In this document: piece by piece, positions 1-45,282 of the stretch | Layout of the letters: each line of letters opens with the position of its first letter | Position numbering within the stretch: position 1 is the first letter of the stretch | Assembly (NCBI RefSeq): GCF_016405985.1 | Contig: NZ_JAEFCF010000044.1 | Location: forward strand, 1 to 45,282 | Direction of reading: 5' to 3' | Length of the DNA stretch: 45,282 nt | From: Paracoccus sp. IB05 | Lineage (GTDB): Bacteria > Pseudomonadota > Alphaproteobacteria > Rhodobacterales > Rhodobacteraceae | Program-made: the position numbers and the translations under genes | The notes under the pieces: model-generated | What the model saw: the letters and a program-made list of their open reading frames with translations, nothing else | The model's database searches: none | What the model was told of the DNA's origin: nothing

Positions 1-117
1 ATGATCGAAGAGGCCGGAAAGAGGGAAAGACTGAGCCCTGTGCGCTCATGACGACGGGAAAATCCGACAACAATCCCGACGAAAGGCAGGAAGGCAGCGC
101 CATGATCGCCACAAGGA

Positions 118-134
118 TTGATAACAGTTATCAA
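118..134. promoter_or_regulatory. Palindromic operator of the first parDE pair
   Basis: TTGATAA-N3-TTATCAA, a perfect 7-bp inverted repeat with a 3-bp spacer, ends 37 bp before the antitoxin start at 172. The same arms and spacer occur before the second parDE pair at 12261-12277, at almost the same distance from the start. ParD-type antitoxins usually repress their own promoter through such palindromes, so this is probably the autoregulatory site. The function is inferred from position and repetition. Confidence 0.75.
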
Positions 135-171
135 GCGTGGCATTGTGAAACCAGCAATAGCGGAGGTCGAG

Positions 172-429
172 ATGATCAGTGCCGATCTGGGAACACAGCT
201 CGAGAGCTTCGTGGCGAAGCTGGTCGAAACCGGCCGCTACAATTCCAAGAGCGAGGTCCTGCGCGAAGGCATCCGCCTGATCCAGGAACGCGAAGCCCGC
301 CTTGCCGTGCTGGACCAGGCTTTAGCCCGGGGGCTCGCAGATGCTGATTCCGGGCGGGTCAAACCGGCCGGCGACGTATTCGCGCAGCTCGAGGCAAAGT
401 ATCAAGCGATGGGCACACCTGCGAAATGA
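172..429 (+). CDS. parD: ParD-type antitoxin, type II toxin-antitoxin
   Basis: Eighty-five residue antitoxin. The N-terminal half has the ribbon-helix-helix pattern of ParD/CopG proteins (MISADLG, then GRYNSKSEVLREGIRL), which would bind DNA as a dimer; the C-terminal tail, rich in charge and alanine, would wrap the ParE toxin. The start at 172 is chosen over an upstream TTG at 118 because GGAGG at 162-166 precedes it at good spacing and because the paralogue at 11965-12222 begins with the same MISADLG. The stop overlaps the parE start in ATGA (426-429), the usual coupling of antitoxin to toxin. It is very similar to the second ParD in this window over the first 55 residues and diverges in the toxin-binding tail, which suggests related DNA specificity but possibly separate toxin partners. 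Confidence 0.9.
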   Translation: MISADLGTQLESFVAKLVETGRYNSKSEVLREGIRLIQEREARLAVLDQALARGLADADSGRVKPAGDVFAQLEAKYQAMGTPAK

Positions 430-725
430 TCGTCGAGATCACCGCCGAGGCCGAAGCGGACCTGGAGGCCATCGGCGATTACATCGCACGGGACAATCCC
501 GCCCGCGCGGTCAGCTTTGTCCGCGAACTCGGGCGCAGTTGCATGGATCTGGCTGACTTCCCCGAGGCCTGGCCGGTCATCCCACGATATGAGACACAAG
601 ACATCCGGCGCCGCGTGCACGGGCGCTACCTGATTTTCTACCAGATCCGCAGGGATAAGGCGACAGTGCTTCATGTCCTGAGCGGCGCGATGGACGTTGA
701 CGCGGTCCTGTTCCCGCAAGGCTGA
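426..725 (+). CDS. parE: ParE-type toxin, RelE/ParE superfamily
   Basis: Ninety-nine residue basic protein with the RelE/ParE layout: an N-terminal two-helix hairpin (AEADLEAIGDYIARDNPARA), then the conserved strand run RRVHGRYLIFYQI and a C-terminal HVLSGAMDVDAVL. ParE toxins usually poison DNA gyrase, whereas RelE relatives cut mRNA on the ribosome; the RVHGRYLIFY motif fits ParE, but the target cannot be read from sequence. Translation is coupled to parD through ATGA. By my count 67 of 99 residues match the second ParE of this window (11669-11968). The pair sits at the end of a plasmid-like backbone, where such modules commonly stabilise the replicon. The SEC-C gene ends 3 bp downstream on the other strand. 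Confidence 0.9.
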   Translation: MIVEITAEAEADLEAIGDYIARDNPARAVSFVRELGRSCMDLADFPEAWPVIPRYETQDIRRRVHGRYLIFYQIRRDKATVLHVLSGAMDVDAVLFPQG

Positions 726-727
726 GG

Positions 728-1468
728 TCAGTGAACAGCGCCGCAGCATTTCTTGTACTTGCGCCCTGAACCGCAGCTGCACGCATCATTGCGACCGGGC
801 TTCGATGCCGCTGAGGGCGCAGCAGTCAGATTGGCGGCCAGCGGCAGACCGGGCATGGATTTCGCCGTATGCGCCTTGGCGAAGGCGTTCAGATCCTCGA
901 CCATATCGGGGATCAGATCATGGGCCTCGCGCGACAATTTCGTAGCCTTCCAGCCTTTCCCTTCGGCGAACCCGGTCGAGATACGCGAGAGTTTGCCTGC
1001 GAGATTCAGCGCCTTCTTCGCCCGCCGGTCCTTGCTGTCCTCAATCAGATCCCAGGCGTCAGGCCGCAGTCGCATCGCCGCGACGAAACCCATCATCCAG
1101 AACTCCCAGATAATGTCCCCGTTGCGCTGATCCTCGTCGAGGACAGGGAAATACTCCCCCGGGATCATCAGCATTCCGGCGACACGGTTGTAATGCGCCA
1201 TGATGAGATCGAGAGACGCCTGAAGCTCTTCGGCGCTGTCGAACTCAGGCGGGCCGCCAGTCCCCCAGACCTTGGCAAGCCAGACAGACGGCGAAATCAT
1301 TTCCGGACAGGTGATGAGACCCGCACAAAAACCATCGAATTCGGCGAGGATCATCGGATCGTTGTCTTCGGGCAATGCCGAAAGCACCGCATCGAGGCGA
1401 TCAAGGTCTTCATCGCTATGCCAAAGTGTAATCGTCATGCTGAGCCTGCCGTCAGGGAGTACGTTCAT
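728..1468 (-). CDS. YecA/UPF0149-like protein with C-terminal SEC-C zinc motif
   Basis: A 246-residue protein. The body resembles the UPF0149/YecA fold (LAEFDGFCAGLITCPEMISP at about 42-60, a region typical of these all-helical proteins). It ends in a SEC-C metal-binding motif, CxC-x8-CC with C230, C232, C241 and C242, as in the zinc tail of SecA and YecA. Such proteins bind zinc or iron and may contact ribosomes or the Sec system, but the role of plasmid-borne copies is unknown. The frame stays open to 1801, but AGGAAAG precedes the ATG at 1468 at proper distance and the upstream extension has the composition of a GC-rich shadow. It is the last gene of the minus-strand backbone set that begins with the helicase gene. 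Confidence 0.85.
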   Translation of the reverse strand: MNVLPDGRLSMTITLWHSDEDLDRLDAVLSALPEDNDPMILAEFDGFCAGLITCPEMISPSVWLAKVWGTGGPPEFDSAEELQASLDLIMAHYNRVAGMLMIPGEYFPVLDEDQRNGDIIWEFWMMGFVAAMRLRPDAWDLIEDSKDRRAKKALNLAGKLSRISTGFAEGKGWKATKLSREAHDLIPDMVEDLNAFAKAHTAKSMPGLPLAANLTAAPSAASKPGRNDACSCGSGRKYKKCCGAVH

Positions 1469-1547
1469 GTCTTTCCTATACGGGTTCGCTTTGCTGCAAA
1501 ACACCCGGCCGCAGGTCTGAGCCGTCGGAACCCGTATGGGGTGGCGC

Positions 1548-2474
1548 TCACGCGCCACCCTTTGCCATGCGGTAGACCGGGATGCCCATCTTGCGGGCCT
1601 TGTCAGCGAGATTTTCCTGAATGCCGGTGCCGGGAAAGATGATGACGCCGATCGGCAGGCAGTCGAGCATCTGGTCATTGCGCTTGAAGGGGGCCGCCTT
1701 GGCGTGTGTCGTCCAGTCGGGCTTGAAGGCGACCTGCGGCACCTTGCGGTTGCTGGCCCAGGTGGCGGCGATGCGCTCGGCGCCCTTCGGGCTGCCACCA
1801 TGCATCAAGACCATGTCCGGATGCTTGGCGTGGATCTGATCGAGACGGTCCCAAATCGTGCGGTGATCGGTGGTATCCCCACCCGAGAAGGCAACCTTCG
1901 GCCCCGGCGGCACCAGCATCTCGGTTTCCGCGATCTTTTTGGCGGCGAGGAAATCGCGACTGTCGATCATCGCGGCTGTCAGATGGCGATGGTTGGTGCG
2001 TGATCCCGAACGCGGGGCCCAATGGGTGCCGGTCACGCGCAGGAAGATGTCGGCGGCGGTTTCGCGGAAGAGTTCCAGGCTCTCGCGGCGTTCGATCAGA
2101 TTGCCGCCGATGCCGATCAGGCTCTCGAGCTGGACGGATTTAACTTCGCTGCCATCCTGCTCGCGCTGAAGGCGTTTCTGCGCCTGCTCGTTGTCATCCA
2201 GTTTACGCTCGATCCGCTCGGCGGCGCGGTGGAAGGTGTTGACGGTCGACCAAAGGATTTCGTCGAGGTCGAAATCGAGGCTGGTATCGGCCATGGTAGA
2301 GATGAGGGCGTCGAAGATGTCGGAGACTGCGGTCTGGATGGCCTGGTCTTCGGGGGTGGGCCGGGGATCTGCCTCGCCCTCAGCGGGACGGTAGCCATAG
2401 AGCTGCATGTCCTCGATGATATGGCCGGTCGGGGAAATGGTGTGATCGGGCTCGAAACTATCCTGGGCATACAT
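1548..2474 (-). CDS. DUF2493 (SLOG/YspA-like) nucleotide-binding protein
   Basis: About 308 residues. The C-terminal 130 residues form a Rossmann-like SLOG domain of the DUF2493/YspA type: an aspartate-histidine run (DTTDHRTIWDRLDQIHAKHP), the glycine turn MHGGSPKGAE, a helix with ATWASN, and IIFPGTGIQENLADKA near the end. SLOG domains bind nucleotide-derived ligands and are linked to stress or conflict signalling, though this plasmid subfamily has no assigned function. The N-terminal part is polar and helical with a coiled-coil-like stretch (RKLDDNEQAQKRLQREQ). The ATG at 2474 has GAAGGA eight bases upstream; an ATG at 2483 is a possible alternative. It lies between the toprim gene and the SEC-C gene in the backbone set. 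Confidence 0.85.
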   Translation of the reverse strand: MYAQDSFEPDHTISPTGHIIEDMQLYGYRPAEGEADPRPTPEDQAIQTAVSDIFDALISTMADTSLDFDLDEILWSTVNTFHRAAERIERKLDDNEQAQKRLQREQDGSEVKSVQLESLIGIGGNLIERRESLELFRETAADIFLRVTGTHWAPRSGSRTNHRHLTAAMIDSRDFLAAKKIAETEMLVPPGPKVAFSGGDTTDHRTIWDRLDQIHAKHPDMVLMHGGSPKGAERIAATWASNRKVPQVAFKPDWTTHAKAAPFKRNDQMLDCLPIGVIIFPGTGIQENLADKARKMGIPVYRMAKGGA

Positions 2475-2789
2475 GGGATGCATCCTTCGGCTTGGACCGC
2501 GACCGTCGCGGCCTTCTGGCGACGACAAGCCCACGGGGGCTCCGGCCGGGCAGCCCGCGCATTCGCGGGCCCTGATGGCAAAGCCCGGCTGATTTGCTTC
2601 GCGATGTAAAGGCGGGGCTTGCCCCGCCGACGGAAATCAGTCGGGCGCCGCCATTGCCGGGCCGGAGCGTTTGTGGGCCGCTCGCCCTCTGAGAAGGCCT
2701 CGGCGCGGTCCTCTCGCCGAAGGGGGTTGCTTCCTCTGTCTGCCCGGGCAGGAGCGCGCCCGCCCGATCACCCACCCCGTTCCGGCGGA
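2475..2789 (-). other. Hairpin-rich leader between toprim and DUF2493 genes
   Basis: No convincing gene. The 315 bases hold several strong hairpins, among them GCCCGCG-CATT-CGCGGGC near 2550-2570 and the perfect 8-bp stem at 2611-2628. The region may carry the toprim terminator and a structured leader for the DUF2493 mRNA. I recognise no known riboswitch. Confidence 0.4.
2611..2628 (-). terminator. Candidate transcription terminator
   Basis: GGCGGGGC-TT-GCCCCGCC, a perfect 8-bp stem with a 2-base loop. Read on the minus strand it is followed by TTTACAT, a weak T-run, about 160 bases after the toprim stop. A terminator or attenuator is the simplest reading. Confidence 0.4.
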
Positions 2790-3833
2790 TCAGCGAACGG
2801 TCATGAAGCGGCTGACGTCCTCGGGGGCGAGTTGCCCCCGGACCTGCGCCCGAAGTGCCTCCAGACCCGGCCCCGTTAGATCGTCGTTGAAATCCCCCAA
2901 CATGGGCGAGAGCGGGATAGCCTCGATACCGACCTCGTGTGCCCGGGCGACCAGGCTATCCCGCGCGCCGTCGCCGGCGGGATCATTGTCGCGGATGATA
3001 TAGAGCCTGCGCAGATCTGCCGGGAAGAGGATGGCTGCGAGATGTCCCGCGGAGAGAGCCGCAACCATCGGCATCTTTGGCATGATCTGACGCAGCGAGA
3101 GCACGGTCTCGATGCCCTCTCCTGCCGCCATGACATCTTGCGCCTGACCAAACCGAACCGCGTTGCCGAGCAAATCCCCCATCGCCTTGCGCGGGGACCC
3201 GAGAGGCGCTTTCCCGCTGCCATCGCGGGTGAGCCAGGTGCGGTGCACGCCGGTAAGCTTGCCGTCGAGGTCGGTGATCTTGCCGATCAGCGCGGGCCAG
3301 GTCTCGGTCGGACCCTCGCATTCCGGACGGTAGTAGCAGTCAGGGTGGAAGCGAAGATTGTCCGTGTCTCGCAAATCCGTCAGGCCACGCTTGCGCAGAT
3401 AGGTGCCGGCCAGCGTGCCCCGGATGGACCGGGACATGCGCCAGAGCCGTTCTGCAGCGTCAGGTGAACCGGAGGGTGCTGGTGCCGATCTGAGCCTTTT
3501 CGGCTCCGGTGCCGGTTCCAGCTGCGGCAGGCTGAGGAACCGCCGGGCCTCCTCGGCGACATCGGCGAAGTTGCTGAGGCCGAGGGTTTCGCGGATCACA
3601 TCTAGCAGGTCGCCATGCTCGCCGCTCTGGCCATCGGTCCACTTACCTGCTGCCCCCTTGCCCGAGGCTGGCCCGGTGAGGCGGACGAACATCGACCGCC
3701 CCGGTTCATTGCGCACATCGCCGACCTGCCAATAGTTGCCCTGTTTGCGGCCATTCGACAGATAGTGCCGGCACACCGCCTCGGCCTGTTGGCCGAGACG
3801 CTGCGACAGATCGGCGGCATCAATGCGAGCCAT
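2790..3833 (-). CDS. Toprim-domain protein, plasmid primase-like (DUF7146 type)
   Basis: A 347-residue protein. The N-terminal region (about 30-95, with NYWQVGDVRNEPGRSMFVRL and GGKWTD-like turns) resembles the DUF7146/primase zinc-region substitute of plasmid toprim proteins. Residues about 235-320 form a toprim domain: the glutamate in GEGIET (E239) and the acidic pair in RDNDPAG (D282, D284), which bind metal in primases and topoisomerases. Such proteins are common beside helicase genes on alphaproteobacterial plasmids and ICEs; a role in primer synthesis or DNA processing is inferred. The ATG at 3833 shares its T with the TAA of the upstream helicase gene, giving a one-base overlap and probable translational coupling. 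The open frame continues upstream to 3941, but that part lies inside the helicase coding sequence. Confidence 0.88.
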   Translation of the reverse strand: MARIDAADLSQRLGQQAEAVCRHYLSNGRKQGNYWQVGDVRNEPGRSMFVRLTGPASGKGAAGKWTDGQSGEHGDLLDVIRETLGLSNFADVAEEARRFLSLPQLEPAPEPKRLRSAPAPSGSPDAAERLWRMSRSIRGTLAGTYLRKRGLTDLRDTDNLRFHPDCYYRPECEGPTETWPALIGKITDLDGKLTGVHRTWLTRDGSGKAPLGSPRKAMGDLLGNAVRFGQAQDVMAAGEGIETVLSLRQIMPKMPMVAALSAGHLAAILFPADLRRLYIIRDNDPAGDGARDSLVARAHEVGIEAIPLSPMLGDFNDDLTGPGLEALRAQVRGQLAPEDVSRFMTVR

Positions 3834-6800
3834 TACGACGCCTCGCGCTCGGTGATGCGTCTGATCGGATAGACCGCCAGCAGCTTGCCAAGGATCGCGG
3901 CACCATTCGCACCCACCGGCACGAAGAAACGCAGCTTCCAAGAGATGATCTCGCTGAAGAGCCCCCAGGCCCGAAGCCGCTCCCGCATCGCTTCCGAAAA
4001 GCCGGTCAGTTCGATCCGGTTCGCGCCCATTATGCGTGACCGGCGCAGTTGCAGGCCCTCGGCAAGATCGAGGACGGTCCGTCCGTCGAGCAATGCCGCA
4101 TAGGCCTGCTCCGGCGTCAGGCTCGACGCCCCGCTTGCGGTGGCGTTCGCGGCCCAGGCGGGCGAAACCCGGCGGCCGATGATCCGCTCGCCGTCATCGG
4201 TCTGCAGGCGATAGACGCGGGTCTCATCTTGCGGCAGGCGCTTCCAGACCGGCAAAAGCAATCCCGAGACCACATGCAGCGTGGCATCCGAGAATTCCGG
4301 CACATCGGCGACCTCGGCCCGCCATGCGGCCGCGAAGGTCTTTTTGTCAGTCTCAACCCAAAGCGTGTCACTCATCATCCTGATGGACATGCTGAAGGCT
4401 TCCATCGGACGGATCAAGCGCACACGGCGCTCGATCTCGCCATCGTCAAGCATGATCGAGGTCGTTGGCACCTGCACGGCCGCACGCCCCGAGCGGCTGT
4501 TGACCAGCAGCACGGCCCGTGGATCGTCCAACTCGTTGAGCGCGGCATCGAGCAGCAGGGGCGTGTTCCGCCGTCGCTCGGTGATGGTCAGGAGCCGGGT
4601 CTCAGCTCCGGTGCCGGGATGGGAGTAGATTACCTGCCGGTCGGTTACGGTGAAGCTTTCGGCCTTCAGCGTCTCGAGGCCCAGATCATAAATGCCGGCC
4701 GCCATCGCGCCCTCGACCTTCGCCTCCAGCAGCTGCTCGAAAGCAGTGAAGAGAATGCCTTGCAATTCGATGGTCAGCGCCAGCAGACGGTTGAGGAAGG
4801 TGGTGATCGGCGGCAATTCGTCCTTGATGCCGTTTGAGTCCATCAGCTTCAGGCCGGTGGCGGATTCAAACCGTTCCAGCGAGCAGCCCTCGACCCTGCC
4901 GCGTACCAGCAGAAGGTAGAGCTGACGCAGAGCCGCCCGGGCATAGGGGCTTTCAAGATTGTCCTCGGGGCGGAACAGCCCCTGCCCGCCGGTCTGGCGC
5001 TGACCGCGGGTGATCGCCCCGAGCGTGTCAAGGCGGCGCGCGATGGTGCTGAGGAACCGCTTTTCCGCTTTCACATCGGTGGCAATCGGCCGGAACAGGG
5101 GCGGCTGCGCCTGGTTCGTGCGATTGGTGCGGCCAAGGCCCTGGATGGCGGTGTCGGCCTTCCAGCCTGGCTCCAGCAGATAATGCACGCGCAGGCGCTG
5201 GTTCCGCGCCGAGAGTTCGGCGTGATAGCTGCGCCCGGTGCCGCCCGCGTCTGAGAAGACGAGGATGCGTTTGCCGTCATCCATGAAGGCCTGAGTCTCG
5301 GCGAGGTTGGCCGAGGGTGCGCGGTTCTCGACCGCCAGCCGCGCCGCCGGGCCTTCGCCCTTGCGGATGATCCGACGCGAGCGTCCCGTAACCTCGGCCA
5401 CCTTATCGGTGCCAAAGTGCTGCACGATCTGATCGAGTGCCCCCGGCACCGGCGGCAGGCCGGCCAGATGCTCGATCATAGCGTCCCGCCGGGAAACCGC
5501 CTCGCGGCTTTCAACGGGCTGGCCATCCCGGAACACGGGCCGCGAGGTAACATTGCCCTCGCCATCGCTGAACGGCTCATAGAGCTGCACCGGGAAGGAA
5601 TGCTGCAGGTAGCTCATGACATATTCGCGCGGAGACAAGTCCGTGTTCAGATCGTTCCATTCCTCGGTCGGGATCTCTGCCAGCCGCCGTTCCATCAGCG
5701 CCTCGCCGGTCGAGACGATCTGGATCACAGCGGCATGGCCCGCCTCCAGATCCTCGGCGATCGAGCGCAGCAGGGTCGGAGTTTTCATCGAGGTCAGCAG
5801 ATGGCCGAAAAAGCGCTGCTTGGTGCTCTCGAAGGTCGAGCGCGCCGCAGATTTCGCCTGCCGGTTCAGCGTGCCGTCCGAACCGGTGATGTTCGCCGCC
5901 TCCATCGCCGCATCGAGGTTGTTGTGGATGACGGCGAAGGCCCCGGCATAGGAATCATAGATCCGGCGCTGTTCTGGTGTCAGCTGGTGCTCGATCAACT
6001 CGTATTCGACCCCGTCATAGGAGAGCGAGCGCGCGGTATAGAGGCCTAGCGAGCGCAGATCGCGCGCCAGGACCTCCATCGCTGCCACGCCGCCGGCCTC
6101 GATCGCCTCGACGAACTCGGCCCGGGTGGCAAACGGGAAATCTTCTCCGCCCCAAAGGCCAAGGCGCTGCGCGTAAGCGAGGTTGTTCACCGTCGTTGCC
6201 CCGGTGGCTGAGACATAGACCACGCGTGCGTCAGGCAATGCGTGCTGCAAGCGCAGTCCCGCCCTGCCCTGCTGCGAGGCTGCAACATCGCCACGCTCGC
6301 CCTTGCCGCCGGCAGCGTTCTGCATGGCGTGGCTCTCATCAAAGATGATCACCCCGTCGAAATCCGCCCCGAGCCAGTCCACGATCTGGCGCACACGCGA
6401 GACCTTTTCGCCCCGGTCGTCGGAGCGCAGCGTGGCATAGGTGGTGAAGAGGATGCCTTCCGACAGTGTGATCGTCTTTCCTTGCGCATAGCGGGAAAGC
6501 GGCGTGATCAAGAGTTTCTCCTGCCCGAGGGCCGACCAGTCGCGCTGCGCATCCTCGATCAGCTTGTCGGATTTGGAGATCCAGAGCGCCTTGCGGCGCC
6601 CGCGCAGCCAGTTGTCGAGAATGATCCCCGCCGATTGCCGACCCTTCCCCGCACCGGTGCCATCGCCAAGCATGAAGCCCCGGCGGAAGCGGACAGCGCC
6701 GGTAGCACCCGCTGCCGCAGCGCTGACCGTGTCCAGGGTCTCGTCCAGCGTCCAGGAGCCAGCGAGGTGATCGCTGTGCGCCTCGCCGGCATGGATCACC

Positions 6801-8167
6801 GTCTCGAGCTGCGCGTCGGAGAGGCGGGCGCAGATGTCAGCGGGGAGCATGGGCCGATAGGAGGGACGGGGTGGCGCGACCGAGGCCATGGCAGCGGATT
6901 GCACGAGTTTGGTCGGATGCGGGGCCGCGTCTGGAATCCGGATCACCTGGAGGGCGTATTCTTCATAGATCGCGTCCGAGAGCCGCGCGGCTTCAGGCGG
7001 CGTCCAGTCCAGCGTCTCATAGGCGAGTTCGATGGCATTGGGACTGGTCGACGTGAGCCTAGCAGGCTGGGCTGCACCGGCGCGAGCAAGGTAGGTGCGC
7101 ACCGTGCGGCCGGCGGCCGGTGCTGTCGGTGCCGGTGGCCGGGGCAGATCGACCACGCAGCGCGGCGGCACCTGGGCTGTGATCCAACCGAGCAGGGTCG
7201 CAACATCAGGGGTGATGCCCGAAGAAGCCGGGAAGGAGGAAGGATCCTCGGCCGGGAGCTTGTCGATCACCGTCAGCCGCGTGTCGAAACTGGTGCCATG
7301 CTTTGCATAGACGGCACCGTCCACGGCCGCCGTGAAGACCACACGGCCATGCTCTTGCAGCCGGATGAAGGCATCGCGCCAGGCCGGTGCTTCGGGGCCG
7401 AAACCCGCACCGGTGATGGTCACCAGCCGTCCGCCGGGGGCGAGCCGCGCCAGAGCGGAAGCGATATGGCGGCAAGCGGCATCACCCACGCGGGTGGTCA
7501 CATTGGCCAGCGCCGAGAACGGCGGATTCATCAGCACAACTGACGGCACTACCCCGGCATCAAGGTGGTCGTGGATCTGCGCGGCATCGAACCGGGTGAC
7601 AGGCAGGGCCGGAAAGAGGGCGGCAAGGAGATCCGCGCGGGTATCGGCCAGTTCGTTCAGCGCGAGACTGCCGCCGGCGATGTCGACGAGGATTGCCATC
7701 AGGCCGGTGCCGGCCGAAGGCTCGAGCACCACATCCGCAGGCGTGATTGCCGCAGCGGTGACTGCCGCAATCCCGAGCGGAAGCGGCGTGCTGAACTGTT
7801 GCAGTGCCTGGCTTTCCTCGGAGCGCCTCGTATGGCTCGGCAGCAAGCCAGCGATCTTCGTCAGCGCCGCGAGGCGCGCCTCGGGCGCTCCCGCCTTGCG
7901 GTACAGCGCGCGGCCGAACTTGCGCAGAAACAGAACCGTGGCGACCTCACAGGCCTCGTAGGCGTCTTTCCAACCCCAGAGGCCGGAGGCATCAGATGCG
8001 CCGAAAGCGGTTTCCATGGCACCGCGCAGCATCGTGCTGTCGATGCGCTGGCCGCGTTCGAGATGCGGGAGAAGCGCCTGCGCTGCAGCCAGAATGCAGG
8101 GCGCGGACAGAACAGGAGTGCGCGCGACCGGCGCTTGCGCCGTGGTCGCGGGGGACAGGTCGTTCAT
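3833..8167 (-). CDS. Strawberry-notch-type methyltransferase-helicase fusion
   Basis: A 1444-residue protein with two enzymatic parts. Residues about 120-310 form a class I methyltransferase: EPSAGTG (149-155) binds S-adenosylmethionine, and NPPF (214-217) is the catalytic motif of N6-adenine or N4-cytosine DNA methylases. From about 430 follows a superfamily 2 helicase of the bacterial Strawberry-notch group: Walker A GDGTGAGKGR (501-510), DESH (610-613), SATGATT (653-659), then FSDAGGTGRS (971-980) and QGLGRTNRTNQ (1009-1019) in the C-terminal RecA lobe. About 350 further residues to the C-terminus carry no motif I can name. These giant proteins are typical of conjugative plasmids and ICEs, where they may modify or protect incoming DNA; this is inference. 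GAGGA before the ATG supports the start. The next gene is coupled through TAATG. Confidence 0.93.
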   Translation of the reverse strand: MNDLSPATTAQAPVARTPVLSAPCILAAAQALLPHLERGQRIDSTMLRGAMETAFGASDASGLWGWKDAYEACEVATVLFLRKFGRALYRKAGAPEARLAALTKIAGLLPSHTRRSEESQALQQFSTPLPLGIAAVTAAAITPADVVLEPSAGTGLMAILVDIAGGSLALNELADTRADLLAALFPALPVTRFDAAQIHDHLDAGVVPSVVLMNPPFSALANVTTRVGDAACRHIASALARLAPGGRLVTITGAGFGPEAPAWRDAFIRLQEHGRVVFTAAVDGAVYAKHGTSFDTRLTVIDKLPAEDPSSFPASSGITPDVATLLGWITAQVPPRCVVDLPRPPAPTAPAAGRTVRTYLARAGAAQPARLTSTSPNAIELAYETLDWTPPEAARLSDAIYEEYALQVIRIPDAAPHPTKLVQSAAMASVAPPRPSYRPMLPADICARLSDAQLETVIHAGEAHSDHLAGSWTLDETLDTVSAAAAGATGAVRFRRGFMLGDGTGAGKGRQSAGIILDNWLRGRRKALWISKSDKLIEDAQRDWSALGQEKLLITPLSRYAQGKTITLSEGILFTTYATLRSDDRGEKVSRVRQIVDWLGADFDGVIIFDESHAMQNAAGGKGERGDVAASQQGRAGLRLQHALPDARVVYVSATGATTVNNLAYAQRLGLWGGEDFPFATRAEFVEAIEAGGVAAMEVLARDLRSLGLYTARSLSYDGVEYELIEHQLTPEQRRIYDSYAGAFAVIHNNLDAAMEAANITGSDGTLNRQAKSAARSTFESTKQRFFGHLLTSMKTPTLLRSIAEDLEAGHAAVIQIVSTGEALMERRLAEIPTEEWNDLNTDLSPREYVMSYLQHSFPVQLYEPFSDGEGNVTSRPVFRDGQPVESREAVSRRDAMIEHLAGLPPVPGALDQIVQHFGTDKVAEVTGRSRRIIRKGEGPAARLAVENRAPSANLAETQAFMDDGKRILVFSDAGGTGRSYHAELSARNQRLRVHYLLEPGWKADTAIQGLGRTNRTNQAQPPLFRPIATDVKAEKRFLSTIARRLDTLGAITRGQRQTGGQGLFRPEDNLESPYARAALRQLYLLLVRGRVEGCSLERFESATGLKLMDSNGIKDELPPITTFLNRLLALTIELQGILFTAFEQLLEAKVEGAMAAGIYDLGLETLKAESFTVTDRQVIYSHPGTGAETRLLTITERRRNTPLLLDAALNELDDPRAVLLVNSRSGRAAVQVPTTSIMLDDGEIERRVRLIRPMEAFSMSIRMMSDTLWVETDKKTFAAAWRAEVADVPEFSDATLHVVSGLLLPVWKRLPQDETRVYRLQTDDGERIIGRRVSPAWAANATASGASSLTPEQAYAALLDGRTVLDLAEGLQLRRSRIMGANRIELTGFSEAMRERLRAWGLFSEIISWKLRFFVPVGANGAAILGKLLAVYPIRRITEREAS

Positions 8168-8471
8168 CGGGAAGATCCTCGGGAGAGCAGAGCGCGGGAC
8201 GGCCCCGGACAGCGCTCTCTCTCAACCGCCCGGAACCTGCCCGTTCCGGCCCCCTCTCGACCTCTCACGCTGAGCCGGACAGGCCCGTAGCCTCGCCGCG
8301 ATCGCCGCGGCACATCACTCGGCGGACCCCGCCTCTGGCGGGTCCTGCGTCAGGGATCTATGCCCGAAAGGGGGAAGACGGCGACGCCGGCTTCCGTCCG
8401 CCAGGACCTGAGCCCGGTCCCGGCTATGCCGGGAGACGCCAAAATCCGCTCAATGCTTCAGTTGGACCACC
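8168..8471 (-). other. Upstream region of the helicase gene with hairpins
   Basis: No gene recognised. The region carries an inverted repeat CGGAAC-N6-GTTCCG near 8230-8247 and the stronger hairpin at 8324-8345. It probably contains the promoter and leader of the helicase gene, but I cannot place -35 and -10 boxes with confidence. Confidence 0.4.
8324..8345. terminator. Hairpin, possible terminator
   Basis: GGACCC and GGGTCC arms enclose an inner GCC-TCT-GGC stem, giving about nine paired bases with one bulged C. No T-run follows on either strand, so a terminator is only one possibility; a structured leader of the helicase mRNA is another. Confidence 0.35.
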
Positions 8472-8759
8472 TTATAGCACCGGGCGCTTCACCGCTGCTG
8501 AAGTACTCAGCAACATGGCATTGCTCAATGATCGCGCGACCAAAGAGGCGGCCCAAAGCTGCCGGTCGATCTCGTTTTTTACCGCGTCAGCTTCCCAATC
8601 TTGCCATGAGGGTGCATTCGGAAGGTTGGAAATATCCCACGTTATGGTCCGATCCCGCCCGCCTGTGAAACAGAGGAGAGGCGGAGCGGCGAACAGGTTC
8701 CCTAGCATGTGGGCCCGCAGGTCAGTACCGAGGAAAACTGTCGGATTGCGCCTAACCAA
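8472..8759 (-). CDS. Hypothetical 95-residue protein
   Basis: Small open frame, divergent from the GHKL ATPase gene. Its protein has a plausible composition, with a tryptophan-rich middle (DISNLPNAPSWQDWEADAVK), but no motif, signal peptide or membrane segment I recognise. It has lower GC than the backbone, like the ATPase gene beside it, so the two may have arrived together. It may equally be a chance frame or a fragment of a larger gene. Confidence 0.3.
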   Translation of the reverse strand: MVRRNPTVFLGTDLRAHMLGNLFAAPPLLCFTGGRDRTITWDISNLPNAPSWQDWEADAVKNEIDRQLWAASLVARSLSNAMLLSTSAAVKRPVL

Positions 8760-8803
8760 CTAGGAAGTCATAGTGGCGCTAAGGGCAGGTTGGAGCAAAT
8801 CAC

Positions 8804-9640
8804 ATGGACGTTCGAGTTCAAACGGGTTGGGACAATGACCCCGCAGGACGCATCCGAAACTTATCTCTTGCTCCGAATGCCAAGAATTCACTTTTCCCGC
8901 TCTTTGAAGCGGTGATGAATTCCATTCATGCCGTCGAAGACAGATTTGGTAAGGATAATCTCAGTAAGGGTGAAGTTTTGATCGAACTCCACCGTACTGA
9001 AACTGGAGATATGGAAGGTTTCACGGTTTCCGACAACGGCACTGGCTTCAACGAAAGCAACCTCGCGTCTTTCCGTCGAATGGACTCGCGAGCCAAGGAA
9101 AAAATTGGTGGAAAAGGCGTAGGACGCCTTGTTTGGCTCAAGGTGCTGGATGAGGTGCATATCAAAAGCATTTATGATGACGGGTCCAGCGGGCGTTCAG
9201 TTTCGTTTGATTTCAAGGTTTCCAACCCAACGGATAACCTGACCTTCTTACCAGCGGATCGCAGCACCGCAGGTTCAATTGTTCAACTGACCCCCTACAA
9301 ACGGGAATACGCACTTCACATACCAAAGAAAGCAAGCACGGTCACAAATCGGCTTCTGGCACACTTCATCAGCTACTTCATCAACATCAGTCACCCCAAA
9401 ATCACGGTCTGTGATGTGGACGCCGAAATTGACTTGTTCGACGCGTTCTCAGCCTCTGTTGAACGTGATGCGGACTATCGATTCGATGTAGTGGTTTCGG
9501 GTGCTTCCGCTGATTTCGTCTGCCATTGCTTTTTGCTTCCCAAAGCAATCTCAGACGACGAAAGAAGCACGAATGCACTCTACCTTGGCGCGAACGGGCG
9601 TGCTGTTAAACGGTTCGATATGGACGGGGTAATAGGTCTA
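8804..9640 (+). pseudogene. GHKL ATPase-nuclease gene, 5' part (interrupted)
   Basis: First 279 codons of a gene whose remainder lies at 41658-42797. The N-terminal domain is a GHKL (Hsp90/MutL-type) ATPase: the N-box EAVMN (E35, N39), DNGTG (77-81) and GGKGVGR (102-108) form the nucleotide pocket and lid. The following 170 residues resemble the transducer region of such ATPases. GGAG at 8792-8795 precedes the ATG. The frame runs on to 9757 only by reading into the IS5-type element, so the last 39 residues of that frame are not native. The GC content is visibly lower than the backbone genes on either side, which points to separate acquisition. The fused open frame would give a full protein of 658 residues; the split gene is very likely inactive. 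Confidence 0.88.
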
Positions 9641-10491
9641 GGTCATGTTGACAAAAGGGATTCACACCGAGCCTGGAGCGTGATTCAAGCTGGTATCTGC
9701 GATGGAGACCAGCTTGGCACGAGACCTGATGTCGGACGAGGAGTGGGCGTTCTTTGAACGGTTTATCCTGGCGGTCCGTGCGCCGAACGGGCGCAAACCG
9801 ACCAACCACCGCCTTGTTCTTGATGGGATTTTCTGGATCGCTCGCACCGGTGCCCCATGGCGGGACCTGCCTGAGGAGTTTGGCAAATGGTCGAGCGTCT
9901 ACCGGCAGTTCCGACGCTGGACGCTGGCAGGTCTCTGGGAGGACATCATGGACGCCCTGAACCAAAGCGGGGCAGCGCCGGATGCCCTCCAAATGGTCGA
10001 CAGCACCGTGGTTCGCGCCCATCATCAGGCAGCGGGCGCAAAAGGGGGACTCCGCGACAGGGTTTTGGCCGCTCAAGAGGTGGCTTCACGACCAAGATCC
10101 ACCTCCGCGTCAATGCAGCAGGCCTGCCCATGAGGACCGAGATCACGCCGGGCCAGACATCCGACTACCTGGGGTTTGATCTGGTCATGGTCGACAACCT
10201 GCCTGAGCCGAGCGTCCTGTTGGCCGACAGAGGCTATGACGCTGACAGCATTCGGGAAAAGATGGAGGTGCGTCACGTGCTCACCCAAATTCCCATGCGA
10301 AAATCACGTAAGATGCGCGTCGGCGTGGATCATTCGCTGTATTCGTTGCGCAACCTCGTCGAGCGGTGCTTCAACAAGCTCAAGAACGCACGAAGGGTCG
10401 CAACCCGCTACGACAAGACCGCCCAGAGCTTCCTCGGCTTCATCGACATCACCTCGATCCGTCTATGGATACGCCATTTGTCAACATGACC
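9641..10491 (+). mobile_element. IS5-family (IS427-like) insertion sequence
   Basis: An 851-bp element with perfect 15-bp terminal inverted repeats: GGTCATGTTGACAAA at 9641-9655 and its complement at 10477-10491. TA flanks both sides (9639-9640 and 10492-10493) within CTAG contexts, in line with the short TA-containing target duplications of the IS427 group. It holds a two-frame transposase. Its left end is also the left end of the 32-kb insertion. Confidence 0.88.
9702..10489 (+). CDS. IS5-family transposase (two frames, -1 frameshift)
   Basis: DDE transposase encoded in two overlapping frames, as is normal for the IS427 group. The first frame (9702-10133) begins METSLARDLMSDEEW and carries the first catalytic aspartate in MVDSTVVRAH. 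The second frame ends at 10489 and carries the second aspartate in LLADRGYDAD and the glutamate in LVERCFNKLK. The slippery run AAAAGGGGG at 10040-10048 lies just where protein similarity passes from one frame to the other (GAKG to GTPRQGFGRSRGGF), so a programmed -1 shift would give one protein of about 262 residues. All three catalytic residues and both terminal repeats are intact, so the element may be active. Confidence 0.85.
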
Positions 10492-10570
10492 TAGAGAGCC
10501 CTCGCAGACCATCGCGCGCGCATGCTATATAAGGTATCCAGGTACGCTCTGACAAAACCCTTGGGTAAAA

Positions 10571-10592
10571 TGTAAAATAGCCGTATTTTGCA
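10571..10592. promoter_or_regulatory. Near-palindromic operator candidate
   Basis: Arms TGTAAAATA and TATTTTGCA around GCCG form an inverted repeat with one mismatched position per arm, ending three bases before the ATG at 10596. The position would overlap the ribosome-binding region, so a bound repressor or a folded mRNA could block expression. The downstream gene has a helix-turn-helix end, so autoregulation would be natural, but that gene is now frameshifted. Confidence 0.5.
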
Positions 10593-10595
10593 CAT

Positions 10596-11651
10596 ATGAA
10601 GCCTCAAGCACCTGCCTTCCATGATGAATCTGATACTTTCTCCCTCGACGGTCAGGAGGTGGAACGGGCGTCCGAGGACGATCTTTGGTTCCTGCCCGGT
10701 CCGATGGGCGACGAGCCGGATTACCTGCTGCCCGGACCACGGGCTGAACCGCGTGAAACCGAGGTGCTCGACGATTGGCGGAAAGCAGAGGGGGGTCAGC
10801 CGCGCGTCTTGCTCGAGTGGCCGGTCGCGTCGGCGCGCTGGACGACCGGCTGAAGCGCGGCCCGGAAGGATGGCGGCACAGGCTTGCCCTGATCGAAGCG
10901 GCAGACCTCAGCTGGGTTGTGGGTGACCGCATTTGCCCAGATCGGCTGGCGCTTTGGATATCCATGCGCTTGTCCGGCGTGCAGGACGACACCGCGGCGC
11001 TCGCGCGTGTCGGTTGGGCAGTGCGGCGGCTGACGGGTGGACCGGGGCCGGAGCAGGACCTGTCCGCTTTCCTAGACCGTCGTGACCCCGAGAACCTAAG
11101 TGATGAGATCGAGCCGTTCGTGGATCGTGCGAGCGGCTGGCTGGATTTGATGGGGCAAGCCGCAGACCTGCACTCGATCACCCGCGCCGCTATGGGCTTT
11201 CACCTATGGGGCCTAGCGGGGCTCGGGCAGCACGGTGACCAGATGGAAGCGGCTGTCGCGGCGGCACGGATCGCCGCCTGCGAGGGGAGAGGAGCAGTTT
11301 TCGCGCCTCTGGCCATGGGCGGAGCAGGGGGGTTACGCGCCGGCGGTTCACCGTTTGACCGTCTGGCGCGTTGGCTCGATGGCATGTGTGACTGCGATGC
11401 GGCAGCTTGACGATATCGAAGCGTGGTCAGTGCGGGCGGAGGCCGAGATGGCATCGCTCTCGGGCAGGACGCCCCCGGCCTTGCGCGCGGTGCTGACCGA
11501 ATGGCCGCTCGTCTCCGCCCCGATGGCCGCGGCCCTGACCGGCGCCAGCCGCGCCGCCGTCCAGCGCAACCTTGCATGGATGCAAGCGCGGGGTCTGATC
11601 CGCGAGGTGACAGGACAGGGGCGGTTCAGAATGTGGAGGGCCACGCACTAA
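10596..11651 (+). pseudogene. Frameshifted helix-turn-helix protein (DUF1403/DUF1612-like)
   Basis: One gene read in three successive frames. Residues from 10596 run to about 10790 (DDLWFLPGPMGDEP, LDDWRKAE). The protein then continues in the next frame from a G6 run at 10790-10795 (SAARLARVAGRVGALDD to LARWLDGM near 11385), and finally in a third frame from a TGTG repeat near 11385-11393 (CVTAMRQLDDIEAWS to the end). The last 60 residues resemble a winged helix (PLVSAPMAAALTGASRAAVQ, then GLIREVTGQGRFRMW), as seen in plasmid proteins of the DUF1403 or DUF1612 groups; I am not sure which. Both breaks lie in slippage-prone tracts, so natural decay and sequencing error both remain possible. It sits between the IS5-type element and the second parDE pair. 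Confidence 0.7.
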
Positions 11652-11668
11652 CCGCGCAGATCGGGTCG

Positions 11669-11968
11669 TCAGCCGTCCGGGAAGAGCATCGTCTCGACGT
11701 CCATAGCACCATTCAATATGTGCAAAATCGTGATCTGGTCAGCGCCGACTCGGTAAAAGATCAAATACCGGCCATGCACACTGCGACGGATGCCGTGATG
11801 CTCGTAGCGGGGCACCACCGGCCAGGCTTGTGGCATTTCGGCTATGTTGAGACACAGCTGGTAGAGTTCGCGCACGAAGCTCAGCGCCCGTGCGGGATTG
11901 CCGCGGGCAATGTAGTCACCGATCGACTCAAGATCCGCCTCGGCCTCGGCCGTGATCAGGACCTTCAT
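11669..11968 (-). CDS. parE: ParE-type toxin, second copy
   Basis: Ninety-nine residues, colinear with the ParE at 426-725 without gaps and about two thirds identical. The hairpin AEADLESIGDYIARGNPARA and the core RSVHGRYLIFYRV are kept, so the fold and probably the target are the same. The differences cluster at about 36-47 and 73-81, which may be where antitoxin discrimination lies. It overlaps the antitoxin gene by four bases (ATGA, 11965-11968). Being inside the 32-kb insert, it would help retain the insert even if the backbone copy were lost. Confidence 0.9.
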   Translation of the reverse strand: MKVLITAEAEADLESIGDYIARGNPARALSFVRELYQLCLNIAEMPQAWPVVPRYEHHGIRRSVHGRYLIFYRVGADQITILHILNGAMDVETMLFPDG

Positions 11969-12222
11969 TCCGTGGGCCGACCCGCACCTTGATACCTGAG
12001 CTCGAGGCGCGCGACGACATCAGCCAGCGGCTTGGTCCGTTTTGCATCTTCATCATCAATGCCTCGCGCCAAAGCCTGATCGAGCACGGTCAGTCTAGCC
12101 TCGCGTTCCTGAACCAGGCGGATCCCTTCCCGAAGAACCTCGCTCTTCGAATTGTACCGGCCGGTCTCGACGAGCTTCGTGACGAAGTTCTCCAACTGAT
12201 GCCCGAGGTCTGCGCTGATCAT
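11965..12222 (-). CDS. parD: ParD-type antitoxin, second copy
   Basis: Eighty-five residues starting MISADLG like the first copy. The ribbon-helix-helix region differs at only a few positions up to about residue 50 (for example T8H, S12N, A15T), while the tail after residue 55 is clearly different (DDEDAKRTKPLADVVARLE). Near-identical DNA-binding halves and identical operator arms imply that each antitoxin could repress both promoters, whereas the diverged tails could keep toxin binding specific. An AGGA-containing stretch lies just before the ATG. Confidence 0.9.
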   Translation of the reverse strand: MISADLGHQLENFVTKLVETGRYNSKSEVLREGIRLVQEREARLTVLDQALARGIDDEDAKRTKPLADVVARLELRYQGAGRPTE

Positions 12223-12260
12223 GTGGGACGTCCTCCTGTATCAGGACGAACTTAGCGATC

Positions 12261-12277
12261 TTGATAATAGTTATCAA
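12261..12277. promoter_or_regulatory. Palindromic operator of the second parDE pair
   Basis: TTGATAA-N3-TTATCAA, identical in both arms to the site at 118-134; only the three central bases differ. It lies 38 bp upstream of the second parD start, against 37 bp for the first pair. Confidence 0.75.
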
Positions 12278-12623
12278 GTAGTGGGCAAGTGATGGTGGGT
12301 TTTGGTCGATTACCAACCAAGTTCCGGAGGCCAAACTGGTTCGCACCGACTGCCGATCAGTTCGACAATCAGGCTGCTTGGGCGCAGGCCCTTGAGAGCA
12401 CTTTGGATGATCGTTCGACGACGCGAAGGCACGGGCAGATCACTGTGCAGCATGGTGAGAGAACACCTCTGTGCCACCGTCGCCCAGGATGAGCGCTTCA
12501 TTGCAGGCTGGCCGGTTTCTGGTCTTGGGCCGGGGGTGTCGGTCTGCGAATGTACCACAGCTACCACGCTGGATTCACCAAATGAATTGCTCACAGGACC
12601 TGTGCAAAAGAACTTACCAGCAC
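12278..12623. other. Region without a recognisable gene
   Basis: About 350 bases between the second parDE pair and the exporter ATPase gene. Several short frames are open on both strands, but none has a credible start or a motif I know. It could be debris from an earlier rearrangement joining two blocks of the insert. Confidence 0.5.
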
Positions 12624-13328
12624 TCATTGCTTTCCGGAATCTGACACGATGCGCCCATCCTCCAGAGTCAGGATCCGGTCCGCGCGGTCGAGGATCCTGG
12701 GATCGTGGGTCACAAGCAGTGTTGTTGTGCCGCGCGCCGCGCCTAACCGCTTGAGGAGGTCCACCACATCGGCGGCACTGTCCTTGTCCAACGCAGCGGT
12801 CGGTTCATCTGCCAGCACAAGCGCCGGGTTTCCGACCAGCGCACGCGCCACGGCCACCCGCTGCTTCTGGCCGCCGGACAGGTTCGCGGGCAAGTAATCC
12901 ATCCGGTCGGACAGCCCGACCAGACCAAGCGCGCGCGCCGCTGCCTTTTGTGCGATGTCATCCGGCACGCCGGGGCGCACCTGTGCCCCCATGACGACAT
13001 TTTGCGCGGCGGTCAGGCTTTCATGTAGGTTATGAGCCTGAAAGATGAAGCCGAGTTGCTGACGCTGCCGCGTAAGTTCGTCCGCGCCTGCGCCCAGCAA
13101 TTCGCGGCCAAGCAACCGCACGGAGCCGTCCTGCACGGCCCGCAGGCACCCGACCAGCGTCAGCAGCGTGGTCTTGCCCGAACCCGACGGGCCCATCAGC
13201 ACCGTGAAACTGCCGCGCGGCAGGCTGAGGGTGATGTCGAACATGGCCTGTTTGCGGGCGTCACCCGTTCCGAACCAGTGGTTGAGTTCCTTTACCGCAA
13301 CGATGGGCGCATCTGTCATTGTCTTCAC
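12624..13328 (-). CDS. DevA/MacB-type ABC transporter ATP-binding protein
   Basis: A 234-residue cytoplasmic ATPase of the DevA/LolD/MacB group, which power export of lipids, peptides or small molecules through a periplasmic adaptor rather than import. Walker A GPSGSGKT (46-53), Q-loop FIFQAHNLHESL (from about 95), signature LSGGQ (150-154) and Walker B LADEPT (172-177) with the following D181 are all present, so it should be active. It is the last gene of the minus-strand cluster, three bases after the permease stop. Together with the next two genes it forms a DevBCA-like tripartite exporter; an outer-membrane TolC partner is not encoded here. The substrate is unknown. Confidence 0.92.
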   Translation of the reverse strand: MKTMTDAPIVAVKELNHWFGTGDARKQAMFDITLSLPRGSFTVLMGPSGSGKTTLLTLVGCLRAVQDGSVRLLGRELLGAGADELTRQRQQLGFIFQAHNLHESLTAAQNVVMGAQVRPGVPDDIAQKAAARALGLVGLSDRMDYLPANLSGGQKQRVAVARALVGNPALVLADEPTAALDKDSAADVVDLLKRLGAARGTTTLLVTHDPRILDRADRILTLEDGRIVSDSGKQ

Positions 13329-13331
13329 CTT

Positions 13332-14504
13332 TCAGAACAGGTCGGCGGGATCAGCCGCGGCAAGCCGCCGGGTTGCAATCACCCCCGACAGCGCCGAAAA
13401 GACGACCGTTCCCACGAAAACGGTCACAGCCATGCCCGGCGTCATCAGCAAGGGCAACGTCGTGACCTTGGCCATCAGCGTCAGGATCGCGGTGCCGATC
13501 GCAAGCCCTGGAAGAAAGCCCAACAGGCCCAGCACCAGCGCTTCCTCCAGCACGATGCCCAGAAAGAAGCGCGGGCCATAGCCCATTGCCTTGAAGGTCG
13601 CGTATTCGCGCATGTGGTCTGCCACGTCTGCCGACAGCACCTGATAGACGATCACCAGCCCCACCAGCACACCGATCAACACACCAAAGCCGAAGATCAC
13701 GCCGGTCGGGCGCTGGGTCTGCTGATAGTGCAGATCCTCTTGGGCGGCATCGGCATAGCTGCGTACACGCAGGGTCTTGTCCGAGATCACGCCGCGCAAC
13801 CGCGCCACGGTTGCGGTGACATCTGCGCCGGGGCGCAGGCGCAGCAGGATGTGGTCGGGCGCGGCGGAGGTTCGCGAAGGGAACAGCGACAAAAAGGTCT
13901 GATCCGACACCAGCATGAATCCGTCGCCGCCAAAGCCGCCGCCACCTGCAAAAGTGGACATGGCGGTCAGCGTGCGCCCGAGGGTTTCAAACCGCAGCGG
14001 CGTTTGCGGGCGGATCGCGGCGGCCTCGTCCGCAGGCAGGCCGCGTGCCAGCCGGTCAAGGATAGCCACGCCCTGCACCTGCAACAGATGCAGGCCGTCC
14101 GACACGGTCGGCGCAAGAAAGGCGGGTCGGGCCGGGTCGATCCCGAATGTGGTGAAGACAATCTCGTTGCCGCCCCGGTCCCAGGGCACATTCCCCACGA
14201 ACAGGCCCATCCCTTCGGTCACATCCGGGTCGGCCAAAGCTTGCAACATCCATTGACGCGCGACATTGTTTCCCTCGGCCAGAGCATTCGCATTGCCGGC
14301 CGAGATCATGACATCTGCCTGAAAAAACCCATAGGGTTTGAGCGTCGCCGTCGCCATCGAGTTCATCAGCCCAAGCTGCACGAACACCAGCACATTGGCG
14401 AAAGCCACACCTGCCAGCGCAGCGGCAAAGCGTCCGCGCTTGTGGGTCAGTTGCAGCCAGCCGATGGGAAGTCGCCCGAAGACCCATTGCAAAAGGCGGC
14501 TCAT
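13332..14504 (-). CDS. DevC-type ABC transporter permease (FtsX/MacB fold)
   Basis: A 390-residue permease. It has an N-terminal membrane helix at about 25-48 (FAAALAGVAFANVLVFVQLG), a large periplasmic domain (about 60-270), and three C-terminal helices (VIFGFGVLIGVLVGLVIVYQ, VLGLLGFLPGLAIGTAILTL, GMAVTVFVGTVVFSALSGVI), the arrangement of DevC and MacB. The coupling segment MREYATFKAMGY before the second helix is the usual contact with the ATPase. DevC/MacB proteins act as mechanotransmitters driving substrate from the periplasm outwards. The start overlaps the stop of the adaptor gene by four bases, so the two are translated together. Confidence 0.9.
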   Translation of the reverse strand: MSRLLQWVFGRLPIGWLQLTHKRGRFAAALAGVAFANVLVFVQLGLMNSMATATLKPYGFFQADVMISAGNANALAEGNNVARQWMLQALADPDVTEGMGLFVGNVPWDRGGNEIVFTTFGIDPARPAFLAPTVSDGLHLLQVQGVAILDRLARGLPADEAAAIRPQTPLRFETLGRTLTAMSTFAGGGGFGGDGFMLVSDQTFLSLFPSRTSAAPDHILLRLRPGADVTATVARLRGVISDKTLRVRSYADAAQEDLHYQQTQRPTGVIFGFGVLIGVLVGLVIVYQVLSADVADHMREYATFKAMGYGPRFFLGIVLEEALVLGLLGFLPGLAIGTAILTLMAKVTTLPLLMTPGMAVTVFVGTVVFSALSGVIATRRLAAADPADLF

Positions 14505-15718
14505 GGCGCGACCCGCGCCCGCGCGCCTGTGTCGATGCGGGCGACGGCTTCGAGGTTTGTGTATCGTGCGGCGATGATGGACGACTCGGGTTCCAGCACG
14601 ACCAGCACCCGGATGACGCGCGCATCCGAATTTGCGGCGGCATCGTCCGAGATCAGCCCCTGCCGTCCAACGGTCAGGCCGATGCTGTCCACCGTTCCAC
14701 GCAAGGACCGCCCAAGCGCATCGGCGACAATCTCGACCGGCTGGCCAAGGGCCACCGAGGCGATGCGGTCCTGCCAGATTTCCACTTCGGCCATCATCTG
14801 GCCGGTGTCGCCCATCTCCATGATCCCCTCGGCAGGCGGACGCTGGCCGGGGGTGGCGTGGATATTCAGGATCGTGCCGTCGATGGGGGCGCGCACCTCG
14901 GCCCGGCCAAGGTCCATGCGGGCACGTTCCAGTTCGGCTTCAGCGGCGGCAACATTGCGGGCGGCGACAACAACATCGGGCTGATCGTCAACCGCAAGTG
15001 AGGCAAAGCGTGCCAGCGTCGCCTCGGCCCGGGCGACGGCCTGCGCCGCCTCACTCGCGCGCGATTGCGCAGTATCGAGCGTGGCCGTTGTGGCGACCCC
15101 GCGTTCGCTCAGTGCCTGTGTCCGCTCAAGACTTGCAGCCGCTTCAGCCGCACCGGCGCGGGTCTGGTCAAGCGTCGCCTGCGCTTCGGCACGGCTGGCC
15201 TCGATGGAACTCCGGGTCTGCATCAGCGTCGCCTGCCGCACGGCAAGGTTCGCTTCGGCCTGAAGCACGGCCCCCTCCAGCGCCTGGGCATTGTCCAACC
15301 GTGCCAGCGGATCCCCCCGCGCCACCGTGTCACCGATTGCGACCAGAATCTCGGCCACCCGCGCATCCCCCGCCCCATAAGGTGCTGCAACCACGGCCAC
15401 GTCCCCGCGCGGCATGATCCGCGCCAGTCCCACCACATCGGAGGGCAACAGCGTCTCGGCCAGCTGCACGGGGAGCACGATTTCGGGCGGCAATGCGATC
15501 GGGCTGTTGGAACCGCCACCCGGTTGCAGGCCCGACATTTCGTAGAAACGCTGCAATGCGGGCGGCTGGAAATACATGCCGAGTACCCCGCCCGAGAACA
15601 TCAGCACCGGGATCAGCAGAACCAGCAAATATCTTTTGTGAAACACCTGGCGACGCGGCGGGGGGGCATCGGGACGTTCCAGATCAATGGGCAGGGTGGT
15701 GTCATCAGTCAGGGGCAT
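14501..15718 (-). CDS. DevB/HlyD-type periplasmic adaptor protein
   Basis: A 405-residue membrane-fusion protein. A short cytoplasmic tail is followed by one membrane anchor at about 30-50 (LLVLLIPVLMFSGGVLGMYF). A first lipoyl half follows at about 105-150 (VAEILVAIGDTVARGDPLARLDN), then a long alanine-rich coiled coil (about 155-265), the second lipoyl half (EVRAPIDGTILNIHATPGQ), and a beta-barrel region (MAEVEIWQDRIASVALGQPVEIV). Such adaptors link an inner-membrane exporter to TolC. It follows the cytochrome b561 gene by only 28 bases and overlaps the permease gene, placing the exporter in the same transcript as the thiol-redox genes upstream. Confidence 0.9.
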   Translation of the reverse strand: MPLTDDTTLPIDLERPDAPPPRRQVFHKRYLLVLLIPVLMFSGGVLGMYFQPPALQRFYEMSGLQPGGGSNSPIALPPEIVLPVQLAETLLPSDVVGLARIMPRGDVAVVAAPYGAGDARVAEILVAIGDTVARGDPLARLDNAQALEGAVLQAEANLAVRQATLMQTRSSIEASRAEAQATLDQTRAGAAEAAASLERTQALSERGVATTATLDTAQSRASEAAQAVARAEATLARFASLAVDDQPDVVVAARNVAAAEAELERARMDLGRAEVRAPIDGTILNIHATPGQRPPAEGIMEMGDTGQMMAEVEIWQDRIASVALGQPVEIVADALGRSLRGTVDSIGLTVGRQGLISDDAAANSDARVIRVLVVLEPESSIIAARYTNLEAVARIDTGARARVAP

Positions 15719-15746
15719 GCCCGGTTTCCTTCACTATTCGGCGCCG

Positions 15747-16238
15747 TCAATCAGCCGGGCGGATCATCCGCAGCATCAGATTATTTTTGAGAACAATGCG
15801 GTGGAACAGCACGGCAAGAACGTGCAGCACGATCAGCGCAAGAAGTGCGATCTTCACCACATTATGGGCCTCGGCGCCAGCCGCGATGTCGCCAAACCAT
15901 GCCATCGCACCGGTGACCGCCATGGCAGCAAGCAGCACGTAAAAGCCCCAATGTGCGACATGGCTCAGCGTCTTGAGGGGGGCAGGCTCATTTTCCGGCG
16001 CGGGCGGCACGCCACGGGTCAACCGCAACACGAGGCGCCAAAGCACGAAGGCCAAGATCAGCATACCCCCCGCGACATGGGCAAAAACGAGTGGCGAAAA
16101 GGCAATTTCCTGTCCCTCGGAATAGGCATCCCACGCGGACGAAATTCCGTCCTTGAACATGTATTGCCCCGCCACAAGCACGGCCACAATCCAATGCAGG
16201 CCGATTTGAGTGGCGGAGTATCCGGTTGTCTGTTTCAT
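15747..16238 (-). CDS. Cytochrome b561 family protein
   Basis: A 163-residue four-helix membrane protein of the bacterial CybB type. Histidines that could bind two haems b stand in the expected helices: H15 in IGLHWIVAVLVAG, H54 in FAHVAGGML, H93 and H96 before the third helix, and H139 and H146 in VLHVLAVLFHRIVL. CybB proteins oxidise quinol or pass electrons between the quinone pool and a periplasmic acceptor. The gene overlaps the truncated dsbD-like gene by four bases (ATGA), so the two are translationally coupled. This is unusual and suggests electron transfer between membrane quinones and a periplasmic thiol protein; that link is inference. Confidence 0.88.
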   Translation of the reverse strand: MKQTTGYSATQIGLHWIVAVLVAGQYMFKDGISSAWDAYSEGQEIAFSPLVFAHVAGGMLILAFVLWRLVLRLTRGVPPAPENEPAPLKTLSHVAHWGFYVLLAAMAVTGAMAWFGDIAAGAEAHNVVKIALLALIVLHVLAVLFHRIVLKNNLMLRMIRPAD

Positions 16239-16882
16239 GTGTCCGCCAGCGCGAGTCCGAAACCAAGGAATGCCAGCAGAACCAGTCCTGTGCCACCGCG
16301 CTTGGCAAGGCCCGCCAGCATGCCCTCACCCTTTGCCAGTTCCATCTGCGGTGCGGGGGTCGGCGCCTGTTCCGCAATCTCGCCCGAGCCTGTTGCCCGC
16401 GCGGGATCTTCTATTGCGGAACCGCCCGGCGCTGTCCCCGCCGCTAGTTCCGGCAGGCTCAGGCTGCTGGTGACCGGCGCATAGCAGATCCCATCCTCCT
16501 GACAGCCCTGCCAGGTGATACGCACCTCGCCACCCGCACTGGGCAACAGGATTGAGGCATTGCCGTAATAGACCTCCACCCGGCCAAAGCCCGGATCGTC
16601 CTTGATCCGGCCCGCAGATGTCTCGACCGCAAGGGCCGCGCCATCGGCGGTATGGGCGGCGATCTGATCGCGGTAAAGGTAGTAGCCCTCGGCAATACGC
16701 CAGCCGATGCTTGCCCGGCCATCACTGACCGACAGCACTTCGATGATGAAGGCATCCTCAGGGTCGAGGGGCCGGCTTCCGCCGCCCCCGAAGGTGAAGG
16801 TCTGCGCATGTGCCGGGAACCAGAACACGAGAAGCGCCAGAAGCAGCGCAGCGCAAGAAGGAAGGGAAGGATTGTGTTTCAT
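16235..16882 (-). CDS. DsbD N-terminal domain protein lacking the membrane domain
   Basis: A 215-residue protein with a signal peptide (about 1-26, ending AHA-QT) and the immunoglobulin-like N-terminal domain of DsbD. The redox pair sits in GCQEDGICY (C127 and C133), the spacing of nDsbD. In complete DsbD this domain receives electrons from the CcdA-like membrane domain and passes them to periplasmic partners. Here a linker leads into one hydrophobic segment (TGLVLLAFLGFGLALADT) and the protein stops, just where full-length DsbD would enter the cysteine-proline motif of its first membrane helix. The stop is shared with the start of the cytochrome b561 gene. Either the gene was truncated by rearrangement or it is a domain now anchored by one helix and working with a new electron donor. 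Confidence 0.85.
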   Translation of the reverse strand: MKHNPSLPSCAALLLALLVFWFPAHAQTFTFGGGGSRPLDPEDAFIIEVLSVSDGRASIGWRIAEGYYLYRDQIAAHTADGAALAVETSAGRIKDDPGFGRVEVYYGNASILLPSAGGEVRITWQGCQEDGICYAPVTSSLSLPELAAGTAPGGSAIEDPARATGSGEIAEQAPTPAPQMELAKGEGMLAGLAKRGGTGLVLLAFLGFGLALADT

Positions 16883-16905
16883 GGGCGCTGACTTGGAAAA
16901 GTTGG

Positions 16906-16924
16906 CTTAACCAGGCCTTAAGCG
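16906..16924 (-). promoter_or_regulatory. PmrA/OmpR-type direct-repeat box, copy 1
   Basis: CTTAACCAGGCCTTAAGCG on the plus strand. On the minus strand this contains CTTAAG-N5-GTTAAG, close to the direct-repeat box of PmrA/QseB-type response regulators. It starts 24 bases upstream of the nDsbD start. It matches the site at 17678-17696 in 18 of 19 bases. Confidence 0.5.
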
Positions 16925-16991
16925 ATGTCCCCCATGACCGGACACGAATGCGAGAGCATCGCGCATTTGCGGTGCATGTGTTGGGTCCGGT

Positions 16992-17624
16992 TCAGGCCAG
17001 ATCCTTGCGCGCCTGTGCTACCAGTTGCTTCAGTTCAGAGCCGGATTTCTTGCCGAACAATGCATCGTTGCCGGCGATGAAGGTGGGCGTTCCCATCAGC
17101 CCCATATGGTCACCAAGGGCCATGGATTGCGCAATATGGCCCTCGACATCGGCAGACCGCATGTCGCGTCGCAGCTTTGCCAGATCAAGCCCGACCTCCT
17201 GCGCGACCCGCATCGCCGAAGCCTCTTCGGCCCGCCCTCGGATTGCCATCAACCCGCTGTGGAACTGCCAGTATTTCCCCTGTTTCACGGATGCCAGCGA
17301 GGCACGGGCGCAAAACTCGGAACTTTCGCCGAAAACAGGCCATTCCCGCAGCACCACACGCAGGTGCGGATCGTCCCCGATCAGCTTGCGGATCACCGGA
17401 ACGCTGGTCCGGCAATGCGGGCAATTGTAATCGAAAAACTCGGTCAGGGTGACATCGCCCTTCGAATTACCCAGCACGGGCGAGAAGGGCTGCCGCTCTA
17501 TCGCGTCGCGCAACTCGGGTGGCATGGGATTATCTTGTGCCCGTGCCATGGGCACGCCGACGGACAGGGTAAGGCCCGAGACCAGTCCGAGCGTGGTAAA
17601 TTCGCGTCGTTGCAGCTTGCGCAT
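16992..17624 (-). CDS. DsbA-family thiol:disulfide protein
   Basis: A 210-residue thioredoxin-fold protein of the DsbA/BdbD/Com1 type. The active site CPHC (C68-C71) follows FFDYN, and the cis-proline loop GTPTF comes near the C-terminus. The N-terminal 30 residues contain QRREFTTLGL and a hydrophobic run ending ARAQ, which reads as a Tat-type or a Sec signal, so the protein is periplasmic. CPHC is the motif of oxidising DsbA, but relatives of this group can also act as reductases or isomerases. The gene heads a minus-strand set with nDsbD, cytochrome b561 and the DevBCA exporter; 109 bases with a regulatory box separate it from nDsbD. Confidence 0.88.
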   Translation of the reverse strand: MRKLQRREFTTLGLVSGLTLSVGVPMARAQDNPMPPELRDAIERQPFSPVLGNSKGDVTLTEFFDYNCPHCRTSVPVIRKLIGDDPHLRVVLREWPVFGESSEFCARASLASVKQGKYWQFHSGLMAIRGRAEEASAMRVAQEVGLDLAKLRRDMRSADVEGHIAQSMALGDHMGLMGTPTFIAGNDALFGKKSGSELKQLVAQARKDLA

Positions 17625-17677
17625 GGTCTGATCTCCGGGCTCGTGAAAGGGTTTGATCCAGCCTCTGGCCCCTACCC

Positions 17678-17696
17678 CTTAACCGGGCCTTAAGCG
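17678..17696 (-). promoter_or_regulatory. PmrA/OmpR-type direct-repeat box, copy 2
   Basis: CTTAACCGGGCCTTAAGCG, one base different from 16906-16924. It lies 54 bases before the dsbA-like start, a normal activator position. Two near-identical copies before two segments of one functional set suggest a shared response regulator, but no such regulator is encoded in the window. Confidence 0.55.
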
Positions 17697-17703
17697 CCCC
17701 CGG

Positions 17704-19092
17704 TCAGAGCGCGCCCAGCAGTTTCCACCACAGGAAATCTATGGGCAGCAGCACAAGGAAGGTGATCAGCGCCAGCGGCAGGGTGATCCGCAGCAAATGG
17801 CCCAGCTTTTCGCCCGACATCTGCATGGCAACCACCAGCGGCCCGACCTGATAGGGAAAGATCACCGTTGAAAACCCGATCACCTGCGTCATCAGCACGG
17901 TGTTCAGGCTGAACCCGGTCTGCGCGGCCAGATCTCCGGCCATCGGCGTCAGCACGGCCGGAACACCCGGCACTGTGGTGAACAGCCCCGTCACCGCCGA
18001 CATCAGCGACAGCGAGGCGAAGTTTGTCGCATCCGCTCCCGGCTCCAGCGGCAGCGCCGCGATCAACGCCTGCCCAAGCATCGCCCCCAGCCCGGAAGCA
18101 TTGACCAGTGCCCCGAGCGCCAGCGCCCCGGCGACAAAGAGCAGCATCCCGAAATCGACCGAGGCCTTGAAGGCCGGCGGCGTGACCACGCCGAAGCCCG
18201 GCAACAGCAGCAGCACAGCCGCCACCAGCCCGATCCAGGCCGAGTTCACGCCATGCAGACTGTCGGTCATCCACAGCGCCAGCGTCGCCAGCAGGATCAC
18301 CGTCACCCGGATCCGCGCGGCGGGGCTGACCGGCTTGTCGCCTTTGGCGGCCTCGGGCGCAGGCAGGGCTGCGCCGGGCGTATCCGGGAACATCCACAAG
18401 ACCAGAACCACGACCGCCAAGCCCTTCAGCACCCCCAGCACCGGAAAATGCAGCAGCAGATAGTCCATATAGCCGAAATGCGCGCCATGGATGGTCTCGG
18501 CCGCGCCCGACAATACCATGTTCGGGATGTTCGACGGCAGGATGGTGAAGCCGGGCATATTGGTGCCGATCGCCAGCACCGATGCGATGCCGATCCGGCC
18601 CTTCGATCCCGGCCCGAACCCCATCTGATCGGCCAGCGCCATGCCGACCGGCACCATCACCACCGCGCGCCCAATCGAGGACGGCATCAGAAAGCTCAGC
18701 AGAACCGATACCGCCATCAGCCCCGCAATCAATCGCGGATAGCTGCCGGTCAGCAGCGGCGCAAGGCCTCGTGCCAACATCGCGCCCAGCCCCGATATCG
18801 AGATCGCCGCCCCGATGACAAAACCCGAAACGATCAGCCAGACGGCGGTTGAGGAGAACCCGGCAAAGGCCAGATCGGGCGGGGCCAGACCAACGACCAG
18901 CAGCACCGCGAAGAAGATCAGACTGGCCAGATAGCCAGGCACAAGGCTCGTGGCCCAAAGCACCAGCGTGATCAGCACGATGCCGAGGATCCGCGCCTGA
19001 TCCGGCATCAGCATTGGCGGCGGCAGGATCGCCATCACCAGTGCCAGCAGGGCAACGAGGGCTGTAAGAATATGTTTGGCGGAAAACGTCAT
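17704..19092 (-). CDS. SLC13/DASS-family anion transporter
   Basis: A 462-residue membrane protein with about twelve hydrophobic helices and two matching halves, each with a re-entrant hairpin. The substrate motifs are MPSSIGRAVVMVPVGMAL followed by ILPSNIPNMV in the first half and TTVPGVPAVLTPMAG in the second. These replace the SNT signatures of dicarboxylate carriers, so the substrate is probably another anion; sulfate or an organosulfonate would fit the neighbourhood but is not shown. It is divergent from an AraC-type regulator with 75 bases between the starts, so regulation by that protein is likely. It ends 8 bases before the PmrA-like box of the next cluster. Confidence 0.85.
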   Translation of the reverse strand: MTFSAKHILTALVALLALVMAILPPPMLMPDQARILGIVLITLVLWATSLVPGYLASLIFFAVLLVVGLAPPDLAFAGFSSTAVWLIVSGFVIGAAISISGLGAMLARGLAPLLTGSYPRLIAGLMAVSVLLSFLMPSSIGRAVVMVPVGMALADQMGFGPGSKGRIGIASVLAIGTNMPGFTILPSNIPNMVLSGAAETIHGAHFGYMDYLLLHFPVLGVLKGLAVVVLVLWMFPDTPGAALPAPEAAKGDKPVSPAARIRVTVILLATLALWMTDSLHGVNSAWIGLVAAVLLLLPGFGVVTPPAFKASVDFGMLLFVAGALALGALVNASGLGAMLGQALIAALPLEPGADATNFASLSLMSAVTGLFTTVPGVPAVLTPMAGDLAAQTGFSLNTVLMTQVIGFSTVIFPYQVGPLVVAMQMSGEKLGHLLRITLPLALITFLVLLPIDFLWWKLLGAL

Positions 19093-19167
19093 CTGATCAA
19101 ACCGAAGAGGCTGGTTGGTATCAGCTCTGATCTAGCCTTGACCGCACCCTTGTGCCAGACTGCGATC

Positions 19168-19983
19168 ATGACAACAGATGTCGCCAAACCGCCAGATTTC
19201 GACCCCTCGGATATCGCCTTCACGATAGACCCGGCGCGCCCCATCCTGACTCATGGAAGGGTGATCGCCGCCGGACGCGCGGTGCGCCCGCACAGCCATC
19301 CGCGCGGTCAGCTTCTGTGGGCCATGCGGGGCGTCCTGCGCGTGGTCAGCAATTCCTGTATCTGGCTGGTACCGCCAAGCCACGCCGTCTGGATCCCCGG
19401 CGGTATGAAACATCAGGTCACAATCGAGGCAGAGGCGGAACTGCTGAACATCTATGTCGACCCTTCGGTCACAGTGCGCCCGCCAACACGGCCGATGCCC
19501 TGCTGCGCAGTGCTTTTGCTGACACCGCTGGCGCGCGAACTGATCCGCAGGCTTGGCGACAGCGATACCTCCGCCCCTTTCGATGAGCGGCTGCTCAGGT
19601 TCTGCGCCGTGCTGCTCGATGAGATCGAAGGCCTCTCCGAGGCGCCGCTGAACCTGCCCGGCGGTCAGGACGAGCGGCTGGTCCGGGTGACCCGCCATCT
19701 GATCTGCCATCCGGAAGACCCGAGCCAGCTTCCCGAACTGAGTCAGATCGCGGGCGCTAGCCCCCGTACGCTGGAGCGGCTGTTCCGCGCCGAGACCGGG
19801 CTCAGCTTCCGGCAATGGCGGTCGAAACTGCGTCTGCTCAGCGCGATCGAGGCGCTGAACCGCGGTGAAAGCAGCACGACCATCGCTTTTTCGATGGGTT
19901 ACAGCAGCCCGAGCGCCTTCATCGCCGCGTTCCGCGAAGTCTTTGGAACGACACCACAGCGCTTTCTGAACAACGGCTCGTAA
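19168..19983 (+). CDS. AraC-family transcriptional regulator
   Basis: A 271-residue regulator. The N-terminal half is a cupin-like sensor (HSHPRGQLLWAMRGVLRV, then WIPGGMKHQVTIEAEAELLNIYVD), and the C-terminal 100 residues carry the two helix-turn-helix units of AraC (LSQIAGASPRTLERLFRAETGLSF and TTIAFSMGYSSPSAFIAAFREVFGTTPQRF). The open frame extends back to 19072, but that part would overlap the SLC13 gene; the ATG at 19168 matches the family, where proteins begin shortly before the cupin. It is divergent from the SLC13 transporter and most likely controls it. It converges with the TrmO-like gene. Confidence 0.9.
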   Translation: MTTDVAKPPDFDPSDIAFTIDPARPILTHGRVIAAGRAVRPHSHPRGQLLWAMRGVLRVVSNSCIWLVPPSHAVWIPGGMKHQVTIEAEAELLNIYVDPSVTVRPPTRPMPCCAVLLLTPLARELIRRLGDSDTSAPFDERLLRFCAVLLDEIEGLSEAPLNLPGGQDERLVRVTRHLICHPEDPSQLPELSQIAGASPRTLERLFRAETGLSFRQWRSKLRLLSAIEALNRGESSTTIAFSMGYSSPSAFIAAFREVFGTTPQRFLNNGS

Positions 19984-20064
19984 ATCCGGTTACGACGAGG
20001 CGATTGCCTTCGCCCCGCCGTAACCATCCACTGGCCTTCGGGACGCTGAGGGCCAGGGGAAGTT

Positions 20065-20475
20065 CTATGCCTTTGTCGACCTGCCGCCACAGGAAACCGG
20101 CTTGATATCCAGTAGAGCCGTGCCATCGAGGCAATCGAGGGGACCGACGACAAGAATATGCCCCTCTACCGCGATCAGTGGCACCCGCGACAGCGCCACC
20201 GGATTGGGGCGATGCGGGGAGCGCATGGCAAAAACCCCGCGCTCGCCCCCGTCATGCGGACTGACCGAGCGCAGCACATCGCGCGCTGCGCGGTCAAACC
20301 AGTAGAGGAGATCCAGCTCAGACGCCGACAGAGCATGAAGCGCTTCGGCATATTCCGGCAGGATTTCCAGACGCGCTTCCTCCCCGCCCCGTCCCGGGCC
20401 ACTCGGACAATCCGCCAGCGTCTTCCATGGGGTGCGGATCTGGCCGATGGGCCGCAAAAGGATGGGCGAGTTCAT
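20065..20475 (-). CDS. TrmO/TsaA-family protein
   Basis: A 136-residue single-domain protein of the UPF0066 family, whose E. coli member TrmO methylates t6A37 in some tRNAs using S-adenosylmethionine. The family signature FAMRSPHRPNPVALS (about 80-95) and the later DCLDGTALLDIKP are present. Compared with the 235-residue E. coli protein it lacks the C-terminal domain, and after LDIKP the usual tyrosine and acidic residues are replaced by VSCGGRS. The gene overlaps the small membrane protein gene by four bases and ends the sulfide-oxidation operon. Single-domain relatives occur widely; a methyltransferase role is likely but its substrate here is uncertain. Confidence 0.8.
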   Translation of the reverse strand: MNSPILLRPIGQIRTPWKTLADCPSGPGRGGEEARLEILPEYAEALHALSASELDLLYWFDRAARDVLRSVSPHDGGERGVFAMRSPHRPNPVALSRVPLIAVEGHILVVGPLDCLDGTALLDIKPVSCGGRSTKA

Positions 20476-20828
20476 GGCTTTGCCGCCTTGCCGCGCAACA
20501 GCGACTGTGCGGTATAGACGAGGATCGCGGCTCCGACCGCACCCGCCACTGACACCAGCAGCAGCACGATCACATCAATCGGGCCACCGATGTCGCCAAA
20601 GCCCGAACTGGTCACATTTTGCACGAACAGCACCGCCGCAATGGCGCCGAACGGCATGGCAACCTGCGCCCAGAGGAATTTGCGCCAGGACACTGCCCGA
20701 TCCCGCATCAGGACGTAGAGATAGGCCGCCGTCACAAGAACGGCAGCGGCCACCATCACCCATAACAGGCCGCGCCCGAAGATTTCCTCGAGCACCGCGA
20801 TCATCGTCGAAAACGTTAGCTCCTGCAT
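20472..20828 (-). CDS. Small membrane protein (DUF5368-like)
   Basis: A 118-residue protein with three hydrophobic helices (about 19-40, 52-70 and 83-110). It resembles the DUF5368 proteins of Rhodobacterales, which have no assigned role. It lies 12 bases after the sulfide:quinone oxidoreductase gene and overlaps the TrmO-like gene, so it is co-transcribed with the oxidoreductase and could serve as a membrane anchor or partner for it. That partnership is inferred only from the operon. No cysteine or haem ligand pattern is visible. Confidence 0.65.
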   Translation of the reverse strand: MQELTFSTMIAVLEEIFGRGLLWVMVAAAVLVTAAYLYVLMRDRAVSWRKFLWAQVAMPFGAIAAVLFVQNVTSSGFGDIGGPIDVIVLLLVSVAGAVGAAILVYTAQSLLRGKAAKP

Positions 20829-20840
20829 GTTCCCTCCTCC

Positions 20841-22178
20841 TCAGGCCCTGCCGCGCAGCATTGCGTTATAGGTGGCCTTCAACGCCACCTCCTTCATCAG
20901 CCAGCTGATCCACAACTCCTCCAAGGGTGCGATGAGACCGGGGAAGGAGGGCACAAGGTTGTTGTGATAGTCGAATTCCACCAGCATCGCCTTGCCGACA
21001 CGGGTGATCATCGGACAAGAGGTATAGCCGTCATAGACCGTCGTGCCTTCGCGACCCTGGATGGCGGCGATCAGGTGATCCTCGACCACCGGCACCTGCC
21101 ATTTCACGCTCGCCGCCGTCTTGCCCTTCGGCACCCCCGCCACATCGCCGAGCGCGAAGATCTCGGGATAGCGCAGGTGGCGCAGGGTCTTCATGTCGCA
21201 TTCGACCCAGCCCTGGTCGGACCATTTATCCGCCCAGGACAAGCCCGATTGCCGGATCATCTCGGGCGCGCGCTGCGGCGGGATAACGTGCAGATAGTCA
21301 TAGGGCATCTCGGTGGTGGATTTCACCACGGCGCCCGTCGCCGGATCGGTGGTCATTGTGGCGAATGTTGCCCGTTTCGCCCCGGCGTCGATGGTGGTCA
21401 GGGTCTGGCCGTAATGCGGGGTGATCTTGCGCTCGCCGAACAGCATCCGCACTTTTTCCGAGACGATCGGCACCGAGAACAGCACCTGCTGTGGGCAAGC
21501 GTAATGGGTCTCGTATTTGCCCTTGGCACCCCCACGGCTGGCGATGTCGTCGATCAGGAACGTATGTTTCAGCGGCGCGCCGGCGCATTTCATCTCGGTC
21601 GCGGGGCGGGTGAAGAGACCAATGCCGCCCTCCTCGGTGAACTTCTGCGCGGCCTGCCATGTCTTCGCGGCGTGCTCCGGCCCGGCATAAAGCGCGCCGA
21701 TGCCGTTCTGCCCGACCATATCCAGCGCAAAGCCCTCGATGGCATCATGGTCCAGCACGAGGCCGGGCGCGACCACCAGAAAATCATAGTCCAGCCGCTT
21801 GCCGCTTTCGGTAGAGACGGTCTTTGCCAGCGGGTCGATGGCGGCGGCCTTCTCAGTAATCAGCGTCACGCCTTGCGGCAGCCAGTCGGTGGTCTGGCTG
21901 ACGACATAATCCGCCGGTTTCAGCCCCGCCGCAACCAGAGACAGCCCCGGCTGATAGAAATGTTCCTTGCGTGGATCGACCAGAGTGATTGCCGCACCGT
22001 CCAGCCGCTGGACCAGACGATTGGCAAGCGTCGCACCACCCGCCCCCGCGCCGATGATCACGATCCGCGCCTTGGTCGCCAGCTTCGCCGCCTGCGCCTC
22101 GCCACCAAGGCCAAGCGCCAGCGCCCCAACCGCGCCCAGCCCCAACAGGCCACGCCGCGTGCTTCGAAATTCCGTCAT
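20841..22178 (-). CDS. sqr: Sulfide:quinone oxidoreductase-like flavoprotein with Tat signal
   Basis: A 445-residue FAD enzyme resembling type II sulfide:quinone oxidoreductases, including mitochondrial SQRDL. The dinucleotide motif IIGAGAGG (41-48), the catalytic cysteine in EMKCAGAPLK (C198), the second in DGYTSCPMIT (C388) and the FAD-closing FALGDVAG (from about 341) are in the expected order; C228 and C327 are further cysteines. The C-terminal helices EELWISWLMKEV and LKATYNAMLRG fit membrane attachment. The reaction is oxidation of sulfide to a persulfide with electrons passed to quinone. Unusually for this type, the N-terminus is a twin-arginine signal (TRRGLLGLG, hydrophobic run, cleavage near residue 30 at AQA-AK), implying a periplasmic position. 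It lies in an operon with dsrE- and osmC-type genes. Confidence 0.88.
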   Translation of the reverse strand: MTEFRSTRRGLLGLGAVGALALGLGGEAQAAKLATKARIVIIGAGAGGATLANRLVQRLDGAAITLVDPRKEHFYQPGLSLVAAGLKPADYVVSQTTDWLPQGVTLITEKAAAIDPLAKTVSTESGKRLDYDFLVVAPGLVLDHDAIEGFALDMVGQNGIGALYAGPEHAAKTWQAAQKFTEEGGIGLFTRPATEMKCAGAPLKHTFLIDDIASRGGAKGKYETHYACPQQVLFSVPIVSEKVRMLFGERKITPHYGQTLTTIDAGAKRATFATMTTDPATGAVVKSTTEMPYDYLHVIPPQRAPEMIRQSGLSWADKWSDQGWVECDMKTLRHLRYPEIFALGDVAGVPKGKTAASVKWQVPVVEDHLIAAIQGREGTTVYDGYTSCPMITRVGKAMLVEFDYHNNLVPSFPGLIAPLEELWISWLMKEVALKATYNAMLRGRA

Positions 22179-22241
22179 CGTGAAGTCTCTCCTCCCTGCA
22201 AAACAAGGGCGGGCGGAGGGTGCCCCCCGCCCGCCCTCCCC

Positions 22242-22691
22242 TCACGCAGCCTCGCGCGTGATGATCTCGGCCTCGCCTTCCAGCAATTTGTGGACCGGGC
22301 ATTTGTCAGCCATCGCGACCAGAAGCGCGCGGTCCTCGGGGGTCAAATCGCCGATCAGGGTGACGACCCGCTCGAAGGCATGGGGCTTTTCGCCGGTCGG
22401 AGCCGGATCGGCGCCCATGCTCATCACCGGCGCGCGCAGGTGGCGCACCTCGACCGACACATCGTCGAGCGTGATTTTCTTGCGACCCGCGACCATGCGG
22501 ATCGTCATCGTGGTGCAGGCGGCAAGGCCGGCCATCACCAGTTCGAACGGATCGGGGCCGGTGTCCTGCCCGCCATAGGTTCCCGGCTCATCCGCGCCAA
22601 GAATGTGGTGGCCCACATTGATATATTGCCCAAAGGGGCCAAAGCCGCTTTCACGGGCCTTCACGACATTGCGTTGCGGAGCATTACTCAT
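22242..22691 (-). CDS. OsmC-family protein
   Basis: A 149-residue thiol protein of the OsmC/Ohr fold. The two redox cysteines stand at C59 in LAACTTMTIRM and C131 in DKCPVHKLL, as in OsmC-like peroxidases. Classical members reduce organic hydroperoxides with dithiol cofactors; in sulfur operons relatives are thought to act on persulfides. The late position of the second cysteine and the acidic tail resemble the OsmC-like group rather than Ohr. It is 30 bases after the dsrE-type gene and 63 before the flavoprotein gene, on the same strand. Confidence 0.87.
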   Translation of the reverse strand: MSNAPQRNVVKARESGFGPFGQYINVGHHILGADEPGTYGGQDTGPDPFELVMAGLAACTTMTIRMVAGRKKITLDDVSVEVRHLRAPVMSMGADPAPTGEKPHAFERVVTLIGDLTPEDRALLVAMADKCPVHKLLEGEAEIITREAA

Positions 22692-22721
22692 GGGATCTGT
22701 TCCTTGTCGGGGGAAATGCGT

Positions 22722-23093
22722 TCAGGTGATCTGCAGCGAGCCTTTGGCAGCCATCATCAGGTCGATCACCTCGGGCGCGGTGACGATCTCGTAGCCGGGC
22801 ACCATCTGCTCAGTGCTGAACCCGTTATGGATCATGCAGGATTTGCAGATGCCGATCCGGCCACCGCCCGCGATGAATTTCGCCAGCAGATCCGGGACCG
22901 GCTCGAAGGGCTTGCCCACGTCGATCCCCGCAGTCGCATCGGGCTGGCCGAGTTCGACCGCTTCGACCATCAAGAGCACCATCGCACTGTGCCCCTTTTG
23001 CAGCGCGTTCAGCGACATGGTGAATGCTACGGTGACCTTGGCCGGGTTGGCGCGGCCATCGAACAAGGTTGCGACGAAATCAGCGGATTGCAT
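22722..23093 (-). CDS. DsrE-family protein, cytoplasmic
   Basis: A 123-residue DsrE/F-type protein. The core has the expected Rossmann-like pattern (KVTVAFTMSLNALQKGHSAMVLLM), and a cysteine pair sits in GICKSCMIHNGF (C83, C86). DsrE-like proteins bind and pass sulfane sulfur as a cysteine persulfide between enzymes. The open frame reaches back to 23273, but AAAGGAGAG just before the ATG at 23093 fixes the start. There is no signal peptide, unlike the second DsrE protein of the window at 28266. It is the first gene of the leftward sulfide operon and is divergent from the Crp/Fnr regulator. Confidence 0.85.
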   Translation of the reverse strand: MQSADFVATLFDGRANPAKVTVAFTMSLNALQKGHSAMVLLMVEAVELGQPDATAGIDVGKPFEPVPDLLAKFIAGGGRIGICKSCMIHNGFSTEQMVPGYEIVTAPEVIDLMMAAKGSLQIT

Positions 23094-23220
23094 GGGTCTC
23101 TCCTTTAATCCGGGACAGAGCTGGGGCCGGGGCCGGGCAAAATCGCGCCGACCGGGCACCGTTCTTTTTCGAATTGGAACAGGAACCCGCTGCGGGCAAG
23201 ACTGCCAATCTGCCATGATA

Positions 23221-23236
23221 TGTCGCCAAAGCGACA
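23221..23236. promoter_or_regulatory. Inverted repeat, Crp/Fnr-type operator candidate
   Basis: TGTCGC-CAAA-GCGACA, a perfect 6-bp inverted repeat with 4-base spacer, in the 224-base gap between the divergent dsrE-type and Crp/Fnr genes. The half-site and spacing resemble the sites of Crp/Fnr proteins, so the neighbouring regulator is the natural candidate for binding it. A second copy was not found elsewhere. Confidence 0.5.
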
Positions 23237-23317
23237 GACCATCACCGGGCACACCCTGATCGGGCCTGCCCATATTCAGCCGTTCCTGCTAGAATCCTTT
23301 TCAACGCAGGAGAGCAG

Positions 23318-23980
23318 ATGGACGACTGGACCGCATATTTCAAAGAAATGGATCAGCTTCCTGCTCCGATGCGCAAATCCCTTCTGCGCAACAGCCGTAA
23401 GCTGCAGTTCCCGGTCGGATCGCGCCTGTTCGGGCCGGGGCAGCCCGCAGAGTATCTGCTCCTGCTGGTCTCGGGGAAGCTCAGGGTCACCCAGGTTTCC
23501 GACACCGGGCGCGAGGTCGTTCTCTACCGGGTTGGCGCGGGGGAAAGTTGTGTGCTGACCTCGGCCTGCATGCTGGCCTATGACGATCTGGCAACCGAAG
23601 GCGTGGCGGAAACCGATATCGAGGCCATCGGCATCCCCCGGTCCACCTTCGACGAGATGATGGCGCTGTCGCCCGACTTCCGCGGCTTCGTCATGCGGGC
23701 CTGGTCGAGGCGGGTGACGGATCTGTTGTCGCTGATCGACGATATCGCCTTTCAGCGCATCGACCTGCGGCTTGCCACGCGGCTGCTGGCGCTGGCCGAA
23801 GGTGACACCGTCCATGCCACGCATCAGCAACTCGCCGCTGAACTCGGCTCGGCGCGCGAGGTGATCAGCCGGACGCTGTCCGAGTTTCAGCGCCGGGGAT
23901 GGATCGAACAGGCCCGGGGCGAGGTTCGGCTGATCGACCGGCACGCGCTCGAAAAACTGACGCGGGAGCCGGAACTGTAA
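23318..23980 (+). CDS. Crp/Fnr-family regulator of the sulfide island
   Basis: A 220-residue regulator: cyclic-nucleotide-type beta-roll (about 20-110), long dimer helix (about 115-145) and C-terminal winged helix with recognition helix in THQQLAAELGSAREVISRTLSEF (168-190). It lacks the N-terminal cysteine cluster that binds iron-sulfur in Fnr and also the cAMP phosphate-cassette residues of Crp. Instead C78 and C84 lie close together in GESCVLTSACML, in the loop where other members sense ligands. Two thiols there could sense persulfide or sulfide through a disulfide or polysulfide bridge; this is inference. AGGAGAG precedes the start. It is divergent from the sqr operon and parallel to the YeeE/YedE-dioxygenase operon, well placed to control both. 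Confidence 0.88.
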   Translation: MDDWTAYFKEMDQLPAPMRKSLLRNSRKLQFPVGSRLFGPGQPAEYLLLLVSGKLRVTQVSDTGREVVLYRVGAGESCVLTSACMLAYDDLATEGVAETDIEAIGIPRSTFDEMMALSPDFRGFVMRAWSRRVTDLLSLIDDIAFQRIDLRLATRLLALAEGDTVHATHQQLAAELGSAREVISRTLSEFQRRGWIEQARGEVRLIDRHALEKLTREPEL

Positions 23981-24007
23981 CCAAGTCACCGACGGGAAGT
24001 CGCGGTC

Positions 24008-24025
24008 GTGGCATCCGCATGCCAC
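24008..24025. promoter_or_regulatory. Perfect inverted repeat before the DUF2892 gene
   Basis: GTGGCAT-CCGC-ATGCCAC, 7-bp arms with a 4-base spacer, ending 24 bases before the ATG at 24050. It may be an operator or a small hairpin that ends crp transcription; there is no T-run. Confidence 0.4.
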
Positions 24026-24049
24026 GAAACACAGTCCCGAGGTGTCCCG

Positions 24050-24262
24050 ATGATCAAGAATCTTGGCCAACCCGACCGCATCCTGCGCTTGGTGGCCGGA
24101 AGTGTCGCAGCCGTGATCGCATGGCTCTACGGGGGCGGCTGGCCGGTGCTCGGCCCCGTGCTTTGGGCCGTGGCGGCCGTATTGATCCTGACCGCAGCCT
24201 TTGCCACCTGCCCGGCCTACAGGCTGTTCGGCCTGTCCACCTGCCCGCTGAAAAAGAAATGA
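24050..24262 (+). CDS. DUF2892 (YgaP-like) membrane protein
   Basis: Seventy residues with two hydrophobic helices (about 14-28 and 35-52) and the conserved ending CPAYRLFGLSTCP with C54 and C65. DUF2892 proteins resemble the membrane part of the rhodanese YgaP and are regularly found with sulfide-handling genes; the cysteine pair may take part in sulfane-sulfur transfer at the membrane. The frame is open from 24008, but that would run through the inverted repeat; the ATG at 24050 gives the usual MIKNLGQPDR start. The stop overlaps the next start in ATGA. Confidence 0.85.
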   Translation: MIKNLGQPDRILRLVAGSVAAVIAWLYGGGWPVLGPVLWAVAAVLILTAAFATCPAYRLFGLSTCPLKKK

Positions 24263-24687
24263 CCAACTTCAGCCCTCTGACCTCTTTCGCGGGCGGCATG
24301 CTGATCGGGCTGGCCGCCGTTCTGCTGATGGCCTTTCACGGCCGCATCTTCGGTGCGACCGGCATCCTGTCCGGCTTGATACGCGGCGGCGATATGCGCG
24401 ACTGGTCGCTGCGGGCGGCGCTGCTTGCGGGCATGGTGCTGGCACCGGGGTTGGTGCTGCTTGGCACCGGCAACTGGCCCGCGCTGGAGGTGCCGGTATC
24501 GATGACCGCGATCATCGGCGGCGGGCTTCTGGTGGGGATCGGCGTCAGCTATGGCGGCGGCTGCACCTCGGGCCATGGCGTCTGCGGCAATGCCCGGTTT
24601 TCGCGCCGCTCTATCACCGCGACGCTCAGCTTCATGGCAACCGCATTCCTCACCGTCTATGTCACCCGCCACCTGATCGGAGGTTGA
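24259..24687 (+). CDS. YeeE/YedE-type sulfur transporter, first half
   Basis: A 142-residue membrane protein with four hydrophobic helices. It is one half of the YeeE/YedE (TsuA, DUF395) fold, which elsewhere imports thiosulfate through relay cysteines. The signature GGGCTSGHGVCG carries C102 and C109, the latter in the pore motif GxGVCG. In many alphaproteobacteria the fold is split over two genes like PmpA and PmpB, as here. It overlaps the DUF2892 gene and is one base from its partner gene, so the two halves are surely made together. Transport of a sulfur anion or persulfide is the likely role. Confidence 0.88.
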   Translation: MTNFSPLTSFAGGMLIGLAAVLLMAFHGRIFGATGILSGLIRGGDMRDWSLRAALLAGMVLAPGLVLLGTGNWPALEVPVSMTAIIGGGLLVGIGVSYGGGCTSGHGVCGNARFSRRSITATLSFMATAFLTVYVTRHLIGG

Positions 24688-24688
24688 G

Positions 24689-25123
24689 ATGCGCCTGCTT
24701 TCCGCACTGCTCATCGGTCTGATATTCGGTATCGGCATTGCCACCTCCGGCATGATCAACCCGGCCAAGGTGCTGAACTTCTTCGACATCGCGGGGAACT
24801 GGGACCCGAGCCTCGCCTTTGTCATGGGAGGCGCCCTTGCGGTCGCCATACCGGGATACCGGCTGGTGCTTGTCCGCAAGGCACCCCGGTTCGAGCCGAA
24901 ATTCCAGCTTCCCGACACGAAGCTGATCGACGTGAAACTGGTTTCCGGCTCCGGCCTTTTCGGCATCGGCTGGGGGATTGCGGGCTTCTGTCCCGGCGGC
25001 GCTCTGCCCGCGCTTGGCACACTCCGCCCCGAGGCGCTGGCCTTCGTTGCGTCAATGATCCTAGGCCTCTTCATCGCTCGCGGTCTGAAAGCTCTCGCTG
25101 CCCGCTCGCCCCAATCTGCCTGA
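24689..25123 (+). CDS. YeeE/YedE-type sulfur transporter, second half (DUF6691-like)
   Basis: A 144-residue partner of the preceding gene. It has the mirrored helices, the conserved FGIGIATSGMINPAKVLNFF at the start and the pore motif GFCPGGALPALG with C101. Together with C102/C109 of the first half this gives the cysteine line through which sulfur compounds are handed across the membrane in the family. Forty bases separate it from the dioxygenase gene. Confidence 0.88.
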   Translation: MRLLSALLIGLIFGIGIATSGMINPAKVLNFFDIAGNWDPSLAFVMGGALAVAIPGYRLVLVRKAPRFEPKFQLPDTKLIDVKLVSGSGLFGIGWGIAGFCPGGALPALGTLRPEALAFVASMILGLFIARGLKALAARSPQSA

Positions 25124-25164
25124 TCGGGCCGCCCGATCCGGCCATCTGATATTCGGAGGATAGC

Positions 25165-26049
25165 ATGTCCTGCAAAGCCGACCTCACCGTGAAACCCGAA
25201 GTCATGCCCTTCTTCGATCCGGCCACCAACACCATTTCCTATGTGGTGAAGGATCCCGGATCTGACGCCTGCGCGGTGGTCGATTCCGTGATGGATATCG
25301 ACTATGCCGCCGGTCGCATCAGCTACGAATCCGCCGATGCCATCATCGCCTTTGTCCGCGAACAGGGGCTGAAGGTCGAATGGCTGATCGAGACCCATGT
25401 CCATGCCGACCACCTGTCGGGTGCGCCCTATATCCAGGCGGCGCTTGGCGGCAAGATCGGCATCGGCAGCCAGATCACCGTGGTGCAGGAAACCTTCGGC
25501 AAGGTCTTCAACGAAGGCACAGAATTCCAGCGCGACGGCAGCCAGTTCGACCGGCTGTTCAATGACGGCGATACCTATCAGATCGGCGGAATGATGGCTT
25601 GCGCCATCCACACCCCGGGCCATACCCCCGCCTGCATGACCCATGTGATGGGCGATGCGGCCTTTGTCGGCGACACGCTCTTCATGCCCGACGGCGGCTC
25701 GGCCCGTGCCGATTTCCCGGGCGGCGATGCCGGGGTGCTTTATGACAGCATCCAGAAGGTGCTCGCTCTGCCGCGCGAGACCCGGCTCTTCATGTGCCAC
25801 GACTATGGCCCGAACGGCCGTGACATCGCCTGGGAAACCACTGTGTGCGAACAGCAGGACCACAATATCCATGTCGGCCAGGGCCGCAGGCGCGAGGACT
25901 TCATCGCCATGCGCGAGGCACGCGATGCCACGCTGAAGATGCCGACGCTGATCATTCCCTCGCTTCAGGTCAATATGAAGGCAGGCGAACTGCCGCCCGA
26001 GGACGAGAGCGGCAAGCGGTTCCTCAAGGTGCCGCTCGGCGCATTGTAA
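25165..26049 (+). CDS. Persulfide dioxygenase-like metallo-beta-lactamase-fold protein
   Basis: A 294-residue glyoxalase-II-like enzyme of the ETHE1/Blh group, which oxidises glutathione persulfide to sulfite with oxygen and mononuclear iron. Metal ligands are visible in THVHADH (77-83), H153 in TPGHTP, D170 in FVGDTLF and H212 in MCHDYG. The C-terminal run PSLQVNMKAGELPPEDESG is typical of the subgroup. GGAGGA precedes the start. It stands alone here, with a separate DUF442 protein encoded 14 bases downstream, whereas the same two activities are fused in the Blh protein at 31071-32414. Confidence 0.88.
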   Translation: MSCKADLTVKPEVMPFFDPATNTISYVVKDPGSDACAVVDSVMDIDYAAGRISYESADAIIAFVREQGLKVEWLIETHVHADHLSGAPYIQAALGGKIGIGSQITVVQETFGKVFNEGTEFQRDGSQFDRLFNDGDTYQIGGMMACAIHTPGHTPACMTHVMGDAAFVGDTLFMPDGGSARADFPGGDAGVLYDSIQKVLALPRETRLFMCHDYGPNGRDIAWETTVCEQQDHNIHVGQGRRREDFIAMREARDATLKMPTLIIPSLQVNMKAGELPPEDESGKRFLKVPLGAL

Positions 26050-26062
26050 AGGGCGAGATAGT

Positions 26063-26395
26063 ATGGATATCCAGAAACTCTCGCCCCGGCTCGGGATCTG
26101 CGGACAGGTCGAACTGTCGGATATCCCCGAGATCGTCCAGGCGGGCTACGGCCTCCTTGTATGCAACCGTCCAGACGAGGAAGAACGCGGCCAGCCCGGC
26201 TTTGCCGAGATCGCAGAAGCAGCTCAGACGGCCGGGCTGGCGACCCTGTATCTGCCCGTCGCCGGGCCCTCCGATTTCGCGCGTCAGGCCCCCGCCATGG
26301 CCGAGGCTATGCGAACAGCATCGGGGCCCGTTCTGGCCTACTGCCGGTCCGGTGCCCGATCCTCGATGCTGTGTACCGCCGCAATAGCCCCCTGA
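26063..26395 (+). CDS. DUF442/TIGR01244 sulfurtransferase-like protein
   Basis: A 110-residue protein with the dual-specificity-phosphatase-like fold of DUF442. The active loop is CRSGARS with C94, a rhodanese-like cysteine. In Blh proteins this domain is fused to a persulfide dioxygenase and acts as a sulfurtransferase feeding it. The protein here stops about 15 residues after the active loop (SMLCTAAIAP), shorter than the fused domain. It follows the dioxygenase closely and probably works with it. Confidence 0.83.
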   Translation: MDIQKLSPRLGICGQVELSDIPEIVQAGYGLLVCNRPDEEERGQPGFAEIAEAAQTAGLATLYLPVAGPSDFARQAPAMAEAMRTASGPVLAYCRSGARSSMLCTAAIAP

Positions 26396-26461
26396 TCTTG
26401 TCTCATCGCCTCGCCCGCGCCTGAAAACGCGCGCGACCTGCCATTGCCGAAAGCGGCCCCC

Positions 26462-28198
26462 ATGCGCCTGTCCCTGACCCGCCATCTGCCCATCCTCGAC
26501 TGGGGACGGCGCTATTCGAAATCGGATCTGTCTTCCGATCTGACGGCGGCGGTGATCGTCACCATCATGCTGGTGCCGCAATCGCTGGCCTATGCGATGC
26601 TGGCGGGCCTGCCGCCGGAGGCGGGGATCTATGCCTCGGTCCTGCCGATCATGCTTTATGCGATCTTCGGCACCAGCCGGGCGCTGGCGGTGGGGCCGGT
26701 TGCGGTGGTATCGCTGATGACCGCCTCGGCGGTCGGTCAGGTGGCGGAAAGCGGCACGGCGGGCTATGCGGTGGCCGCACTGACGCTGGCGCTGCTGTCG
26801 GGGCTCATGTTGATCGTGCTTGGCCTGCTGCGCTTCGGCTTTCTGGCGAATTTCCTGTCACATCCGGTGATTGCGGGTTTCATCATCGCCTCGGGCCTGC
26901 TGATCGCCGCCGGACAGGCGCGGCATATCTTCGGCATCGCGGGTGGTGGCGACGCACTCCCCGAAATCCTGCATCGGCTCTGGCAGCATCTGGCCGAGGC
27001 AAACTGGCAAACGCTGGTGATCGGCCTGGCCTCGACCGTCTTTCTGGTCTGGGTGCGCAAGGGGATGAAGCCCGCGCTGAAGCGGCTTGGCGCAGGCGAC
27101 GGGTTGGCCACGCTGCTGACCCGCGCCGGTCCGGTCTTTGCGATTGTCGTGACCACGGTCACCGTCTGGGCATTCGGACTGCATGAGCAGGGCGTCGCCA
27201 TTGTCGGCACGATTCCCCAAGGATTGCCGCCCCTCACCCTGCCCGACCTGTCCCCCGGGCTGATCGGAACGCTCGCCCTGCCCGCTGCACTGATCTCGAT
27301 CATCGGCTTTGTCGAAAGCGTTTCGGTCGCGCAGACCCTTGCCGCAAAAAAGCGCCAGCGCATCGGCCCGGATCAGGAACTGATCGGCCTTGGCGCCGCT
27401 AATATCGGAGCGGCTTTTTCCGGCGGTTTTCCGGTGACGGGGGGCTTTGCGCGATCAGTCGTGAATTATGACGCGGGTGCCGCCACCCCTGCCGCCGGCG
27501 CTTTCACTGCCATCGGGCTGGCACTGGCCGCGCTGACCCTGACGCCGCTACTCTATTTCCTGCCCCAGGCCACGCTCGCGGCCACGATCATCGTCGCCGT
27601 CCTGAGCCTTGTGGATCCGGCGATCCTGCGCCGCACCTGGGCCTATTCGCGGCGCGATTTCGCAAGCGTTGTGGTGACAGTCCTTTCCACGCTTCTGTTC
27701 GGAGTCGAGGCCGGGATCTCGACCGGCGTCGCGCTGTCCCTGCTGCTGCACGTCCTGAACACTGCCCGCCCGCATGTGGCCGAGGTCGGCCTAGTGCCCG
27801 GCAGCCAGCATTTCCGCAATGTGCTGCGCCACAAGGTCGAAACCCTGCCGGGCGTGCTGATGCTGCGGGTGGATGAGAGCCTTTATTTCGCCAATGCCCG
27901 CGCCATCGAGACCCTGGTGCTGGATCGCCTGGCAGCCGACCCCGCCATTCGCGAGGTGGTGCTGATGTGTTCGGCGGTGAATGTGATCGACTTTTCCGCG
28001 CTGGAATCCCTTGAGGCGCTGGCCACGGAACTGGCCGCGCAGAAGGTCCGCCTGCATCTGTCGGAAGTGAAAGGCCCGGTCATGGACCGGCTCAAGACCA
28101 CACATTTTCTGCGCGATCTGAACGGCGAAGTCTTCCTGTCGCAATACGACGCCTGGAAGAGCCTGGCCGCGACAGGCCCAACTGCGAAGGCCGGGTAA
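26462..28198 (+). CDS. SulP-family anion transporter with STAS domain
   Basis: A 578-residue transporter. The first 400 residues form the SulP membrane domain of 12-14 helices, with the family run TIMLVPQSLAYAMLAGLPPEAGIYASV near the start and GFVESVSVAQTLAAKKRQR and AFSGGFPVTGGFARSVVN further on. The last 130 residues form a cytoplasmic STAS domain (MLRVDESLYFANARAIET, then SAVNVIDFSALESLEAL). SulP proteins move sulfate, bicarbonate or related anions. In this setting export of sulfate or sulfite formed by the dioxygenases is a reasonable role, but family members work in either direction. A TTG at 26444 gives a slightly longer frame; the ATG at 26462 fits the family. Confidence 0.88.
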   Translation: MRLSLTRHLPILDWGRRYSKSDLSSDLTAAVIVTIMLVPQSLAYAMLAGLPPEAGIYASVLPIMLYAIFGTSRALAVGPVAVVSLMTASAVGQVAESGTAGYAVAALTLALLSGLMLIVLGLLRFGFLANFLSHPVIAGFIIASGLLIAAGQARHIFGIAGGGDALPEILHRLWQHLAEANWQTLVIGLASTVFLVWVRKGMKPALKRLGAGDGLATLLTRAGPVFAIVVTTVTVWAFGLHEQGVAIVGTIPQGLPPLTLPDLSPGLIGTLALPAALISIIGFVESVSVAQTLAAKKRQRIGPDQELIGLGAANIGAAFSGGFPVTGGFARSVVNYDAGAATPAAGAFTAIGLALAALTLTPLLYFLPQATLAATIIVAVLSLVDPAILRRTWAYSRRDFASVVVTVLSTLLFGVEAGISTGVALSLLLHVLNTARPHVAEVGLVPGSQHFRNVLRHKVETLPGVLMLRVDESLYFANARAIETLVLDRLAADPAIREVVLMCSAVNVIDFSALESLEALATELAAQKVRLHLSEVKGPVMDRLKTTHFLRDLNGEVFLSQYDAWKSLAATGPTAKAG

Positions 28199-28265
28199 AC
28201 ACACTGGATAGCCCAGTCGGCCATCGCAAACCTCCATTGTCACCAACGAGAAAAGGACCGAATCC

Positions 28266-28700
28266 ATGAAAACGACCCTCCTTGCCGCCGCTCTGGCTCT
28301 GACCAGCGCAGGCGCGGTCCAGGCTGACGAACCGCACAAACTGGTGACGATCCTGACGGCGCCCGAGGCCCAGACCCAGCTTATGGCGATGGTTCTGACC
28401 ATGAACGCCGTGGCGCAGGGGGCCGAGGCGAAAATCCTGCTTTGCGGCCCAGCCGGCGATATTGCGCTGAAAGCAGCTCCGGAAACCGCGACAGCAGGCC
28501 AGCCCCCGAAAGGCGCAAGCCCGCAAGGCCTTCTGAAGACGATGATCGCGGAAAACGGCGTGCAGGTGCAGGTTTGCGCGATCTATCTGCCGGGCATGGG
28601 TGCCGGCCCGGAAGTCCTCATCGACGGCGTGACCGCTGCAGCACCCGACGCCATGGCGAAGGAGCTGATCGACGACGACACGACGGTCATGAGCTTCTGA
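28266..28700 (+). CDS. Periplasmic DsrE-family protein
   Basis: A 144-residue DsrE-like protein with a clear Sec signal peptide (about 1-20, ending VQA-DE). The core LVTILTAPEAQTQLMAMVLTMNAVAQG has the DsrE pattern, and cysteines stand at C60 in ILLCGPAGD and C104 in VQVCAIYLPG. A periplasmic place is unusual for a family best known from cytoplasmic sulfur relay. It is followed nine bases later by a secreted rhodanese, so the two could pass sulfane sulfur to each other outside the membrane, downstream of a periplasmic sulfide oxidase. The link is inferred. Confidence 0.85.
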   Translation: MKTTLLAAALALTSAGAVQADEPHKLVTILTAPEAQTQLMAMVLTMNAVAQGAEAKILLCGPAGDIALKAAPETATAGQPPKGASPQGLLKTMIAENGVQVQVCAIYLPGMGAGPEVLIDGVTAAAPDAMAKELIDDDTTVMSF

Positions 28701-28709
28701 TCCGGAACC

Positions 28710-29288
28710 ATGAATATGAAACAGGTCCTGCCCGCCCTTGGTCTCGCCATCATGTTTCCCTTCGTCGCCCAGGCCCAGGAGAGCGATTCCTACAGCGAAA
28801 CGAAACTCGGCCTTTACGCAAATGCGACAGAGGCCCATGCCATGATGGAGGCCGATCCTCGCGCCATCCTGATCGATGTCCGCGATCCGTCCGAGCTGAT
28901 GTTCACCGGCGCCGCCGAAGGACTGGACATCCATGTGCCCTGGATGGTGCTCGATCGTTCCGCATTCAATGCCGAAAAAGGCGTCTGGCCGATGAAGCGC
29001 AACGAAGGGTTCGAGGCCAGCGTAAAGGCCCGTCTCGATGCCCTTGGCGTGACACCAGAGGATACCATCATCGTGATGTGCCGCTCGGGTTCGTCACGCA
29101 GCGCACCTGCGGCAGATGTGATCAATGCAATGGGCTATACCAAAGTCTGGTCCGTTACCGATGGCTTTGAAGGCGGCACGCTCAAGGAGGGCGCGTCGAA
29201 AGGTGTGCGGGCCGTGGACGGCTGGCGCAACTCCGGGCTTCCATGGAGCTATAAGGTGGATCCCGGTATCGCCTGGACGCAGGAATAG
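28710..29288 (+). CDS. Periplasmic rhodanese-domain sulfurtransferase
   Basis: A 192-residue single-domain rhodanese with a signal peptide (about 1-22, ending AQA-QE). The active loop CRSGSSR starts at C124, and the domain has the usual ILIDVRDPSELMFTG and the closing GFEGG turn. It would carry a cysteine persulfide and move sulfane sulfur to a thiol acceptor. An internal insertion around 75-100 (VPWMVLDRSAFNAEKGVWPM) and the ending GWRNSGLPWSYKVDPGIAW match the PspE/SoxF-neighbour type of periplasmic rhodaneses. It ends the rightward operon; 74 bases separate it from the convergent OxyR-like gene. Confidence 0.88.
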   Translation: MNMKQVLPALGLAIMFPFVAQAQESDSYSETKLGLYANATEAHAMMEADPRAILIDVRDPSELMFTGAAEGLDIHVPWMVLDRSAFNAEKGVWPMKRNEGFEASVKARLDALGVTPEDTIIVMCRSGSSRSAPAADVINAMGYTKVWSVTDGFEGGTLKEGASKGVRAVDGWRNSGLPWSYKVDPGIAWTQE

Positions 29289-29362
29289 CTCTTCGCTTAA
29301 CCATGCTGCGGCACGGTGTTGCCAAAGACACCCGTGCCGCAGCACCCGCGACAGCAGGAATT

Positions 29363-30265
29363 TCAGGCCGCGGCCGTTTCCTCGCGCACATTGCGAAGCA
29401 GAGCCGCCATCTGCCGGAAGACCGCTGTATGCGGCGATCCAGGACGCCAGGCCAGCACCACCTGGCGCGGACATGCGCCGGGCAGCGGCAAGAGTGCGAC
29501 ACCATGCCCCCGCGTCGCCCCGGCATCCACCGCCAGCTGAGGCAAAAGCGTGATGCCCAGCCCCTCCTCGACCATCGCAACAAGGGTCGGCAGGCTGGTC
29601 GCGGCAAATGTTTCATCGGCGTGGAGCGCGATCCCCGGAAAAGCCGAGAGCGCGTGGCGCTGCAAACAATGGCCCCGCTCAAGCAACAACAGCGGCGTGC
29701 GGGACAGATCTTCAGGCTCTGCCTGACCCTTGGCCGCCAGCGCATGTTTCTCGCTGACAGCCAGTTGGTATCCATCCTGAAACAACGGCTCAACCACCGC
29801 ATCGCCCAGATCATGGGGAAGCGCGACCAGAATCAGGTCAAGCCGTCCCTCGGCCAGCCCGGCGGCAAGGCTGTCGGTCAGTTCCTCACGCAGGAATATC
29901 CGCAGATCAGGCCAGCGGCGGCGGATCGCGGGCAAGGCGCGGGGCAGCAGGAATGGCCCCAGCGTCGGGATCGCCCCCAGACGGACCTCCCCCTGAAAGG
30001 CGCCGCTGTGCTGGCGCGCCGCAGCCTCGATATCCTTGACCTCTGCCAGTATCCGGCGGGCACGCGCGGCAATATCTTCGCCCGCTGGGGTCAGCATGAC
30101 CGATTGCCGTGTGCGCTCGGCCAGCACAACACCAAGGCGCCCCTCAAGTTCCTTCAACCCGGTCGAAAGCGTCGGCTGCGTCACGTTGCAGACCTCGGCC
30201 GCGCGCGAGAAGTTCAGCGTATCGGCAAGCGCGGTCAGAAAGCGAAGCTGGCGAAGGCTGGGCAT
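29363..30265 (-). CDS. OxyR-like LysR-family regulator with one redox cysteine
   Basis: A 300-residue LysR-type regulator most like OxyR. The winged helix is at 5-60 (NFSRAAEVCNVTQPTLSTGLKELE), and the sensor domain contains LLLLERGHCLQRHAL with C200 at the place of the peroxide-reactive cysteine of OxyR. The resolving cysteine expected eight or nine residues later is missing: the position is phenylalanine (F209). Other cysteines are C26 in the DNA-binding domain and one near the C-terminus (GACPRQ). It is divergent from a peroxiredoxin gene, the classical OxyR arrangement. It could sense peroxide or persulfide through a sulfenic or persulfide adduct instead of an intramolecular disulfide; this is inference. 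Confidence 0.87.
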   Translation of the reverse strand: MPSLRQLRFLTALADTLNFSRAAEVCNVTQPTLSTGLKELEGRLGVVLAERTRQSVMLTPAGEDIAARARRILAEVKDIEAAARQHSGAFQGEVRLGAIPTLGPFLLPRALPAIRRRWPDLRIFLREELTDSLAAGLAEGRLDLILVALPHDLGDAVVEPLFQDGYQLAVSEKHALAAKGQAEPEDLSRTPLLLLERGHCLQRHALSAFPGIALHADETFAATSLPTLVAMVEEGLGITLLPQLAVDAGATRGHGVALLPLPGACPRQVVLAWRPGSPHTAVFRQMAALLRNVREETAAA

Positions 30266-30369
30266 GTTATTGAAAATCCCGATTACGCTTAGTCATATAA
30301 TCAATTTCATATATATGTGTAAACCTACTACCTCTTGGTCATCGCAAACACGAACCCAGAGGTTTCCAG
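30266..30369. promoter_or_regulatory. Divergent promoter region, OxyR-like gene and peroxiredoxin
   Basis: The 104-base gap is strongly AT-rich in a GC-rich setting. It contains GATTA (30281-30285) facing TAATC (30298-30302) and a TATATAT run just after, consistent with a LysR-type site and two facing promoters. Exact boxes cannot be assigned by eye. Confidence 0.5.
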
Positions 30370-31008
30370 ATGACCGACGCCCCCGCCCTGCCGCGGCTGA
30401 ATGAACCGGCCCCCGATTTCGACGCGCCCACCACCCATGGCCGCAAGAAGCTGGCCGATTTCCGCGGGAAATGGCTGGTGCTGTTCTCGCACCCGGCGGA
30501 TTTCACCCCGGTCTGCACCACCGAATTCATCGGCTTCGCAAAATTGCAGGAACAGTTCGCCGCGATCGACACGCAACTGATCGGCCTGTCGATCGACAGC
30601 ACCCACTCGCACATCGCCTGGACGCGCAACATCAAGCAGAATTTCGGCACCGAGATCGGCTTTCCGATCATTGCCGATCTCAGCATGAAGGTCGCCCATG
30701 ACTATGGCATGATCATGCCAGGCGCTTCGGACACGGCTGCGGTGCGGGCCACATTCGTGATCGACCCTGAGGGCGTGCTGCGTGCGATGCTCTACTATCC
30801 GATGAATGCGGGCCGGTCTGTGGCGGAAATCCATCGCCTCGTCGTCGCCCTGCAGACGGCCGACACCAATGCCTGCGCCATGCCCGAAGCCTGGGTACCC
30901 GGCCAGCCGGTCATCGTGCCGCCCCCGAAAACCCCGGAAGAGGCCGAAGCGCGCGCCGCCGAGGGTTACAATACGGTCGACTGGTATTTCTCGACCCGCA
31001 CTCTCTGA
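30370..31008 (+). CDS. Peroxiredoxin, Prx6/1-Cys type
   Basis: A 212-residue thioredoxin-fold peroxidase. The catalytic site PADFTPVC (42-49, peroxidatic C49) with T46 and the later R126 form the usual active-site triad. The C-terminal extension (AMPEAWVPGQPVIVPPP and VDWYFSTRTL) matches the Prx6 group. A second cysteine, C169, lies in TNACAMPEAW, where some archaeal relatives have a resolving residue, so a two-cysteine cycle is possible. It reduces hydrogen peroxide, organic peroxides or perhaps persulfides. It is divergent from the OxyR-like gene and 62 bases before the Blh gene. Confidence 0.9.
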   Translation: MTDAPALPRLNEPAPDFDAPTTHGRKKLADFRGKWLVLFSHPADFTPVCTTEFIGFAKLQEQFAAIDTQLIGLSIDSTHSHIAWTRNIKQNFGTEIGFPIIADLSMKVAHDYGMIMPGASDTAAVRATFVIDPEGVLRAMLYYPMNAGRSVAEIHRLVVALQTADTNACAMPEAWVPGQPVIVPPPKTPEEAEARAAEGYNTVDWYFSTRTL

Positions 31009-31070
31009 ACATCAAGGCAGGGGTATCATGCCCCTTCCCTACCTGATCTGCGCTGCGAAAGTCCGCCTTC

Positions 31071-32414
31071 ATGACACCGATCCGTATCACAGACAGCTTC
31101 TTCATCACCGGCCAGATCCGGGCTGCGGATATGCCCCAGCTTGCCGCGATGGGGTTTGTCGCCATTCTCAACAACCGCCCCGATGGAGAGGAAGCCGACC
31201 AGCCCGATCATGAAACCATGCGTCAGGCGGCGGCGGCCGTCGGCATGGGTTATCTCTGGCTGCCGGTGACCGGCTCCACCATCAATGGCGAGGTGGTGGA
31301 GACGTTTCGCTCCATGCTCGACGCCGCTTCGGGACCGGTACTCGCGCATTGCCGCTCCGGCGCGCGGTCCTTCACCCTTTGGGCCATCGGCGAGGTGCTG
31401 GTCGGTCGGATGAGCTCCGAAGACCTGGCCGAGTTCGCGCAGGTCAGGGGATGCGACGCAAGCGCAGCGCTGAACTGGCTCGTGCATGATGCCCAGGCAA
31501 AGGGCCAAACTCTTCCACGAAAGGAACCTCAGATGTCCAGCAAACCCGAAGTGACCGGTTTCTTCGATCCGCGCACCTGGTCGGTGCAATATGTCGTGGC
31601 CGACCCGGCAACGAAGGACTGCGCGATCATCGACCCGGTCTATGACTACGACGAGAAATCCGGCCAGACCGGAACGCAACACGCCGACGAGATCCTGCGC
31701 TTCGTCTCTGACAAAGGCTATCGCGTGCAATGGATCCTCGACACCCACCCCCATGCCGATCATTTTTCTGCCGCGCAATACCTGAAGGAAAAGACCGGCG
31801 CGCCCACCGCCATCGGCGAGAAGGTGGTCGAGGTGCAGAAGCTATGGAAAGGCTTCTACAACTGGCCGGATTTCCCCGAGGACGGTCGCCAGTGGGACAG
31901 GCTCTTTGCCGATGGCGATACGTTCATGGTCGGGACGATTCCTGCGCGTATCATGTTTTCGCCCGGGCATACGCTGGCCTCGATCACCTATGTGATCGGT
32001 GACGCTGCATTTGTCCACGATACGCTATTCCAGCCTGACAGCGGCACGGCACGGGCCGATTTTCCCGGTGGAAATTCGAAGGTCCTGTGGGACTCGATTC
32101 AGGCGATCCTCGCCTTGCCTGACAAGACCCGCATCTTCACTGGTCATGACTATCAACCCGGCGGGCGGGAACCACAGTGGGAGTCGACCGTGGCCGAACA
32201 GAAGGCCGAGAATATCCATATGGCGAAATACCGGACCGAGGCAGAATTCGTAGCCGTTCGCGATGCGCGCGATGCAACCCTGCCGATGCCGAAGCTGATC
32301 CTGCATGCTTTGCAGGTGAACATGAACGGTGGCCGATTGCCCGAACCGGAGTCCAATGGCAGGCGATATATCAAGCTGCCGCTCGACGTGCTGACCGGCG
32401 CGAATTGGGGGTAG
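31071..32414 (+). CDS. blh: Bifunctional sulfurtransferase/persulfide dioxygenase Blh
   Basis: A 447-residue fusion. Residues 1 to about 145 form a DUF442 sulfurtransferase domain with the active loop HCRSGAR (C94). Residues about 155-447 form a persulfide dioxygenase of the metallo-beta-lactamase fold with THPHADH (225-231), H300 in SPGHT, D317 in VHDTLF and H359 in GHDYQ. In Blh proteins of rhizobia and Xylella, controlled by the persulfide sensor BigR, this pair detoxifies hydrogen sulfide by turning persulfide into sulfite. Here no BigR gene is nearby; the OxyR-like or Crp/Fnr regulators may take its place. It is the second dioxygenase and second DUF442 of the island. Confidence 0.92.
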   Translation: MTPIRITDSFFITGQIRAADMPQLAAMGFVAILNNRPDGEEADQPDHETMRQAAAAVGMGYLWLPVTGSTINGEVVETFRSMLDAASGPVLAHCRSGARSFTLWAIGEVLVGRMSSEDLAEFAQVRGCDASAALNWLVHDAQAKGQTLPRKEPQMSSKPEVTGFFDPRTWSVQYVVADPATKDCAIIDPVYDYDEKSGQTGTQHADEILRFVSDKGYRVQWILDTHPHADHFSAAQYLKEKTGAPTAIGEKVVEVQKLWKGFYNWPDFPEDGRQWDRLFADGDTFMVGTIPARIMFSPGHTLASITYVIGDAAFVHDTLFQPDSGTARADFPGGNSKVLWDSIQAILALPDKTRIFTGHDYQPGGREPQWESTVAEQKAENIHMAKYRTEAEFVAVRDARDATLPMPKLILHALQVNMNGGRLPEPESNGRRYIKLPLDVLTGANWG

Positions 32415-32772
32415 ATCATCCCTGTAAAGCAACACCGCCAAGACCCGCCGCCGTTTTGAATAGCTGCGGAGTTGATCACTCCGCAGCTATAGAATGCCGT
32501 TGCGCGCGGCCTGGAATACTCGGGGAGGAATTTCGAACCGGACCCGGAAGATCTGTAAGCAAATTCACTCCAGCGCCAGATTACCAGTCCTGATTGCAAT
32601 TCCTGCCGCCGCGCGATTCGGGCCGACAACATGCCGCGCGTCACCCTGCCACGTCGCCGTGGCGGGTCAGAACGATACCTTGTCGCCTTGATCCCTGAAA
32701 TGATCAGCCCGCATCCACTAATATACTTTCAAAAGTGCATGGTGCCAAACTGCGCCTTGCCAGAGAAACGAG
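32415..32772. other. Gap between blh and cydD with strong hairpins
   Basis: No gene seen. The 358 bases contain a perfect 12-bp hairpin (32460-32490), a second stem GCCACG-TCGC-CGTGGC (32648-32663) and an AT-richer stretch around 32715-32740 with ACTTT-CA-AAAGT that probably belongs to the cyd promoter. I see no TTGAT-N4-ATCAA Fnr box. Confidence 0.5.
32460..32490. terminator. Perfect 12-bp hairpin after blh
   Basis: ATAGCTGCGGAG and CTCCGCAGCTAT pair perfectly around the loop TTGATCA, 45 bases after the blh stop. The stem is long enough to end transcription, but no T-run follows. It may also be an isolated repeat or protein-binding site. Confidence 0.5.
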
Positions 32773-34461
32773 ATGCCCCGTCAGACCCGAAATGACCATA
32801 TGGCACAGAAGGCAGACCGGCCCGATATAGCGGACCTTTTGCCGACGATGGCCGCGCTGGCATGGCTACCTCAGGCTGCCTTGCTTGCCGTTGCGATTGC
32901 GGCGGTGGCGAAGGGCGCGGCACTGGTGGAGATCGCGGGATTCGCCGCCCTTGCGGCATTTCTCGGTATCTTGCGGGCGCTGATCACCTCCGCCAGTGAG
33001 CGTGCAAGCTTTCTCAGGGCGCGCGAGACGGTGACGGCCCTGCGCAATGCAGCCGTTCTGGCTCTGGCGTCGCGCTCCCCTCTGGATGCCACGCGCACAG
33101 CTTCGGGCGAGGCCGCCAGCATGATCGCCGAACAGGCCGAAAGCATCACGCCATGGCTCGCGCGGTTCGGGCCGACACGCGTCAAGGCGGTCGTCATCCC
33201 TTTGGCGATTTTCCTGACAATCCTGCCGCTCTCCTGGGCGGCAGCGCTGGTCCTTCTGATCGCATTGCCCGTGATCCCGGTCTTCATGGCGCTGATCGGC
33301 TGGCGCGCGCAGGCGGCCAGCAAGGCGCAACTGGTCGAGGTCGGCGCGATGAACGCCTTTCTGCTGGACCGGTTGCGCGGGCTGGCCACGATCCGGGGGC
33401 TGGGCGCGGTTGATCGGGTGGCGGAACGCGTCGGGGAGGAAGCGCAATCCCTGCGGGTCCGCACCATGGCAGTGCTGCGCATCGCCTTCATGACCTCGGC
33501 GGTGCTCGAGCTTTTCGCCGCACTCGGTGTCGCCATGGTCGCGGTCTATGTCGGCTTTCACCTGCTGGGGGACCTGGATTTCGGCGCCTGGGGCGGCAAG
33601 CTCGGGCTGGCGCAGGGCATGTTCATCCTGCTGCTGGCGCCTGCGTTTTTCGAGCCGATGCGCGAATTGTCGGCCATCTGGCATGACAGGGCGGCGGGCC
33701 AGGCGGCGCATGAAAACCTGTTGCGGCTGGCGCAGGAAGGCCACCGGCTGCCCGAGGCCGGCCAAGTCTCCGCTCCGCTTCCCGCAGACAGGCTTGCGAT
33801 CGGCCCGGCGGTTGTTGTCAGGGGCCTGACCTTTGACCACACCGGACCCGACCTCCTTTTCCCGGAGGGGCTGGGCTTTACCGTCAACCACGGCGAACAT
33901 GTCGCCCTTCTCGGGCCCAGCGGGGCTGGCAAGACCACGATCCTGTCGTTGATCGCGGGGCTGGCGATGCCGAAAGCCGGCCGGATCGAGGTTTTCGGGC
34001 AGGAGCTGCGCCCCGAGACCGTCCTGCCCCTGCGCGCGCGGATGGCATGGATCGGGCAGAACCCGCATATCTTCGCCGGATCGCTTGCCGCCAATGTCAC
34101 CCTGGGCCGCAGCGGCATTGATGATGATACCATCGCCCGCGCATTGGCCGCGCTGCGGCTGGACCATGTGGCGCGCGCGCGCGGAAGCGCCCCGATCGGC
34201 GAAGGTGGCGCCGGTCTTTCGGGTGGCGAAGCCCTGCGGCTGGCCCTGGCAAGGATCGCCGTCACGCCGCAGGCGGAGCTGATCCTTGCGGATGAACCCA
34301 CCGCCCACCTTGATCCCGTCACCGCGGGCAAGATCACCGACGCCCTGCTACGGCTTGCGCGGGGGCGTACTCTGATTGTCGCAACCCATGACCCGCGCCT
34401 CGCCGCGCGATTGGATCGCAGCATCCGTCTGGCCCCTCTGGCAGGGAGGGCAGCGGCATGA
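32773..34461 (+). CDS. cydD: Thiol reductant ABC exporter subunit CydD
   Basis: A 562-residue half-transporter of the CydDC exporter, which moves cysteine and glutathione to the periplasm and is needed to assemble cytochrome bd. Six membrane helices fill the first 320 residues, and the ATPase follows: Walker A GPSGAGKT (near 381-388), signature LSGGE (near 482) and Walker B LILADEPTAHLD (near 501-512). The start at 32773 has an AG-rich stretch just upstream; an ATG nine codons later is an alternative. CydD and CydC genes overlap in ATGA. Export of thiols by this pair also suits the thiol-based chemistry of the neighbouring sulfide genes. Confidence 0.92.
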   Translation: MPRQTRNDHMAQKADRPDIADLLPTMAALAWLPQAALLAVAIAAVAKGAALVEIAGFAALAAFLGILRALITSASERASFLRARETVTALRNAAVLALASRSPLDATRTASGEAASMIAEQAESITPWLARFGPTRVKAVVIPLAIFLTILPLSWAAALVLLIALPVIPVFMALIGWRAQAASKAQLVEVGAMNAFLLDRLRGLATIRGLGAVDRVAERVGEEAQSLRVRTMAVLRIAFMTSAVLELFAALGVAMVAVYVGFHLLGDLDFGAWGGKLGLAQGMFILLLAPAFFEPMRELSAIWHDRAAGQAAHENLLRLAQEGHRLPEAGQVSAPLPADRLAIGPAVVVRGLTFDHTGPDLLFPEGLGFTVNHGEHVALLGPSGAGKTTILSLIAGLAMPKAGRIEVFGQELRPETVLPLRARMAWIGQNPHIFAGSLAANVTLGRSGIDDDTIARALAALRLDHVARARGSAPIGEGGAGLSGGEALRLALARIAVTPQAELILADEPTAHLDPVTAGKITDALLRLARGRTLIVATHDPRLAARLDRSIRLAPLAGRAAA

Positions 34462-36146
34462 AGCGCGTCCTGAATGATTTCCGGCCCTTCCTTGGCCTGT
34501 TCTGCGCGAGTACCGGCCGGAAACTGCTGGGAGGTGCCGCGCTGGCCGCCCTGACCGGGCTGATGGGCATGGCGCTTCTGGGCCTGTCGGGCTGGTTCAT
34601 CACCGCGACCGCGCTTGCGGGGCTGGTGCCCGCCACGGCCAGGGCCTTCGATGTCTTCATGCCCTCGGCAGCGATCCGGCTCTTTGCGCTTGGCCGCACG
34701 GCGGCGCGCTATGGCGAAAGGCTGGTGACCCATGATGCAACGCTCGGCCTGCTGGCCGCGTTGCGCGGGCGGCTCTTTCGCGGCTGGTCGGCGCCGGGCG
34801 CGGCAAGGGCACTGGCGATGCGCCCGGCCCGCCTGCTGTTTCGGCTGACCGCCGATGTCGATGCGCTCGATACTGTTTATCTGCGCGTGCTGGTGCCGCT
34901 TGGCACCACCCTCGTGGCGACGCTGGCTGCGGGGATCGCGCTGGCCTTCATCAGCCCGGCTCTGGGGGTCGCGGTCTTTGCGGTGCTGATGCTGACCGGA
35001 ACTTTCGTCGCGGGGATCACTGCGCGCAGCGCCACCCCCGCAACCCTGCGCCGCGCCGCCCGGATCGAGACCTTGCGCGCGCGCGTCATCGACCTTGCCA
35101 GCGGCCAGACCGACCTGCTGATGGCGGGACGGATCCCTGCGCAAAGGGCCGCGCTGGCAGAGGTGGACGCAAGGCTTGCCGCCGACGACCACCGCCTCAA
35201 CCGGATCGAGGCTCGGGCAGGTCTGGCCCATGGCCTGCTTGCGGCGGTGTTGCCTGCGCTGGTGCTGGTGGCGGCGGCAGCAATCGCCGCCGGGGAGCAT
35301 ATCGGCGCACCGGGTGTCGCGCTTGCCCTCCTCATCACCATGGCCGCAACCGAGCCTTTTGCCGCCCTGCGGCGCGGCGCGCTGGATTTTGCGCGCGCCC
35401 GTCTTGCCGCAAGACGCACCGGGCCTGCGCTACTCTGCGCCGCCTTTCCTGTCAGCGCCGAACCCGCCCCCGGTCTCGCAGCGGAATTGCATCACGTCAC
35501 GCTGCGCCACGATGCGGCCCTTGCGCCGATCCTGCGGGATCTGTCGCTTTCGGTCCGGGAGGGCGAGCATATCGCGCTGATCGGGCCAAGCGGTGTCGGC
35601 AAGACCAGCGTGATCCAGTGCCTTGCCGGTGATCTGCCGCCCACGGCGGGAAGCGTCCGCGTCACCGCCACTGCGCGGCTGACACAGCGCACCGAACTGT
35701 TCCGTGACGGCCTGCGCGAAAATCTTCGCCTCGGCGCCCCCATGGCAAGCGACGCGCAGATGATGGCCGTTCTGGCGCAGGCCGGGCTGGAAAGCATCAT
35801 CCATGCGCTCCCTAGTGGCCTCGACACAGAACTCGGCGATGGCGGCCAGGGTCTGTCGGGGGGACAGGCGCGGCGGCTGGCCCTTGCCCGGCTGATGCTG
35901 CGCGATGTGCCGCTCTGGCTTCTGGACGAGCCGACCGAGGGGCTGGACGGAGAGACCGCCCGCGATGTTCTGGCCCGGCTGCGCCATGCCGCAGGCAATC
36001 GCGCCACGATCACCGCCACCCATATCCGACGCGAAGCGGAAGATGCCGACCGCCTGCTGATCCTGGGGGATGGCGGGATCAAGGCCAGCCATATCCGGGG
36101 CAGCCCGGGATTTGAGGCCGCATTGAACGACCTGCGCCCTGACTGA
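34458..36146 (+). CDS. cydC: Thiol reductant ABC exporter subunit CydC
   Basis: A 562-residue partner of CydD. The membrane part begins FRPFLGLFCAST and contains GLSGWFITATALAG, a conserved CydC run in the first helices. The ATPase has Walker A GPSGVGKT (near 375-382), signature LSGGQARRLALARL (from about 465) and Walker B LLDEPTEGLDG (near 490). In E. coli CydDC the CydC subunit binds a haem that stimulates ATP turnover. The gene starts inside the cydD stop codon and is followed after 55 bases by cydA. Confidence 0.92.
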   Translation: MKRVLNDFRPFLGLFCASTGRKLLGGAALAALTGLMGMALLGLSGWFITATALAGLVPATARAFDVFMPSAAIRLFALGRTAARYGERLVTHDATLGLLAALRGRLFRGWSAPGAARALAMRPARLLFRLTADVDALDTVYLRVLVPLGTTLVATLAAGIALAFISPALGVAVFAVLMLTGTFVAGITARSATPATLRRAARIETLRARVIDLASGQTDLLMAGRIPAQRAALAEVDARLAADDHRLNRIEARAGLAHGLLAAVLPALVLVAAAAIAAGEHIGAPGVALALLITMAATEPFAALRRGALDFARARLAARRTGPALLCAAFPVSAEPAPGLAAELHHVTLRHDAALAPILRDLSLSVREGEHIALIGPSGVGKTSVIQCLAGDLPPTAGSVRVTATARLTQRTELFRDGLRENLRLGAPMASDAQMMAVLAQAGLESIIHALPSGLDTELGDGGQGLSGGQARRLALARLMLRDVPLWLLDEPTEGLDGETARDVLARLRHAAGNRATITATHIRREAEDADRLLILGDGGIKASHIRGSPGFEAALNDLRPD

Positions 36147-36201
36147 ACCGCCCATCATGGGCAAAACAGCTCCATCCACCCGCAGACGCAAAGGCAGCAA
36201 G

Positions 36202-37779
36202 ATGGAATTCGACGTTGTAACCCTGTCGCGGCTTCAGTTCGCTTTGACCGCGCTTTACCATTTTCTCTTCGTGCCCCTCACTCTTGGCCTTTCCGTGCTG
36301 CTGGCGGCGATGGAGACAGTCTATGTGATGACGGGCCGCCCGATCTGGCGCCAGATGACCAAATTCTGGGGCACATTGTTCGGGATCAATTTCGTGCTGG
36401 GCGTCGCCACCGGCATCGTGATGGAATTCCAGTTCGGCATGAACTGGAGCTATTACAGCCATTATGTCGGCGATATCTTCGGCGCGCCGCTCGCCATCGA
36501 AGGGCTGATGGCCTTCTTCCTTGAGGCCACCTTCGTCGGGCTGTTCTTTTTCGGCTGGGACAAGATGTCGAAGGTCGGGCATCTCTTCGCCACCTATGCC
36601 GTGGCGATCGGCTCGAACTTCTCTGCCTTGTGGATCCTGATCGCCAATGGCTGGATGCAGCATCCGGTGGGCGCGACATTCAACCCCGACACCATGCGGA
36701 TGGAAGTGACCGATTTCTTCGAGGTGCTCTTCAACCCGGTCGCCCAGGCCCGCTTTGTCCATACCGTCTCGGCGGGCTATCTGACCGCCTCGGTCTTCGT
36801 TCTGGGCGTCTCGGCCTGGTATCTGCTGAAGGGTCGGCACATCGCCATCGCCAAACGCTCGATGACCATCGCGGCCTCGTTCGGCCTGCTGGCCTCGGTC
36901 TCGGTCGTGGTTCTGGGGGATGAGGGCGGCTATCTGGCCTCGGAACACCAGAAGATGAAACTCGCCGCCATCGAGGGCATGTGGAATACCGAGCCGGCGC
37001 CGGCCTCCTTCACCCTGTTCGGCATTCCCGACATGGAGGAGCGCACGACCCATTATGCGGTCCACATCCCCTGGGTCATGGGACTGATCGGGACCCGTTC
37101 GCTGACGACCGAAATCCCCGGCATCGAGGAGTTGGAAGCCCATGCCGAAACCCGGATCCGCAACGGCATCCTTGCCTATGATGCGCTGCAGGATTACCGG
37201 GCCGCGCCCTCGCGCGAGGCAGTGCCTCCCGAGGCCGTCACGGCCTTCGACGAACACGGCCACGATCTCGGCTATGCGCTGCTTTTGACGAAGTATGTCG
37301 AGGATCCGCGCGAGGCGACTGAGGCGCAGATCAAGGCCGCAGCGTGGGATACGGTGCCGCATGTTCCGACGCTGTTCTGGTCCTTCCGCCTCATGGTCGC
37401 GATCGGCTTCTTCAACGTCGCGTTGATGGGCTTTTTCGTGGTGCTTTCGGCGCGCCGCAAGCTGGGCGTCAGCCGCTGGCCGCTGAAGATCGCGGTGGCC
37501 TCGCTGGCGCTGCCATGGATCGCCGCCGAACTCGGCTGGATCACCGCCGAATTCGGGCGCCAACCCTGGGCGGTCGAGGGCGTTCTGCCCACGGTCGCCG
37601 CTGTTTCCGAACTGACCGTGCCGACCCTCTGGCTGACGATCATCGGCTTCACGCTGATCTATTCGGTGCTGATCGTGATCGAGGTCCGGCTGATGCTGGA
37701 GGCGATCCGCAAGGGGCCGCAGCCCGATCACGACCCGGAAATGCCCCTTGCCCCCAAACCCCTTGTTGCAGCGGAGTGA
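36202..37779 (+). CDS. cydA: Cytochrome bd ubiquinol oxidase subunit I
   Basis: A 525-residue membrane subunit, close to the 522 of E. coli CydA. The haem b595 ligand H20, the haem b558 ligands H187 and M398, and the proton-path glutamates E100 and E108 stand in place, and GRQPW (452-456) is the family signature. The periplasmic quinol loop after about 247 (SEHQKMKLAAIEGMW) is present. The oxidase reduces oxygen to water with high affinity and, unlike haem-copper oxidases, tolerates sulfide. The frame is open from 36157, but the ATG at 36202 gives the normal N-terminus. Confidence 0.95.
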   Translation: MEFDVVTLSRLQFALTALYHFLFVPLTLGLSVLLAAMETVYVMTGRPIWRQMTKFWGTLFGINFVLGVATGIVMEFQFGMNWSYYSHYVGDIFGAPLAIEGLMAFFLEATFVGLFFFGWDKMSKVGHLFATYAVAIGSNFSALWILIANGWMQHPVGATFNPDTMRMEVTDFFEVLFNPVAQARFVHTVSAGYLTASVFVLGVSAWYLLKGRHIAIAKRSMTIAASFGLLASVSVVVLGDEGGYLASEHQKMKLAAIEGMWNTEPAPASFTLFGIPDMEERTTHYAVHIPWVMGLIGTRSLTTEIPGIEELEAHAETRIRNGILAYDALQDYRAAPSREAVPPEAVTAFDEHGHDLGYALLLTKYVEDPREATEAQIKAAAWDTVPHVPTLFWSFRLMVAIGFFNVALMGFFVVLSARRKLGVSRWPLKIAVASLALPWIAAELGWITAEFGRQPWAVEGVLPTVAAVSELTVPTLWLTIIGFTLIYSVLIVIEVRLMLEAIRKGPQPDHDPEMPLAPKPLVAAE

Positions 37780-37783
37780 CGCC

Positions 37784-38935
37784 ATGATCCTGCATGAACT
37801 CATCGACTACGGCACGTTGCGCGTCATCTGGTGGCTGCTGCTCGGCGTATTGCTGATCGGCTTTGCCGTGATGGACGGCTTCGACCTTGGGGTGGGGATG
37901 CTTTTGCCCTTCGCCGGCAAGACCGATATGGAACGGCGCATCGTCATCAACACCATCGGCCCGGTCTGGGAGGGCAACCAGGTCTGGCTGATCCTCGGCG
38001 GCGGGGCGATCTTTGCCGCCTGGCCGCCGCTTTATGCGGTCAGTTTCTCGGGCTTCTACCTTGCGATGTTTGCTATCCTCGCCGCGCTGATCCTGCGCCC
38101 GGTCGGGTTCAAGTATCGCTCGAAACGCGAAGGCGCACGCTGGCGGAGGAACTGGGACTGGGCGCTGTTCGTAGGTGGCTTCGTCCCGGCGCTGATCTTC
38201 GGTGTCGCTGTCGGCAATGTGCTGCAAGGGGTGCCGTTCCGGCTCGGCTCCGACCTGCGGATCTTCTATGACGGCAGCTTCTTCGGCCTCCTGAACCCCT
38301 TCGCGCTGCTGTGCGGCCTGTTGTCGGTCGCCATGCTGGCGATGCACGGGGCGAACTGGCTGGTGCTGAAATCCTCGGGGCCGGTTGCGGCACGGGCGCG
38401 GTCCTTCGCCCGGATCGCGGCCCTTGCCACCATCGGGCTCTATGCACTTGGCGGGTTGGCCCTTTGGCTCTTTGTCGATGGTTACCGCATCACCAGCGTG
38501 ATCGACCCGTCCGGCCCGTCCAACCCGCTGGCAAAAACCGTCGAGACCTCGGCAGGCGGCTGGTTTGCGAACTACGCCACCCATCCCTGGATGCTGCTGG
38601 CCCCCGCCCTTGGCTTCGTCGGCGCGCTTCTGGTGTTGTGGGGGCTGCGCTCGGGACGCGAGATCGGAACGCTGTTGTTCTCGAAGCTTTCGATCTTCGG
38701 GATCATCTCGTCGGTCGGGCTGTCGATGTTTCCGTTCATCCTGCCCTCGACAGTGCAGCCCGGGGCCAGCCTGACGGTCTGGGACGCATCCTCCAGCCAT
38801 CTGACGCTCTTCATCATGCTCTTTGTCACCGTAATCTTCTTGCCTCTGATCGCCGCCTACACGGCCTGGGCCTACAAACTGCTCTGGGGCAAGGTCGAGG
38901 AAGACGACATCACAGGTGGCGGTCACGCCTACTGA
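37784..38935 (+). CDS. cydB: Cytochrome bd ubiquinol oxidase subunit II
   Basis: A 383-residue subunit with eight to nine membrane helices. The family runs FAVMDGFDLGVGMLLPF and INTIGPVWEGNQVWLILGGGAIFAAWP are intact, the latter carrying conserved glycine and tryptophan residues at the CydA interface. GGAG at 37772-37775 supports the start, four bases after the cydA stop. CydB is structurally similar to CydA but binds no haem in most enzymes. Confidence 0.95.
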   Translation: MILHELIDYGTLRVIWWLLLGVLLIGFAVMDGFDLGVGMLLPFAGKTDMERRIVINTIGPVWEGNQVWLILGGGAIFAAWPPLYAVSFSGFYLAMFAILAALILRPVGFKYRSKREGARWRRNWDWALFVGGFVPALIFGVAVGNVLQGVPFRLGSDLRIFYDGSFFGLLNPFALLCGLLSVAMLAMHGANWLVLKSSGPVAARARSFARIAALATIGLYALGGLALWLFVDGYRITSVIDPSGPSNPLAKTVETSAGGWFANYATHPWMLLAPALGFVGALLVLWGLRSGREIGTLLFSKLSIFGIISSVGLSMFPFILPSTVQPGASLTVWDASSSHLTLFIMLFVTVIFLPLIAAYTAWAYKLLWGKVEEDDITGGGHAY

Positions 38936-38947
38936 AAGGGAACAGAA

Positions 38948-39088
38948 ATGTGGTATTTTGCCTGGATCCTCGGTCTGCCGCTCGCAGTCTGCTTCGCGGT
39001 TCTGAACGCAATGTGGTACGAAATGCTGGAAGACGACGATCAACACAGCCAAGCGAAATCGGTTTCCCCCAAGCAAAGCCAATCCTAA
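38948..39088 (+). CDS. cydX: Cytochrome bd small subunit CydX
   Basis: A 46-residue single-helix protein, too short for most gene tables. It begins MWYFAWILGLPLAVCFAVLN, continues AMWYEMLEDD and ends in a polar tail. The N-terminal MWYFAW and the helix followed by W-x-E match CydX/YbgT, which clamps and stabilises the haems of CydA. It lies 12 bases after cydB, in the position of cydX in E. coli. With it the cyd set is complete: exporter, two large subunits and small subunit. Confidence 0.9.
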   Translation: MWYFAWILGLPLAVCFAVLNAMWYEMLEDDDQHSQAKSVSPKQSQS

Positions 39089-39207
39089 GTTGGAACCGAT
39101 GCACCGTTTCTATCTAAAAAGCACAATCATGATTTGCGGCGCAATGAAAGCAACTCTCTCTCGTTCGGATCTCATCTTCGCACAGCTCAGCAGAAAACTC
39201 GACTAGC

Positions 39208-39236
39208 GCATCCCCCTGAACGTGTGGGGGACCACC
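39208..39236. repeat. Solitary 29-base hairpin repeat resembling a type I-E CRISPR repeat
   Basis: It begins GCATCCCCCTGAACG, continues TGTGGGGGACCACC and is exactly 29 bases long. CCCCC and GGGGG pair around TGAACGTGT. The length, the GC-rich stem and the terminal ACC resemble type I-E repeats of proteobacteria. No second copy lies 61 bases up- or downstream and no cas gene is present, so it is at best an orphan unit; a chance hairpin is possible. Confidence 0.3.
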
Positions 39237-39298
39237 GATCCAGGCGATCCACAATCAGGTGAGAAAGATATACTCAGGCGCATGCAAACAGTGGTGGC

Positions 39299-39313
39299 AC
39301 GCAATATTTGCGT
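39299..39313. promoter_or_regulatory. Inverted repeat upstream of the SDR gene
   Basis: ACGCAA-TAT-TTGCGT, perfect 6-bp arms, ends 30 bases before the ATG at 39344, and weaker pairing continues outwards (GGTG and CACC). The position fits a repressor operator over the promoter or leader of the dehydrogenase gene. Confidence 0.5.
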
Positions 39314-39343
39314 CACCCCAACCCAACCAAAGGAGAAGTCTAC

Positions 39344-40273
39344 ATGGGTAAGCTAAACGATAAAGTTGTCGTGGTGACGGGCTCGGTCTCTGCGATCCCG
39401 GGATATGATTCCATTGGATCGGCAACCATTCGCGAAGCTCTGGCAGAAGGGGCTGCGGGAGTCGTCATCTCCGATATCAACGACGAACTGGGCGAAGCCT
39501 TCGCGAAAAGCCTGAACGAACAACATGGCACCGGACGGGCTCTTTATGTCCATACAGATGTAAGAGACCCGAAGGATGTCGAAAAGCTGTTCGATATCAC
39601 CGAAAAGACCTATGGCCGCGTCGATGCTGTTATGGCCAATGCCGGGGTGGCAACGGCCGAGGACTTCGACAAGGATCCGGAAGCTGTCCTGAAATCCCGT
39701 AAGTTCATTCAAAGCATTAATGAGGACGGAGTTTTCCACACCGCCCTCTACGGTTCGCGTCTGATGATCAAGCACGGGACGAAAGGCTCCATCGTGCTGG
39801 TATCCAGTATTCACGGTGTCGTCGGTCGCCCCAAGGTCGTGAACCCGGACACGGGCGATGTGCTAATCGATCGCTTCAACTTGATTCAATACACGATGGG
39901 CAAGCATGGCGTCGTCGGCCTGTCCAAGGCCTTGGCTCTTCAACTGGCGGAATATGGCATTCGCGTTAATACGGTGAACCCGGGCTATATCATGACTCCC
40001 CTGTTTCAGGCTGCGGTCAATGCCGATAAGGGCGAGTTGGCAAAAGAGAAGACGCTGGCAACAGATGCTTTCGACTTCACCCAACTGGCGGCACTGCACC
40101 CGCTCTGCAACGACCCGGTAGAACAGGCCGATATCGTTCCACGGGGCAAGTTTGGTGGTCGCATGGGCGTTCCTGTCGAAATTGCCAAGCCCGCAGTCTT
40201 CCTGATGTCGGACGAATCTTCCTTTGTTACAGGCCAGAAGCTTGTAATTGACGGGGGGTATACGGCAGGCTGA
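39344..40273 (+). CDS. Short-chain dehydrogenase/reductase, atypical cofactor motif
   Basis: A 309-residue SDR. NAG (99-101), the serine of VLVSS (154-155), Y183 and K187 in QYTMGKHG, and the closing NPGYIMTPL are all in place, so it should be an active NAD(P)-linked oxidoreductase. The glycine-rich motif is unusual: TGSVSAIPGYDSIG instead of TGxxxGxG, with extra residues before the last glycine. A long loop at 215-265 with HPLCND may form the substrate lid. AGGAG lies ten bases before the ATG. Its base composition is lower in GC than the cyd genes, which suggests a different source. The substrate is unknown. Confidence 0.85.
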   Translation: MGKLNDKVVVVTGSVSAIPGYDSIGSATIREALAEGAAGVVISDINDELGEAFAKSLNEQHGTGRALYVHTDVRDPKDVEKLFDITEKTYGRVDAVMANAGVATAEDFDKDPEAVLKSRKFIQSINEDGVFHTALYGSRLMIKHGTKGSIVLVSSIHGVVGRPKVVNPDTGDVLIDRFNLIQYTMGKHGVVGLSKALALQLAEYGIRVNTVNPGYIMTPLFQAAVNADKGELAKEKTLATDAFDFTQLAALHPLCNDPVEQADIVPRGKFGGRMGVPVEIAKPAVFLMSDESSFVTGQKLVIDGGYTAG

Positions 40274-40647
40274 GATCGCCTTGTGGGAGGCTCCCACACT
40301 GGCTCGCTGCATCGCCGGGGTCGAAGTCGCCTTCGCCCGGGTGCGCGCGCTGGTGACCGAACATCTGAGATGACCATGTCCCCCGGCACGACCGCTGTCA
40401 CCGCAGGTCGGGCGAGCTTACTCGTGCCGGGGTTCTCATGGTCACGCGCGGCTTCATCGGGGCCTTCCTGCCACTGATGTCGACCACGATCTTCCTGATC
40501 CTTGCCACAGGCTGCTTTGCTCAGTCGGGTATCTGGAATGCCATCACAAGGTGATCAAACCGGCAAACCCTGCCAACGACAATACATGATTAATCACAAC
40601 TATTTGAAAATATTGCGCCCTGGGACACAGCCCTCTTAAGCTTCGCT
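40274..40647 (+). other. Gene debris next to the IS481-type element
   Basis: No complete gene. One short frame reads LARCIAGVEVAFARVRALVTEHLR and stops near 40372. Another from 40438 reads MVTRGFIGAFLPLMSTTIFL and stops near 40555, looking like a lone membrane segment. These may be the ends of genes cut by rearrangement; I cannot name them. Confidence 0.4.
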
Positions 40648-41612
40648 TAGGTGTTTAGTCCCGGCATCTGGTGGATCGGATTTACGATGAATCGATCTGG
40701 CTCTGATGTCCAGATTTTGCAGATGTATTCGTAGGGCGTGAGGCCGTTCAGGGTCTTGAGCCTGCGCGCGAAGTTGTAGGCGGACATGAAGTCCTTAAGA
40801 TGCGTCCGCAGTTGATCATGGCTGTCGTAGTGGAAGCGTTTGACGGTGGCCTCCTTGATCGTGCGGTTCATCCGTTCGACCTAGCCATTGGTCCAGGGGT
40901 GTTTCACCTTGGTCAGCCGGTGATCAATGTCGTGTTCACGGCATACGCGCCCGAAGATGTGCTCGAAAGCGCTGGTATCGACGCTGCGATTTGCGAACTG
41001 CACTCCATTGTCGGTTAACACCTTGTGGATCGGGTATGGCGCAGCTGCGATCAGGTCGCGCAGAAACTGGGCTGCAGCCATCTTCCCTGCCTTTTGGACG
41101 AGGCGAATGAAGGCAAACTTGCTGGTTCTGTCAATCGCGACAAAGAGATAGAGCTTCCCTTCGGCGGTCTGCATCTCGGCAATATCGATGTGAAAGAAGC
41201 CGATAGGATAGCGCTTGAACGTCGACCGTTTCGGTTTGTCGCCATCCACTTCGGGCAGTCGAGAGATGCCGTGGCGCTGAAGGCACCGATGCAGCGCTGA
41301 GCGTGTCAGGTGCGGGATGGACGGCTGCAGGGCATAAAGGCAGTCGTCCAGCGGTAGCAGTGTATGGCGCCGAAAAGCAACGACGGCCGCCTCCTCGGCC
41401 TCCGTCAGGATCGTCGAACGCGGCTCCGACGGCCCGGTCTTCATATCCTCGACCGTCGCGCGCTTGCGCCACTTCGCAACGGTCTTGGGATTGATACCCA
41501 GCTCACGGCTCAACTGCGCGAGCGAAGCTTGCGATCGCTGTATTGCTGCTCTGACGGCGTGCGTGGTCGTGGCGCTGCCATGACGAATTTGTCCCATAGG
41601 GCATCCTTCCAT
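40647..41612 (-). pseudogene. IS481-family transposase with an in-frame amber stop
   Basis: A 321-codon frame with a helix-turn-helix (SLAQLSRELGINPKTVAKWR) and an rve-type DDE core: first aspartate in FFHIDIAE, second in VLTDNGVQF, glutamate in VERMNRTIKE. A TAG at 40881-40883 stands where relatives have NGQVER, so a single C-to-T change of CAG explains it. It stops translation two codons before the catalytic glutamate; the rest of the frame to 40647 is intact. The element is therefore probably immobile unless the codon is suppressed, which suggests the 32-kb block is now fixed at this end. Confidence 0.85.
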
Positions 41613-41657
41613 TCCAGAGAAAGGATCGCACCATCAAACCGTGGGATCAAACACCTA
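40648..41657 (-). mobile_element. IS481-family insertion sequence
   Basis: About 1.01 kb with imperfect terminal repeats: TAGGTGTTTAGTCCC at the left and, on the complementary strand, TAGGTGTTTGATCCC at the right. It carries one transposase gene broken by a stop codon. Its right end is also the right end of the 32-kb insertion. The outermost two or three bases could be target sequence instead of element, since the TTAGG and CCTAA flanks also pair. Confidence 0.75.
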
Positions 41658-42797
41658 AAGGCTATCGACAATAGATTTGCGTTCCTTGGATATATCGAAA
41701 GCTCTGCCCTCGATGACGCCGTAAATGATACCAGAACGGATTTCTCGCTGTCGGAAGATGAAGTTGACAGCATCGTCGATCAAGCGAAAGAGCGCGTTAA
41801 GAATTTTCTCGCACCCGAACTCGCCGAGATACGAGAGAAGCAGACCGGAATTGTCGCCGCGCTGCGCATCGAGCACCCCCGTTTCTTGAGTATTCAAGGA
41901 ACTGACGACGAAATCGCGGAGACCCTTCATTACGGCACAAACCGGAAAGAGGACATCTTCGTCGAAATGTCCCGTCAGTCACTACGGCAATATGAGCGCC
42001 GCAAGAACGCTTTCAAAAGGTCAATTGAGAAGAACCTGCCTGATGTGGAGGCGAAAGCGAAAGAGTATGTCGCAGAGTTAAAGCAAGAGTCCGTGTCATC
42101 GCTTGCCGAATACGTCATGAAGCGTAAGCTGGTTCTCGACGTGTTCGAAGAAAGTTTAAAATTTAAGCCTGATACCGACCAAGAATCCGAATATGAAGAC
42201 GTTCTCCACGACATAATCTGCCCTTTGAAATCCACTTCCTCGGATTTGGACTATGACGACCACAATTTGTGGATCGTAGACGATCGGCTGGCGTTCTACT
42301 CGTATTTCAATTCTGACACTCGCATGGAAAGACAGGTGTCAGATCCTGCTCACCCGAAGGATAGGCCGGACGTCTCTGTTTTCGACCTTGGCCTTGCCTT
42401 CGAAAATGAAGACAAATCGTCCCCCATCACCATCGTGGAGTTCAAGCGCCCGAAAATTGACAACTACACGTTGGAGAAAAACCCCATAACGCAAGTCCGA
42501 AAGTATGTTGAAGACATGCGAAAGGCCGGTGAAGCGATCAAGTACGACGGGACCCCTATCCGCTCTATCGAAGAAACTACGCCGTTCATGTGTCACATCA
42601 TCGCGGATGTAACGCCGAGGCTGCGTGATGTGATGAAGGCTCTCGGGAACTTCCACCGAAGGGCGGGCTCAAACACCTACTATTCGTGGGATTCTTCCTA
42701 TTCGATTTTCATAGAGGTTTCGTCTTTCAAAGACATTCTCGAGTCCGCCAAGTCGCGCAATCGAGCGTTCTTCGAACGTATCGGGATTTCAGTATGA
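41658..42797 (+). pseudogene. GHKL ATPase-nuclease gene, 3' part (interrupted)
   Basis: The last 379 codons of the gene begun at 8804. It opens KAIDNRFAFLGYIESSALDD, which continues the ATPase transducer region, followed by a helical, coiled-coil-prone middle. A PD-(D/E)XK-like nuclease site follows: LWIVDDRLAFYSYF, RPDV (acidic residue about 517 of the restored protein), IVEFKRP (E540, K542) and ITQVRKYVEDM. A GHKL ATPase joined to such a nuclease would suggest an ATP-gated DNA-cutting defence protein; this is inference. The frame is open upstream into the IS481 element (41364), but that part has no native meaning. An internal start could produce a nuclease-only fragment, though no ribosome-binding site stands out. 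Confidence 0.88.
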
Positions 42798-43006
42798 CTG
42801 CGTCTGCTTCCTGCGGTTAGCTGCCGCTCCTCTTAGGCACAACGGACGTCCGCTTCCCGCCTTTTGATCGATCTGATAGCACTTGATGGAGGCGGGGCTA
42901 CGAGCATTTGAAGCAGCAGATCCGCCCACGAAGCTGGGGGCATTATCCTTGGCGACCTCCAGCAGCTCATCGAAGCAATGGATCGTGATCCCGATAATTT
43001 AAGGAA

Positions 43007-43570
43007 TCACGCAGCCCTCCGCTGCAGAAGCGCGAGCTGTGCAGCATCGCGCCAGAACGGATCGACCAGGCGCCCTTCGGTCGCGGCAGCCTGCCTGCGC
43101 AAACCACTGGCTTCGGCATGTCTGCCCAAATCGGTGAGATGCTGCGCTTCAGCCCGCTGGCGGCAGGCCAGGGTAACCACCGCCCGCGCTTCAGTATCGC
43201 TGGCGACGGGCTGGCACCAGGTCACGTGCCGGTTTGAGACTTCGCCAGCGAGCACCAACCCATGTTCCGCATCAAGCACCGCGATCATCTGCGGCGTGAA
43301 GCCGAGCGCCGGATCATCGCCACAGGCAACGTCGCCGCTTCCAAGGCGCGTTGACACCAGCATCATCGCATCCACAAGGCTGTCACAGGTGCCGAGATCG
43401 ACGCTGCGCTCGAAGGCCCACTGCTCGAGCTCGGGATCGAGATAGCGCGCCTCGCCGGAACAGCTTACGGTCAGAGGATAGCGCTGCGCCAATTGAAGCT
43501 GCGCAAGGGCCTGGCTGATCAGCACCCGCCCGGCGGATCGAAACCGTTCAGTTGAACCAGAATAGGTCAT
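43007..43570 (-). CDS. Hypothetical plasmid backbone protein, 187 residues
   Basis: A cytoplasmic protein with no membrane segment or signal. Several cysteines (VSCSG, LGTC, VACGDD, TWCQP, LACRQR) are scattered without a metal-binding pattern. The middle contains ALGFTPQMIAVLDAEHGLVL and the C-terminal third is helical (RQRAEAQHLTDLGRHAEASGLRRQAA). I do not recognise the family. It belongs to the same minus-strand set as the next two genes, which are typical neighbours of Strawberry-notch helicase genes on alphaproteobacterial plasmids. Confidence 0.7.
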   Translation of the reverse strand: MTYSGSTERFRSAGRVLISQALAQLQLAQRYPLTVSCSGEARYLDPELEQWAFERSVDLGTCDSLVDAMMLVSTRLGSGDVACGDDPALGFTPQMIAVLDAEHGLVLAGEVSNRHVTWCQPVASDTEARAVVTLACRQRAEAQHLTDLGRHAEASGLRRQAAATEGRLVDPFWRDAAQLALLQRRAA

Positions 43571-43697
43571 CGCGGTGTCTCCACGACGGGCAGCGGAAGC
43601 CTCTCTCCCACCTCATGACCCGTCGCTTTACCCCGTCCCAGCTCTCCCTCCCTGCCGCGCAGCAGACGCGCGCGGCCGAGGTTGTCGGCATGGCTGG

Positions 43698-44555
43698 TCA
43701 ACCATCGCCATCAGTCAGACCTTGATGCCGCGCGGGATCGACCACGAACCCGAACAAACCGGGTTCATATTCGGCCGAAGGGATGAGGAAGCCATAGCGC
43801 TCGATGCCCGGTCCGCGCTTCCCGCCCGGTGTCGCGACCGTTTCCACAAAGCCGGGAAAGCGATCCGAACTGACCGCCGCGATCACGATCCAGTCCCGTG
43901 CATGCTGGCGCTCGAAGGTCTGGCGATCCCGTTCCCGGGATTCGCCGGCCTGGAGGGCGCGACCATGTATGGCCTCCCAGGCCTCTGGCCAGTGATTGCG
44001 CAGCGTCTCATCAGCCAGGCGGCGTTCATAGGCTGTGAACAGTTCCGGCAGCGCCTGCGCGACCGCCGCCCATTCAGCGTCCTCCTCGTAGAACCCGGAG
44101 GAGGAACGCAGCAGCGGATGCACGCGGGCATTCTGCTCTGGCGCAAGCTGAATCCCGCCATGCCCGGCGGTGGAATGGCAGAGGACGCCTTCTCCATAGA
44201 TCGTCGCGCCCTGCGATGGACCCCACGGCGTATTGGCCCGAGAGGCGATCTCACGGCGCCCGAGTGCCACGCGCTCACGTTGGTGTTCGGCACTCTCCGC
44301 GACCAGCGCCCGAAACGCGGCCTCATCCGCCACATCGCCGGAATGGCCGTAGAAGTCCCCACGCTTCCATGTGTCCAGCGGGCGAGTAAGTCGCCAGCCC
44401 GTCGCCAGGAAATGCCGCCCCTGCCGTGTCGGCACCATGGCGAAGGCGGTGTCGCCGACACGGGCGACCAGCAGGCCGTCGGCGCTGCGCCCAAATTCGA
44501 TAACGGGCAGATGCCAGGAGGGAGAAGCGGGGGTGATCGGGACCGTGGTGTTCAT
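43698..44555 (-). CDS. DUF7007-like plasmid protein
   Basis: A 285-residue protein. The middle contains TPWGPSQGATIYGEGVLCHSTAGHGGIQLAPEQN, the run I associate with DUF7007 proteins, followed by YEEDAEWAAVAQALPELFTAYERR. No catalytic site is obvious, although the serine-histidine-rich turn HSTAGHGG is strongly conserved in such proteins. The ATG at 44555 overlaps the stop of the upstream gene in ATGA, so it is preferred to the longer frame from 44612. The role is unknown; the family is restricted to plasmids and integrative elements. Confidence 0.7.
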   Translation of the reverse strand: MNTTVPITPASPSWHLPVIEFGRSADGLLVARVGDTAFAMVPTRQGRHFLATGWRLTRPLDTWKRGDFYGHSGDVADEAAFRALVAESAEHQRERVALGRREIASRANTPWGPSQGATIYGEGVLCHSTAGHGGIQLAPEQNARVHPLLRSSSGFYEEDAEWAAVAQALPELFTAYERRLADETLRNHWPEAWEAIHGRALQAGESRERDRQTFERQHARDWIVIAAVSSDRFPGFVETVATPGGKRGPGIERYGFLIPSAEYEPGLFGFVVDPARHQGLTDGDG

Positions 44556-44989
44556 CCTGCGACCGCCTCCACGGCGTCGATGTCCGTGCCATTCAGAACG
44601 GCGTTCAGCCATTCATGCGTGCTGATCCAGCCGATGCTCTTGCGTGCGCCAAGGTCGATGACATGCGCCCCGCCACCGAAAGCCTCGACCCTGGGGCGAG
44701 AACAGGTATTGGCATAGTCGAACCCCCAGAGGCCGGTGAGGTTCAGCTCTTCGGCAAGGCGCAGCACGAAGTTGATGACGCCCTCGACGTCGCCCTGATC
44801 ATCATCATGGATCCAGAGTTGCGAGCCGCTCGGCCCGTCTTGCTGGACAAGATCGAAGCCGTTGAACGCAAGCTCGTCGGCATCCGCCTCTTCGGCGCGC
44901 AGGCGGTGGAACAGCGCCATCGCCTTGGCGGCATTCTCAGGCGAACCCGCATCGAGCAGGCAAGAGAAATGGGTGAAGTAGTCGGCCAT
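44552..44989 (-). CDS. Hypothetical plasmid backbone protein, 145 residues
   Basis: An acidic 145-residue protein (FSCLLDAGSPENAAKAMALF, then EADADELAFNGFDLVQ and LWIHDDDQGDVEGVINFVLRLAEELNLTGLWGFDYANTCSRP). The pattern of alternating strands and helices, with the ending GGAHVIDLGARKSIGWI, suggests a small alpha-beta fold. I cannot assign a family or role. AAGGAGCC precedes the ATG at 44989. It overlaps the DUF7007-like gene by four bases. Confidence 0.75.
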   Translation of the reverse strand: MADYFTHFSCLLDAGSPENAAKAMALFHRLRAEEADADELAFNGFDLVQQDGPSGSQLWIHDDDQGDVEGVINFVLRLAEELNLTGLWGFDYANTCSRPRVEAFGGGAHVIDLGARKSIGWISTHEWLNAVLNGTDIDAVEAVAG

Positions 44990-45015
44990 GACAGGCTCCT
45001 TGTCAGAAATGGAAA

Positions 45016-45034
45016 GCCCGGCGCGAGGCCGGGC
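45016..45034 (-). terminator. Hairpin between the last two backbone genes
   Basis: GCCCGGC-GCGAG-GCCGGGC, a perfect 7-bp stem. Read on the minus strand it is followed by TTTCCATTT and lies 27 bases after the stop of the short upstream frame, so it is a likely terminator or attenuator. Confidence 0.5.
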
Positions 45035-45060
45035 CTGGTCGGGATTACGGAGGGAAACGG

Positions 45061-45219
45061 TCAGATGACCGAGGACGTGGCGGCCGCATGGGCGGCCAGC
45101 ATCTGGCGGTAGAAACGCCGCCGGGCGAGCCTGAGGCCAGGATCCTTGCGGATAGTGGGATGGAAGGCGCGGGCAGCGGCGCGCAGAACTGTGAACGCGG
45201 TAGGGCCTAAAGTCGGCAA
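45061..45219 (-). CDS. Possible short protein, about 52 residues
   Basis: A minus-strand frame ends at 45061 with RRRFYRQMLAAHAAATSSVI and reads RAFHPTIRKDPGLRLARRRF before that. It is closed upstream by a stop near 45223, so the only starts are non-ATG (a TTG at 45219 is one). The composition is protein-like and the position fits the head of the backbone set, but no ribosome-binding site or family supports it. Confidence 0.3.
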   Translation of the reverse strand: MPTLGPTAFTVLRAAARAFHPTIRKDPGLRLARRRFYRQMLAAHAAATSSVI

Positions 45220-45282
45220 GGATCAGTTTCGAGGCATCGATTATGTGGACAGGATGCCGACGGTGGCGTTTTGCCCTATGCT

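Follow-up and report, generated by a model that had tools for sequence, protein, structure and literature searches.

A predicted GHKL ATPase gene in Paracoccus sp. IB05 is split by an insert of 32,015 bp (positions 9641–41655, from base-level comparison), which is bordered by an IS5-type element on the left and an IS481-type element on the right and is flanked by TA. The window, i.e. the whole stretch of DNA analyzed, is 45,282 nucleotides in length. The IS-mediated interruption is real and is resolved to the base; it is an event of a kind already known, with variation. The best explanation of the insert is that it probably arose by stepwise IS-mediated capture at a single TA, which left a block of 30 kb between the two elements. 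The parts of the gene and of the insert are located as follows.

8804–9640, plus strand: 5′ portion of the interrupted gene, covering residues 1–279 with the GHKL ATPase domain and the beginning of the middle domain (HATPase_c, E 4.7e-6; uninterrupted at the join in genome G002)
9639–9640: left copy of the TA target repeat (empty-site comparison and IS-copy alignment)
9641–10491, plus strand: IS5-family element of IS427 type, 851 bp long, with ends GGTC...GACC and two transposase frames that overlap (DDE_Tnp_1)
10492–40649: island cargo between the two ISs (Pfam/NCBIfam; both inner edges occur elsewhere without an IS)
40650–41655, minus strand: IS481-family element, 1006 bp, ends GGTGTT...AACACC (rve_2), with an in-frame TAG interrupting the transposase
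41656–41657: right copy of the TA target repeat (empty-site comparison and IS-copy alignment)
41658–42797, plus strand: 3′ part of the split gene, remaining middle domain, coiled region and PD-(D/E)xK-type C-terminus, residues 280–658

A preliminary description of the window had proposed that the two gene parts, on the same strand, are one gene split by a 32-kb sulfide and respiration island. Both halves are found at these coordinates and on this strand; positions 8804–9640 give 279 residues and positions 41658–42797 give 379 residues and a stop codon. The split itself is borne out by an uninterrupted join in a second genome. Among 13 genomes of the genus searched, including that of the window, G002 is the only other one with a near-identical copy of the N-terminal half. 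In its contig C8 (locus L004) the DNA is unbroken across the join, with GTAATAGGTCTA on the left side and AAGGCTATCGAC on the right. The left half is identical to the window at 836 of 837 bases, the single difference being synonymous and at position 9121. Beyond the join, a run of 240 bases is identical on the right, and the last 3 readable bases before a masked run all differ. TA is present in a single copy. The join that had been predicted from the window alone was described as reading naturally, and this relative of the same genus runs through GGTCTAAAGGCT without a break, agreeing base for base at the join.

The G002 sequence is not an intact gene. A positional search places C-terminal-half residues 1–81, 121–222 and 218–379 at three separate places in contig C8 (33440–33682, plus strand; 35753–36055, plus strand; 30366–30851, minus strand). 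As this copy is broken downstream, it serves as an empty-site reference for the 32-kb insertion only and not as an example of a working gene.

The extent of the insert differs slightly from that first proposed. Removal of positions 9641–41657 does give the join that exists in G002, but the inserted unit is 9641–41655 with TA on both sides. Likewise, CTA is present at both outer borders, as had been pointed out, but the repeat consists of the 2-bp TA only and the C residues have separate origins; the C before the left TA is the gene's own and the C before the right TA is the terminus of the IS481-type element. Any clean insertion that leaves the target complete must restore the reading frame when it is removed, and the restored frame is thus unsurprising in itself.

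Close relatives of the split gene encode a single protein. All seven that were examined, two plasmid records and five named-genome loci, have 658 residues and all display VIGLKAID at the join. A search with the C-terminal half matches 54 plasmid records, four of them at 90–95% identity; the two plasmid records are from these four, and each reads as 658 residues in one frame. Plasmids of Thioclava and Phaeobacter are among the carriers of intact homologues. The named-genome loci number 12, i.e. the five close ones, five distant ones, and L114 and L120, which were left out. The five distant homologues (27%–32% identical), one of which is archaeal, also carry the N and C halves in one frame. The halves thus belong to one protein family and, in the 7 close and 5 distant relatives, not to two different families.

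The split gene is predicted to encode a GHKL ATPase with a C-terminal PD-(D/E)xK-type motif. This order of an N-terminal GHKL ATPase, a middle domain and a C-terminal PD-(D/E)xK motif is similar to that of the GHKL-Shedu protein VcSduA, as portrayed in the sections of PMC12137116 that concern it, and a VcSduA-type motif follows the GHKL N-terminus here as in Shedu (SduA). Unlike Shedu, the family shows no match to the DUF4263 nuclease domain in the relatives scanned, and its activity is putative. The negative Pfam result holds for 8 of 8 relatives at E-values up to 1, in a search where the HMMER filters drop weak matches, so that a remote relationship may exist. PADLOC has no Shedu model. A fold search covers only residues 3–372 well, which says nothing on the C-terminal domain, and the predicted structure of the protein has pLDDT values below 50 in places beyond residue 400. 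The gene is a probable defence gene. In the window the GHKL-ATPase/nuclease-like protein is now in two fragments and is presumably inactive.

The IS5-type element displays the 2-bp TA repeat, the GG...CC terminal repeats and the overlapping frames of the IS427 group. In the table of Paracoccus IS427 elements in PMC3281130, nine of ten have 2-bp repeats and one has a 4-bp repeat, and with its length of 851 bp, two overlapping frames and 2-bp TA the window element resembles most of those tabulated. It differs in that its two TA flanks come from different places, one from the gene and one from the island. Among 23 full-length copies, taken from the window itself and related genomes, TA is found on both sides in 19 and is missing from at least one side in 4. 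An A follows TA in none of the 19 copies with TA on both sides; with partial copies included, it does so at 1 of 29 right flanks.

The IS481-type element has an integrase-core transposase and TGT...ACA-type ends, as is characteristic of its family. The rve_2 match lies on the C-terminal part of the transposase, and rve_3 is below its cut-off. Most members of the family produce a 6-bp target repeat, with a range of 2–15 bp, according to the part of PMC10045372 that treats target repeats, whereas the window element has at most the TA. Full-length copies, again from the window and related genomes, have TA on both sides in 9 of 14 cases and lack it on at least one side in 5. Two of the nine occupy a T-TA-A site, one being the window's own. 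A plain IS481 insertion that duplicated 6 bp is rejected; the 6-mers on the two sides are not the same, and an IS481-free form of the edge in genome G003 permits only TA to be shared on the left.

The transposase domain matches (DDE_Tnp_1 and rve_2) confirm that the borders are elements of two different IS families. The island resembles a composite transposon in that cargo lies between insertion sequences and the target repeat lies outside, with TA on both sides of the whole unit and one TA in the empty site. It differs in that the same IS is not present at both ends. The outer ends, i.e. the left end of the IS5-type and the right end of the IS481-type element, agree at 7 of 25 positions. Terminal repeats within each element agree at 19 of 25 positions in the IS5-type and 17 of 25 in the IS481-type. 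The insertion history is, as had been suspected, more complex than that of a simple composite transposon.

The cargo between the elements contains the following.

10492–11664, plus strand: left module, related to a protein of 355 aa that is encoded on Paracoccus sp. SCSIO 75233 p2 and has a weak HTH match
11669–12222, minus strand: ParDE-type toxin-antitoxin pair
12624–15718, minus strand: DevABC-type ABC exporter (ATPase, FtsX permease, HlyD-type adaptor)
16631–40649: 24-kb sulfide/respiration block, found at 96.5% identity in another species (G003:C29)
20841–22178, minus strand: sulfide:quinone reductase-like flavoprotein (NF049943, E 5.8e-60, 203 bits, below the cut-off of 525)
25165–28198, plus strand: MBL-fold protein, BLH-phosphatase-like sulfurtransferase and SulP permease (domain scan; pAMI8 annotation)
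32773–38935, plus strand: two ABC transporter genes (cydD and cydC by pAMI8 homology), and cydA and cydB (cytochrome bd oxidase)

Products recognized by Pfam and NCBIfam further include DsrE, OsmC, rhodanese, regulators, CydDC-type ABC transporters and CydAB. Judged by these domains, the cargo would fit sulfide detoxification with a bd-type oxidase. The MBL-fold protein is presumably persulfide dioxygenase-like. The left 6 kb (10492–16630) is absent from the available sequence of G003:C29, and the island therefore appears mosaic. The 355-aa relative of the left module in Paracoccus sp. SCSIO 75233 p2 adjoins a resolvase gene; this resolvase is not seen among the window open reading frames scanned. 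The left module appears broken, since the window has no open reading frame of that length there.

Both inner edges of the island are found elsewhere without an insertion sequence. At the right inner edge G003 reads GCT-TA-ATCC with no IS481, where the window has GCT-TA followed directly by the IS481-type element. For the left inner edge, Paracoccus sp. SCSIO 75233 p2 (81% identical) has GAT-TA-GAGAG with no IS5. Each element thus lies between native island sequence on its inner side and the gene on its outer side, and the outer ends of two unrelated ISs meet a single TA of the gene. The empty site, the TA at both outer borders and the native sequence at both inner borders are direct observations.

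The two elements have properties in common that bear on how they could come to share a target. Both have GG...CC ends, both are mostly located at Y-TA-R sites, and both duplicate TA. Insertion at such a site recreates C-TA-R at the edge of the element, so that a second element can stack on, or trim back to, the same TA. We infer the order of the capture events. In the favoured order, an IS481-type copy would first have entered the gene at C-TA-A. The island, which by then already bore IS481 at its right side and IS5 at its left, would then have been joined to it by recombination or have arrived as a composite transposon. Finally, IS5 would have moved to the left edge between gene and IS481, a C-TA-G site, deleting the intervening DNA. 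The mirror order, with IS5 first, may have occurred instead. An initial IS481 insertion into the C-TA-A site of the gene is weakly favoured by the counts of A after TA in the flanking sequences of the copies (2 of 9 for IS481 versus 0 of 19 for IS5).

Stacking of this kind is observed in nature and is rare. Edge-to-edge IS5-TA-IS481 stacks are present in 2 of 394 genomes of the family, and the reversed control pattern is present in none. One of these, L122, consists of a full-length IS5 adjoining an IS481 end. An IS5–IS5 stack is found in 1 of the 394 and has its single mismatch inside the TA, and IS5–IS5 stacking as a common event is rejected. Intermediates, in which the gene would carry a single IS or the island would have both of its ISs at another location, were not found in the 13 genus genomes and the samples of 198 family genomes.

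Movement of adjacent DNA driven by insertion sequences has parallels within the same bacterial order in transposable modules (TMos) and a mosaic element of Paracoccus (PMC3281130). The mosaic element further resembles the window island in that the title of the work on it, reference 20 of PMC3281130, names a mosaic of two IS families. The difference is that these are driven by the IS1380 family, with an ISAs1-family element in the mosaic, whereas the window has IS5/IS427-type and IS481-type elements around a 30-kb block.

The plasmid context is that of a relative of pAMI8 (NC_022050) of Paracoccus aminophilus. The window flanks at 3–8446 and 42938–45189 are 88%–93% identical to pAMI8, and the two share, besides a similar plasmid backbone, a homologous sulfide/cytochrome bd block that is 72%–80% identical. 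However, the pAMI8 block is at another site of the plasmid, and the place that the GHKL gene occupies in the window is taken by different cargo in pAMI8. Related plasmids have therefore acquired such blocks at at least two places. The main text of the pAMI8 genome paper (PMC3925955) uses neither the term "sulfide" nor "cytochrome bd".

An alternative to stepwise capture is transposition in one step of a unit with hybrid ends, in which the IS5 left end and the IS481 right end were mobilized by one or both transposases and TA was duplicated. This accounts for the scar that is observed, a single unit with TA on both sides, no target loss and native flanks inside, and needs the fewest events. It is nonetheless unlikely. 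The ends that would have to be paired are far less alike than the terminal repeats within each element, and an in-frame stop now interrupts the IS481 transposase. No case is known to us in which one transposase pairs an IS5-family end with an IS481-family end. That the two types, which share GG...CC termini and TA targets, cooperated to move the 32-kb block in a single transposition is rather improbable. Stepwise capture involves more steps than a one-step transposition.

The border arrangement could also be a product of assembly, if the gene held only an IS5–IS481 stack while the island lay elsewhere between copies of both elements and the two were exchanged. The window is one contig of a draft of 108 contigs, and both borders are repeat-type elements. 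Such an error is very unlikely because the other IS5 matches in the genome of the window (G000) are 72%–76% identical and the other IS481 matches 78%–83%. No near-identical second copy or contig-end fragment of either element was found in G000. Collapsed copies look otherwise, as in G002, where an identical IS5 fragment is located at the start of a contig.

A reversible, programmed interruption, in which precise excision of the island restores the gene, is rejected and scarcely credible: the empty site does show that removal would restore the frame, but any clean insertion gives this result, the border repeat does not extend beyond the TA, no site-specific recombinase was found among 38 chosen island open reading frames (Pfam, E up to 0.001), and with the stop in the IS481 transposase as well, any notion of a break designed for reversal is unsupported.

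The island provides a case, resolved to the base and with a natural empty site and IS-free inner edges available from other genomes, in which two unrelated insertion sequences that enclose a single cargo abut one shared dinucleotide. A simple rule is suggested by this case: each insertion regenerates its target beside the inserted element. Such a rule could account for further islands whose IS borders do not match. In this organism, a block for sulfide detoxification and respiration sits inside a plasmid-borne gene of probable defence function, and the same gene is otherwise broken in the single relative of the genus (G002) that carries it.

The GHKL ATPase gene that is split by the island in the window has a counterpart in G002, a genome of the same genus, on contig C8 (positions 30366–36055, L004). 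This copy is empty at the island insertion site, yet it is broken at other points, and its C-terminal half is found in pieces at three places, one of them on the opposite strand. Thus the two genus members that possess the gene each have it disrupted, in different ways. A distant relative of the split gene, 30%–36% identical, is present as one long frame on contig C70 of G000 (L002, L005), the same genome as the window.

The IS481-type element at the right end of the island (positions 40650–41655) displays a transposase frame that is open apart from an in-frame TAG, ...PWTNG*VERMN.... Natural stacks of IS5-type and IS481-type elements, placed edge-to-edge with one TA in common, are found in two other genera (L121 and L122). 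A fragment identical to the IS5 of the window is located at the start of G002 contig C5 (positions 1–131, L106), where the neighbouring sequence is related to the window's strawberry-notch-type gene.

The left module of the island, positions 10492–11664, is apparently a broken copy of a gene for a 355 amino acid protein. In Paracoccus sp. SCSIO 75233 p2 this protein adjoins a resolvase, and G002 contig C5 displays four 70% matches to the module. The window has two ParDE-type modules, which are about 70% alike at the DNA level:

172–725, ParDE-type module of the plasmid backbone
11669–12222, ParDE-type module in the island

The P. aminophilus plasmid pAMI8 carries a sulfide/cytochrome bd block homologous to that of the island (NC_022050.1, positions 120000–148000, L008), with 72%–80% identity. 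The plasmid backbones are related, but the block is at a different site in pAMI8. This degree of identity and the different location suggest that the two blocks are separate acquisitions.
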